From: Bolinopsis microptera
Lineage: Eukaryota > Ctenophora > Tentaculata > Lobata > Bolinopsidae
Direction of reading: 5' to 3'
Assembly: GCF_026151205.1 (NCBI RefSeq)
Contig: NC_087083.1
Span: forward strand, 11,096,944 to 11,160,943
Length of the DNA: 64,000 bases
This document shows, piece after piece, positions 1 through 64,000 of the stretch (position 1 is the stretch's first letter; every line of letters begins with the position of its first letter). The translations under genes and the position numbers were made by a program. The notes under the pieces were generated by a model. It was given only the letters and a program-made list of their open reading frames with translations, did not search any database and was not told the origin of the DNA.

Positions 1-460
1 GGAGCTAGCGTATTAACCAATTAGGCCACGATTCCATATGCTGTGATGTAATATTTATATATCGATCTTCGCGCGTTACTGCAACTTAATTTGAAATACG
101 TAATTTATCATCGGGAAATACGTATGCGTAGTACCTACGCGTAGTCTCCCCAAAACGCATTTACCATCCTTGCTATAGTTAGCTACGCTCACCAACGAGG
201 CAATCATTGGGAATATTGTGTAGAGGAAATCGCTGACAGAGGTGCTGAAAGTGTAAAAATCAGGTTTCGGTTCTTAAATTTTCCTTTTTTATTCAAATCT
301 CTGCAATCTCGATATGTTTAAAAGAAAAAAATTCGATATCTATGGCCCTGTTTTAATTTTGGAAGATTTAAATAGTTAACACATATAGATTGCAGCGGAA
401 TCAAGCAGAAGAATTGCCAGTGAGCCATATAAAATTGTACCTATCCGGACGTTCACTTAC

Positions 461-627
461 TTGAATACGATTCTGAGAGACGGGTTCATGAAATGAGCCG
501 GCTTCCACTCTCTCCAAATGTTTCTCAAAGTGTAAATATTTAAACACATTGATAGGATAATCAAAACAGCCAGTACCGCACTGATACAAACGTCACCTCG
601 CCTCCTGAAAATTTCCGCCACGTTCAT
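461..627 (-). CDS. First coding exon of a membrane protein, possibly a GPCR (partial gene)
   Basis: Seen: read on the minus strand, an ATG at 627-625 has an in-frame TAG three codons upstream and opens 55 codons plus two bases, ending at a consensus donor GTAAGT (460-455). The peptide starts MNVAEIFRRRGD, then a hydrophobic stretch CISAVLAVLIILSMCLNIY, about residues 13-31, that fits one membrane helix, then a basic segment with WREWKP and MNPSLRIVFK. Family knowledge: a short N-terminus, a helix with an Asn near its end and a basic loop would suit helix 1 of a rhodopsin-like GPCR, but one helix does not prove it. The remaining exons must lie at lower coordinates, outside the window. The gene is on the same strand as the EF-hand gene and downstream of it, so it is probably independent. 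An overlapping frame (40 codons open over 461-580) is less convincing. Confidence 0.5.
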
Positions 628-1129
628 TGCTTCCTAAGATATGAGATGATTGTCAAACGTATAATAATTAAACTTCGAAACACTCAATCAGTAAAATGAA
701 TGATATGGATTATGACATTTTGCTGAAAGTGCAGTTTACTCTTAATCGAAGTTTGTATAGTAGCGGTTCAGTACCATGATGAGCTCGGTCCAGTGCACGC
801 TCTTTTTTGCCAAATCCTTTGATCCTTTGCCTCAAAATAAATTCATAAAATGAGAAATAAAAGTTTAGGCAAAATATGGCAATCAAATATTAAAAAGGAC
901 GAAAATTAATGCATTTATTATAAGCTGCAACAAGACGAGCTCTTTTAGTAATGTAAAATAAAATATTTTTAATTTTACCAAAACCCATAATCATGTGTTT
1001 ATGACGTCAAATAAATTTTTTATACAATGTAAACTAAAGTGTAAACAATTATTTGCAAGACCTGTGGTCGGAAATGGCTGTATCTTTTATACTTTTGAAT
1101 CTATGGACACTTAAATACAGGCTACAATT
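628..1129. other. No recognisable feature
   Basis: AT-rich sequence upstream of the exon at 461-627. It would hold that gene's promoter and 5' UTR, but no TATA box or other defined element can be assigned. Confidence 0.3.
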
Positions 1130-1528
1130 GACTGGCAAAGCGTCTATCCCTGAATATATATGTATATCTGTATGTATATGTCCCGACAATCTGTCGTAAA
1201 ACAGGGGTTCTAGAAAACCCATTTCCCGATGCTCCTGAAACCTGAAACTTTTTTTGCAGTCAATTTGGTCAACGTTTAGACGCCCTGAAAAATTTCAGAT
1301 CTCTAACTCAATTTTAACATGGTTTTTAGGGCACCTGAATATGGCGATTTTGGGTTTTTTACCGAATTTCGTATAACAGTGCTGGCGAGTATTTTATGCA
1401 AATTTCTTAAAAATCTGAACATAACTATTTTTTATTCCTGTCATCTTTGACATCAAATTAGAATGTTTTGAACTAAAAATAAATCTGCTGAACGACTTCC
1501 GATGAGTCTTAATGCCTGGAAAACTCCT

Positions 1529-1586
1529 GCCGGAGGCGGCGGCCTTCGGCCGCCGCCTCCGGCCGGAGTGCACGCTTTGCGTGCAC
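1529..1586. repeat. Two adjacent GC-rich perfect hairpins
   Basis: Hairpin 1 has 16-bp perfect arms (1529-1544 and 1548-1563) with core GGAGGCGGCGGCC and a 3-base loop TTC. Hairpin 2 follows at 1568-1586: GTGCACGC, loop TTT, GCGTGCAC. Both are strikingly GC-rich for this AT-rich window. They lie about 200 bp upstream of the LINE endonuclease ORF, so they may be part of that element's 5' UTR. Confidence 0.8.
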
Positions 1587-1610
1587 AAAAGAGGCTTGTA
1601 ACGTGTACCA

Positions 1611-1685
1611 AAGGGGGTATAATAGTAAAAGGGGTATAATAGTAAAGGGGGTATAATAGTAAAGGGGGTATAATAGTAAATGGGG
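1611..1685. repeat. Short minisatellite, about 18-bp unit
   Basis: Four to five near-identical copies of GGGGTATAATAGTAAA. It lies between the GC hairpins and the LINE ORF start and is probably part of the LINE 5' leader. Confidence 0.8.
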
Positions 1686-1791
1686 AACATAGTATACCCA
1701 CAATAAATGCAACGGTCGTGCTTGCCAGCACTGTGATAATAGTTTTAAAAGGTTTTTAAAGGTTAAACTAAGTTTTTTTTAGATTGACCGT

Positions 1792-2985
1792 ATGGGTAAC
1801 GCCAGCGGCGGAGAGACGACAACATCGCCCTCCGTAATGTTTACCTCAGCTACAGGACGATCCCTGTTTGCTACACTCCTCATCAGCTTCGCCACCTTTA
1901 ACATACGTGGCCTCGGTTCTTGTGATGATCCAGACGACATCCACAGCAAACGGGAGCAACTGGGTACCGATTGTCTACGGTACGGCATAGATATCTGCGC
2001 TATTCAGGAGACTAAGGTTGTAAAACCGGATTCTTGCAGTCTTAGCAACGGATACAAACTCTTATTGTTTGAGCAGAAAAATGGCCGGCACTATGGACTC
2101 GGTTTTGTTATCAGTCCCCGATTTATTGACTATGTGGTATGCTGGAACAGTATCAGTGATCGAGTAAGCTTTTTGGACCTAGAACTCCCTACAAAATCAG
2201 GAAAATTTATCAAATGTAGGGTGGTCAATGTATATGGGCCACACAAGAAACTTGCAGAAAATGATCAACAACTGTTGATCAACTTCTACGGCCAAGTTAG
2301 GGACGCTCTAAATGTCCCTGCTAATGTTGAGATATTTGTTTTGGGGGATTTTAATTCAAAGTTGGGAAAAATGACTACTTCAGATAAGGACTTTGGTTTT
2401 GGTCGTTTCATGGGTAAACATGGTATGGGTTTGCGCAACGATATGGGGGAAAACTTGTTAGACTTGTTATCAGAATTTGACCTCTTTGCCTCCAACACTG
2501 GTTTTTATCATCCTGCTCGACATACGACCACCTACACTGGCTGGAGGAAGGACTGGAGTGCCGGGCGAAATAGTAAAAAGACGATCCCGGTCTATTCTCA
2601 GATCGATTTCATCCTGTGTCGGAGTAGGTCGAAGCCAATGCTACAAGATTCTAGATCTTATGCAGGCACTTTGACATACTCTGATCACAGATTTGTTGTC
2701 ACTAGAGTAGACTTTAAGGACATCTGTCTTTGCTATAAACGCCACTCCAAGACATCCTTAAAGTTCAACACCTCTGAACTCACCTCGAACCCCACCATTC
2801 AGGTGAAATATCGTCAATCCTTAGATGATAACTTAAGTAACACTGTTTCTGCTCTGGATCCAAATTCAGACTTGAATGGCTTACTTGAGTCCATAAAGGA
2901 TGCTGCAAAATCGTCAATTGGTGTCATCAGACACAGGAAACGTAATCGCAGCGACGATGATGCAGATAACCTTGTGACGCATTGA
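1792..2985 (+). CDS. LINE retrotransposon ORF: APE-type endonuclease domain, 3' truncated
   Basis: The 397-codon reading frame contains a complete exonuclease-endonuclease-phosphatase fold as found at the N-terminus of non-LTR retrotransposon polyproteins. Motifs in order: FNIRG (residues 36-40, Asn37), IQETK (71-75, catalytic Glu73), VYGPH (147-151), LGDFN (184-188, Asp186 and Asn188), QIDFI (270-274), and SDHR (297-300, Asp298 and His299). The enzyme nicks target DNA to prime reverse transcription. The frame ends at a TGA created where the coding sequence runs into a GAGGCAC-rich array (2980 onward). No reverse transcriptase follows, so the copy is dead. The CR1/L2-like RT fragment at 58507-59320 could belong to the same family, but the two parts do not overlap. 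Start chosen: ATG in TATGGGTAACG at 1792. Confidence 0.85.
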   Translation: MGNASGGETTTSPSVMFTSATGRSLFATLLISFATFNIRGLGSCDDPDDIHSKREQLGTDCLRYGIDICAIQETKVVKPDSCSLSNGYKLLLFEQKNGRHYGLGFVISPRFIDYVVCWNSISDRVSFLDLELPTKSGKFIKCRVVNVYGPHKKLAENDQQLLINFYGQVRDALNVPANVEIFVLGDFNSKLGKMTTSDKDFGFGRFMGKHGMGLRNDMGENLLDLLSEFDLFASNTGFYHPARHTTTYTGWRKDWSAGRNSKKTIPVYSQIDFILCRSRSKPMLQDSRSYAGTLTYSDHRFVVTRVDFKDICLCYKRHSKTSLKFNTSELTSNPTIQVKYRQSLDDNLSNTVSALDPNSDLNGLLESIKDAAKSSIGVIRHRKRNRSDDDADNLVTH

Positions 2986-3621
2986 GGCACTGAGGCACTT
3001 GAGGCAGCACTTTGAGGCACTTGAGGCACCATTTTGAGGCCCTGAGGCACTTGAGGCACCACTTTGAGGCCCTTGAGGCACCACTTTGAGGCCCTGAGGC
3101 ACTTGAGGCACCAATTTTCAACTCTTGATACATCGTACAGGGTTAGAAACATAATATGATGATTAATGGATTGATCTCGTGACTAACTGACTTACTAGAC
3201 TAATCATTACTCAGTACTCGTCCAAATTATTGTGCCGATAATGTTCAACGGTTCAAAATGTAAAACATTATTCTTATTTATATTTGGAATTTGGATGCTC
3301 ATTTCTAAACATTACTTATTATTACTCAAATTTCACCGCTGAACTTGAAGATGCATAAATATGGGGTAGTTTAAAATTTAAATATTACGTTTTCAATGTT
3401 TTGAAATATTTACACTTGAGAGTGCCGCAAATTGGCGCCTCGAGTGCCGCAGTGCCCCGAAATGTTGTCCCAAATGCCTCAAAGTGGTGCCTCAGGGCCT
3501 CAAAGTGGTGCCTCAATGGCCTCAAAGTGGTGCCTCAAGTGCCTCAGGGCCTCAAAGTGCTGCCTCAAGTGCCTCAAAGTACTGCCTCAAGTGCCTCAGT
3601 GCCTCAATACGTAACAAGGTT
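2968..3621. mobile_element. Fold-back element with minisatellite inverted arms
   Basis: The left boundary AACCTTGTGACGCATTGAGG and the right boundary (ending 3621) are inverted copies with few differences. The arms are GAGGCAC-type tandem arrays, left 2980-3115 and right, in reverse complement as GTGCCTC, about 3420-3606. The centre (3120-3415) is AT-rich and non-coding. The left end falls exactly where the LINE ORF is interrupted. Read together this looks like a fold-back transposon inserted in the LINE. No transposase is present. Confidence 0.6.
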
Positions 3622-4093
3622 GTCTCAGGCCACAAAATCAAGGCTAAAGAAATTTTCAACCCGATCAATATTGATCGTCGGCTTGACAAGAAAAACTAGA
3701 CAGGAAGCCACGTATAGCACTATTGCTCTATTGTCATGACAACACTGTTCATGTCGTGACCAAAAGGGAACTCATCACCTTAGCATAGGAAAGTTGTGAA
3801 AATATTAAATCCATAAGCAATATGAATTTAACGTATAAGACTTGGAGTCATCCTCAACCTTTTTTTCAAAACCCTCGATTTCCAACTCAAAATTTCGACC
3901 CACTTAACTATAATGATCACCCTCTTAAGATTTAAATAGGCCAACATTTTTGTGAAAGTCCTTTACTGGTAGTGGTAACGCTCGCGGTTTATCAATGAAA
4001 TGAGTTGACTTAACACTATTTTTATTATTTACTCCATATTAGGGAACAAAAAGAGCTCAAACATATTTGAGCTTCCAGACAGAAGAGTGGAAG
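3622..4093. other. Unassigned sequence
   Basis: The first about 80 bases could be a remnant of the interrupted LINE (a short Lys-rich open stretch up to 3699). The rest is AT-rich with nothing recognisable. Confidence 0.25.
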
Positions 4094-5056
4094 CTTCTAG
4101 TAAATAAGTATAACTACACCACGGTTAGTAAGTAAATATAACTACACCACGGTTAGTAAATAAGTATAACTACACCACGGTTAGTAAATAAATATAACTA
4201 CACCACGGTTAGTAAATAAGTATAACTACACCACGGTTAGTAAATAAGTATAACTACACCACGGTTAGTAAATAAGTATAACTACACCACGGTAAGTAAA
4301 TAAGTATAACTACACCACGGTTAGTAAATAAGTATAACTACACCACGGTTAGTAAATAAGTATAACTACACCACGGTAAGTAAATAAGTATAACTACACC
4401 ACGGTTAGTAAATAGGTATAACTACACCACGGTTAGTAAATAGGTATAACTACACCACGGTTAGTAAATAAGTATAACTACACCACGGTTAGTAAATAAG
4501 TATAACTACACCACGGTTAGTAAATAAGTATAACTACACCACGGTTAGTAAATAAGTATAATTACACCACCGTTAGTAAATAAGTATAACTACACCACGG
4601 TTAGTAAATAAGTATAACTACACCACGGTTAGTAAATAAGTATAACTACACCACGTTAGTAAATAAGTATAACTACACCACGGTTAGTAAATAAGTATAA
4701 CTACACCACGGTTAGTAAATAAGTATAACTACACCACGGTTAGTAAATAAGTATAACTACACCACGGTTAGTAAATAAGTATAACTACACCACGGTTAGT
4801 AAATAAGTATAACTACACCACCGTTAGTAAATAAGTATAACTACACCACGGTTAGTAAATAAGTATAACTACACCACGGTTAGTAAATAAGTATAACTAC
4901 ACCACCGTTAGTAAATAAGTATAACTACACCACGGTTAGTAAATAAGTATAACTACACCACGGTTAGTAAATAAGTATAACTACACCACCGTTAGTAAAT
5001 AAGTATAACTACACCACGGTTAGTAAATAAGTATAACTACACCACGGTTAGTAAAC
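4094..5056. repeat. Minisatellite, 28-bp unit, about 34 copies
   Basis: Head-to-tail array of the unit GTTAGTAAATAAGTATAACT followed by ACACCACG. Copies differ by single substitutions (GGTAAG, CCG, AGGTATA variants). There are no spacers between units. Confidence 0.95.
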
Positions 5057-5726
5057 GGTTAATGAAGATTTAACACCATCCCAACTGGCTGAGGGATAAG
5101 GAGTCTAAAGATCCCCAACACTTTCTAAAAGATAGGGATTTTAAGTACAATTATAAAAAGTGGCAAAAAGTACTTATGTGAAAATAATGATAGTTTTCTT
5201 TTTTGCCGCCCCGGTAACATTAGTACCCTGAAATATTATTTTCGCGTCGACCGAACGTTCTGATAGTGAACCATACTCAATGTTTAAGTGTTTGAAACGT
5301 TGACTAAACAAAACAACCTCATCATGTTAAATTAGGTCGAAGCTACAATAATTATCCCTCCAAACTAAAGGAGAAAAGGTGTCATTGTCAAAAATATGTT
5401 ATATAATATGTAATTGTAGCAAGCAATTGTTTATCTTACTGTTATATTTTCATCCGTTCAAATGGTTTATTTTGAGTTAAACCTCTTCAAGGAATGATAG
5501 ATAATTACTTCATCAAAGTCAATAAATTTTGAATGGCATTTTTCTCCTTTGGATAAATATGAACTGTCGACGTTTCACTATACATACTGAGAACAGAAAA
5601 TTGATATGTCGTCAAAAATAATTGGGAAACTTTCACACGGTGAACCTTCAATAATAATATAAGTAAAAATAAATGACAGTCGCTCTAAGACTAAATAAGA
5701 GGTTTGAATATTGCATTATTATAATA
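5057..5726. other. No recognisable feature
   Basis: AT-rich sequence between the 28-bp minisatellite and the Helitron-like element. No open frame with coding character was seen. Confidence 0.3.
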
Positions 5727-6660
<934 letters not shown>

Positions 6661-8749
6661 TTGAGATTATTGTTTAAGATCTAGTTATTATACAAGAGGC
6701 GCAGCAGCATTGTTACAAATATCATAATATTGTTGTCGCTACCAATAATTGTTTATCTTAAACTTAGTGTTGCTTAGTTTAATAGTCTCATCTGTTGCAA
6801 ATTTGTATATCTATAGTAAAACATTTACACAAAGGCTGAACAAAAAAGCTGAAATAAACTTTACTCAGGGGCTCCCCTTTTCGTTGATTCATGAGGAGCC
6901 ATAACTTTGAATATCAAAAAGCAAGGTAACTATACTGAATCAGAATGAAGTTTATTAATGTTCTTCATATTATTATAGTTGATGGGTTTAAACTTTAACT
7001 TGTCAAATTCATGGCCGGCAGTTTAAAGTTTGACAATCTGTACGTGGATTTTCTTACCTCCAAGAAATTGTGACTGCGTTTGAAACCCATGTGATGGTCT
7101 CCGGTGCGTTACCTAAGGTTTCTTATAAGGCTATAGTATTTTATAACCGCTATACGGTATTTATTTATTTCATCTATAATATAAAGTGTTGAAATTGGGC
7201 AGCTAGGCTGAATTTTGTAAAATTTTCAGTTTGAAACAAATAGTTTAAAACATGCGACCAAAGTTTTGATAATTAATAAAATTAGAATTAGTTGAGCTCA
7301 ATACAATAATAATAAGTTATTTTAACTTTATCGGTTAAAAGTTCGTCAATTGAATTTAAAAGTTCGTGGGGTTGATCGGTTCATAAGTTAGGTAATCGCT
7401 TTTAAAGGTTTTTGCTTTTAAAAGAGTGCTTTTTCCCAACTATGGCTTTATTTGTAAGTTTGTAGGCCTAGGTTTCCACGGCCACTGTATCGACAATTTA
7501 ATAAAACAATTTAAAACAACTAGACCCATAAAGTATTAATCCATAAGTTACAAGCCATCAGGAGCCTCATTTCTCCGTTAATAAAACTACAGTTTAAAGT
7601 TGTTATTTCAAGCTTGGTTAGTAATTTAAATTTAGTTTGACAAGAAATAGGGCCAATAATTACGGCCAATTTATTTTATATATTATTTAATGCTGGCTGG
7701 AAGTGCAACATCCCTTCCGGCATTAATCTGACAGTAGTTTATATTAACAGTTAGTCACCCTTCCATTGCATCCAGTACTCTAGGTGCCAAATATGTCAAA
7801 CATCGTAATATCAAACTTTAAAAGGTTATATACAGCGTTTCTAAGTTCTATGAGGTGTCACAAAACAATTCAGAAAATTAGCAATGTTCAAGCCACAATC
7901 CACACTGTTTACATTCCTTGATTTCCTAAGGCGCTGCATCTCTCTGATCTAGGAAGCGAAAACTTTGATCGCTAATTTGAGGGTGATGTAATTAGACCCA
8001 CGATGCGAAACGTTAATGTGGCTTTTGCTATGTGTTGGTTCAGCCGAATTAATTATTATGTAATCAAGTTTATTTTTCTCTTTTAGTTAGTTGTCATCCG
8101 GCCAAACATTAAGCAACTTATATTGCAGCACCATTTTTCAATTAGAATATTAAAATATGTCATTGTAATTTTGCATGGCTGAAATGTAACGCTTGATTTG
8201 TATATATAATAATTAATTGAATTTTCAAATAAAAAAAAAAAAATAGCACAATGTTTCTGTTTCACGCCCTATTACTATTTTAGCCAAAGTTGCAAAATTC
8301 GCGGTGTGTACCTTTAAGGACCTGCTTCTGAAAATTTTCCACGAGATATAATACCTGTTACCACTTATTTTGCATTCTCAGTTTGTCACATTACTGAATC
8401 GGTGTGTCTCTTATAAGTATCAAAATGTTTGAATACCAAGGATTGGTGACTAGTTCATACTTCATGCTTTCATAGGCAAAATGCAATCCAAGAAACTTTT
8501 AAAAAGGTGCCGAACTCCACGAACTTTTAAAACCGGTTACCAAACGTTTACCGAAATTATAATTCACCATAATATATACTTCAGTAGTGAAACGCTTATT
8601 TCGAATTATCCCATAGCTTAGTATAACTATAAGCTGATTGGTTTATAAAGCACAATTATCAGGCAGTGTCACGTGCCATGCAATTGCCTGTTTTGGCAGT
8701 CTATAGTCTATAATAGCTCCAAGGCCGATTGTGTCATTGTATTTTTTCC
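6661..8749. other. No recognisable feature
   Basis: About 2 kb of AT-rich sequence without a coding-like frame or clear repeat. An A13 run occurs near 8230. Confidence 0.3.
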
Positions 8750-9338
8750 ATTCACACTCTTTTGTAAAAAAATAATAGTGAAAGGTTACGAATAGTCGTT
8801 TTTGCAGAAAAACGTGGATTTAATTGGAGAACGAGGTAGGTAGATTTAAATATGTCGGCAGTCCTTACTTCTATCCGTTACTATGACAACTAGCCGCGCG
8901 CGGCGCGCGAGGACTACTTGCGGGGATGTGAAGTATAGCTAGCCATACCAGTGGTCAATGAATGCGCGGTGCGAGCGTATTTTAATGTATACTATGTAAT
9001 CTATAATATAAGGTTATAAGCCCAATTTGTATGTGGTACGCGTAGTGTATTGTTAACGGGTGATACTCGTAAAATATTTGTTCCATATATGGACTTGACA
9101 CACGCTGTAACCCCTTTTGAGCGCGCGCGAAGCCGGCTGGCTTCGCGTGCACGAGAGGTATACAATTAGTATTACAACGTTTGGCAAATATGGACCGTCG
9201 ACGAGTCCAACTCGGCGCGCGTCCTGGTAGGTTGTAAACCTACAAAGTGTACTTATGATGTGTACATGAGTATAGTTTACTTTTGCTTACAATTTCTTGA
9301 ATTACAGATACTCATACAAGTTAAGTTTTACGGCAATT

Positions 9339-10334
9339 GAATTGAATATGAAGTGTCTCCTGTATTTAAAGCTTTAAAGCATAATTTATCAATATTTGAT
9401 ATTGTTATTATGAATTGAGTTGATTAGAGCTTATAGTTATATTTAAAGTTATAGTGAATGGAAATCTAGCATCCGCCAAAACAAAAACAACGGGGTCAAT
9501 TCTTGTTACTGTTATAATTTACAATTTAATATTGAACATTGTTTTAAACACGTATGACGTAGAAAAAATCTAGAAACCAGCTTTACTGAGAATGCCGGCA
9601 AAATTTTCATGTTCGAAATTTCAAAAAACATAAAAATTAAACTTATTTTAGCAGTTTTTGGCAAATAAACTTAAATATTTTAATTAATTGAACGGTAAAA
9701 AATACGTCTAATACGTTTTGAAAAGTCCCGTATATAGGGCCATCCAGACAACGTGTTTTTTAAAGTCATGTCATGTGATACTGATAGTCAAGTGTAGAGT
9801 AATTAATCATCATCGGATCATCCAGTTGATGATCATGATTCAAATTTCAATGTGTCATGTGTGATGACTGATAGAAAACATACAAATTAGTATAAAACAT
9901 AAAATAAATTGGAAAAAACTTCAGATAACATCATTAATTTAAAGTTTTAATTTCACTCTTAACTTAAACTAGAACTAAGCAGTGTTAAACATACCAAAGG
10001 CCATTAAATACTCATATTTACAAGTGCTGGATGAATTACCATAGTATTAGTACCTCAATGCATTTGCTAACAGTAACAACAATGTCCGATACAATGGAAT
10101 GAGCGTAGTAATAGATTTAAGATTAAATTATCATGAGGCCCAATTATAATTACTCCATTGTATCTATATAATTGATAGTGAACAATATTTGGTTTGGCCG
10201 TTTATAGGCCATATAGCGTCTGTATCTTGGCAAGATTGTATCTTGGCGATATTATAATAGTAGCCATATAATAGATGCCGTATAATGGCCAAACATACTG
10301 CCTCAATTTCCTGTTGAGACGATGCTGCATGGTC
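9339..10334. other. Segment inside transposon copy A, downstream of terminal exon C
   Basis: About 1 kb of AT-rich DNA, absent from the related element at 60783-62222. It would contain the 3' UTR of the isoform ending at 10335. I see no AATAAA on the minus strand that I would call with confidence. Confidence 0.3.
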
Positions 10335-10457
10335 TCAAGTGATTTGCTTGATCATCTCAATAAACTCGCCAAAGTCAATACAACCGTCTTTGTTAGTATC
10401 AACGTAATACATAACCTCGTCCACTTCCTCCGCATCCATTTTCAGGTCTTCAGCTAC
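10335..10457 (-). CDS. Alternative terminal exon C of the EF-hand gene (EF-hand IV)
   Basis: Forty codons followed by TGA (10337-10335). The peptide VAEDLKMDAEEVDEVMYYV leads into the calcium loop DTNKDGCIDFGE and ends FIEMIKQIT. The loop has Asp1, Asn3, Lys4, Asp5, Gly6, Ile8 and Glu12, so it looks able to bind calcium. The acceptor is CAG at 10460-10458. An alternative CAG six bases upstream would add Tyr-Gln; both keep phase 0, matching the donor at 18376. The tail is the shortest of the three terminal exons. The exon lies in a 1.47-kb segment that splits transposon copy A. Confidence 0.8.
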   Translation of the reverse strand, partial: VAEDLKMDAEEVDEVMYYVDTNKDGCIDFGEFIEMIKQIT

Positions 10458-10811
10458 CTGATACTGTTTTTAGGGTTAATATAAGCAAGGCTGTAAAATT
10501 TTCGTCAAAAGTACGGCGCATTATTAGAGTTTTCAAAAAATACGCGAATAATTCGCCAATTTACTAATTCAAGTTTTAATTTTTAGGGCTGTTAAATTTG
10601 CCAAAAAATGCGCGGGAAATTCGATAAAAATGCGGCTGAGGGAACGCGCAGCATTTTCGAGTTTGATCTTTATTTGATCTCTTAAGCCGCGTCTCCGCAG
10701 TAAGTTTAAAATTATTTGTGATTTCCTGTTCCCGTATTTTCTAAGTCAACTTTTTTCAAAGTTTTTCTGGAAACTACTTTTGTTCATGTTTCATGCTACC
10801 CTGATCATTAT
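10458..10811. other. Intronic segment with a duplicated block
   Basis: It lies directly upstream of terminal exon C. The block 10735-10804 (CTAAGTCAAC...CCTGATCATTAT) recurs at 12915-13019, on the other side of transposon copy A, with an 18-bp ATGCTACCCTGATGATT tandem in the second copy. Confidence 0.5.
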
Positions 10812-11405
10812 AGGCGGTGCACGATAAAAATAAACTTGCTCGGATTTTCAAAATTTTTGTACCATCGTTTTCTAGAGACTGTGAGAATTTTCACAGTAGC
10901 AAATTTATTATGCCTGTTTGGAATGATCAGTGAGTTTCGCCTAGGTGCCATATTTGATGGTGCGCGGCTTTTGGAGCAAAATTAGGTGTAAAAGTCGCGT
11001 AATTTGACGAAATTCGTTGATTTTTGTCGTATTATTCTGTCATATCTTCCGTTCGATCCTGAACATAAATCATGCTGAAAATTTGTCAAAACCTTCCAAT
11101 CATACTTAACTACCGAACCTAATTTAGTTGGGAGAGATTGGGCTTGATTAAGAGGTCTAAAAATGACAAAATAGGTATAAATTCGTTGATAACTCAATAG
11201 TAGAGGCTCTTACGGGCAAAAAGACGTGTTTTCTGCTATGAGTTTAGAGACCTAACTATTAATTGGACACAATAGTATGATGTGTAAGGATCGAGAATAT
11301 GTTAAGAAATATAAATATAGCCTTATAAGTCACGTGTTATTCCAATGCGCGTTTTAAACTTTGACAGTCTATAACTCTTAGGCCTATAAAGTAATTATAT
11401 TCATG

Positions 11406-11510
11406 TTATAAATCAAGAGGCTTGCATATAATGAACATATTGACACGGGTGCAGAGTTGAGTCTGTACGGAACCTAGTAGTTTCAGATCCTTGTTTAACT
11501 TGCCGTACAG
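11406..11510. repeat. 105-bp direct repeat, copy 1
   Basis: It is essentially identical to 11723-11827, from TTATAAATCAAGAGGCTTGC to TTGCCGTACAG. Both copies are inside the transposon at 11200-12480, separated by about 212 bp. The arrangement could be a miniature LTR-like element or a simple internal duplication. Confidence 0.85.
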
Positions 11511-11722
11511 CAAGGTCATCCACTACTTTAGCCCGGCGAGGCACATAACTCCCTCTACAACTCCATGACAAATGTTTCATATATACTAGCCGAGTTCACA
11601 AGTTATATCCTTGTGTTTGAGAAGAGCTCGTTAGAACTGCTTCCTTTCCCTTCAGTATCCCACAGTCTTTCGAGTTTCGTAACTGCCAGAGAACTCTCTT
11701 AAACAATTACTAGACTCGGTGA

Positions 11723-11827
11723 TTATAAATCAAGAGGCTTGCATATAATGAACATATTGACACGGGTGCAGAGTTGAGTCTGTACGGAACCTAGTAGTTT
11801 CAGATCCTTGTTTAACTTGCCGTACAG
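11723..11827. repeat. 105-bp direct repeat, copy 2
   Basis: Second copy of the repeat at 11406-11510, in the same orientation and with no difference noticed by eye. Confidence 0.85.
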
Positions 11828-12690
11828 TTATTTCAGCAATACGATCACATTATTTTCTATTTGGTGTGAAAATATGAGCTAGAACGGACATAATCTCGCT
11901 GAGTTATGGAGCTGTTTGAAATTTATGATGAACGCGCGGGTGCCCATTGATAACAACTAAATGCTTTTGCGCGTAGTGCGCGTCGAAAATTAGGCAAAAA
12001 CGCTTGCGGAGTGACAATATTCTAACTTCTATAAAGTATATGAAGTGGGTACTTCTCGGAAAGGAAAATTTCAGTCAAACACGATGTGACTATTGTTGGG
12101 TTGATTTAATACAACTGCAAAAAATCATTCAAACTTTAAGCAAAAAAGGGCACATTTTTACCACTTTTTTGGATTTTTACCTGCGTAAAAACAGAGCGAT
12201 TTGTTTTATTTTTATATCATCTTGTGCGGCTATGTTTTAGCTATTGCCATGCAAATTTTGCCGACATGCCAACAAAATTAACTTGCTCAAAATATCAAAA
12301 AACATGGTTTTTTGGCCTATTTTTGGCCCAAAAATCGGTTTTTTGCGATTTTACCCGCGTAAACTCAGTCCAATCATTTCGAAACCACTTTCAATTGATT
12401 CTACGGTCAAAAATACGTCTAGGAAGGTATATCTGGGGTCCCTAGCGTATCGAGCAGACAATGCCCGTAAGAGCCTCTACTACAAATTCTGAGCATCGAA
12501 ATTGCTCAAACTAAATTAGGTTCAGTAGAACATAAATGTTTACGTAAGCTGACCAAATTTCAACAAAATTGTTATATGGGAAGTATAATAACTTTTCGAT
12601 TGTTTCCAAAATAATGTGCTGGCCGAAATAAGAGCAAAAAAACCATTCAATGGTCAGCGCGCGCGTTTTATTGTCGATGGCGCACTGCCT

Positions 12691-13786
12691 AATCATTATG
12701 TCTATGAGCCGAAAATATTTTTACGGTTTTCGAAGTCCGCACCTACCTACCCGGCCTTCGATATACGATTTTGGACTCGAGGGTTCCCCTTTGTAATGCA
12801 ATTCAATCTCGGAAGGCAGGGCTCCCGCCTCCCCTTCGCAATACAAGCTCGGAAGCGGTAGCTCTGCCTTCAAAGGTGCGTATCGTCATCGAGAATGACT
12901 CGGACCGAACATTTTCTAAGTCAACATTTTTCAAAGTTTTCTTGGAAACTACTATTGTTCATGTTTTATGCTACTCTGATGATTATGCTACCCTGATGAT
13001 TATGCTACCCTGATCATTATTAGCTGAAAATATTTTTTTCGGTTTTCTGAAGTACGTACCTACATTCGAAACTCGAAATGTTGTGGATGTGATTGGTTTA
13101 ATATACTTATAGAAAACGTGATATTTGGTTCTCAGATTTAAAGGAACATGTGCGATTCATGTCGCAGAGAACTGAAAAAATCGCGATTTGTCACGAGGCC
13201 AGGATTTGAGAAAATCGCGATTTGTCGCAGCAAACGTGAAAAATCGCGATTTTTTGCGAAGAATGGGAAAAATCGAAATTCCGTACATGCTGCAATTTCT
13301 TTTTGTCCTTGCCCGAAAATGTTTTGAAATTCAGGATGTAACAAAATATTTAGAATTTGGCCCCCACATGGAGAAAATCATTCCTAGTCATACACCCCTG
13401 ACAAAGGGAAAATGCGCCCTTTTCGAGTATTAATGAAACTGTTCAACGTTTCAATGTAACAACATCATTTTTATAATGTTACATAAAATTTATCAGTCAA
13501 CCTTAGCTTTATTTATAATTTACAGTTACACGTTCGGAATTTTTGTAAAGTCTCGGATTTCATGTCGTGAAAAGAAAAAACATGCTTTTTGGCGCTGTCA
13601 TGGATTATGAGTTTCCGAAGTAAATTTCTAAATCCCGGGTTAAGGCTGCAAATTGTTTAAGTAAAGTCAAACTTAAAGTAGAGGGTTAAGGTTAAGAATG
13701 GAATTTGGTTAAGACCAAGATAAACAATGTTACACTGAAACTTACTCTTACTACAGGCACAGCTATTCTTTAATTGGAGCTATATA
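12691..13786. other. Repeat-derived intronic sequence
   Basis: It contains the second copy of the CTAAGTCAAC block (12915-13019) with three copies of an 18-bp tandem, and a stretch at 13150-13290 with several AATCGCGATTT words. No supported gene. Confidence 0.4.
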
Positions 13787-14138
13787 CAGGGTGTTTCAAA
13801 AATAATGTCCTGATTTTTAAAAACAATACATTTTTTTATAAAGGAGCAAAATGCCCATTATTGGTTGCCTTTAGTTCATAAAGCTTACAAATTTAATTTG
13901 TTAAGCTCATTTGTTCCAGCGATTCAACTTTGTTAATTTTTTAATTCTTTACAAGACGTCGTATTGTCCTTTCATCATTGCTGAATTTAGACTTGTCCTT
14001 TTTCTGTAGCAAACGCCTAGCACTTGTCACACTGCTTCCACAAATCCACTAAGTCTTCACAATATCGAGTTTTGTTTCTTTTGTGAACCCCAAAATTATT
14101 GTTTTTTAAAATCAGGACATTATTTTTGAAACACCCTG
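13787..14138 (-). mobile_element. Mariner-type MITE with a relic of transposase HTH
   Basis: The 352-bp element is bounded by TA on both sides. Its nearly perfect inverted repeats of about 37 bp begin CAGGGTGTTTCAAAAATAAT. On the minus strand the interior reads as a degraded helix-turn-helix segment (FTKETKLDIVKT, a stop, then ARRLLQKKDKSKFSNDERTI and RRLV). It resembles the N-terminal HTH domain found in some mariner-family proteins. The catalytic domain is absent. Confidence 0.8.
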
Positions 14139-15530
14139 TATTTGTTTTTCTTTGTGTTTTTGTCTTAAAGCTTCAAAACCTTATAATATTAACCTTCATC
14201 CTTAACTTATTATGCTTTTGATTATGCACTGCAGCAAGCTAGTTATTTATATGTTCTTATAGTAGGGGGTGGCGCACGATACTACTTATAGGCAATCTTT
14301 CATTAGCCTGGTTAAGTGGTGTAATTATAAAATCGAATGTGTATTTATTTTATAAATATGATATGCTCCTTAAATAAAAATCCGCCATAATAGTAATTTG
14401 CCTTTTAGACAATTAATTTGAGTACGAAAGAAATTTTCAATATGCGTTCCAAAAAGTGCAAATATGAATTAGCTATTTCTAAAAAATTGTTCAATTCATT
14501 AATACTTTCATTTCACTTAAACATTGACATCGTGAAATCTTTGTATTATTTTTAAAATAATTTTCTCATTTGTCATCAATTCATTAATTCAACTATACTT
14601 TTATTGTCATATCGACACAAAAGACAAAACCTCTTTTTACACATTACGTTGAAATTGAAATTATCATCACATGACGGCAATAATATCAGTCATCAAGTTA
14701 TAATTATCAAATTTTATTAAACATATCCGCACATATATTTTGGTAAAAAGTATAAAACAAAATAAATATTATCACGGCCGCGAAAGAGTGGGTTCTTTGC
14801 TGCTATACAAGTTGGACAGAAGGAAACATTTCCTCTTATAAATCTAGTTCTGTAAATACAATAAATTATCTAAGTTCTCGGCTGCTTTCCACGAAACTAT
14901 GTAATTAAAAGCTGATCTTTCATACCATTTTTCCAAGGTAATACAGTAACATTAGCCTAAAGAAATAAGCGGAAAGAGAACTTATAGATTTAAACTGCTG
15001 ATATTTTGTCTAATATTATCCAAAAGAAAGCTCCACAGTAACAAAGGAAATTATTTTGAACCAGATTAATAGAAGAGTACATCCAGTGTACATAGGGTCG
15101 CGGTTAAATGGAAAACATCGCGGTAGAGTCTATTTAACTTCAAAATGACTTAACGATAAAGCTGAAATTAAAATAATTCAAATCACAATCTACTATAAAG
15201 TTGAATAAACGCGTTTTACAGTATTGCTACAGTTGCAAAGACATATTCTGTCTCTGGTGTTATGACACTTAGAGTTTTGGTAAAAAATGAAGTTAGCTCT
15301 TGTTTAAGGGGAGTTATATAGACATAGTCTATTATAGACGCCCCCTTAGACAGCAGTCCTCTAGACTACCCACTAGTTGATGCACTACTGGGTCTACTGA
15401 TGCACTACTGGGTCGCACCACGCATCAAATAATGCTCTCGTAGCGGCGCAGCCCAGTAGTGAACCGCGCTACAAACGCCCCTCTAGCTATACCCCTCTAG
15501 CTACGCCCGTACTGATCTAGGTACACTCCT
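14139..15530. other. Intron between terminal exons B and C
   Basis: AT-rich, with no coding-like frame. A short duplicated TGATGCACTACTGGGTC occurs near 15380-15415. Confidence 0.35.
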
Positions 15531-15713
15531 CTAATCATGATCATGATCCTCCCCCTCTATATCGCTCTCAACCTCACTGTTACTCTCCGCCATGTAGTTG
15601 CAATCCTCCATCGCCACCAGGAACTCCTCGTAGTGTATTTTCTCGTCTCCGTTGGTATCGATGTAAGAAATGATCTCATCAGCTTCCGCCTCCTCAAGCG
15701 CTTCTCCTCCGAA
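15531..15713 (-). CDS. Alternative terminal exon B of the EF-hand gene (EF-hand IV variant)
   Basis: Sixty codons and a TAG stop (15533-15531), entered in phase 0 from the acceptor TTGTAG (15716-15714 is TAG). The peptide starts FGGEALEEAEADEIISYI and has the loop DTNGDEKIHYEE, followed by FLVAMEDCNYM and a long acidic tail ending EGEDHDHD. The loop keeps Asp1, Asn3, Asp5, Ile8 and Glu12, but the invariant Gly at position 6 is Glu. Calcium affinity may therefore be lowered or lost. The His-Asp end could bind divalent metals, which is speculation. Confidence 0.85.
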   Translation of the reverse strand, partial: FGGEALEEAEADEIISYIDTNGDEKIHYEEFLVAMEDCNYMAESNSEVESDIEGEDHDHD

Positions 15714-16310
15714 CTACAAGCACAGATGGTGTGGTGAGATGGTGTGGTGGTGTGATAGCAGCACATTGATTATAACTCACTCAAAAGTCAGCCAACTCGG
15801 TGTAGCGGAAAATTGTAGCGGAAAACACATGTTTAATAGACTAACAGGTTGATTTGTTTGGCACGTTCAGATTTCTCTGATCGATTTTCATTTTCATGGG
15901 TGAACATATTCAGCCATATTAGGACAGTTCAGTTCATGTAAAGGTAAAGGCCTAGTGAACATTTACACCGTCAATTCTGGTATCAGTGTGAATTAGATGG
16001 GACCGTTAGAATTAGCTTCTTTACATTGTAACCTTTACAATAGGGTTAGGTTTCTTTACAAGCCTCATGATATCCGAACCTTCCAACTCGCCGAATTGGC
16101 AACGTTCCAACTCGAGCCATGAAAACGACACAGAACCTAAATTTTCTGAAACAATTTCCTGGACAGCACACCACGTTAATATTTCTCTGCAATACCCCTC
16201 TTTGTTAAAAACACCTCTTCTCTTTAATACGAGCAGCATATTCCACCCCACACCGCGTGGTGTTTAGCACACATCAACTCAACATGAGCTACTCTATGCT
16301 ACGACACGTG
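15714..16310. other. Intron and possible 3' UTR of terminal exon A
   Basis: It is downstream of terminal exon A on the minus strand. An ATTAAA-type poly(A) hexamer on the minus strand (plus-strand TTTAAT at 16223-16228) lies about 85 bp after the exon A stop. Nothing else was recognised. Confidence 0.35.
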
Positions 16311-16478
16311 TCAGACAGAACCAAACAGCCCGTTTTCGTCCTGGTCCAACTCCTCCTCATCCGCAATGCATTTCAGCATCATGACAATAAATTCGTCTAT
16401 GTCTATTTTGCCGTCTCCGTTCTTGTCCACGTAGCCGATGATTTCCTCCGCTTCTTCGTCGCACATGGGTTCGCCCAT
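16311..16478 (-). CDS. Alternative terminal exon A of the EF-hand gene (EF-hand IV)
   Basis: Fifty-five codons and TGA (16313-16311), entered in phase 0 from acceptor ACACAG (CAG at 16481-16479). The peptide MGEPMCDEEAEEIIGYV matches the calmodulin segment LGEKLTDEEVDEMI. It is followed by the canonical loop DKNGDGKIDIDE and then FIVMMLKCIADEEELDQDEN and a short end GLFGSV. This is the nearest terminal exon to the constant region and the most calmodulin-like, so it may be the default choice. Confidence 0.88.
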   Translation of the reverse strand: MGEPMCDEEAEEIIGYVDKNGDGKIDIDEFIVMMLKCIADEEELDQDENGLFGSV

Positions 16479-16580
16479 CTGTGTTCAGAAAGGGTTACTA
16501 AAGAATCTCTCACACTAACTAAACGTGCTGCCCTTCAATCTCTCATGCCCTTCGTATCAGCGTGCTTCTCATCCCTTCAT

Positions 16581-17287
16581 TCGCGTTCTCACTTGATAGC
16601 TTCATGCATGCAATGCTCGCTATTTAATCGCGTTCTCACTTGATAGCTTCATGCATGCAATGCTCGCTATTTAATCGCGTTCTCACTTGATAGCTTCATG
16701 CATGCAATGCTCGCTATTTAATTGCGTTCTCACTTGATAGCTTCATGCATGCAATGCTCGCTATTTAATTGCGTTCTCACTTGATAGCTTCATGCATGCA
16801 ATGCTCGCTATTTAATTGCGTTCTCACTTGATAGCTTCATGCATGCAATGCTCGCTATTTAATTGCGTTCTCACTTGATAGCTTCATGCATGCAATGCTC
16901 GCTATTTAATTGCGTTCTCACTTGATAGCTTCATGCATGCAATGCTCGCTATTTAATTGCGTTCTCACTTGATAGCTTCATGCATGCAATGCTCGCTATT
17001 TAATTGCGTTCTCACTTGATAGCTTCATGCATGGAATGCTCGCTATTTAATTGCGTTCTCACTTGATAGCTTCATGCATGCAATGCTCGCTATTTAATTG
17101 CGTTCTCACTTGATAGCTTCATGCATGCAATGCTCGCTATTTAATTGCGTTCTCACTTGATAGCTTCATGCATGCAATGCTCGCTATTTAATTGCGTTCT
17201 CACTTGACAGCTTCATGCATGCAATGCTCGCTATTTAATTGCGTTCTCACTTAATAGCTTTATGCATGCAATGCTCGCTATTTAATT
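16581..17287. repeat. Minisatellite, 47-bp unit, about 15 copies
   Basis: Unit TTGCGTTCTCACTTGATAGC then TTCATGCATGCAATGCTCGC then TATTTAA. It is highly homogeneous and lies in the intron about 100 bp upstream of terminal exon A's acceptor. Confidence 0.95.
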
Positions 17288-18375
17288 GCATAGCGCAAAA
17301 CTCGCATTCTATCTAGATCACCTCATGCAGTACTCACCTTCTCACTAAATTATTTCATGCAGCATTCTTGCAATTATTTAATTTATCTCTCTGCGTGCTT
17401 TATTCTCATTGTAACTATGCATTTAAAAATTAAGCATCGTTTGAATAATTCACGTCCTGACACTCGTATTTTAAATCACACATGCGCTCTGAAACCACTT
17501 ATATAAATTTTGTCTTCGAATTTTATTTACGTCATCCATTTTGATTTATATTTTATCTGGAGCCCTTTTTCAAATAGTACCGACGGAATACGACTTAACA
17601 GATTGTAGTCAGGCTGAATCAGGCTCCATCAGGAAGACTTAAGATAGGCACGAATCAGGAGACTGCAGTAACACTGTAATCAACCAGTTCTGCAACAACA
17701 TTCTAATAGTAGTATAGTACTATGATGAGGTATTACATGCATGAGCGACCCTTTAACCAATTCATATATTATTTTTTAGATAGCTGATCAAGCCCATAAA
17801 TTACAGTATTGATGAAGTAACTGTCTGTTGATGTGAAGGGCGTGGTCTTCAAAGCTATAAAACCGTAGCAAACGTAAAATCAAAGCATTTTTAAGCGGGT
17901 TGACATGCAAAAAGTCCAAAGTAATTGTAAGTTGAAAAATACAGCGGTATGTTTAGTTATGTAAATATGTAAGTCAATCTATTAATCTACGGAGCATAGT
18001 CAATGAGTCAGTCTAATTTCAGGTTAACAAGGAATAATGCTGAGTCTTAAATGCCATGCAGTTAAACTATTTCCCACTAATGCTCATGCTTCTCACCCAG
18101 TAAAATTTTCATGCATAATATAACAAAATTTTGATAATTTTGTTTATAAATATTTATTTTGAATCAGCAAAACCGCACTCACAAACTCAATTACAAAAGT
18201 GCAAGTAATGCTACCTAAAATCACACATTGTACCAAAACACACGCTAATTACTATGAAACACACGCTAATTACTATAAAACACACGCTAATTACTATAAA
18301 ACACACGATAATTACTATAAACCACAATACTTCACTCAAAGGAGCACTTATTTATTTACTCAATCAAATACTCAC
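17288..18375. other. Intron, including a 20-bp minisatellite
   Basis: The only structure seen is at about 18230-18318: four to five copies of AACACACGCTAATTACTATA, ending 57 bp from the donor of the EF-hand III exon. The rest is AT-rich. Confidence 0.6.
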
Positions 18376-18484
18376 CTTTGTTAGAATCCTCTTGAGCTCG
18401 TCACTCGTGATGAAACCATCGTTGTCTTTATCAAATACTTTGAATGCTTCCCTTATTTCTTCTTCTGTACTTGGCATTGCGTAC
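18376..18484 (-). CDS. Constant exon 5 of the EF-hand gene (EF-hand III)
   Basis: 109 bp, entered in phase 2 (acceptor CATAG at 18485-18489, first base G completing Arg) and left in phase 0 at donor GTGAG (18375-18371). Encodes [17 protein letters not shown], the canonical loop [12 protein letters not shown] and LKRILTK. The match to calmodulin's third hand is clear. It is the last constant exon and must choose among terminal exons A, B and C. Confidence 0.92.
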
Positions 18485-18760
18485 CTATGATTTGATGTGT
18501 CAGTTTTCTCATTAAACTAATTCTGATTTAAAGATTAGAATCGTCAGATGCTTGAGAAATCAGTACAGGATAAGCTGGTCAGCAAAATTAAATCAATTTC
18601 GTGGCATTGGAAATTAGTGATATCGCTTTAATTTCTAAAACAATTCAATGATATCTATTGAAAGATTGAATACGTTATTAATTAAAGATCACGAATACGA
18701 TGTTATTTTCTAGTTGCAATACTAATACTAATGTACTAAACAACAACAAACTTTCAAAAC
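18485..18760. other. Short intron
   Basis: AT-rich intron between the EF-hand II and III exons; nothing else seen. Confidence 0.6.
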
Positions 18761-18819
18761 CTTTCGTTAAGTTCGATGAATTCTTTTAATGAGATAGTTC
18801 CATCACCGTTCACATCTAC
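18761..18819 (-). CDS. Constant exon 4 of the EF-hand gene (EF-hand II loop)
   Basis: 59 bp, entered in phase 0 after acceptor TATCAG (CAG at 18822-18820) and left in phase 2 at donor AAAG|GTTTTG (18760-18755), a weaker donor than its neighbours. Encodes VDVNGDGTISLKEFIELNE. The loop DVNGDGTISLKE has all ligand positions of a calcium-binding EF-hand. Its frame is fixed by both neighbours. Confidence 0.9.
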
Positions 18820-19377
18820 CTGATAAAATTTCCAAGTTGTAATCAAATTGGAAAATTAATTTAATTCGTTTGCAAACCTCGTATGAACCAGGACATCCGT
18901 AACATTAATTAATGTTAATTAATTAGTGGACCACGCACAGTGGACCACGTACAGGATTTAGTTTATAGGTGATTGGTTTATTATAACCGGCATCTCAGCT
19001 TACAAGTTGAAACAATTAATTAATTGCTTAATACTTATTAGATGCCATCAGATCAATGATTAATGACCATTAGTTTAAACTGTTTAATTAGTAATCAATC
19101 TGATGATTAGATAGTTGGTAGTCCTGTATTCCTTATCCATATAAATTGTAATACCTGATTAATGCTTAAATTATTATATTATATCTTTTTGCATAATATA
19201 TCCGATTAATAATTTTGAATTGGATTCGGAAATTAGATATCGAAAAATAAATGCTTAGCAAGGGGTAAAATTACTATACTACTGCTGAGGCTGACCATTA
19301 ATTTAAAATGTTCAATTAATACTAAATCTGACTAATTAGCTAGTCAATTGATTAATTAATTAATCAAACTAACTGAC
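18820..19377. other. Intron
   Basis: AT-rich with many TTAATTAA words; nothing else recognised. Confidence 0.5.
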
Positions 19378-19449
19378 CTGGTTGAATAATATCCTTATGT
19401 CTCCTTCATTCGACAGAAATCCAGATTTTACCCACAACTGTTTGAACTC
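19378..19449 (-). CDS. Constant exon 3 of the EF-hand gene (linker and helix before EF-hand II)
   Basis: 72 bp, exactly 24 codons in phase 0 at both ends. Acceptor TCAACAG (CAG at 19452-19450), donor GTCAGT (19377-19372). Encodes EFKQLWVKSGFLSNEGDIRI then LFNQ: the outgoing helix of hand I and the incoming helix of hand II, in calmodulin order. Confidence 0.9.
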
Positions 19450-19627
19450 CTGTTGAGTTAAAAATGTTTAGAAGCTGACCCAGTCAAGCAATCATAAAGC
19501 ATAATATTCAATGGTACAAACAAAAAAGTATCTCAAACCTGTACTACACTAAAACCCCATTTCAGTGATGTATCCCTAAATATTCACTAATTAACTAAAT
19601 AATGTAGTAACTAATGCATAATAATAT

Positions 19628-19740
19628 GGAGGTGGCACCATCACTTTTGAGATGCGTCTCTATCTTGAAGTAGATAGGAAATATTATTTCCTATCTGCTT
19701 CAAGCTAGAGACTAACCTCGAAGGTGATGGTGCCGTCTCC
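19628..19740. repeat. 113-bp palindrome covering a 5' splice site
   Basis: An inverted repeat centred near 19684. The right arm holds the 3' end of the EF-hand I exon, its donor and the first intron bases. The left arm (19628-19682) repeats this in opposite orientation, so the plus strand at 19634-19651 reads GGCACCATCACTTTTGAG, the same G-T-I-T-F-E codons as the exon. The inner stem (TCTTGAAGtAGATAGGAAAT against ATTTCCTATCTgCTTCAAG) is nearly perfect. In the pre-mRNA the donor GTTAGT would be paired inside a long hairpin. Confidence 0.85.
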
Positions 19741-19814
19741 ATCGTTATCCATGCCCTGGAAGGCGGCAGTGTAGTCCTGTACTCGTCGCTCATAGTCAGG
19801 ATCCTTGTGTACGT
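19717..19814 (-). CDS. Constant exon 2 of the EF-hand gene (EF-hand I; acceptor for all first exons)
   Basis: 98 bp: two bases (AC) completing a codon begun in the first exon, then 32 codons, leaving in phase 0 at donor GTTAGT (19716-19711). Acceptor CTCTTCAG (CAG at 19817-19815). Encodes VHKDPDYERRVQDYTAAFQG then M and the canonical loop DNDGDGTITFEE, completed by the next exon. Because its first two bases are AC, any preceding base gives Tyr, His, Asn or Asp and never a stop. All first exons below end one base into a codon, as required here. Confidence 0.92.
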
Positions 19815-19849
19815 CTGAAGAGGGGTTATAGTTTAGACAGAGGAGTATA

Positions 19850-20437
19850 CCTTACACGACATTTTTGTGGCGGACCAATTTGCGACGACCGAAATTTTGG
19901 CGGTCCGAAAATATGGCGAAATTGAACAAAAACCGTCACATTTCGGACGTCACAGAAAATAAGGGTATTTTTCATCATTTTGTTTTCTGACACAAAGCTA
20001 AAGGAAATTCAAACTTTTCTAAAAATCGGTAAAATCATGTTGAAACAAAATGAAACTTATAAATCGATTTCTTCATCTTCCTCTAAGGGGTCCGGCTCGA
20101 CTCTTTCAGTTTCACTTATTGAGTTTGGTATTAAATTGTTTATCTTGACTTAGTCTCTTATAAGACGTTTATGTTAGCACATAAATGTAATTTATTGTAA
20201 ATTTAAAACGTATTACTTGACCTTAAATTCATCATGGAATATTGTGTTTATTTGTCCCACCATCATATCACTAACTTTTCAAGAACAAAATGAATCGATG
20301 AAGCCACAATTATTGGAATAAGCTAAAAATAATGCGACGGATTCTATTACGACGACCGAAATTTTGGCGGTCCGAAAATATGGCGAAATTTCGGGAAAAC
20401 CGTCGCATTTCGTACGTTATAAAAATGTCTTGTAAGG
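19850..20437. mobile_element. Mariner-like MITE with TA target duplication
   Basis: It begins CCTTACACGACATTTTT and ends AAAAATGTCTTGTAAGG, flanked by TA (19848-19849 and 20438-20439). Inside, a direct repeat (GACGACCGAAATTTTGGCGG...AATATGGCG) occurs near 19893 and 20350. It has no transposase and lies in the intron between the first exons and constant exon 2. Confidence 0.7.
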
Positions 20438-20961
20438 TAAGTACATTATTACAGAGTGGAAAAGTATCAATCTCTTCGAAATTTTTCAATGCTGAAATGT
20501 GAACTGAGACCTGATCTTTGAATTTACTAAAGATAAAGACAAAGTGCAGTCGTATTTTTATCAATATTGCTTCGATACACAAGAATTTATAGACCACATC
20601 AGTTTAGATAAAATATTGACACTTCTTAACTAAAATGATAATAAAATGTGAGCTAATAGTTACTTTGTAAGACTACAATTAAATCAGTGAGAACATAATG
20701 GCACCTAGAAATTAGGTTTTTTAGCGCGTTCAATAAACTGTTCTCTATTTTTAATATTATATTTATATAATGTTATGTACCCTAAAATAACCCATGTTGG
20801 CTAACACTACCAGTATAACTGATAGTGATATCCGCAATATAAACTTATAAACAATGTTTTGGCACGAATTCAGGATTCCGCACACCTTATAATGCACTGT
20901 TTCAGTGTACTGTACTAGTGAACTGTACTAGTGCACTGTACTAGTGCACTGTATGATCTAC

Positions 20962-21052
20962 CTTTAAATTGATCTAAAAACTCTCCGTGCTCTTCTTCGC
21001 TCTCTCTGTCTTTAACATGGTGACGTTCCCGGAACTTTATAAAGACAGGCAT
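20962..21052 (-). CDS. Variable first exon N1 (MPVFIKF type) of the EF-hand gene
   Basis: ATG at 21052-21050 with an in-frame TGA two codons upstream. There are 30 codons plus one base, then donor GTAGAT (20961-20956), phase 1. The peptide starts MPVFIKFRERHHVKDR, continues with an acidic run (SEEEHGEF) and ends LDQFK, with Asp at the junction. It is the closest first exon to constant exon 2 (about 1.1 kb). Its start matches N2, N3, N8 and N9, indicating exon duplication. A 31-bp minisatellite lies directly upstream of the ATG. Confidence 0.85.
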
Positions 21053-21054
21053 TG

Positions 21055-21183
21055 CTCACGTGACCCCTTAGTGAACAGGGTGACTATTTAGTGACCCCTT
21101 AGTGAACAGGGTGACTATTTAGTGACCCCTTAGTGAACAGGGTGACTATTTAGTGACCCCTTAGTGAACAGGGTGACTATTTG
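21055..21183. repeat. 31-bp minisatellite, four copies, directly upstream of first exon N1
   Basis: Unit AGTGACCCCTTAGTGAACAG then GGTGACTATTT. It would sit in the 5' UTR or promoter of the N1 transcript. One further GAACAGGGTGACTATTT occurs at 21657-21673. Confidence 0.92.
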
Positions 21184-22096
21184 TACAGTCCAATCGGACA
21201 CTTAAAACCGATTTGAACAGTCCAATTGGAAGCTGGTGACCGATTTTCGAACCAAAAACAGTTTTTGTAAGTTCGATGTTTAGTCCGAGACTTCTATTTT
21301 GACTACTTTTTGTGACGATATCTTACAACACACATGCTAAACAGTTTACATGTATGCTGCACATTTTGGTCACTTGTATGTTATGCTGTTATGGACGCTG
21401 CACTTGTCTGGGTGCTGCCCTTTTTGAACACTAACATACACAGTTGATGTGTGAGGTTTTTAAAAATGCAACAAAAACAGTCGGTATATTTAGTAATTCA
21501 TTTTTGGTTGGAAACTTTATTAAAGTTTTTTTTGGTGAACCGGGACGATGCCCAAATGGTTTTAATGACAAATTTTAATGATGAAAATTAAAAACGAGTA
21601 AAAAATGAGCTCTCATTAGAGCACTAGTAGATATATATATATATATATAGTTATATGAACAGGGTGACTATTTAACGTTATATGACAAAGTTTAACCTGA
21701 TTTAACAAATTTTGTGGAATTTTGTGGAAACTATGCACTCCAATGGCCAGATAACATAACTTATTATAATATGTAATTACTTACTTACTTATATATAACT
21801 TATATTTTGAATTGCAACAAGTCCCCATCCTCTTCAAACATTTAACTAAACAAAACATGAAAAACAGAAACAATGACATACAAATAATAACATATAAATA
21901 ATAACGAAATTGTAAAACTACACTCATTTAACTTCTTCGTTATGAATTGTCCCTCCTTTGATGTAGTGGTGGTTGTTTGGCTGTTCTTGTTGTGCAGGTG
22001 TGGGTTATACATGTGGGTTATATTTATATATATCAGGTCCTGAACAACAAGTCTCTAACTCTGTCCTCCTGCAAGTAGACTACCCATTTCTGATTC
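21184..22096. other. No gene recognised
   Basis: AT-rich, with a short (TA)n run near 21632-21649 and a solitary piece of the 31-bp repeat. Any N1 promoter is expected in its first part. Confidence 0.35.
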
Positions 22097-22282
22097 TCAA
22101 TCAACTGCTTCTTGGTTGAACTTAGATCGATCTCCATCTGCTTTAACTTTTACCATTTTCTTGAAATGTAGAGTTGTCACGTCAACTGGTGCTTCCCATG
22201 TGAGCAGATTCAGTGCTTTTGCCGTCCAAGACTCCGCGTTGAACTTAATACTGTCGATATCCTTGTCGTCCAAAACTTTCAT
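22097..22282 (-). CDS. Unrecognised coding-like frame (61 codons)
   Basis: The minus-strand frame from ATG (22282-22280) to TGA encodes MKVLDDKDIDSIKFNAESWT and continues with LLTWEAPVDVTTLHFKKMVK and KADGDRSKFNQEAVD. The composition is that of a real protein (charged and hydrophobic residues well mixed, no low-complexity runs). The frame is open upstream to 22357 without ATG. It has no phase-1 donor, so it does not look like another first exon of the EF-hand gene. It could be a retrocopy or transposon fragment or an exon of an unrelated gene. No domain recognised. Confidence 0.4.
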   Translation of the reverse strand: MKVLDDKDIDSIKFNAESWTAKALNLLTWEAPVDVTTLHFKKMVKVKADGDRSKFNQEAVD

Positions 22283-22844
22283 GACGTAAACAAAATGAGA
22301 GACACAATATATCTCGCAGATAAGAGTGCAAACGTCTGATATAAGTGTAGGGCTCAACGCCTGAACTTATATTATTATTATTTATATTATACTGGTCAGC
22401 ACTTACCCAGTACAGTAATATCTATATCAAGGGGAATTAGCTATTTAATTCAATTACGAAATTATATACTGGATTCTTCCTGTATTTAAACATAAACAGC
22501 TTACTTCTTTGATACCATCTTTTAATCTAAACAATATCCCTCTTATTCACTAAAGAGTATGTGACCGACTACAGTATGTGACCGACTGCCGTGATTATAC
22601 AGAAGTGATTAGAGAGAGTCTGGAACAGTTGAATGACCCGGAATTAGTAGGTATGTCAGACGAGGATTCCCAAGGGATAAGGCGGTGTGTGTGTGTTACA
22701 CTAGTAAAGGTATAATGTACCTGGTACCTACTTTTTAACAATCACCACAGTACCGGTCAACCTGGGTACTGTACAAGGTACCCATTACCCATGAATAGGA
22801 GATTCGGCAGAGAGAAATATTATACTGAGTTTTACTGAAATTGT

Positions 22845-22963
22845 TAGATTAATCGCTTAATTGTTAGATTAATTGCTTAATTGTTAGATTAATTGCTTAA
22901 TTGTTAGATTAATCGCTTAATTGTTAGATTAATTGCTTAATTGTTAGATTAATTGCTTAATTG
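22845..22963. repeat. 20-bp minisatellite, six copies
   Basis: Unit TTGTTAGATTAATTGCTTAA with C/T variants at one position. Confidence 0.92.
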
Positions 22964-23182
22964 GACTCTCTCCGCTGGATATTCGTTCTGTAACAGCTGA
23001 TATTATATTAGGAGGTAGTGCACTATTATCTATTATAGGTAGCTATTAGGTGCACTATACCTACCTATTTAAATTACAACTTCTCTGTATTCAGGTAGGG
23101 CTAGTTTAACTTGTGATTGATACGATGTTTTAGCAAACCTCTAAAGATCCAATACAAAGATTTAAAAGATTAGATCTAATAT

Positions 23183-23515
23183 TCAGTATCGAAGAAGAGG
23201 AATAGTACCTGCTTGAAGCCTGTAGACCTCATTAACAGGTATAAGAAGAAGAGGAATAGTACCTGATTGAAGCCTGTAGACCTCATTAACGGGTATAAGA
23301 AGAAGAGGAATAGTACCTGATTGAAGCCTGTAGACCTCATTAACGGGTATAAGAAGAAGAGGAATAGTACCTGATTGAAGCCTGTAGACCTCATTAACGG
23401 GTATAAGAAGAAGAGGATTAGTACCTGATTGAAGCCTGTAGACCTCATTAACGGGTATAAGAAGAAGAGGAATAGTACCTGATTGAAGCCTGTAGACCTC
23501 ATTAACGGGTATAAA
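23183..23515 (-). repeat. 54-bp tandem repeat, six copies, each with a splice donor
   Basis: The unit encodes IPVNEVYRLQSGTIPLLL on the minus strand and contains TCAG|GTACTA. Donors fall at exon ends 23479, 23425, 23371, 23317, 23263 and 23209. The last copy has GCAG in place of TCAG. Because 54 is a multiple of 3, all six donors keep phase 1. The array overlaps the 3' end of first exon N2. Confidence 0.9.
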
Positions 23516-23602
23516 CGTAACCCCAGACTCTGAATCCCCGTGGTCCGAGCTATCATGGTTCTTGTTACCCCCATACTGTCGGAGCCTTACGAACACAGGC
23601 AT
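23479..23602 (-). CDS. Variable first exon N2 (MPVFVRL type) with repeated donor
   Basis: ATG at 23602-23600 with an in-frame TAG five codons upstream. There are 41 codons plus one base to the first donor (GTACTA, 23478-23473), phase 1, Asp at the junction. The peptide starts MPVFVRLRQYGGNKNHDSSD and ends IPVNEVYRLQS. The start is a clear relative of N1. The final 13 codons or so are inside a 54-bp tandem repeat, so the frame stays open to 23183. Use of later donors would add 18 residues each (IPVNEVYRLQSG plus TIPLLL), up to five times. Which donor is used is unknown; the first is annotated here. Confidence 0.82.
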
Positions 23603-24049
23603 GACTAGATAACACTAGCAAATTCCTCCTATTAGGACACGGTTTCTTCTGCAAAGTTATCCGCGGTCACTTCTCTACTAAACTCCGCAAAGTTATAATA
23701 AACTCCGCAAAGTTATTCCCGGCTACTAAGTGTGAGATTTCAAGCAGGGAGAGAGTAGTAACAAGGCAAAAACAAAGTCGAACAAGTCAGAATATACATG
23801 ATAACGTGCTACGGAGAAAAGAGAGGAAAGGGAGGAGGTGTATAAAAACTGACTGGGCTAATCAGTAATACTAAAATACCAACAGGAATTCCAAAAATTA
23901 TATTCCCCTACACATATTATGTGCATGCAATTGCAATTGAGCTGCTTTCCCGACAAAGACCTGTAAACGGTTGACAGTAATTGGTTCGAGGGGTAGTATG
24001 GTTTCAGTAAACTGTGCCAATGGAGAAAATATCACGTGGTCATGGTAAC

Positions 24050-24101
24050 CGTAGAGAAACTGAGCGGATTTGTAGATCTTTACCTTTACTGTTCCTGCCA
24101 T
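24050..24101 (-). CDS. Possible variable first exon N2b (short)
   Basis: ATG at 24101-24099 followed by 17 codons, MAGTVKVKIYKSAQFLY, and one base before GTTACC, a weak donor in phase 1. The alternating basic and hydrophobic start (VKVKIYK) resembles FIRVRLK of the related first exons, and LY before the donor resembles N6. The frame is open for 67 codons, so another donor or a different gene is possible. Low confidence because the donor is poor. Confidence 0.35.
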
Positions 24102-24668
24102 TTCCGGGTAAAATATCCACCTACTAGTTTATAAGAGGGGAGGTGCGGAACTACACACGTGATCTGTTAACCAGTACCTTGCAGGCTTGTTGAGATGACT
24201 GTGAAAACACACGTACATTGTGTATACTATCAGTACCGTCTGAACACTGAAGCCACAGCTGTGCGTGCTAAACGTTTGCCATTACAAGGAATTCACTCAA
24301 TTAGGCCGTTCTGACTTTTGTGGTTAAAATTAGAATGCCGTGCGAGAGAGGGGGTGAAATGTGGGGGAATAAGAAAAAATGTGTTTGCTTTTTATAGATG
24401 TATGGTGGTGTTGGTGTCGTTAAAAGGTTTAAAGTATTTACTGTTAAGTTGAACATGTAAAGGTTTATCAGTTTTAGTAACACTATGTTATTTATAAAGA
24501 CACTACACTTCAGGATAACATTACAGCTTTATATCCACCAGCGGGCTATATTTGCTTTATATACATAATTATAATGGGGTTCCTACTAGCCTCACAACAA
24601 AAGACCTCCCAAGTTATTAAATTGAGGTTACAGAAACGTAGAAAAGTTCTCTTGGTGAAATATAAGTG

Positions 24669-24843
24669 GACAATAATAACTATAATACAGCTGGGAGAGA
24701 GGAAGGACTCACGTAGATTCTTTAGTAAGAGAGCGATGGAATGATCCACTATGTGGAAAATAATAAATATAACACAGCTGGGAGAGAGGAAGGACTCACG
24801 TAGATTCTTTAGTAAGAGAGCGATGGAATGATCCACTATATGG
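24669..24843 (-). repeat. 87-bp tandem duplication including a splice donor
   Basis: Two copies, 87 bp apart and in frame, each including CTAC|GTGAGTCC. The repeated coding part reads HIVDHSIALLLKNL. The donors are at exon ends 24800 and 24713. Confidence 0.85.
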
Positions 24844-24935
24844 GGCTGATAGCTGGAGGTCCCTTCTTCAGACTTCCCTTTCTGTCCGCCTTTTCTCTCA
24901 ATTAATTGCTGCTTTTTTAGTCGGATAAACACCAT
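24800..24935 (-). CDS. Variable first exon N3 (MVFIRLK type) with duplicated donor
   Basis: ATG at 24935-24933, 45 codons plus one base to a strong donor GTGAGT (24799-24794), phase 1, His at the junction. The peptide starts MVFIRLKKQQLIERKGGQKG, contains a Ser-rich segment and ends HSIALLLKNL. The start matches N1, N2, N8 and N9. The frame continues through the intron start to the second donor copy, which would add 29 residues (exon end 24713). The frame is also open upstream of the ATG without another Met. Confidence 0.8.
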
Positions 24936-25140
24936 TTTCTCAAGCTGACTTGGTGAAGGTTTGGTAGACTGCTGGAGAAAACGAAATAGTTGCAAGAAGC
25001 CAATCAGCAGACTGCACAGCCTTCAAATCTTCAAGCAAATAGCTTAGTCCAGGTAATGTCGAGTTAGAATATAAAATAAAACAGTTAAATCTAGACGCGA
25101 AGCTGTGAATGGGTCAGTAATGTTCAATACTTATGCTCTG

Positions 25141-25368
25141 TAGGGACTACGGGTGGAAGATGAATAATTGAAATTCCAACAGCAATTGATCAGCTCCTAA
25201 TTGGGCTGCAATCCTTGACAGGCCTATAATTACCCAATTTTAAATGAACGATATCTTATTCTACGGAATGATGAGAGCGTAAAGAGATTGCTTCCCAGAA
25301 TCAGCATAATGAAGGGAACAAGATGCTGTTGGAATTTCAATTATTCATCTTCCACCCGTAGTCCCTAT
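25141..25368. mobile_element. MITE with 44-bp TIRs and 8-9-bp target duplication
   Basis: It begins TAGGGACTACGGGTGGAAGA and the other end is its reverse complement over about 43 bases. Flanks on both sides read TATGCTCTG (25132-25140 and 25368-25376). An 8- or 9-bp duplication suits the hAT or Mutator superfamily. There is no coding capacity. Confidence 0.8.
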
Positions 25369-25589
25369 ATGCTCTGGTGTCGTTCACAAAATTAATTATA
25401 CCTGCCCATACATTTTCATTGTCTCGAACATTGATTGAAATTGTTTTACAGATCAATCATTAAATGTCAAATTTGATTAAATTATTTCATTAATTAGATT
25501 CGTTTTAATGTGAATTATCAAACGAAAACATGTAAACTCATAAACAGTGTTGACATAATTGTTTTGGCTTTTTTGTCTAACTTACTGGA

Positions 25590-25841
25590 CTTTTGGACTA
25601 TCGGACTATTGGACTATCGGACTATTGGACTATCGGACTATTGGACTATTGGACTATTGGACTATTGGACTATTGGACTATTGGACTATTGGACTATAGG
25701 ACTATTGGACTATAGGACTATTGGACTATTGGACTATTGGACTATTGGACTATTGGACTATTGGACTATTGGACTATTGGACTATTGGACTATTGGACTA
25801 TTGGACTATTGGACTATTGGACTATTGGACTATTGGACTAA
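25590..25841. repeat. 8-bp minisatellite (GGACTATT)n, about 31 copies
   Basis: Tandem TTGGACTA units with a few C or A variants (ATCGGACT, ATAGGACT) in the first half. Long open frames across it are period artefacts. Confidence 0.95.
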
Positions 25842-25982
25842 GGTCAGCTGCAGCAGCAAAATTACAAAATTACCCAGCATCAAGAACAAAAAGAAATCGT
25901 GGCACGTGCGGAATCGCGATTTTTACCTCAATCCCACAATGATGAAGCTTACATAATGGGATTATATGTTTTTCGATTCGAC

Positions 25983-26103
25983 TTGGCATACCTTGTAAAT
26001 GTCAGCGTTCTTGATAACTTGATAAGTATTTTTTACTATCATTAACTTGGCATTCCTTGTAAATGTCAGCGTTCTTGATAACTTGATAAGTATTTTTTAT
26101 TAT
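25983..26103. repeat. Tandem duplication of about 61 bp
   Basis: TTGGCATACCTTGTAAATGT...AAGTATTTTTTACTATC is repeated once with one or two differences. Confidence 0.85.
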
Positions 26104-26778
26104 CAATCGCTTTGGGAACCGACTCATATCTTCATATAGAAGCAATGGTAATTTAGCAAGACATAATTATATGAAACATAGGCACCATTCGAAATGTTTA
26201 TTGCAACTGTTTGCAAATGAATTATTTTCCACGCTACTCTGCAAAAATATTTAGGAAAGAAGCTGGGGTTTAGGAATTAGCTACCTTGCCGTTAAAGACA
26301 TGAGATAGACTCATTAATGTGGCATTCTTAGTGCTAACATTTTAGCACTTAATATTCTGCAGAAATAAAATTTTCGGCAGAAATACAAGCTTCTTTAGAC
26401 TTTTTGATATATCTGTGGATCTATAAAAACCACAACCTGCACAGAACTAAACTAAAACAGTGGTTCTAGACAACTACTGGGTACTGGGTAGATAAGTGGG
26501 TATCTGCAGTTTTTCTGTAGTTAAAGTGCGTCATTAGTATTACGATTTACGTGTTTTGATCTCAACAAAACCAGGTCGTATTTGTTCGTAGTACGTGATC
26601 GGCTATGGCAATCAAAGCCCTTGGATTAGTTCAATATATACTTAAAAGTGTATGTCATCAGTTGTGCAGATATGGTTAGATAAAATGGTATAAGCAGCTT
26701 ATCGTATTGCTGAATAAAAACACGCTAATCAGAACAAAAGAACTAACTGGATGAACGGAGAATGCTAACATAGCTTAC

Positions 26779-26989
26779 CAAGCTGTAGCTCGTCAATAAG
26801 ATAATCTATCTTCGCCAGCATTGACATCTTCCTGTTTTCCCTGAACGACCTTCCCAGCTCAACCCGTACAGTGGGTGCAGGCTGAGGGTATCTGAACTTG
26901 TTCATCCGTTTAGCAGCACTGGCTGACAGATCTCCGTAGTACATCTGCTGGGACAGGAACTGTGTGGGGTCGTCATAAGTGCAGTTCAT
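26779..26989 (-). CDS. Variable first exon N4 of the EF-hand gene
   Basis: ATG at 26989-26987, 70 codons plus one base, then a strong donor GTAAGC (26778-26773), phase 1, Asp at the junction. The peptide starts MNCTYDDPTQFLSQQMYYGD, has a basic middle (SAAKRMNKFRYPQPAPTVRV) and ends MLAKIDYLIDELQL, which may form an amphipathic helix. It shares no start motif with the MPVF group, so it is either diverged or of other origin. The frame is open 7 codons further upstream without ATG, so an acceptor before the Met cannot be excluded. Confidence 0.72.
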
Positions 26990-29265
26990 TTCCCCTCTAC
27001 AGCTGATCACGCCTCCAACAATAAAAAAGAAATCAACGTCGCTTGCTCTATCAAGTTAAGAAGGGGGATAAACTTATAATTTCTAATTTCGCACTATACA
27101 AACCTACCAACATATCTCTCGGGGTAAAAACAGCCTGACTACGCTTTCGATTTAGACCTTGTAAACTGTTGTCACGTGGGCGCGTGAAGGTCACGTGACA
27201 GGTTAAAGGAAGTCTCATTGGTTGGGTGGGTGTATTGTTACAATAGCGTTGACAGTCCCACTAAACAAAGAGCGGGTTCTTATTGCGAGGAGGACACGTT
27301 CAGGGAGTTCCGGCTACTTTCAACCCGCACTGGCATATTACTGATATTTACTGCTTCTATTAGCCTCTCTTCTCAATGCTTCTCTTCCCAGTGCTCTCTT
27401 CACTTGTTTCAGACCTGGATTTAACGACTGGTGTAGAACTGATTAGTTCTATACGTTATAGGTATTCTCTGTAGCCAGGTAGTGGGCGGAGTATGAGACT
27501 GAGTGACTGAATGCCTGCGGAGTATGAGACTGCATGCCTGAATGCCTGCGGAGTAAGAGACTGCATGCCTTTAGTTAAGGGGCACACTACCTCTCAAGCT
27601 TCATACACACATTAGACAACTATAGCTTGAAAGAAGGCGACGGAACCTTAGCTCACTACCTGTCTTGTGTAGCCTCTCTTAGCTTTCAACAGTACATTTA
27701 ACTTAATAAACCTTACCTTTAATACAGTAACACTTGGCTTGCTGTTATATGTTATATATTATATATTACATGAAAGCGTGTTCACCTCATTTATAAACGT
27801 TAAAGAGTAGTAAAGGGAAAGTGAATTTGTTGTTTAAAGCTGTGCCACACGCTCAGACACGAAATAATAAATATGCTTTGGTTGTGTGACAAATGTTTAC
27901 TGTTTAACTTGATGAATTATTAAAGAGTTAAAGCTATTTACACAACGTAAAGTATCGATCTCACACTTCATGCTGACCTTATTTATAAATGTTATGATAG
28001 TTTGTTCCGAAGAAAACTGTTTGATTAATGAATATACTCTCCACTAATCTATGATAAGTGCAGTGATTGGTGCAGCAATACTCTCCAGTAATCTATGATA
28101 AGTGCAGTAATAAGTGCAGTGATTATCAGTATGGAAGGTGCTGTTAAACAACTTAGCATTTCAGCTCATGCAAACAGCAATGTGACGCGTGTGCTTAACA
28201 TTTAAAACTTTCTACTTTCGGTATTAGTATCATAATATAACATCATATTAGCTGTAATATGCTACCATATCCTCAAATCGGCCCAAATTTCGCTGCCCAA
28301 ATTCCTGAAAATATTATTTTCTGCAGGTCTTAAGTTGAATTGTGATTTTTGGATTAAAACAATTCAAATTTTGGTGGTTTTCATTGGTTGCAATTAGCAC
28401 AGTTTAAAATATACACAGTTAAAATTATATCCTCTTTTCATTCGCCAGATAATGATTATGTAAGTTTAGGGTCAAATGGTTAGTGTTGAAGCAATTTAGA
28501 AAGTTGGCCCCTGACACCTGTCAGCTCGCAGCTAGCTGTGTCTCCAAAAGAAAAACTGCGGGTCAAATTAAAAATAACTGCAGTCTTGCAGAGGACACCA
28601 AAATGTTCTCAAATCTCACAATTTAGAAGGGATTTTAAAAATTTGATTCTTTTCAAAAGATTATCTCCAATTTAAAGGTGGTGATGTGATGATCCAACTC
28701 TAATATCAAAAACAAATCTGGACACAAAATCTACTGGCACACCAGGAACAGTAAATTATAACGGCAGATTCCGAAACAATTCCTTAAAAAGTTAGAACAA
28801 GCTTAAACGTTCAATGAATAGTTTGCCGAACAGGATATACAAGGCGTTTCAAGACTCGTGTCGAAATTTGAAATTATAATTCTTTTATCCGTGAGAATTG
28901 CAACCATGAATTACATAAAGTTTATTTGAACATTTTTGAAAAGCAGATTATAGGATATGACCAGTCATTTGGTAAACTATTACACAAAATTTATGCTACT
29001 AAAACTGTTTTAAAGAAATAAATCAAAATATCTGATAGCTAATGGCTCGTTGGCCAATTATTTTTGTTGTTTCTAAACGGACGAAAATTGCAATATTGAG
29101 GCAAATACCCTAAATCATAATTAAACGTTCAACGAGCAAACGACAGAAATAAACACCAAACTGAACGATTTGACTAATAAACATGATCAGCATGAACCAT
29201 GAGAATTAAAGTACTACAAGAAAGATATCTCCCAATTAACACAGGGAAATGATGAGGAAACTCAC
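26990..29265. other. No gene recognised
   Basis: About 2.3 kb with small duplications only (CTGCGGAGTAWGAGACTGCA near 27520; ACTCTCCASTAATCTATGAT near 28040 and 28080). CACGTG-containing sequence near 27173-27199 could belong to a promoter of N4 but cannot be assigned. Confidence 0.3.
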
Positions 29266-29509
29266 GGCCGGGGCCAACACGAATACAGTCCACCACTACA
29301 GGATAATTGACCAGCTTCCGAAATATTGCTTCACGATAATTGTCAATTAGTATTGTTGATGGGAGAGGAGATGATAACAAGCTAGCCAGGAAATGGAAGG
29401 AGACGGGGACAAATCCACACCCAAAATAACAAATACACACAACTCTGCTGTCAACTCTTCTAAAGATAACACATAGAGATAGTGAAAAATATTTACCGTT
29501 GATCCACAT
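29266..29509 (-). CDS. Probable variable first exon N5 of the EF-hand gene
   Basis: ATG at 29509-29507, 81 codons plus one base, donor GTGAGT (29265-29260), phase 1, His at the junction. The peptide starts MWINGKYFSLSLCVIFRRV, has a Cys- and hydrophobic-rich middle and ends FRKLVNYPVVVDCIRVGPG. Phase, strand and donor strength all agree with the series. An alternative donor after only four codons (MWIN, GTAAAT) has the same phase. The N-terminal half looks less like a soluble protein than the other exons. Confidence 0.5.
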
Positions 29510-30744
29510 CACTCAATTATTACTATTTCCAGGATCAACCTGCTTGTTACCATAGTTACCAACATGGAGTCACCTTCCGCTATGACAATGATTGAAGGTG
29601 ATGATAATGAAGACAAGTGCCAGTTACCCAGCTAATAGTATTGGATGGGTGGCAGGGTGTGTGGGTGAAGTCGTTACAGAGATTCAATGTGATCTCGCCA
29701 ACCGGACATGACGTTTGATGTTAGAGGTTACTGAGTGTGACTGAAGCAGGGGTGAAGCCATATTTGTGGGGCAGGAATATACTAGCTGCTAATTAACTCC
29801 TCTTTAAATTAGGTGCAACGCACTTAGATATTGTTTAATGAAAATTACCGAACTTTAATGAAAATTACCGAACTTTAATGAAAATTACCGAGCTGCATGA
29901 AGATGTTTTGATAAACATAGCTGGTCCAGGCATTGAATTTTTTGCCCCGTTTCACTACATCCCGTTTAAGTATTTTGTTCGTCAGGTTAGCTGAAGACCT
30001 TTTAAGTCTTGCGAAGAAGGGCATAGTATCTGCTCACTGTACTGGTCACCGTACTCCGTATATACACAGTTAAATAAGCTACAACCGTTATACCTATACG
30101 ATCGGAACAACTTGACAAAATCAACTGTAGGTTTTACCTAAGTTTAGATGTTAAAACGACAGTTAGAAAATAGTTATATATAGCCTCCTTTCGTATTTGT
30201 TCAACGTAACCTCTGTTTCTCCATGAAATTAAATTAAACGTTTGGTTCTGTTTGGTTTAGTTTCTTAATGAAATAACTGATGGGTTCGCTCAAATAAGAT
30301 TATTGATTCATTCCGCTTTATTAATCAATAGCGTGTCATTCTGGTATATTGCCAAGTCGCTGGTAGATTGCCAAGTCGCTGGTAGATTGCCAAGTCGCTG
30401 GTAGATTGCCAAGTCGCTGGTAGATTGCCAAGTCGCTGGTAGATTGCCAAGTCGCTGGTAGATTGCCAAGTCGCTGGTAGATTGCCAAATCGCTGGTAGA
30501 TTGCCAAGTCGCTGGTAGATTTCCATTTTGTTTGAACAAAATAAAGTTAAGGAAACTTAATCGCAGTTACAATTGGGCTAAAAGGTACTGTGCGTTTTGA
30601 TATTTCTGCAGTAACAATGTTAATGTTACTATCGTTTTTTAGTTAATTGAGCATCCTTGGAAGTTGGATTGACTGAATCATAACAACTTTTTCGCTAGAT
30701 ATAACTCTAAAGTCTAAACTTTACACAAAAACATTTACCCTCAC
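29510..30744. other. Intergenic/intronic, with a 19-bp minisatellite
   Basis: Three copies of AACTTTAATGAAAATTACCG lie at 29840-29893. A 19-bp minisatellite (TTGCCAAGTCGCTGGTAGA, nine to ten copies) lies at about 30338-30520, some 230 bp from the donor of N6. The open frames over the latter are repeat artefacts. Confidence 0.8.
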
Positions 30745-30865
30745 CGTAAAGAACAAAGTGTTTCTCAAAAATACATCTGTTATCGTAAGCAGTTGGTACC
30801 CTCTTCACGCGATGAGTTGAAGCATTAAACACTCCCCTATTTCCAAAATTACTGAAAAACGGCAT
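30745..30865 (-). CDS. Variable first exon N6 (MPFF type) of the EF-hand gene
   Basis: ATG at 30865-30863, 40 codons plus one base, donor GTGAGG (30744-30739), phase 1, Asp at the junction. The peptide starts MPFFSNFGNRGVFNASTHRV, followed by KRVPTAYDNRCIFEKHFVLY. It is the intact relative of N7: the two share MPFF, RG, VKR, PTA and FEKHFVLY. That conservation across about 2.3 kb of diverged DNA indicates both were selected as coding. Confidence 0.82.
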
Positions 30866-33105
30866 ATCTCCCTCCGCAAACCAAACAAAATAAAACGTGG
30901 AAAAAAAAGGTTGAAACTATAACGAATTCGTCTACTTATAGCACACATGTCAACAAGACAGCCACAATCCACATGTAGCAACCTACTACTTCCTTAACCT
31001 ACCACTTATGCTGGGTACTACTGTACTAGAGTACTGGAACCCACAGACTCCTCTACTCTACCGGGCACTCCTGGTGGTTCCAATAGCCAGTTCCGGGGAA
31101 ATTAATGGGTTGATTAGTGATTAAATGGATTTGCTTGCGTCAACGTTACTATCTTGTGTATAGACATGCGATCAATTTTTGGTAGGTTATTATGGGTCTA
31201 GGTTTCTTGTCTCTGATCGTCGTTGTAGAAGTCGAGCAGGTGAATTCCCTCGAGCAGATGAATTACCTCCTAGATACGTTTACCAGAAAATAAATGAAAC
31301 AGCTATTTGAAGGGCTATTATATAATAGCTGCTTGGTGAAGCTGCTTGGTTAAGTACTAATTAGAGACTTATTATAGTGGAACTCTCTTAGAATCATACT
31401 GATACTATACTGATCTAACTCCCGTAGGATAAAAATACTCTTCTTTATAATGTTAAACGTATGTGCATGACTGCAGTCCCACGTGATGCCCATATAAGGG
31501 AGGGTGGCACAGATTATACTTAATAGTTCAGGCCATTATAGTTGTTACTTAGCGGTGTTATATTTGAAGGTATCTGCAGATCCTCAAAGAGAAAGAAATA
31601 TACACAGTTAATTTTAAGCTACCATGCATATATCTTACGTTATACTAATATACTAGAAACCCGCTACATTATGCATCATCCCCTGCTCATAGTAACTAAT
31701 GAGTCGGTCATATAAAGTGTTTTGTACCTTAAAAGCATTACCAAAGGTTTTATATTTTATAAGCGCCTAGTATAAACTATACTACTATAGTATATACATG
31801 TATGTAGATACTATACCCCATCTACTATACCCCATCTACTATACCCCATCTACGCATCTATGAATGGATAGTGTACTAAGTTGCAGCCAATAGAATTTCT
31901 TAAACTTATAACTCCCAACTCAAGAATCAATATTTCCCGAAATGCTGTTAGCAATTTTCCTGCTCAATCTTTAAATTTCTAGTAGCTGTCAAGAAGCTTC
32001 TCGAAATAATTCCATAAGATCAACTTTGTGTAAGCCATATAAACATATATATACACATATATAACACATATATAAACATATAAACATTAAACACATATAA
32101 ACATTTGACGTACTGCCCGTGATCTAACAAGGATTTAAACATACTCTTAAAGTTCTTTACCCAGGTTAGATGGTATAACACTTCTCTTTTACAGATCAAG
32201 TAAATAATTCCTTTTTTTTGGCGGCAAGGTTAAACAAATAATTACTAGCCATTCATTAACAAGGGTCTTCGCTGGGCATTTTCTTTGCGTAAACGAAAGA
32301 CGTCCTGGATAAATTATTGAACGAATTTTGTCCGTATCCGAAGCCCTAACGGCTAACGGCCAACCCAAACCCTGTAACCCTAATTCGGACAAGAATCGCG
32401 TTCGGATAAAAGTCGTGATACACTGATACCCGATAAAATAGATATTTCAAATAAAATCTTTTCAACCGAATTTTTAATCGTGGTAAAACAATGAAATGAG
32501 GTTTATAATCCTCATTTCATATAATCCTCATTTCATTTATAAAAATATAAATGATGCATACCCAAAAGTGTGAATAATTTTTCAAAAGAAGACCAGTCTT
32601 CCATATCAGCTCTCCAATGTGTAGGTTGATATAGAATCGGATCTTCAACGACACGGTTGTGTAAAAAAGGAGAGCTTGCAACGTTTCAAATAGGTAAGAT
32701 AAATGGCACACAGCTGAGGTTTGGAACTGATAAATAATGGTCACTACCCATTAAACCCATTACCATTAGAGAAGTTATGCTACCAAGGTACTTTTACATT
32801 TTTACATCCTTTTAAATAAAGTCACCTTTACTACACTAATACATCTGTTGTTACCTATATATACTGTATATAATACTGTTCACCATTTTACAATGGCAAC
32901 ATTTGTTTTTCTAAATGGAATATTTGAATATGTAATGATACAGGACTCATTTATTTACAGTGATGAAACTAACTGGGACAACGTACGAACATGAACATAA
33001 TTGCTTTTTTACCCTTATAATATTTGGATATTATGTCCTGCTATAAGTCAAGTTGAAAGAGTTATTAGATTGTAAAACAGTACGGTGACATTTAACATTT
33101 CTTAC
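30866..33105. other. No gene recognised
   Basis: AT-rich, about 2.2 kb. A triplicated CTACTATACCCCAT occurs near 31810-31852 and a telomere-like CCCTAA-containing stretch near 32343-32383; neither is a clear feature. Confidence 0.3.
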
Positions 33106-33224
33106 CGTATAAGACAAAGTGTTTTTCAAAAAAGGTTCCTGCTCTCTCTTGCAGTGGGAATTCTCTTCACCTTGTGTAGAGGTTGAAAGATGCCACGAGT
33201 TGACATATTCAGAAAAAAAGGCAT
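33106..33224 (-). pseudogene. Variable first exon N7 (MPFF type), frameshifted
   Basis: ATG at 33224-33222 with an in-frame TAA three codons upstream and a strong donor GTAAG (33105-33101). The peptide starts MPFFLNMSTRGIFQPLHKVK and follows N6 closely. After RESRNLF the frame meets TGA, while the expected EKHFVLY continues in the next frame up to the donor. The exon is 119 bp; 118 would keep phase 1. The extra base lies in a run of six T (near 33137-33142). Either the exon is dead or the T-run is a sequencing or assembly error. Confidence 0.7.
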
Positions 33225-35019
33225 GACTCCTTATATGGGCAACACGTGGTGTTCTGAAACTCAAATTATAAGGCTCTTAATAATAATTCAGTGATAGGAA
33301 ACAACAGTCAGGGAAACGTCAAACTGCATATGCGGTGTTTTGGGGTGGTTACTATTTCAATTATTACTTGAGACACGTGGTTTTATTTACTAATGTCATT
33401 AACAGTTACACTTATGTATGGTTTATGTCAGTTTTTAATGGCTGACTATCTGTTTAATCAATCAAGGCAGGATTTAAGTGCATCAGTAACCACCCCAAAA
33501 CATGCTGTTTTTTTCAGAAACTCTTCCGGCGAAACTCTTGACAGGTTTCCTAGGTTGGCTGGGTGGTACAACTGTTAAACTTATGCCAGTCTATTATACC
33601 GCCATCTTGGTTAACAATTAATCACCGTAGCTGTAACATTAGAACATTAATTCGCGATTTTGGGCTGTGATGAGTAAATATTCTTTAAGATAACTTAATG
33701 TGAATAAGATTACCTTTTCCTTCCCAAAATCGGCACTTATGTCAAATTTGTTCAACCATGATTATGCCTAAACCACGAGTTGTAACCAGAAATCAGAAGA
33801 AACATACGTGTAGTCACAAAGTGTCTTCTCAGCTGAGCCCTCTATCTTCTGAAGAAATAAACAACAACAGGAATTATTGTCCGACATGCTCGTCTTTTTA
33901 AAATGCTCACTGTAGCCATATATCTTAGACTTTCATTATAATGTTTTAAGAAGAGTTTTAGCGGCAGACACCGAGTCAATACAAAGCAGCGTGGAGGGGT
34001 TAAACTAGGAGTATATACATGTGGAATAGACTAGCCGTATGATAAAGACTAGGATCTTGTGCCTGTGGTTTGTTAAATATTTCAACCGCAATAGTAGATA
34101 TAATTAATTTTGTTGTAATATTGTTTTAGTAAATATCTCTTTCAAGTTTCATGGCTCCAGTTTATAAGTAAAAATTTGATCTGCATTATCTCCGTAATTT
34201 AGCTTATGACAAGAGATCTTGGCAGAAATTACAATGAAGTTTTTGATAATTAGTTTTTTGTTTTAGGGAAAGATTAGACTTGGGCGTTGTTTTTTTAACT
34301 ATCCCTGGTTAGAACTTTGATTTAATAGATTTAATATGATCAGTTGAGCAACATCAGAAATGAATATGAACTTATAAAGATATATACAGTTATACAGTTT
34401 CATTTAAAGTTTTAGCCCTTAACGGCTTAACTATATGTAGCTTTATTTTCTTAAGAAGTTAAGAATTATATATTGGTAAAATTGTTAGTTTGGTTGAGTG
34501 GATATAGCATGAGTTAGAACATTATATACGGGTTGTTTGTTCTCCTCCACATCTACTGTTAGTTAAAATATTCAGGGAAAGTTGTACATGGCACAAGGTA
34601 GTAAAAAGTAGTATAATTTAATTTAAACACGTCGTAGTAATTCGTTACAGATCAAGTCGTGGCCAGGCATAGGCCTGAAAACGAACCCTTGGAACTGAAG
34701 GTTTGCAACATTCTGCAGGCTTCAACGATACAAGAATGTTCAATTGCCCGGTCATGATAGTAAAGGTGAAAATTGTTTAAATTAGTCGCAGTGAACACCG
34801 CAGTAAACATTAGCAAGTACTGCCACCATATTTGAAGTTTATTCAATATTGTCGATGACGCCAGAAAAATACACTCAGCACGATATCCAGTGTGCCTGCT
34901 GATAACCAGTTTTGGTGTTATACGTACTGCAATACCCCAAAAAACATTACCTTGTGTTAAAAAAGAGATAAGATATTATAATTTAATAACTAAATGAAAT
35001 AAGTGTCTACCATAGTCAC
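33225..35019. other. No supported gene
   Basis: AT-rich. A minus-strand frame beginning ATG near 33887 (MSDNNSCCC...SAEKTLCDY) ends at a GTATGT donor, but in phase 2, so it does not fit the first-exon series. Confidence 0.3.
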
Positions 35020-35146
35020 CTGTAAGAATAAGCTTATGTTCCCATATAGCTTTGGTAGGTTCAGCGACTCTAACTTTCGCTAACCCGAGGTTCTTCTTGG
35101 AGTCCTCCTTCTGGAGCGTATTAAGTCGGATCCGAATGAATGGCAT
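35020..35146 (-). CDS. Variable first exon N8 (MPFIRIR type) of the EF-hand gene
   Basis: ATG at 35146-35144 with an in-frame TGA three codons upstream, 42 codons plus one base, donor GTGACT (35019-35014), phase 1, Asp at the junction. The peptide starts MPFIRIRLNTLQKEDSKKNL and ends TKAIWEHKLILT. It is a close relative of N9 (MPFIRVRL at the start and KAVWENQIVLS at the end), about 10 kb away. A 14-bp AGTAACCAAGTAAC array begins 20 bp upstream of the ATG. Confidence 0.85.
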
Positions 35147-35163
35147 TGGACATCAAAGCGTCA

Positions 35164-35255
35164 ACAGTATCAGTAACCAAGCAACAGTAACCAAGTAACA
35201 GTAACCAAGTAACAGTAACCAAGTAACAGTAACCAGGCAACAGTAACCAGGTAAC
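35164..35255. repeat. 14-bp minisatellite (AGTAACCAAGTAAC type), block 1
   Basis: Six or so copies of CAGTAACCAAGTAA directly upstream of first exon N8. A second block of the same unit is at 35466-35519. Confidence 0.9.
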
Positions 35256-35465
35256 GGGCCTATCAATCCTCGACACACCTATCTAAACAGTAACTGTGTG
35301 GTAGTTTGTCAACCAACCCCCATAACACTATAGCACGCACCCGCACTGCATTTATTACAAAGGGGTAACAACAAAGGTGTCAATATAAGCTTACTATTGA
35401 GAGAGCATGACAGTAGCTCGTCAATAATAACAGAGGACTGCGGATATAATTGTATTGAACTCTTG

Positions 35466-35519
35466 AGTAACCAGGTAACAGTAACCAAGTAACAGTAACC
35501 AGGTAACAGTAACCAGGTA
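35466..35519. repeat. 14-bp minisatellite, block 2
   Basis: Four copies of the unit seen at 35164-35255, bounded on both sides by TACTCTTGAGTAA or a similar word. Confidence 0.85.
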
Positions 35520-35941
35520 CTCTTGAGTAATCACATATGCAGCTTTCCTTGTAATACCAGCAAGTAATTAACCGTAACATGAAGCCTGACTTGACAAGAC
35601 TGTGCAAATCCCACGTAAATTCATATAATTATTAATATTAACACGACACCTACTATATAGTACAGGAATATATTGGGTTTTCCCAGTCTTTAAAAGAGTA
35701 GCAGACTGTATACTACTACTACTGTACACAGTATAACGGCTCTTAGCACACAAGTGTTAAAGTAGTAAAGTAATCTGTGGCACGGTGTTACTACTGGACT
35801 ACTTGTTGTTGTCTTGACACAAATTCTAATATCAGATAGAGAGAGGGAGAGAGAGCTGTTTTAACAAAGTAATAATTATGGTCCGTCTCACGCGCAACTC
35901 TGTAACTCTGAGGCTACTGACTATGAGTATTAACATTTAAC

Positions 35942-36258
35942 TCTCTCACAAAGTAGAGTATACTCTCTCACAAAGTAGAGTATACTCTCTCACAAAGTAG
36001 AGTATACTCTCTCACAAAGTAGAGTATACTCTCTCACAAAGTAGAGTATACTCTCTCACAAAGTAGAGTATACTCTCTCACAAAGTAGAGTATACTCTCT
36101 CACAAAGTAGAGTATACTCCCTCACAAAGTAGAGTATACTCCCTCACAAAGTAGAGTATACTCCCTCACAAAGTAGAGTATACTCTCTCACAAAATAGAG
36201 TATACTCTCTCACAAAGTAGAGTATACCCCCCTCACAAAGTAGAGTATACTCTCTCAC
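35942..36258. repeat. 22-bp minisatellite, about 14 copies
   Basis: Unit CTCTCACAAAGTAGAGTATA and two further bases, with CT/CC variants. Each unit contains a small dyad around AGTAGAGTATACTCT. Confidence 0.94.
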
Positions 36259-36621
36259 ACCCACCACTACTGCTCACTATGAGTATTAACTCTGTAACTC
36301 TCTCTCTCTTTGTATTGTTAGTAGAGTAGAGTAAAGTAGCTACACACCCACTAGACTACTGAGTATTCAACAGATGTTACTTTAATGTACTGTCTTTGTA
36401 GCCGCTAAAATCATGCCTTCACGTGGTGTTATTTACGATGTATTTAGGAGGGAGATAGTGGGATTATTGTTCGTGCTTTTGTCAGCAGGAGAAGTGCTGA
36501 TATATTTTACAAAGCTGTTCAATATATACAAACTGTTATATATTCTTACATACAAGGGAAACTAAAGAGCGATGGAAATTACGACCAGTACGTGACTACT
36601 AACTACCCTGGAGACTAGCAA

Positions 36622-36780
36622 CCTGCCATAGCAACCTGCCATAGCAACCTGCCATAGCAACCTGCCATAGCAACCTGCCATAGCAACCTGCCATAGCAAC
36701 CTGCCATAGCAACCTTCCATAGCAACCTGCCATAGCAACCTGCCATAGCAACCTGCCATAGCAACCTGTCATAGCAACCT
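36622..36780. repeat. 13-bp minisatellite, about 12 copies
   Basis: Unit CCTGCCATAGCAA. Followed at 36843-36869 by an isolated perfect hairpin (CACGTTATCTTGC, one base, GCAAGATAACGTG). Confidence 0.93.
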
Positions 36781-36925
36781 TTAGAGGGAATTTACAAAAC
36801 CTCGCAGCAGGATTACACATGATCACTTGTGGCTGGTTTGGACACGTTATCTTGCTGCAAGATAACGTGCATTTTACCCAGTTTAATGATGAAGATAAGG
36901 AGTAGTTGCTAAGGGAGATTAGACT

Positions 36926-37222
36926 CTAAACTCCCCCTAACAACCTGTTCTGTGCCTGGAGACAGCTAGTGCTGGGTAGGAGCTATAAACTCCCCCTAAC
37001 AACCTGTTCTGTACCTGGAGACAGCTAGTGCTCGGTAGGAGCTATAAACTCCCCCTAACAACCTGTTCTGTGCCTGGAGACAGCTAGTGCTGGGTAGGAG
37101 CTATAAACTCCCCCTAACAACCTGTTCTGTGCCTGGAGACAGCTAGTGCTGGGTAGGAGCTATAAACTCCCTCTAACAACCTGTTCTGTGCCTGGAGACA
37201 GCTAGTGCTGGGTAGGAGCTAT
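36926..37222. repeat. 59-bp minisatellite, five copies
   Basis: Unit AACTCCCCCTAACAACCTGT then TCTGTGCCTGGAGACAGCTA then GTGCTGGGTAGGAGCTATA. Very homogeneous. Confidence 0.94.
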
Positions 37223-37996
37223 AATAACCCTCTAATCTGCCTCTGTAACAGTAGTTACTAACAACTATATGTACAGCTCCTCCTGCTCTATGTGCAATAA
37301 CCATGTGTGTAGATCAAAAACTTGTTTGGAGTATAATGAACGGTGATATGCAATATCCCCATGGTATAAGTAGCAGAGTACTTGTCATGGTTCTGAAGAG
37401 TTGTAATTGGTATATACAGTATATACTGCTGTATATACCAGTAAGTACCTTTGCAATGGTCTGTAAATCCTTAGTACTTAAGCTCCGCGTACTGTACTTA
37501 TATCAGGAGACAAGTCTTGATGAACTGCTAACGAAGGAAAGATTAAAATACAAACCCTTAATTACGATTCAGGTACTATTGGCAACAATCAGTTTTAACT
37601 TTACACACTGTTCATTAATATATTCCATACAAAATTTCCTTGTGTTTAAAGAAAGGTTAAAAAACAAAGATTGAAGTAAAACAAACCCTTAATTACGTTA
37701 CAGGTACTATAACAGGCCAAGGGATTAGAGCGGGAAAAGTGTTATAACATTTTCTTGCTACTTTGTAAGTTTACGAAATTTTGCGTCAGAAGAATTACAA
37801 GGGCCAAATACTTTGGATAAGGTAGACGAAAATACTTTTCTCAGGAAAGTCAAAAGAAAGTTGTGCATCTCAAGATTTCCACAAGCGAGGTACTGTTTTA
37901 AGTACATTAAGGCATATTAAGGAGTAGGAAACATTCCATTTACAATATACTCTCTGAAGAAGCAGTAATTTTATATTTAGTCAAAAAATTCGAGAC
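37223..37996. other. No supported gene
   Basis: A plus-strand open frame at 37303-37674 (123 codons) has no recognisable domain and crosses AT-rich DNA. I do not call it a gene. Confidence 0.3.
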
Positions 37997-38338
37997 GTGA
38001 AAACGACAGGAATTTCATTAAGCGACTCTGAAATTGAAACCTACAAACTCGCTAACACACGATCAGGGTTAGCTACATCATTAGCTACATTACAAAAAGA
38101 GAAATCTACACTACAAAAAGAGAAATCTACACTACAAAAAGAGAAATCTACACTACAAAAAGAGAAATCTACACTACAAAACGAGAAATCTACACTACAA
38201 AAAGAGAAATCTACACTACAAAAAGAGAAATCTACACTACAAAAAGAGAAATCGATTATACATATAGAGAAGAGAGCTATCAACCTGCAACCCGCAACCT
38301 CCAACTACAAGCAGCACAAAACTTCACCACAATTATAA
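37997..38338 (+). other. Open frame with heptad repeat from a 21-bp minisatellite
   Basis: The 21-bp unit (about eight copies, 38087-38252) encodes STLQKEK in the plus strand, a perfect seven-residue period that would form a coiled coil. The flanks stay open and look protein-like (SLSDSEIETYKLANTRSGLA before, IIHIEKRAINLQPATSNYKQ after). The first codon is GTG and there is no ATG, so if real it is an internal or terminal exon. The frame could equally be an accident of a 21-bp period. No splice partner identified. Confidence 0.3.
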
Positions 38339-39583
38339 GCAGTGGCACACGGCACACAATAGAGCTGGGGGACCACGAATGACTGGCATGCGCACCAGGC
38401 TACATTTGTAAGCGGACGATTACCAGTCGCTTCAAATTATATCCCTGGTGGATGATAGCACGAGGTTGCTGCGTTGTTAACTACCTGCACTAGTTACACT
38501 GTTAAATACCGCTACTTGACTAAGGGCCCGCTACTTGACTAAGGGCCCGCATGAGGAGGCTATCAAGCTCGCTATCTTATAAAGCTCTGTTGTTGCAAAA
38601 ACAAACAATTGTCAAAATTACGGAGAATTGCAGCCGCATGAACTGTAGTTTAAGCGATCTATGCAGATCAATGCTATTAGGCTGAACTGCGAGTTTTAAA
38701 CAAGGGATGATGCAATAAATATGAAATTATACATAACAAGTATCATTGTGTTTAAAGATAAACACAGTTAGACTACAGAAGACTATTGAAGATATACTAC
38801 AGAAGACTATTGAATTTCAATACCGTTTAGGGATTCTTCATTGGTCAATGAGCTGAATTATAGCTAAGCTACAATGTGTGCTGGAATATGCCCTTGAATA
38901 CTGAATAGCTATTAGCTATAGAATATTACTCACAAACAAGCACTATCATCATCTTGTTTTGAGAGGAAGAACAACAGTGAACCAATAAGGTGGCACCTTG
39001 GCAGCTTCACATTTTGCAACGGTCACGTGACAGCGTTACTGCACATACCGTATAGGTGTACCAATCATCAAGTAACTGAGGCTGAATTAAATGGTGCGAG
39101 AATAAAAATCTACACAAATGAGATAAACTTTCTAACTATAAAGATATGACAGAGTGACACTAGTATTTTATACATACCCTATAGGTCTACCTACCAATCA
39201 TTTGTAAAGAATAAAAACTATAAAACGTGTATCGCACTAAATTAGGATGCCATACAAACGGAGAAAGACCCGGCGTTTATTCAGGTCGAATTAGTAATGT
39301 GAAACAGTTATGATTACTGAATTCACACTTATCATTAAGTATAATAAAGTTTAACCCTTGTGTTATACACACTATGCATAACTGTTAATGAGCTTACAAA
39401 TAGCAAGGATATTTCTGCGTCGAAAGGTTTAAACTAAAGGCTTAAAAGTGAATTACCGATTAAAAAAGTGAACTGAGCCATCAGTATTGTCTATTTTCTA
39501 CGATATCTTTTGGTATACTTTGTTGATATAATCGTGTACAATGCAGACGAGTAGTCCTACACAAGTGAATTTAGCTATAAATA
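38339..39583. other. No gene recognised
   Basis: AT-rich; short duplications only (CCGCTACTTGACTAAGGG at 38509-38544 and GAAGACTATTGAA near 38777-38811). Confidence 0.3.
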
Positions 39584-39753
39584 CAGTATCACCCCGATTT
39601 TACCGCGGAGTTTGGGGAAAACAAATAGCTGCGGTAAATAGGGGTTTTGATCCTTCATGTATTTTATAAGAAGCCATTATTTGAGGGAAGAGACTGGCCA
39701 CGGTAAATCAGGGTTTGCGGTAAACTGGGGCGCGGTTATCCGGAGTTTTACTG
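39584..39753. mobile_element. Possible pogo/Tigger-like MITE
   Basis: It begins with TA then CAGTATCACCCCGATTTTAC and ends CGGAGTTTTACTG. It has internal GGTAAA and GCGGTAAA repeats of the kind seen in pogo-type ends. The right boundary lacks a clean TA. Confidence 0.4.
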
Positions 39754-39813
39754 CCTTATACAGTCACTGCAACCGGGTAACAAAACTAATAACCTATAAC
39801 TATAAACTTTTAA

Positions 39814-39860
39814 TGCGTGATTCGTTGTAAGTTAATTTAACCTACAACAAATCACGCATG
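39814..39860. repeat. 47-bp near-perfect palindrome
   Basis: ATGCGTGATTCGTTGTAAGT on the left and its complement ending in AATCACGCAT on the right, with few mismatches. It may be a minimal MITE remnant. Confidence 0.75.
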
Positions 39861-40898
39861 AAAAGATTGTAAAACAAAACCATTCATAACCTAAAACTCT
39901 AAAACTGTCCCAACATTTCACAAGTCGGAACCTAAACTAGTCAGTCCCATTATAATGTATAACATTATGAAGGAGCATGAAATTCCTCAGAACGAGCCTT
40001 TAGTAAGCAGCCCTGCACAGTGGGCTGGGAGTGCCCTGCTTGCACGGCGCCGAGCAGCATCACGGAACCTAAACACATGTAACCAACACAGAAGAGTGCA
40101 GAGTGAGGGAGCTAGCACGAGACTTCCATCTTCATGTCTAGATGCCTCTTAAAGAGATGTCATTTAGGAAGTATACAATATATCTGGACAGGCTAGAGAG
40201 TTTCAGCTAAGGATCTGGATATTTGAGAGTGGGTATAAACCGCGTGGTTTTTACCCGTACCATACTCACTGAGTATGGTACGGGTTTACTCAGTCTGTGT
40301 TTTATAGCTCTCCTTAACCCTCACCTGGATTTGCTGGATTCCCATCGGTCACAAAAATCGATTAGGATCGCCAAAAGCTCATGATCTAACCATTTCACAA
40401 AAATTGGCGATAGCTAGCTGGTTACCCACTCTTTTTGACGAATGTTCAATGTACCTATTATATTGTAGTTGGTGTATATATTGGCTGAAAACCATGTTGA
40501 GTTATTCTCATGGGCATACACGAGAAGGAATTGTGTATATCAGTATTCAGTATATCCTGTGCGAACAAACAAAGGATCTGTTTTGTGAGTTGTGTCTACA
40601 AGGGAGGGTAAGTCTAGTGAGGGGGTAATGAACGTGGAGACCATTATAACTGATTCACTAATTGACTGGCTAACAAACGTAACAAGACTGACTAACGTAA
40701 TAAATATTATTCATTTCATGTATGATGAGAGTATTGGAGATACAGAAGTAAAAACCCGCATTAAATCGGGCAAATAACGCTTTTCAGGATATAATTCGCC
40801 ATTTGGTGAAATTTTAGCACGTTACTCATCACCTTTTCTTATATCAAATTCTTTGTTTGTCCTAAAATTTCATTATCTATACTTATAATCCCAATAAA
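39861..40898. other. No gene recognised
   Basis: A plus-strand frame at 39955-40152 (65 codons) without recognisable domain lies here. The word GTATGGTACGGGT and its inverted form near 40255-40285 make a small dyad. Nothing supported. Confidence 0.3.
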
Positions 40899-41387
40899 TC
40901 TGTGTGTGTGTGTGTGTCTGTGTGTGTGTGTGTGTTATTTCCGAGTGTCTTAATCAAGAAAACGGTTAGAGCTGTGGGATTGGTTTTTTCGGTATAGTTT
41001 TGAAAATACTCTGACGAAGCCGATAAGAAAACTTTTTTAAATCGGCCGTTATGTTAAGTGGTTTAATCTTTTAATGGATAGTTTTTACCACAAATGTGAC
41101 ATAGAATGGCTCACTTTTTCTCCCTCCTCGCTCTCTCTCCCATTACTGCATATGTAGCGTTGGTACATGAATCATAATTAGGTTATTTGGCAGTGTATTA
41201 ACCGCAAGATTAGCTGTCATGTAATACTATAAACGTATTAGGGGGAGGGGGCACTCATTGTGGTCTGTTTGGCCTGTAGATAGTTCATACTTATATAATG
41301 CGTGGTTTCTAATATAATAGGCGGGTTTATACTTTTGCATTTCAACTGCGATAGTGAAGTCCCGGCCCCAGGCACGGGTTACACTAG
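40899..41387 (+). mobile_element. Non-autonomous Helitron-like element, copy 2
   Basis: It starts TCTGTGTGTGTG and ends with a GC-rich hairpin region (CCCGGCCCCAGGCACGGG), then TTACACTAG and a T. It shares the TTTTTTCGGTATAG and AGTGAAGTCCCGG blocks with copies 1 and 3. This is the shortest and cleanest copy. Confidence 0.6.
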
Positions 41388-41592
41388 TTACTTTATAATA
41401 CGGCACAATAAGTGCATTTAAAGATTATAATGAGCATCATCATTAGTAATGAGGTATATAATACTCTAGTAGCAGAGTGTATGAAACGCATGAGAGGCTT
41501 CAGATACTATCATGAATAGGAGCTGTGAAAATCTCTATACCTTGTTTTCTTTCTACGCTTCTCCGGAGCTGGTATTAAAGGTTTGACTGTTG

Positions 41593-41745
41593 TATGTTGT
41601 TGTATGTTAGTATGTTGTTGTATGTTAGTATGTTGTTGTATGTTAGTATGTTGTTGTATGTTAGTATGTTGTTGTATGTTAGTATGTTGTTGTATGTTAG
41701 TATGTTGTTGTTTGTTAGTATGTTGCTGTATGTTAGTATGTTGTT
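41593..41745. repeat. 18-bp minisatellite, about eight copies
   Basis: Unit TGTTGTATGTTAGTATGT. On the minus strand it reads as a Gln/His/Asn/Thr-rich repeat running into KPLIPAPEKRRKKTR before a GTATAG. That sequence is coding-like, but it has no ATG and would leave in phase 2. Confidence 0.85.
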
Positions 41746-42059
41746 GTTGTATATGAACATGACAATCAGTGTAGTGTGGGTACCTATAGGACGTAGTGGA
41801 ATTTTAGGACAAACAAAGTATTTAAAGGCAGAATTTTATCGAAATTGTTGAAAAAGGAAGATTATGTGACGAGTTACAAACAGAAATTAAAAGTGCCAAA
41901 ACATATCGCTTTTGTCTGCATTTTCCAAAGATTAAGTCATTTGCCGCACCAAATCATAAACGGTTTTCGTGTACGTCCCCTTAACGGCAAGACTTTGATG
42001 TGAGGCATTTTCCTTATTATATGATATTATACTACATTATTACAAGGAAGATTATGTGA

Positions 42060-42310
42060 CGAGTTGCGGAAAATTTCGACAAGTTATGCGATTATGCAGC
42101 AATATCTACCGCCTCAGGACCGACCTGCTCAGCAGCTCCTTTTCTGGCAGACATCTTATATGAGTATATGGCCAACGTTATTGGGGACGACCACATAAGA
42201 CGGACGTTCTACAAGAAGGTGATTGGAACCTGATAATTTACGTGTGGTAGGGATTGATGGAGAGAAGCTTGTTCCAGACTACGTTTGGCTCGACCTAGAA
42301 GTATTTATTA
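42060..42310 (+). pseudogene. Degraded coding-like fragment, unknown
   Basis: The plus strand holds protein-like stretches in different frames: DKLCDYAAISTASGPTCSAA and PFLADILYEYMANVIGDDHI, then RRTFYKKVIG before a stop, and after a frame change LRVVGIDGEKLVPDYVWLDL. The pieces fit a single ancient ORF with frameshifts, probably from a mobile element or retrocopy. The words GAAGATTATGTGACGAGTT occur at 41858 and 42046, suggesting a local duplication. No family recognised. Confidence 0.35.
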
Positions 42311-42765
42311 TTATCAAACTTTACACAAATCCAAAGTAGTTACTAAGAACATCCTAAAGACCTGATAAGTCTACTTAAAAGACTTGTAGAACTGAAAACT
42401 TACTATAAATGCAAAAAATGGAACTTAAAACTGAACTTATCAAAATCAAAAATTATGCAAAAAATTGAACTTAAAACTGAAATTATCGAACTAATCAAAT
42501 TCAAAATAAATTTCTCCACAATTGGCGGTTCGAGGCTAAATACCTTAAGTCTGTCAAGTCGTCACTATTATTCAAATTAATATTTCTTTTATTCAAATCG
42601 TCTAAAATAGTTTTAAAAAGATTACATTGATGTCTACCAAACCTTCCCCTCATATTTGACATACTATCAACAGCAAAATTTAGAGCTAGTTGTGGTGGTG
42701 AAGTAGATAGAGAATACTGTAATTATGTGGCATGGTAACTAGAAGCACTGGAAAAGTTTAGAGGC

Positions 42766-42870
42766 TGTCTAATTTAAAAAGTAAAACTGTCTAATTTAAA
42801 AACTGTCTAATTTAAAAACTGTCTAATTTAAAAACTGTCTAATTTAAAAACTGTCTAATTTAAAAACCGT
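42766..42870. repeat. 16-bp minisatellite, about seven copies
   Basis: Unit CTGTCTAATTTAAAAA. Confidence 0.92.
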
Positions 42871-45000
42871 CTAATGCGTTTGAAAAATGATTAGCAAGCT
42901 ATTTGTCCAGTGTTACAATTCCAGAATCAGTCACCGATAATTATTCAGGACCAATGACTAGTAAACATGACCTGCCACTGAAAGAGCTGTATTGGGTTGC
43001 ATGCGACTCAAAATATTACACATATTACCGATACAGAAACTCAACACATGCCAAGTTATAGCTGACGCTGAATTAAATGGTGCGAGAATGAAAATCCATT
43101 GTGATCAACTAATAAGTAATAGCCCTTAACTATGTAAGTATGAAAGGTAACGTTATTACATATCCCCGCTCAGAGTCCACAGTACTACAGTACGTGCAGT
43201 CCACATACAGAACCAAGAGTGTATAAACTTCCATATACAAGCACTAAAGCACAAGCACTAAAGAACTTGGAAGGAAAGCTGTGCGGGTCACATACACCAT
43301 AAACAAAGCGGTCATAAGTTTCAAAATAGCAAGTTGGATAAGTACTTTATATTACAATAATTATGAAACTCTAAGATACACATATGAAGATATTGGTGCT
43401 ACTAAAGAAAGCTAGATCATATCGCCTCCAGACTCAAAGGAACTGTGGAGGAAGCAATCCTCAATTAGAAACTATGTGCAGCTGCAGACGTTATTCACAT
43501 AATATCATGAGTCCTATAGTTTCAGTAAATATGTATTTAACGTTGCAATCTGGGTAGTGCAACTCACTACTGTAAAGTATAATAGCAATTGGGTCAGGAT
43601 CAGAGCAACTTTATAGAGGTTTAAACGTTCAGCAATAATTGGTTCGCTAATCTTCCAGATTGGACCAAGTTCAAATAACGAGCAGGCAGCAAATAAATAA
43701 CTTGAGATGGAGAAGAAAAAGTAAAAGTACCGTCAAGAGTAGACTGCCAACTAACTAACTAAGCAACTATACTGGCTCAATATGAATCAAGTGATCATTT
43801 TTCAGATAATTGTCAATCTACAACATCATTACGGTCTTTAAATTTGTAGAAATCGTATTGGGCTATTGCAGCACAAAGCTAGAGCCGTAGCATGAAACGA
43901 TTTTATTGAAGGAGAGTAGGAGACCCGTGCCGCCGGCAAACCATCTTGTATCGAATGAATTGAACTGGGATTGTTCCTCATGAGACATGAACTGACGTGA
44001 CACTGTGTATCAACAACTGGGATTGGGCATCATGAACTGACTGTGACATTGTGTATCAAAAACATCAAAATTAAACTATAGTAAAAGAATTGATTTGAAT
44101 GTTATCGATAAAATTTCTGATGTTTTACAAATTTTGTCGTTTTAAGTTGATATTAAAAAATATGTCAGCAAAGACTTATTTCAGGTAAAAAGAACTTGTT
44201 GGGATTGAGTAGTGTAAATTGGCAAGATTTAACGTGTAAGTTTGCCAGTGTGTAAGTTATAAAACTACTGACCCAACGAGTGCCGAATTGAAGGCACGAC
44301 TTTTTTTCGAGTTCTATTATAAGGTTCTATAAGGTACGGCACAAGACAACAGTCTTGGAAACATTTTCTGACCTGAATTTTGAAATTTAGTACATTTTAA
44401 CCGTGTTAAATTTACAAAAACTGTAGCTAATTCCGACACAAAGTGTTCATTGTCCAATTAGCATTCTACCATGATCCTACCAGTGTGACGAGAGGTGATT
44501 ATTATTGCTTGCAAAATAGAGAAAATCAAAATAGTGACCCTCATGTTTGAGATAACATGACGGTGATCATGAAAACATGAAAACGACGGCGACCCCCTGC
44601 GGCTTAATACCATTATTACTGACTTATCGATTTCACATTCAACGTCGCATAACGGTCATCATAACATGAAACTTACATATTGCAGACATTTGTGAGAAAA
44701 GAAACTTATTTGGAAAGTAATTGTTCCGGAGATTGTGTGAAAACTAGACTCCGATAAGAAGATTAAAACTTTAAAATGGATTATTTCCCACTTTAGTGTA
44801 TACTAGTAATACTAACTTTAGTCAGGTTCTAATACTAGCGTTTCTTCAGAACCTGACTCATGGCAGATCAACAATTGAAGCCAAACAATTCTGAAGAAAG
44901 CGAACTTCCCCAAATCGTCACTTATACTGGGTGAACGCACTTAAAAACTTTGACTTTTCGCCAAAATAAGATTTATACGAATCAATTACAAAATGCTTAC
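42871..45000. other. No gene recognised
   Basis: About 2.1 kb of AT-rich sequence; no coding-like frame or large repeat seen. Confidence 0.3.
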
Positions 45001-45142
45001 CAGACAAGACTATTTGGTTCTCCCATACAGCTTTTGAGGTGCTGGATTGTATCTTAAGAAGACGACTTCCGGGACTCTTCCGCGCCACAGCAGCCGCACG
45101 TGCGTCGGATATCCCTTTTAAACGAACTCTGATGAACGGCAT
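45001..45142 (-). CDS. Variable first exon N9 (MPFIRVR type) of the EF-hand gene
   Basis: ATG at 45142-45140, 47 codons plus one base, strong donor GTAAGC (45000-44995), phase 1, Asp at the junction. The peptide starts MPFIRVRLKGISDARAAAVA and ends STSKAVWENQIVLS. Its start and end both match N8, with an Ala/Arg-rich insert between. Like the other MP group exons it is basic near the N-terminus, with alternating hydrophobic residues that could form a beta strand. Confidence 0.87.
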
Positions 45143-45505
45143 CTCTATATCCGCTATATCAAGTAATAAACTTCCTTATACTCTTATACTACTCAGGCAA
45201 CACACCAAATGAGAGCAAATCGATTAGCTTATCTGACATTCGTAGAGCTGCGAGCCTACAATTAGAGTATATAGCGTCACATCTAGAGGGGATATCAAGC
45301 GCGCTCATCTAATTGCTCCTTTATAATATTGCTCATTCTCCCCGTATGACACAGCAGCAATAAAATACAGGGCCCTTACTCTTTGTTATCAAATGTATGG
45401 AGCTCTCTTCACCACCAGGTCTGGGTAGTCAGTTGACTGGATTCTATGATGATTAGAGTCTAATTGAAGGAGGGTGCATGCCGGGGGAGTGTTATTATAA
45501 CTTAC

Positions 45506-45536
45506 CACACAGAGCAGCCCTTTCAGACTTGCACAT
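45506..45536 (-). CDS. Variable first exon N10 (very short) of the EF-hand gene
   Basis: ATG at 45536-45534 with an in-frame TAG upstream, only ten codons (MCKSERAALC) plus one base, then a strong donor GTAAGT (45505-45500) in phase 1, Asp at the junction. The donor quality and phase support it; the short length means chance is possible. A coding-like frame on the same strand at 45605-45829 (beginning at an internal ATG with MAFSINGNILLIPVQFL) has only a weak phase-1 GTTGGT and is not called. Confidence 0.5.
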
Positions 45537-45921
45537 GAATAAACAACGCTATAAAGCTCTTACGGTGGGAGACAAAGACAATAGAGCGGTGAGATTGTAA
45601 TCTGTTAAGCCTCTTGTAACCAACCTTTTAATTTGACGTGGGATGCCGCGTCAGCGGTATGGTGGTCGGCTAAAACTTTATAATGAGTTGGGCCAGAATA
45701 GCTGGCGCGGGAAGTCCAATTAAAGGGATTTGAAGAGTTTGAGATGAGAAATTGGACTGGAATTAGGAGAATGTTGCCGTTTATGGAAAAGGCCATGTTC
45801 TTGAACTGAAACAATGGAATTACATACACTTATGTAGTAAAACTTAAAGTTATACGAGACCGTGAACGATTCGGATTAGCATAAACTTGGAGCTACTACA
45901 AGCTACACAATAGGTAGGTAC

Positions 45922-48609
45922 CTACTACACTACTACACTACTACACTACTACACTACTACACTACTACACTACTACACTACTACACTACTACACTACTAC
46001 ACTACTACACTACTACACTACTACACTACTACACTACTACACTACTACACTACTACACTACTACACTACTACACTACTACACTACTACACTACTACACTA
46101 CTACACTACTACACTACTACACTACTACACTACTACACTACTACACTACTACACTACTACACTACTACACTACTACACTACTACACTACTACACTACTAC
46201 ACTACTACACTACTACACTACTACACTACTACACTACTACACTACTACACTACTACACTACTACACTACTACACTACTACACTACTACACTACTACACTA
46301 CTACACTACTACACTACTACACTACTACACTACTACACTACTACACTACTACACTACTACACTACTACACTACTACACTACTACACTACTACACTACTAC
46401 ACTACTACACTACTACACTACTACACTACTACACTACTACACTACTACACTACTACACTACTACACTACTACACTACTACACTACTACACTACTACACTA
46501 CTACACTACTACACTACTACACTACTACACTACTACACTACTACACTACTACACTACTACACTACTACACTACTACACTACTACACTACTACACTACTAC
46601 ACTACTACACTACTACACTACTACACTACTACACTACTACACTACTACACTACTACACTACTACACTACTACACTACTACACTACTACACTACTACACTA
46701 CTACACTACTACACTACTACACTACTACACTACTACACTACTACACTACTACACTACTACACTACTACACTACTACACTACTACACTACTACACTACTAC
46801 ACTACTACACTACTACACTACTACACTACTACACTACTACACTACTACACTACTACACTACTACACTACTACACTACTACACTACTACACTACTACACTA
46901 CTACACTACTACACTACTACACTACTACACTACTACACTACTACACTACTACACTACTACACTACTACACTACTACACTACTACACTACTACACTACTAC
47001 ACTACTACACTACTACACTACTACACTACTACACTACTACACTACTACACTACTACACTACTACACTACTACACTACTACACTACTACACTACTACACTA
47101 CTACACTACTACACTACTACACTACTACACTACTACACTACTACACTACTACACTACTACACTACTACACTACTACACTACTACACTACTACACTACTAC
47201 ACTACTACACTACTACACTACTACACTACTACACTACTACACTACTACACTACTACACTACTACACTACTACACTACTACACTACTACACTACTACACTA
47301 CTACACTACTACACTACTACACTACTACACTACTACACTACTACACTACTACACTACTACACTACTACACTACTACACTACTACACTACTACACTACTAC
47401 ACTACTACACTACTACACTACTACACTACTACACTACTACACTACTACACTACTACACTACTACACTACTACACTACTACACTACTACACTACTACACTA
47501 CTACACTACTACACTACTACACTACTACACTACTACACTACTACACTACTACACTACTACACTACTACACTACTACACTACTACACTACTACACTACTAC
47601 ACTACTACACTACTACACTACTACACTACTACACTACTACACTACTACACTACTACACTACTACACTACTACACTACTACACTACTACACTACTACACTA
47701 CTACACTACTACACTACTACACTACTACACTACTACACTACTACACTACTACACTACTACACTACTACACTACTACACTACTACACTACTACACTACTAC
47801 ACTACTACACTACTACACTACTACACTACTACACTACTACACTACTACACTACTACACTACTACACTACTACACTACTACACTACTACACTACTACACTA
47901 CTACACTACTACACTACTACACTACTACACTACTACACTACTACACTACTACACTACTACACTACTACACTACTACACTACTACACTACTACACTACTAC
48001 ACTACTACACTACTACACTACTACACTACTACACTACTACACTACTACACTACTACACTACTACACTACTACACTACTACACTACTACACTACTACACTA
48101 CTACACTACTACACTACTACACTACTACACTACTACACTACTACACTACTACACTACTACACTACTACACTACTACACTACTACACTACTACACTACTAC
48201 ACTACTACACTACTACACTACTACACTACTACACTACTACACTACTACACTACTACACTACTACACTACTACACTACTACACTACTACACTACTACACTA
48301 CTACACTACTACACTACTACACTACTACACTACTACACTACTACACTACTACACTACTACACTACTACACTACTACACTACTACACTACTACACTACTAC
48401 ACTACTACACTACTACACTACTACACTACTACACTACTACACTACTACACTACTACACTACTACACTACTACACTACTACACTACTACACTACTACACTA
48501 CTACACTACTACACTACTACACTACTACACTACTACACTACTACACTACTACACTACTACACTACTACACTACTACACTACTACACTACTACACTACTAC
48601 ACTACTACA
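45922..48609. repeat. Pure 8-bp satellite (ACTACTAC)n, about 336 copies
   Basis: About 2.69 kb without a single interruption that I could find. One strand is entirely A, C and T; the other lacks C. The flanks are AGGTAGGTAC on the left and GAATAGGTGT on the right. Confidence 0.98.
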
Positions 48610-49758
48610 GAATAGGTGTATAACTGTATACTTATATGGTCACGTTAGCAACATATTTGACCTTTTAGTTGTAGTAGACTATTTCTAAAGTAAATCAGAT
48701 GAAACAATACTATCAGAATTATAAAAAACACATTTTGGTCGTGATTAATTGTTTTACGGTTACAGGAATTTGAAAAATATGCATTTAACGTTGTATATAT
48801 TGACACGTTTTTCAATAAAGGCATTGGAAAACTTTTAAAAACGCCATTTTTATGTTACTTATATAGCAACGCCTCAATTCGTTGTAGTGCTGTTAATTTG
48901 TTATAATATAAAAATTGGCTAGTTTTTTAACCGTGTAACGTAAAATAAGCGTTTGGTTTTGATATTATGTAAAATCTGAATGATTTATCTACTCCATGAA
49001 TGATATATCCACTTTATATATATCCAATGAATAATATTATAATAAGGAAAATGAGTTGAGCATGCTTAAAATGTCACTGACCACACCATATTTTAAACTT
49101 TTAAATACAGCGAAACCGTTGAGCTGGCAATCAGCCATTTATTAGTATTATAAATATAATATTATATATACAAATTGAAACGACCGGTTGAGTCAGACAA
49201 ATGTTTCAATCATGATACAAAACCATGATATCATCAGTGATAACTTTTAGCTCTCGGCTTGCCGATTGAGCACTGTCAGCAGACGACGCCACCCACAATT
49301 AATACTATAAATATATAGTCTAGTTATAGAATTAGTAGACACGTTCCTACTTTTATAATACTAAATACATCATAAACTTTATATATCAGGCCTCTCAGGG
49401 GAGTGAGGGGAAGTGCGCGGTATAGAATTACAAAGAACCGGAGTGGTATTGCCAGTATCTGTAGCGGTTACAGATACTGTACCTGAGTGTTATAGCCCCT
49501 CAAATTATTTTTTAAACTTGTCGAGCGTTTCATGTACCCCATTATAAAGGCCTTATATGCACGTTTTGTGTCGTACTGTGATGAAATAGGAAATCACCAC
49601 TAAATTCTATACGACCTATGGTGAACATATATTGATGTACTACAGATGTAGCGAGGCCCGGTAATTAGTAGTTAAACTTACAACACCGTTACACCGTTAC
49701 ACCGTTACACCGTTACACCGTATAATCGTATAACATAGAAATATTTTAATGGACTCAC
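48610..49758. other. No gene recognised; short 8-bp array at 49682-49720
   Basis: AT-rich. The only structure is five copies of ACACCGTT starting about 40 bp downstream of the N11 donor (in the intron). Confidence 0.5.
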
Positions 49759-49978
49759 ACATAAAAGCCTGTGTCCTCACCAACTCCACATCCAGCTCGT
49801 GCATCGGTATCTCTATATCATCCATTGGCAGGATCATATCCTTCGGTATCTCTATAATATCATCCATTGGCAGGATCATATCCTTCATTAGTGGAGTCCT
49901 CTTCATCACTAGGAAGTCCTCCATCAGTGGGTTCCGGGCTACAACGGAGGTAGGGTGGAGAGCAGTTTGGATTGACAT
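49759..49978 (-). CDS. Variable first exon N11 of the EF-hand gene
   Basis: ATG at 49978-49976 with an in-frame TAA two codons upstream, 73 codons plus one base, donor GTGAGT (49758-49753), phase 1, Tyr at the junction. The peptide starts MSIQTALHPTSVVARNPLME and contains an internal duplication of KDMILPMDD plus IEIP (about residues 32-57). It ends HELDVELVRTQAFM. It is Met-, Ile- and Asp-rich and unlike the MPVF group. An in-frame GTGAGG earlier is in phase 0 and would not fit. Confidence 0.72.
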
Positions 49979-50225
49979 CTTTTATCTGCGATCTTCAGCG
50001 TTCTTCTTAAATCTTTTGTCAAACCTTCGCTTGAAATGACATTTTATCAAAGTGTTTAAAAAGCCAAAATTTTTACCAACAACAAAACCGATTTTTAACT
50101 GGTACTAAGAAATAAAAAGCTGAAAACAATTCAATAAACAATTGAAAATACCACCAATAGTAGTAATAGTACCCTGCTAGTACCACCAATGTAACCAGGG
50201 TAACCAATATACCACCAATGCAGAC

Positions 50226-50402
50226 AACGCCGTATTTAAAACCCACGAGGCGAGCTCTCAACAGCGTAAAAAGGAATTCAACGGCAAAAGCGGTACCCTC
50301 AAACACACTCAAACACACTGCACGATCTCTTTGAGAGATCGCACTACCAATAACATCAGAACCCTGAGTCGTGGAATTTAGCTCAATACAACATGGTACC
50401 AT
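50226..50402 (-). CDS. Possible first exon of a membrane-like N-terminus
   Basis: ATG at 50402-50400 in a good start context (GCGCCATGG), with an open frame of 109 codons. The peptide starts MVPCCIELNSTTQGSDVIGS; later it has FEGTAFAVEFLFTLLRARLV and a hydrophobic stretch CIGGILVTLVTLVVLAG. Phase-1 GT sites are present (for example TTTGAGG|GTACCG) but none is strong. It lies within the first-exon cluster on the same strand, so it may be another variable exon, but I cannot fix its end. The annotated end is approximate. Confidence 0.3.
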
Positions 50403-51167
50403 GGCGCTCTACTCTAACAGCCTTCAGGATCGGTAAACGATGATGTGTTAAAACAGCCCAGGTCCGAAACCTGGATATTAAATGGAATATAACTGTAAAA
50501 CTGCTGACTCGCTCGCCTGCTCCCACCCTGTCAACGTATCCCCGCTGTGAGCGGAACGGTAAATGTAGGCAGGCTCTGGTGCTGGAATTATTATACCGTT
50601 TATATAGACCACCAACATGGTTCTGGTTTAGGTAGGTAGCTGTTTTAAGTAGTGTTACTATGGTAACTACCTGTTGTAAGTCGCTGTATAGTCAGATGTC
50701 TGCAGAACAAGCTAGCTTAATCTACGTTACACGGATATGTTGGTGTTAACTTTAAGATGGTAGGTTTACATACACTCTTAGGTAACACTCCTGTGTCAGT
50801 GTTTCTCACGGTTATCAGTATATCTGACACACCCATAACAAATAATGTTTGTGAAAGTTGCAAATCAAAAAAATCACTGACACCCTTCCAATTTCCATGT
50901 GTCACAAAAGCCAAGGCAAAAAACCACAAAGACGCATGATTTGGCACGTATGAGTTGAACGGGGATGCAGCTGCTGCATGGGCAGCTAAAACACTGTTTT
51001 AAAGAGTTATAATCCTTAGTTGGACCATGATCTGATAGAATTTTTCCAACAAGCTCCGTTTTTTGGAAGGTGTTATCAAGCATTTCGCACTCGGAACACG
51101 CTACAAAACTAGTACAATAGCAGTCCTATAACCTGTGTGCTGAAGGGTTATAGGACGCTTTATCTGC

Positions 51168-51198
<31 letters not shown>

Positions 51199-51543
51199 AG
51201 GGTTATAGAACTATATATATATATATATATAGACCTCTGCTTAGGACTATAGGAGCTAGTTATCGTGTCAGCACTAAAGTTCTTTCACACTTTGTGCCGT
51301 GAAGTTTCAGAGTGTTTTCTAGTGTAAATTCTAGTAAACAGGCATACTAGTTTCACACTTTGTGCCGTGAAGTTTCAGAGTGTTTTCTAGTGTAAATTCT
51401 AGTGAACAGGCATACTACTGAACGGGTGGTGAGGTGCTTCATTAGGGAAAATTAAATTATATGGCTTTTGTGTAACACTAGTATATCTGCGTGGTGGAAC
51501 TGGAAATCTTTCCGTTTAAATTTGATTATTATAGCGTTCTTGT
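50403..51543. other. No supported gene
   Basis: A minus-strand coding-like segment near 50874-51083 (MLDNTFQKTELVGKILSDHG) lacks a clear splice context. (AT)n runs lie at 51169-51190 and 51212-51230. An 80-bp direct duplication (TTTCACACTTTGTGCCGTGA...) lies at about 51282-51417. Confidence 0.5.
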
Positions 51544-53035
51544 CAGTTTATATAGGTAAGTAAAGCTGCAAAGTATGGCGGATACCATAATACAACAGCA
51601 GTTTATAGGTAAATAAAGCTGCAAAGTATGGCGGTTACCATAACAACAGCAGTTTATAGGTAAGTAAAGCTGCAAAGTATGGCGGTTACCATAACAACAG
51701 CAGTTTATAGGTAAGTAAAGCTGCAAAGTATGGCGGATACCATAATACAACAGCAGTTTATAGGTAAATAAAGCTGCAAAGTATGGCGGTTACCATAACA
51801 ACAGCAGTTTATAGGTAAGTAAAGCTGCAAAGTATGGCGGTGACCATAACAACAGCAGTTTATAGGTAAATAAAGCTGCAAAGTATGGCGGTTACCATAA
51901 CAACAGCAGTTTATAGGTAAGTAAAGCTGCAAAGTATGGCGGATACCATAATACAACAGCAGTTTATAGGTAAATAAAGCTGCAAAGTATGGCGGATACC
52001 ATAATACAACAGCAGTTTATAGGTAAATAAAGCTGCAAAGTATGGCGGTTACCATAACAACAGCAGTTTATAGGTAAGTAAAGCTGCAAAGTATGGCGGT
52101 TACCATAACAACAGCAGTTTATAGGTAAGTAAAGCTGCAAAGTATGGCAGTTACCATAACAACAGCAGTTTATAGGTAAATAAAGCTGCAAAGTATGGCG
52201 GTTACCATAACAACAGCAGTTTATAGGTAAGTAAAGCTGCAAAGTATGGCAGTTACCATAACAACAGCAGTTTATAGGTAAGTAAAGCTGCAAAGTATGG
52301 CGGTTACCATAACAACAGCAGTTTATAGGTAAGTAAAGCTGCAAAGTATGGCAGTTACCATAACAACAGCAGTTTATAGGTAAGTAAAGCTGCAAAGTAT
52401 GGCAGTTACCATAACAACAGCAGTTTATAGGTAAGTAAAGCTGCAAAGTATGGCAGTTACCATAACAACAGCAGTTTATAGGTAAATAAAGCTGCAAAGT
52501 ATGGCGGATACCATAACAACAGCAGTTTATAGGTAAGTAAAGCTGCAAAGTATGGCGGTTACCATAACAACAGCAGTTTATAGGTAAGTAAAGCTGCAAA
52601 GTATGGCAGTTACCATAATACAACAGCAGTTTATAGGTAAGTAAAGCTGCAAAGTATGGCGGTTACCATAACAACAGCAGTTTATAGGTAAGTAAAGCTG
52701 CAAAGTATGGCAGTTACCATAACAACAGCAGTTTATAGGTAAGTAAAGCTGCAAAGTATGGCGGATACCATAACAACAGCAGTTTATAGGTAAGTAAAGC
52801 TGCAAAGTATGGCGGTTACCATAACAACAGCAGTTTATAGGTAAGTAAAGCTGCAAAGTATGGCAGTTACCATAACAACAGCAGTTTATAGGTAAGTAAA
52901 GCTGCAAAGTATGGCAGTTACCATAACAACAGCAGTTTATAGGTAAGTAAAGCTGCAAAGTATGGCGGTTACCATAACAACAGCAGTTTATAGGTAAGTA
53001 AAGCTGCAAAGTATGGCGGTTACCATAACAATGCA
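51544..53035. repeat. 51-bp minisatellite, about 29 copies, with plus-strand donor-like site
   Basis: Unit GCAGTTTATAGGTAAGTAAA then GCTGCAAAGTATGGCGGTTA then CCATAACAACA. Variants alternate GTAAGT/GTAAAT and CGGTTACC/CAGTTACC/CGGATACC. A few units carry an extra TA (ATAATACAAC), which shifts the frame. Most units contain TAG|GTAAGTAAA, a full match to a 5' splice site on the plus strand, antisense to the EF-hand gene. Long minus-strand frames through it are explained by the 51-bp period. Confidence 0.95.
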
Positions 53036-53316
53036 GCAGCAAAATTGTAGGGTCACCGACAATTTGTCAACCAAAAGACGTATTAAAATAAATCAAAAGA
53101 AATGGTAAGATAGCATTGATATTTGTAAAAATCACTGAATTTTTTTTCAGTCTATTTAGCCGATCTTAATATTATAATATACAATCACTGAAAAAATACC
53201 TTGCTCTACATGCACGAATAAATAACTTTTATACTTTTATACATATAAACAATTTAAACATACTTAGTACTTACTTTTGTAAGTATGTTACGTATAATTA
53301 CCTTTAATTAACTTAC

Positions 53317-53398
53317 ATATATCATCAAACTGCAACTCTAATCCACCGATAAGGTTGATAATATTATCCGAAGCCTGCCTGAGTACTGATTTCGACAT
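53317..53398 (-). CDS. Variable first exon N13 of the EF-hand gene
   Basis: ATG at 53398-53396, 27 codons plus one base, strong donor GTAAGT (53316-53311), phase 1, Tyr at the junction. The peptide is MSKSVLRQASDNIINLIGGL followed by ELQFDDI. It is short, with an amphipathic helix-like pattern. Donor strength and phase support it. Confidence 0.68.
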
Positions 53399-54120
53399 AT
53401 CCAAACTTTGGCGACAGAAACGAGACAAAAATGCGAGTACGATATTACAAAATGCGATTCACAAGAAATTACGATTTTAAAGTTTTAAAAAGTTGTGAGA
53501 TTATGTCGTATCGCAGACATTAGCTTTGTTTTTTCTGATGTACTGTTTTGTTCTAAAATACCGGCCGATGACACGTGCAAGGTGGCTGTTATGCTCAAAC
53601 AATTTGAGATTCTTGTTGCTACTCCAATCCCAGGAACGCATGTTCTTAGGAGCATGGAGAACAATAGGTTTTAAAATTGATAAAAGTCTCGATTAAGCGA
53701 GGATAAAACATTCAAAGGGTTTAAAATTGTTTTATTTCGTGCATAGAAATAAAATAAACATTGTTTCAGTCAAACAATGGTTGATGTAAAATGTGATATT
53801 CGCTTATGCCACCTGTGTAACATACATATATCAAGCATTACAAAAAGTAGTAATTTAAATAAATTACACGAATTACATGAAGTAGTAATATGGAGCACCG
53901 CGTGCTCTGATACGAAGCTAAATTACACTATTGCAGACCTGTCATGTGAAAAAGAAATAATCTCAATTCTTTTGCAAAGGGGAACATCATCCGTGAAAGT
54001 GTGCTTATTTGTAATTAAATGCAAATCAGTGTTTTAAACTTAAAGGCACTAATAAATTTAACGATCTGATCTAGAGAGAAAGAAATAGCCAGCAGTGTTT
54101 GTTATAACGATAAAACTTAC
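53399..54120. other. Region between first exons N13 and N14
   Basis: AT-rich. A plus-strand frame at 53777-54037 (86 codons, beginning MVDVKCDIRLCHLCNIH) starts with ATG but has no recognisable domain. I do not call it. Confidence 0.3.
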
Positions 54121-54349
54121 ATTCCCAGTAAGTGTCGATGAGATCCCCCTCTATCAAATCCCCCTCAAAGTGAGTAGACAAAATGCACTTGACATCATTA
54201 GCTAGTGTTCTCCCGTTCTGCTGAGGAGGTTCTCCCTCCCTCCCTCCCTTCTCCTGTAGCAGCGTCTCTTTGTGCTCCGGTATAATGATGCTCCTGTTGT
54301 TGTGTTGTTTCCTCCGCACGCTTTTTGTCTTCCAGAAGGGGTTGGACAT
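54121..54349 (-). CDS. Variable first exon N14 (most distal seen) of the EF-hand gene
   Basis: ATG at 54349-54347 (context CACCATGT), 76 codons plus one base, strong donor GTAAGT (54120-54115), phase 1, Tyr at the junction. The peptide starts MSNPFWKTKSVRRKQHNNRS, has a charged Gly/Glu/Gln-rich middle and ends with a small duplication EGDLIEGDLIDTYWE. The three most distal exons (N11, N13, N14) all give Tyr at the junction, whereas proximal ones give Asp or His. More first exons may lie beyond, though none was found in 54350-64000. Confidence 0.75.
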
Positions 54350-55596
54350 GGTGGGTGGCACGGTGTGTGGAACTGTACTGAGTGGAGTAATGTCAAAACA
54401 AGCAAGTGGGTTAATTCTTGGAAGCGAAACTGGAATACAAACGGTGCAAGTTGACGTTGACGAAGAAGGAAAGATTATTCAGAAACAGTGAACTATTGCG
54501 GTGCATAGGACGTAAACGGCGAACTACCATGGTAAAAGGGACGCATTGGCATTGTACTGACATCAAACCACTAAAATAACTTGTTCCCTTCCACTTATCG
54601 GAGACAAAATGCTTTTAAACTGCTGACTTCTAATCCTCAATTAGTGCCACACAGAATTATACATTAATAATCTTAAGCGAAATCGTGGTTCGACCGTACC
54701 ACAAGGAAATTGAACCTTACAGTTAATGTTATGCAGTCAGGCTGTGTGTGTTGTGTGCGCCAACCCAGAAAAATAATAGGCAGCCAAACTAAGCTGAACT
54801 ACGTAAATCGGACTACTAAACAGTAAAACTACAGTAAAACGGTGCATATAAGGTAATGTTACTAGAGTATAACACTACCATATAAGGTAAAAGTGCCACA
54901 AAATAGACGGATGGCTGCCTAGTTACCATAGTTACACCCTTATTCAGGAATGTCCACCAGTTTAATTCCGCTATTAAGTTGAAGATTGCTGTAATAGTGT
55001 AATGGACGCTACGCTTACACCAGTGACTTTTGCAAAACTTAACGAAATTAAAATTGGAAAGTTTAAACAATTACCTAGTAGATCATCAAAATTTAAACGC
55101 AGATTTTTCAAACTGTAGGTCTTCTTTAAATAACTTAATAGTTAATCCACTGACTTGTAAATAACTAATTGCTTGAATTTAACCTCAAATTTACCATAGC
55201 TACACCCTGAGACAGCGGTCACCTTGCAAATCACTTAAAGACATAAGTGCAGACCACGACCTTTCCGCTACAATCCAGCAATTGTATCTATTATAATACA
55301 ATATATATAGTATAGTCCTGGTAAGTGACTTCATAAGACCACGGGGCGTTTATCGCAAAATTTACGACCTAAGAGGCTGTTTCCTAAGGCACAGTGTAGA
55401 ACTGTATAATCTTATAATGTCACTATCTTACAATATTTCGCTCTCATCACTCCCGTACTCAGCTGGGTTACTTGCTTTTAATTTTAGAGGCCTTTCTGGA
55501 ATAAGGGGTTACGCCTTATTATCTCCTTTAAAATGGAGAATATAATGTAATTATACATTTAGTTATAACTACATGTATCAACTTAATAACACCAGA
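54350..55596. other. No supported gene
   Basis: It should contain the promoter of N14. A plus-strand open frame running to 54491 ends with protein-like VQVDVDEEGKIIQKQ but is antisense to N14. Otherwise AT-rich. Confidence 0.3.
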
Positions 55597-56210
55597 ATGT
55601 GTGTGTGTCTGTGTGTGTGTCTGTGTGTGTGTCTGTGTGTAATTTCCGAACGGTTATACAAAAAAAACGGTAATAGTTACGGGACTGGTTTTTTCGGTAT
55701 AGTGCCGAAAAAACTCTGACGAAGCCAATAAGCAAATTTTATAAAAATCGGCCGGTGGTAAGTGGTTTAATTGATGGTTTTGTACCACAAAATATGTTAC
55801 ATAAAATGGCTTGAGAAGAACGGCAAGAGTTACGGGGCTAGCTCTCTCTCTCTGCATATGTAGCGTATATATTACATGGCGTATATATTACATGGTCATA
55901 TAATACTATAAACTTATTAGGGGAGGGAGTGCTCAAACGGTCTGTTTGGACTGTAGAGAGAGTTCATACTTTCATACGACAATGTAATGCATGTTCACAA
56001 ATATGATAGGCTGGTGTGGTGCATGGTGTTAAGGGTTAATTTCTATTGATTATTGATTAAGAATTACTATCTTTTAAGCATACTATTGGATACGTGAGGG
56101 CACTCCGAATAGAATTGCTCGCCTAATCCGGGTTTTGACTCAGCGGGTAATTACTCCTACCCTTTTTAACTGCGGCAGTGAAATCCCGGCCGTAGGCCGG
56201 GTTACACTAG
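55597..56210 (+). mobile_element. Non-autonomous Helitron-like element, copy 3
   Basis: It has a (TG)n-rich 5' end, the TTTTTTCGGTATAG block and a 3' end of CCCGGCCGTAGGCCGGG (perfect hairpin), TTACACTAG and a T. This copy has the best terminal hairpin of the three. Confidence 0.65.
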
Positions 56211-56477
56211 TATATAATGTAATTATACATTTAGTTATAACTACATGTATATATAGTGTAATTATACATTTAGTTATAACTACATGTATATATAATAGGG
56301 CGGTTCACAAAACCACTTTTCGTTCAAATAATTAGAGATCACCTCTAATTAGTTGCTCTATAGGGTCAGGAACAACCAAAAAATGTTTGTGTCTTTACAG
56401 TTTCGTATAATACTGACTTGGGCCACGCCCATAATTTTTAACCAATTTTTAACAGGTAAAATTCTTTAAATCGTCAA
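56211..56477. repeat. Tandem 36-bp duplication and AT-rich flank
   Basis: ATTATACATTTAGTTATAAC plus TACATGTATATAT occurs twice at about 56217-56293. Nothing else. Confidence 0.7.
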
Positions 56478-58508
56478 TTTAGTCACGAAGGAGTATGGAA
56501 GGAGTTCTGAATGTGTGCTCCTTTCATATAAACAGTAGGAAATGGTTAACTTTAGTCGAGGTCTCAGGTCTCAACAATGTCGGGAAGTTCCTGCAGGAAT
56601 TTGCGCAATGCGCTGAAGCGCAAGATTCACTGCGCAAAAAGCGAGGGTCGTAGAAACATGAGACATTGACTAAAGTTAACCATTTCATACCATTGCTCTA
56701 AGAGTATATCACTTTCAGAGTCCTGAACACACTCCTATATCTCTTAATCGTCAAATATACGAATTTTACATGTTAAAATATATCATCTTTTACTGATATT
56801 AATTTATTTTAACACTGTTAGTTTTAAAAAGAACATAATACTTCACACCAAACTAACACAATATGAGAATATAAAAAAGGAAGGTTTTCCTTAGATTAAA
56901 AATTCTTAAAAATTCTTTAAATCGTCAATTTAGTCACGAAGGAGTATGGAAGGAGTTCTGAATGTGTGCTCCTTTCATATAAACAGTAGGAAATGGTTAA
57001 CTTTAGTCGAGGTCTCAGGTCTCAACAATGTCGGGAAGTTCCTGCAGGAATTTGCGCATTTCGCTGCAGCGCAAGATTCACTGCACCAAAAGCGAATGTC
57101 GTAGAGACATGAGACGTTGACTAAAGTTAACTATTTCGTACGATTGCTATAAGACTATGCCACTTTCAGAGTCCTAAACATATTCCTATATCTCTTAATC
57201 GTCGATTATATGAATTTTACATGTTAAAGTATATCATCTTTTACTGATATCAATTCAGTTTAACACTGTTAGTTTTTTTAAAGAAAATTATACTTCACAT
57301 CAAACTAACACACAATATGAGAATATAAAAAGGAAGGTTTTCTTGGAGACTAACGACCTGGACCGAGCATCAAAATAGTGCACATTGCTTCTGTCATTGT
57401 CAAGACTCAAGAATAGTTGCGGGATTATGCTGGATGACAGATATGATAAGTGGTAACATTCTACAGAAGAGTGTTAGCTTACTAAGGAATTTCCCTCTTA
57501 GCGAATCCTACAAGAAGTTTACTAAGTTCCTCCTAGTCCTTAGCAATATCTTGTTTCAGAGGGACTGAGTCATTCAAAAAGATGAGGCCAAAGAAGAGAT
57601 TCATCTGTTCTGTTCATAGCCGATAGTTGTGAAGAAGGCATTTGTACTCTGTAATTTCTAAGCTAATTTTTTTCGATATTTATAGCTATTTACTGACCTT
57701 GTCTTGACGTATTAGCAAGAGATCACTGGACCTCGTTAGTTGTTAGTCATGTTATGTTGATCCAGTTAGTGACGAGCTATGAAGTAATCATTCGACCTCA
57801 TTTAATACTGATCCTATCAATGACGAGCTATGAAGTAATCAATGGATCTCGCTCGTCAATGCTCATCCTGTCCGGACTGTCAGTGACGAGTTATGAAGAA
57901 ATAAATAAAGACCTTGTTCAAAGAAGATATTTCTCTGGTAACCAAACCCCTTCTGGCCTGCTTCTGAACATAATTTGAAGATTCGAAAACCTAGTCTACC
58001 TAAATTGGAACTTGCTGACTGCATTGGAGAATGGAGAACAATCGAGAAATGATAATCAGTGCCAGGATATAATCAAAGTTGAATTTGGAATCTAAGGAAA
58101 ACCTTCCTTTTTTATATTCTCATATTGTGTTAGTTTGGTGTGAAGTATTATGTTCTTTTTAAAACTAACAGTGTTAAACTAAATTAATATCAGTAAAAGA
58201 TGATATATTTTAGCAGGTAAAATTCGTATATTTGACGATTAAGAGATATAGGAGTGTGTTCAGGACTCTGAAAGTGATATACTCTTAGAGCAATGGTATG
58301 AAATGGTTAACTTTAGTCAATGTCTCATGTTTCTACGACCCTCGCTTTTTGCGCAGTGAATCTTGCGCTTCAGCGCATTGCGCAAATTCCTGCAGGAACT
58401 TCCCGACACTGTAGAGACCTGAGACCTCGACTAAAGTTAACCATTTCCTACTTTTTATTTTAGAGGAGCACACATTCAGAACTCCTTCCATACTCCTTCG
58501 TGACTAAA
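56478..58508. mobile_element. Long inverted-repeat element inserted in a LINE
   Basis: It begins TTTAGTCACGAAGGAGTATG and ends with the reverse complement (CATACTCCTTCGTGACTAAA). The left arm of about 420 bp is present twice in tandem (period 451 bp; second copy from 56929). The right arm is about 58090-58508. Each arm contains a nested dyad of about 150 bp (GGTTAACTTTAGTC...GACTAAAGTTAACC). The interior 57350-58080 has a GTGACGAGYTATGAAG tandem but no transposase. Its right end abuts LINE reverse transcriptase sequence. Confidence 0.65.
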
Positions 58509-59320
58509 CAGAAGCTGCTTGACCCAAATGCTCGATCACTTTGACGACATCTTTGAAGGGTTTACTCAGGGGAAAGACACAGACTCCATATACCTCGACT
58601 TCGCCAAGGCTTTTGACAAAGTTGACTTGGACCTTCTCTTGTTAAAGCTAAAGAGATACGGATTTCACGGCAAACTTTTAAGCTGGATCCAGTCATTTCT
58701 CTCTGACCGTGAACAGGTTGTTGTCCTAAACGGTGTTCATTCGGACAGTACCAGAGTTCTAAGTGGTGTCCCTGTTAAGGTGACTGTGATCCAGCTTTTG
58801 GAGGGGGTCCAGCGAACATTAACCAATCGTTTATACGGTCTGGAAATTATGAACTACTGGGTGGGAGAGGCTTTCATATCTAAAGCTGATGTCACTGCAG
58901 CGCAGAAGGGAACGGTACACCATTCTGATGATGTGGAAGATCCTTCACAATGTTGTCCCCAATTGCAGCAATATTAGGTTCACAAAAACATCCAGACATT
59001 ACCCGAGCAATCATCCCTTCCCTGTCTAGGTTGAGTTCCTCGAGCAACCAGACACGCTATGACAGCTCATTTGCTGTAAGAGGACCAAAACTATGGAACA
59101 AAGTGCCTGATAGTATTAAAACTGAAGCTACTTTTGAGTCGTTTAAAGTTAGTTTGTCCAAGTTTATTGCTTTGATACCGGAAAACCCTCCGACTTCCGG
59201 TTATAGCTGCAGCTGGTCTAATTCCCTGGTAGACTACTCGCCATCGAGGTGGTCAGAAATCTGATGACCCTTCCTCACTTCCTGCTACGAGGATAAACAC
59301 AACCAATTACCAAAGTAAGT
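58509..59320 (+). pseudogene. CR1/L2-like LINE reverse transcriptase fragment
   Basis: Plus-strand pieces of a non-LTR reverse transcriptase: SCLTQMLDHFDDIF, then IYLDFAKAFDKVD (RT motif A region), KLLSWIQSFLSDREQVVV, and LSGVP where the sequence jumps. The catalytic FADD region is deleted. It continues, with frame changes, as the family's C-terminal part (ERLSYLKLMSLQRRRERYT, YDSSFAVRGPKLWNKVPDSI, TFESFKVSLSKFI) to a stop at 59264. The tail AAGTAAGTAAG near 59314 is typical of CR1/L2 3' ends. The 5' part is cut off by the inverted-repeat element. Dead copy. Confidence 0.85.
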
Positions 59321-59479
59321 AAGATGGGCAAACTGGTCTTAAGTATACATTGTTACACTAAATTGCAGATGCAAAGTTATTGAAAACACGAACTACAAGA
59401 GACATATCCTTCAACTGCCAGCTGAAGCTATAAGTAACAGGTTAACAAAACCACGTATAAAAGACGTGGCAAGTAAGGC

Positions 59480-59873
59480 CAATGATACTAGCGATTATAG
59501 ATCTAAGCAACTCACATAGACCATGGCCCATGATACTAGCGATTATAGATCTAAGCAACTCACATAGACCATGGCCCATGATACTAGCGATTATAAATCT
59601 AAGCAATTCACGTAGACCATGGCCCATGATACTAGCGATGATAGATCTAAGCAACTCACATAGACCATGGCCCATGATACTAGCGATTATAGATCTAAGC
59701 AACTCACATAGACCATGGCCCATGATACTAGCGATTATAGATCTAAGCAACTCACATAGACTATGGCCCATGATACTAGCGATTATAGATCTAAGCAACT
59801 CACATAGACCATGGCCCATGATACTAGCGATGATAGATCTAAGCAACTCACATAGACCATGGCCCATGGTCCG
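59480..59873. repeat. 48-bp minisatellite, eight copies
   Basis: Unit GATTATAGATCTAAGCAACT then CACATAGACCATGGCCCATG then ATACTAGC, with AGATG and TTCACG variants. It is followed by a run of about 20 C at 59890-59909. Both strands are open because the unit is a multiple of 3. Confidence 0.95.
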
Positions 59874-59909
59874 ACCCTCTTACGAATGCCCCCCCCCCCC
59901 CCCCCCCCC

Positions 59910-60782
59910 TACAATACATGCCGGCTTATAACATGCGTTTATTCTATATATTAATATATACCATATAATATGCCATTATGCAAACAGCTTGACCGCTGTA
60001 GTAAGCGATTAATATGCAATTGACGTTTCCGTTTCCTTTATTCCTGCTATTGTCTGGTATTACCATATGCGATTATGCATGTATGATGCCCGGGTATATG
60101 GGCTATTTAATCAATTTATTCCTTAACTAGATGAAACAGACAGGTCCTTGGCTAGAAATAGCACGGAAATCAAAGCCATGTGCAAATAGGTAGTTGTTCA
60201 TTGAATGATGCCTTTAAATGGTCATTAGACTTGCTAAAATTGACTGAAAGTTCGTTTTTATCATTTAAAGTCATTCCGACGAAATTATTTGATAAGTGCA
60301 ACTACACCCATTTGAATATCATTTACAAGTTAATAATGGATCGACAAACGAAGATGAGCACAAATAGGTTACTGTAGACCTTTAGTTGGCTAAAAGAAAT
60401 GAACAGCACAATGAATTGGTACAATGCACAGGAGGAGCAAAGTGCAAAGAAACTGCCAAAAACTGCTACTAACTGCTACCAATTACTGGGCCGCGCTCAG
60501 CCTGTCATTCCGCCGAATCTCTATTCGGCAGAATAGAGATGTTAATGAACATGAGAGCCTGAGGTCCCCAGGTAAGCTACTAACTGCTACAAACTGGTAC
60601 TACCTGCCACAAACTGCTACTAACTGCTGCAATCGCGCCCACGCATTCGCGCGCCATTAGTAGCAGAAAGTAGCAGTTAGTAGCAGTTAGTAGATGGAAA
60701 GAAAACTAGCACTTCATTCATTGTATCCTCTATATACATTATACGTTTTGTTATTCGAATATAATTTCAGAAAGAGGAGGAA
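59910..60782. other. No supported gene
   Basis: A degenerate CTACTAACTGCTAC tandem lies at about 60463-60480 and 60574-60691, including a short inverted part (GTAGCAGTTAGTAGC). Open frames at 60180-60377 and 60424-60660 show no domain. Confidence 0.35.
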
Positions 60783-62222
60783 GTGACTTCACCAAAAAGC
60801 TTAAGGCTTTTCATTTTTCAAAATTTGCTCATGAAATTTTTAGACATTTTTATGAAATGAAATTGCCGTAGAACTAGGTAGTGCGCCATCGACAGTGAGC
60901 CGCGCGTGCCGACTGTAGGATGGTTTTTTAGCGCTAATTTCGGCCAGCACAATTTTCTTCAAACAAATAGATATTAAGTATCCTTCCCGACCTCCGATTG
61001 CAACAAAAATTGGTAAGCTTACTTATAGACTTACAAGGAAAGTGTCCGAAAAGTTTAAAGCATATCCAACCATCAGACATTATGTTACAGCTAAAAGCAG
61101 CGTATTTTGCCCCATTTTGATCACTATATCAACTTCGATATCCACCAAATTTTTCGGACAGTTGTAAAAGCCCTATTGGAAGGTCGTCGCCAATTTTCAG
61201 AATGATCTTATTCAAGGAACTGAAGATATATCCAAATAATACGACAAAAATCAACGAATTTGGTCAAATTTGGTCAAATTACGCGACTTTTACAGCTAAT
61301 TTTGCTCCAAAAGCCGCGCACCATCAAATATGGCACCTAGGCGAAACTCACTGATCTTTCCAAAAAGGTATGACAAATTTGGTATTGTGAAAATTCTCAC
61401 AGTCTCTAGAAAACAATGGTACAAAAATTTTTTAAATCCGAGCAAGTTTATTTTTATGGTGCACCCCCTAGTAGAACTTAACTTGTATCTTTAATTCAAG
61501 AAATTGTAAGCAAAAGTAAACTATACTCATGTTTTATACACATCAGTACACTACGCGTGCCACGTACTAATTGGGCCTAATACATAATACTATACATTAC
61601 ATAGTATACATTAAAAAACACTCGCGCCGCGCATTCATTGACCACAGGCTAGCTACACACCATATCTCCGCAAGCAATCGTCACGCGGTGCGCGCGGCAA
61701 GTTGACTTGTTAACTAACGGAAGGAATGAAGAAATGACAACATATTTAAACCTACCTACCTCGTTCTCCAAAATCAACTTTTTCTTCAAAAACGACCATT
61801 TGTAACCTTTGACTATTTCTTTTTTTACATAAGGGTTAAATGGAAAAAATCCAACATAGTATACATTAAAATAAAATTGCGCCGCGCATTCATTGACCAC
61901 ATGCTAGCAGTAGCTATACATCATATCTCTGCAAACAATTTACCCTTGCCCGCTGCGCGCGGCTAGTTGTCATGCTAACGGACGAAAGGAAGTAATGAAA
62001 TAAAGACTGAAAACATATTTAAACCCACCCACCTCGTTTTCCAAAATCCCTCTTTTTTCTGCAAAAACGACCATTTGTAACCTTTCACATATTTTCTTTT
62101 TACAACAGGGTGTGAATCCGAGCCAAATGATAAAATCCTGAAACAATTCCAAAGCTATTTTGAACATTTCATGGGAAAATTTTGAAAATTAAAAAAGCCT
62201 TAGGCTTTTTTGGTGAAGTCAA
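60783..62222 (+). mobile_element. TIR DNA transposon relative, copy B
   Basis: The left end GACTTCACCAAAAAGCTTAA and the right end (ending TTTTTTGGTGAAGTC) are imperfect inverted repeats of about 50 bp. The interior matches, inverted, the blocks at 8750-9338, 10812-11197 and 12490-12690. An internal segment (GCGCCGCGCATTCATTGACC...ACCTCGTTYTCCAAAATC) is present twice (61620-61790 and 61869-62050). No transposase frame remains. Confidence 0.65.
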
Positions 62223-62801
62223 TTTCGCGAAAATCGCGAGCTGAGATATGGGCAGTTTTTATTTTATTTTTAGTGGTCTTTTGGCCTTAGAATGTATAAT
62301 AGTTTAAGCTCATTTTTCATATAAAGTTGGTTTCTTTCAAAAATATTGATATTCGATTAATTTATGGGCCAAAATCTATCAAATTTGGTGCATATGCCCA
62401 TACGTTACATGGGCATATGGCTTTTGGCTCATAATAATTTTTGTCCAATCTGGATGAAAATGTATATACGAGTTCAGGGGACCACTGAAATTTTGAAAAT
62501 TAAAAAAGCCTTAGGCTTTTTTGGTGAAGTCAATTTCGCGAAAATCGCGAGCTGAGATATGGGCAGTTTTTATTTTATTTTTAGTGGTCTTTTGGCCTTA
62601 GAATGTATAATAGTTTAAGCTCAATTTTCATATAAAGTTGGTTTCTTTCAAAAATATTGATATTCGATTAATTTATGGGCCAAAATCTATCAAATTTGGT
62701 GCATATGCCCATACGTTACATGGGCATATGGCTTTTGGCTCATAATAATTTTTGTCCAATCTGGATGAAAATGTATATACGAGTTCAGGGGACCACTGAA
62801 A
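62180..62801. repeat. 311-bp tandem duplication
   Basis: Two nearly identical copies (about 62180-62490 and 62491-62801). The first begins inside the right TIR of copy B, so the duplication carries part of the TIR with it. Each copy includes an inverted GCCCATACGTTACATGGGC dyad. Confidence 0.9.
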
Positions 62802-63930
62802 TGCGGGTTTTGGGCATGTAAACTGTAAAGGTGATTTGGTCTAATTGGGCCTAATCAGGCCCAAATATGGGCGAGGTTGTGCAGCGGGCACCGGTGGGTG
62901 GATGGGGTCCGGGACCCTTTAAAAGTTTGGTCACGCGGGTCCTAGTTTGTTAGTCAACTGCATGCTATGTGCATGTCAGAATCAAGTTTCACACAAATTT
63001 CAGGATGGACCCCTCCTTTAATTATTAATAAACGAAGAAAAGGAGAGCTGACAATAACGGTCCGCAGTTGGATGTATTGACTTATTAACCGTTATGCAAT
63101 GGAACTAACGGAACAACATTTTTTAAGTATATAGTGCTATTTAGCGCTAAACATTTTAGTAAAATGTTATATTTATTGATTGGTGATAAATAATAAAATT
63201 TTCTTTTATCGAATGTTCTCAATTTTATCATAATTCTTAAGAATTCAGTTTGCTCTCTATAATATTAATAGTATAATGCTTTGACTTGAATAAAAAATTT
63301 GTCATTTCTGACTGGACTGGTTTATCAATCAGCTGACTATTCCGGTCCACAACTGCAAAAATGTAACAATTTCAAAAATCAAGCTCAAAAACCGATAAAA
63401 TAATTAGTCCGTTTACTAATTTATAGTAACTTGATCCCACATTAAGTTTCACTTGATAAGTTTACATAATATATATATACTGATCCCGCTTTACTTTTTA
63501 ACTGAATACTGAAACCTTTTATTATAAACATATTATATGAACTGGCTAATACATCCAACGAGTAATGACCTTATTAATAAATTAAATCTTTGATTGTTCG
63601 TTTGGGGACCGGTTTTTGATATACCGCGCGGCCAATGTTTACAAAATCTGATGATACCTAACAATATGATTTTATTAAATATAAATGAAAATTGAAAACT
63701 ATGGTGTAACCTTTATCATTTATTATTAAAAACCAAAAACTTTAAAATTAAAACTTGCATATTATGATTTATTAAAACACAGTAAAAATGAGTAAAAATG
63801 ATAATAAACACGGAGTAAGCGTAAAGGGTAATGTTCGAAATACCATGCTCCTTTTTTCTTGTGAAGTTGAGCATGAGTAGGGAGCATTGCAGCTCTCGAG
63901 CCTCGACAGACATAGTGAAACAAAGGAAAA
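62802..63930. other. No gene recognised
   Basis: AT-rich with one GC-richer patch near 62880-62940. No coding-like frame. Confidence 0.3.
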
Positions 63931-63992
63931 TTACTGGTGAAAACTGAATGAAATAATCAATTAGAATTATTTAATTCAGTTTTCACCGGTAA
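63931..63992. repeat. Inverted repeat, 27-bp arms
   Basis: Left arm TTACTGGTGAAAACTGAATG... (63931-63957) and right arm 63966-63992 are inverted copies with two mismatches and an 8-base loop. It may be a MITE remnant or the start of an element leaving the window. Confidence 0.75.
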
Positions 63993-64000
63993 TTTGAGAA

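What the first reader, a model, noticed from the sequence alone, without database searches (positions are those of the whole stretch)
20962..54349. A cluster of about 13 variable first coding exons feeding one EF-hand core
Seen: on the minus strand over 33 kb, separate short frames start with ATG and end one base into a codon at a GT donor (N1 20962, N2 23479, N3 24800, N4 26779, N5 29266, N6 30745, N7 33106 frameshifted, N8 35020, N9 45001, N10 45506, N11 49759, N13 53317, N14 54121; possible N2b 24050). All match the acceptor at 19814, whose first bases AC can never create a stop. Six have an in-frame stop a few codons upstream of the ATG. Groups are related (MPVFIKF, MPVFVRL, MVFIRLK, MPFIRIR, MPFIRVR; MPFF twice). 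Established: UGT1A and clustered protocadherin genes use tandem first exons joined to constant exons. Inference: this calcium sensor varies its N-terminus the same way, perhaps for targeting. I know of no described calmodulin-like gene with this design.
Basis: partly seen in the sequence, partly recalled or inferred. Interest (0 to 1): 0.95.

Follow-up and report, generated by a model that had tools for sequence, protein, structure and literature searches.

The report
Calcium sensor with swappable ends
In a comb jelly genome, one calmodulin-like gene appears to carry a row of at least seven alternative starting pieces and three alternative ending pieces around one shared calcium-binding core, so a single gene could make many versions of a calcium sensor.

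Summary
On the minus strand a four-EF-hand, calmodulin-like core (19814-18376) is preceded by homologous first coding exons. Splice anatomy alone proves nothing: the region's minus strand holds 59 ATG-to-phase-1-GT frames, its plus strand 28, six comparison stretches 24-51. Homology carries the case. N8/N9 and N6/N7 show protein-level constraint with little likeness outside the exons. N4, N11 and N14 have coding-like codon use only; N5, N10, N13 and N2b lack firm support. Not in the finding: three alternative last exons, each encoding EF-hand 4. A second calmodulin-like gene on contig 11 has four tandem last exons under purifying selection. The genome is a ctenophore's. KChIP genes are a described precedent for variable first exons on an EF-hand core, so this is a new variant of a known kind. 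Transcription is untested, and promoter choice is not separated from a shared leader exon.

The parts
19717..19814 (-). core exon C1, phase 1 in, phase 0 out; EF-hand 1
   Evidence: translation and splice sites; Pfam EF-hand on the joined core
19378..19449 (-). core exon C2
18761..18819 (-). core exon C3, EF-hand 2
18376..18484 (-). core exon C4, EF-hand 3, ends in phase 0
16311..16478 (-). alternative last exon L1 (EF-hand 4, acidic tail, stop)
   Evidence: ATTAAA at 83 nt after the stop, which may be chance
15531..15713 (-). alternative last exon L2 (EF-hand 4 with E at loop position 6, acidic tail, stop)
   Evidence: 53% identical to L1 over 36 aa; pS 0.72, pN 0.30; first AATAAA only at 813 nt
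10335..10457 (-). alternative last exon L3 (EF-hand 4, short tail, stop)
   Evidence: 56% identical to L1 over 27 aa; L1/L3 pS 0.71, pN 0.28; first ATTAAA at 384 nt
20962..21052 (-). first exon N1 (MPVFIKF...)
   Evidence: start-motif family; best donor phase 1
23479..23602 (-). first exon N2 (MPVFVRL...); its 3' end and donor are repeated in a 54-bp tandem array
24800..24935 (-). first exon N3 (MVFIRLK...); weakest family member; 3' end in an 87-bp tandem repeat
30745..30865 (-). first exon N6 (MPFFSNFG...)
   Evidence: N6/N7 tblastn E 5e-7; pS 0.67, pN 0.36
33106..33224 (-). N7, homologue of N6 whose frame is broken within a T run; decayed exon or assembly error
35020..35146 (-). first exon N8 (MPFIRIRL...)
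   Evidence: N8/N9 E 2.5e-4; conserved-block pS 1.04, pN 0.21
45001..45142 (-). first exon N9 (MPFIRVRL...)
   Evidence: as N8
26779..26989 (-). probable first exon N4, unrelated to the family; coding-like codon use
   Evidence: second of 36 candidates; no other match in the genome at E 10; a phase-2 donor scores as well as its phase-1 donor
49759..49978 (-). probable first exon N11, coding-like codon use only
   Evidence: first of 36; only itself plus one weak match (E 0.148); a phase-0 donor scores as well
54121..54349 (-). probable first exon N14, coding-like codon use, strong phase-1 donor
   Evidence: third of 36; no other match at E 10

Best explanation
A ctenophore gene encodes a calmodulin-like protein with four EF-hands whose two ends are both variable. 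Seven intact homologous first coding exons (20962-45142), perhaps three unrelated ones as well, each carry a start codon and a phase-1 donor and can join the single acceptor at 19814. Three last exons, each with its own EF-hand 4, tail and stop, can join the donor at 18376 in phase 0. Most likely each first exon has its own promoter, so that promoter choice sets the N-terminus, while choice of terminal exon and polyadenylation site sets EF-hand 4 and the tail. The N-termini probably choose partner or location, and the last exons tune calcium binding of the C-lobe. Shown: anatomy, homology, matching phase, protein-level constraint on pairs of exons. Inferred: transcription, separate promoters, roles.
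For: The family start is rare: 0-2 of 4359 other ATGs score as well for seven members, 8 for N3. N8/N9: second codon positions 66%, third 27% identical, pS 0.92, pN 0.45; in conserved blocks pS 1.04, pN 0.21; N6/N7 pS 0.67, pN 0.36; exon DNA scores exceed all 100 shuffles in both pairs, no flank does. The best-scoring donor (ties included) is phase 1 in 7 of 7 intact members, with the caveat given under evidence against. Apart from C1-C4 and L1-L3 the 204 kb around the gene gave no convincing EF-hand exon, so the first exons are not starts of separate complete genes. In-frame stops 2-5 codons before the ATG of N1, N2, N5', N7 and N8 leave little room for in-frame internal use. Last exons: pN 0.28-0.33, pS 0.64-0.72. 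A second CaM-like gene on contig 11 has one set of 5' exons followed by four tandem last exons, dN 0.09-0.16, dS 0.44-1.11.
Against: No RNA evidence at all. Family exons are ordinary by synonymous codon use (in one search N5' 90th, N2 74th, N8 73rd, N6 66th percentile; N1 49th, N3 57th, N9 66th). Pairwise divergence is near saturation, so pN/pS are rough. The downstream flank of N8/N9 ties the highest of 100 shuffles, and N1/N2 as DNA do not exceed their shuffles. The start motif is short and N3 fits it less well. N7 is broken. A further motif match at 67198, outside the window, has only a phase-2 donor, and one at -26646 on the plus strand scores 29. No strong shared word was found upstream of the exons. 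L2 and L3 have no polyadenylation signal close behind the stop.
Confidence: 0.7

Rival explanations
1. The seven exons are alternative second exons: one distant non-coding leader (or a trans-spliced leader) joins an acceptor just before each ATG, so splicing rather than promoter choice selects the N-terminus.
For: Best acceptor-like sequences upstream of N3, N4, N11 and N14 rank at the 92nd-99th percentile of 1500 random ATGs; N2 and N9 at the 81st, N5' at the 62nd. No leader exon was sought.
Against: N1, N6, N7 and N8 rank at the 18th-32nd percentile. This is weak: the gene's own seven real acceptors score only 0.40-0.70 for pyrimidines on nearly the same scale, so the test does not separate real from absent acceptors.
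Confidence: 0.19
2. Only one or two first exons are in use; the others are decaying duplicates.
For: N7 is frame-broken; three exons end in or beside tandem repeats; family members are very diverged and ordinary in codon use.
Against: Seven frames stay open at high divergence; pN is below pS for N8/N9 and N6/N7.
Confidence: 0.15
3. The list is a chance collection of open frames next to an ordinary EF-hand gene.
For: Anatomy alone gives 59 such frames in the region; N5, N10, N13 and N2b have no firm support.
Against: Homology and motif rarity for the family.
Confidence: 0.04

Closest known systems
KChIP / KCNIP genes (vertebrate neuronal calcium sensors)
   Same: Multiple transcription start sites and variable N-terminal exons joined to a constant four-EF-hand core; 17 N-terminal variants from four genes (PMC3973911, section 6 read).
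   Different: Here the first exons are tandem relatives of one another and at least seven would feed one gene; all EF-hand loops of the core look canonical; no family N-terminus has glycine at position 2; the 60 solved-structure matches shown (of 620) are by label calmodulin, its fusions or calcium indicators; and the last exon, with EF-hand 4, varies too.
Clustered protocadherins and UGT1A (recalled, no call)
   Same: Tandem homologous first exons, each with a start codon and the same donor phase, joined to shared constant exons.
   Different: There the first exon is large and encodes most of the protein; here it encodes about 30-48 residues. Here the 3' end is also an array.
Calmodulin
   Same: Four EF-hands over the whole length; plain calmodulins match the core at about 1e-32 to 1e-31.
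   Different: Variable N-terminal extension of about 30-48 residues; three alternative EF-hand 4 exons with acidic or short tails.
CaM-like gene on contig 11 of the same genome (C11:6344876-6354278)
   Same: CaM-family gene with tandem alternative last exons encoding the fourth EF-hand.
   Different: Its first exon is calmodulin-like (MANKLSEEQ...); I did not look for alternative first exons there.

Membership tests
Variable-first-exon cluster (UGT1A / protocadherin design) | several homologous first coding exons in tandem, each with its own ATG | tested here: met
   seven intact plus one broken
Variable-first-exon cluster (UGT1A / protocadherin design) | one donor phase matching one shared acceptor | tested here: met
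Variable-first-exon cluster (UGT1A / protocadherin design) | a separate promoter for each first exon | not testable with these tools
   needs 5'-end RNA data; no strong shared upstream word found
KChIP (KCNIP) | variable N-terminal exons on a constant four-EF-hand core | tested here: met
   anatomy; use in RNA not tested
KChIP (KCNIP) | neuronal-calcium-sensor core with EF-1 not binding calcium | tested here: not met
   EF-1 loop DNDGDGTITFEE looks canonical (read); matches shown are calmodulin and its fusions.
Calmodulin family (broad) | four EF-hands collinear with calmodulin | tested here: met
Calmodulin proper | about 149 residues without an N-terminal extension | tested here: not met
   the nine family-exon isoforms printed are 195-215 residues

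The most novel reading that the evidence does not exclude
One ctenophore gene varies a calmodulin-like sensor at both ends combinatorially: 7 to 10 N-termini times 3 EF-hand-4/tail exons, giving 21 to 30 isoforms. Terminal-exon arrays may be a recurrent way in this lineage of diversifying calcium sensors, since a second calmodulin-like gene carries four alternative EF-hand-4 last exons.
Probability: 0.55. Interest if true: 0.68.

Novelty: new variant of a known kind. Interest (0 to 1): 0.52.

Why it matters
If used, it would be an EF-hand gene diversified at both ends by tandem exon arrays in a ctenophore, a lineage that one paper's title places as sister to other animals (PMC10232365, seen only in a search listing). 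It would show terminal-exon arrays, best known (recalled) from protocadherins and UGT1A, acting on a small intracellular calcium sensor, and give a tractable case for asking how N-terminal tags and a swapped EF-hand 4 change calcium signalling.

Tried and rejected
Rejected: counting all phase-1 ATG-GT frames as exons. A test of ATG-peptide clustering by degree was swamped by tandem repeats and the family did not stand out in it. An HMM built from seven family exons recovered those seven and, weakly, N7's two pieces (E 4.3 and 6.1); its best other match was E 1.4 in 204 kb on both strands; recovery of its own members is not evidence. Genome searches with N5', N6, N8, N4, N11 and N14 found no second locus except N7 from N6 and one weak match (E 0.148) from N11; N1, N2, N3 and N9 were not searched singly, and the first look of that search is coarse (N8 did not retrieve N9). 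Rfam gave no match in the window at its gathering scores. The first codon-usage table used shifted coordinates for C2, C4, L2 and L3; those rows should be ignored; the exon coordinates were corrected. The core query typed for held one extra residue (F) at the C3/C4 join. No structure was predicted: a spliced protein is not read contiguously from the DNA.
Full report
What the window is. The window is C12:11096944-11160943 of a genome of 264,652,675 bases in 232 contigs. The animal is therefore a ctenophore. Size fits Bolinopsis microptera, given as 265 Mb, 13 chromosomes and 38.5% GC in a table of PMC11797021 (passages); Mnemiopsis is 248 Mb there. The scaffold count there is 346, not 232, so the species is likely but not proved.

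The core. On the minus strand, exons C1 19814-19717, C2 19449-19378, C3 18819-18761 and C4 18484-18376 join in frame. With a last exon they give four EF-hands (Pfam EF-hand_1, four stretches, E 9e-33) collinear with calmodulin (plain calmodulins at about 1e-32 to 1e-31; the 60 of 620 matches shown are by label calmodulin, its fusions or calcium indicators). In 204 kb around the gene no other convincing EF-hand exon was found; the nearest thing is a weak frame on the plus strand near 133835 (E 2.7, 1.1).

Chance. Between 19900 and 54349 the minus strand holds 59 frames that run from an ATG to a phase-1 GT with donor score 6 of 9 or better (38 distinct ATGs), the plus strand 28, and three other stretches on both strands 51, 24, 25, 35, 33 and 33 (two of them overlap by 4.4 kb). 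At score 7 or better the numbers are 14, 7 and 17, 7, 3, 2, 9, 9. A list of 13 cannot be believed on anatomy alone.

Homology. N8 and N9 match at E 2.5e-4 and N6 and N7 at 5e-7 within 204 kb. Without any donor filter and leaving each member out in turn, N8 and N9 had 0 of 4359 other ATGs scoring as well, N1 and N2 had 1, N5', N6 and N7 had 2, and N3 had 8. The recurring outsiders are 67198 on the same strand, beyond the window, whose only good donor is phase 2 so that it cannot feed the core, and one on the plus strand at -26646. In the seven intact members the best-scoring donor before the stop, ties included, is phase 1 in 7 of 7. N7's best donor in its unbroken frame is phase 0; the donor homologous to N6's lies beyond the break.

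Selection. For N8/N9, pS is 0.92 and pN 0.45; in the start and end blocks pS is 1.04 and pN 0.21, with second codon positions all identical and third positions 32% identical. N6/N7 before the frame break: pS 0.67, pN 0.36. For these two pairs the exon score exceeds all 100 shuffles, while no 200-base flank does; the downstream flank of N8/N9 ties its highest shuffle. N1/N2 as DNA do not pass (exon score 13, shuffle maximum 14). Pooled over the first eight codons of all pairs, pS is 0.84 and pN 0.45 (all).

The other listed exons. By synonymous codon use, N11, N4 and N14 rank first to third of 36 candidates in the region, at or above about the 99th percentile of 169 controls; three candidates exceeded the 97.5% level where 0.9 were expected. 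They are probable coding exons, but only strand and phase tie them to this gene, and in N4 and N11 donors of another phase score equally. The family exons themselves are ordinary by this measure (N5' 90th, N2 74th, N8 73rd, N6 66th percentile; N1 49th, N3 57th, N9 66th), so codon use supports them little. N13 is ordinary (62nd percentile). N5 sits near the middle of the controls (41st and 63rd percentile). N10 and N2b score high (92nd-99th) but over 9 and 16 codons, and N2b has the weakest donor (5 of 9).

The other end. Three last exons start in phase 0 after C4: L1 16478-16311, L2 15713-15531, L3 10457-10335. Each encodes an EF-hand 4 and a stop; the loops read DKNGDGKIDIDE, DTNGDEKIHYEE and DTNKDGCIDFGE. 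pN is 0.28-0.33 and pS 0.64-0.72. A polyadenylation-like hexamer lies 83 nt after the L1 stop, but only 813 and 384 nt after those of L2 and L3. On contig 11 a second calmodulin-like gene has three shared 5' exons (6344876 to about 6345480) and four tandem last exons at 6346856, 6348662, 6350083 and 6354099; no calmodulin N-lobe exon was found between them at E 0.01; dN is 0.09-0.16 and dS 0.44-1.11. A fifth copy at about 6356263 differs in structure.

Mechanism. I favour promoter choice at the 5' end and terminal-exon choice at the 3' end. Acceptor-like sequence upstream of the ATG ranks low for N1, N6, N7 and N8 (18th-32nd percentile of 1500 random ATGs), 62nd-81st for N2, N5' and N9, and 92nd-99th for N3, N4, N11 and N14; but the gene's own seven acceptors score no better than the low ones on nearly the same scale, so this does not decide against a shared leader exon or trans-splicing. 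The first ten residues of each of the seven family N-termini are net basic (+1 to +3), while the core (-11) and the last exons (-9 to -21) are acidic; none has glycine at position 2. Partner or membrane choice is a guess from that.

Precedent. KChIP genes join variable N-terminal exons from multiple start sites to a constant four-EF-hand core, with 17 variants from four genes (PMC3973911, passages and section 6). In the ten paper searches, which cover open-licence PubMed Central papers only, no listing showed a ctenophore calmodulin-like gene with such arrays; apart from listings I saw passages of three papers and one section of one.

Verdict. Partly confirmed, partly supported, a new variant of a known kind. 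The decisive evidence, full-length RNA, could not be examined.

Noticed in passing
G000:C11:6344876-6354278 (L048, L052): A second calmodulin-like gene with one set of 5' exons and four tandem alternative last exons under purifying selection, plus a fifth copy of different structure.
   Followed up: partly
C5:17012652-17026413, C13:11082373-11094352, C1:21999334-22006938, C3, C2: 61 matching pieces of ctenophore photoprotein genes, 51 nearly full length by my count, mostly in tandem arrays with near-identical scores; many more than I recall for Mnemiopsis (about ten, recalled).
   Followed up: no
window 23191-23514, 24666-24843, 29834-29891: The 3' end and donor of N2 (54 bp, 6 copies), N3 (87 bp, 2 copies) and the donor region of N5' (20 bp, 2.9 copies) lie in tandem repeats; the 54- and 87-bp units keep the frame and repeat a phase-1 donor.
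   Followed up: partly
67198 minus strand, in L002 outside the window: An ATG frame MPIIRVRI... resembling the family start, with a good donor in phase 2 that cannot join the core.
   Followed up: partly
window 45922-48609 and 51551-53031: A 2.7-kb perfect 8-bp satellite (CTACTACA) and a 1.5-kb array of 51-bp units inside the cluster region.
   Followed up: no
window 1792-2985 and 58504-58974 plus strand: Endonuclease-like and reverse-transcriptase-like frames that look like non-LTR retrotransposon pieces (by eye, no family search).
   Followed up: no
134869-136855 and 75211-76485 minus strand, in the upstream flank: Long frames that look like an anoctamin-type membrane protein (by eye), and a nearer 425-codon frame of unknown kind; either may mark the upstream border of the gene's territory.
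   Followed up: no
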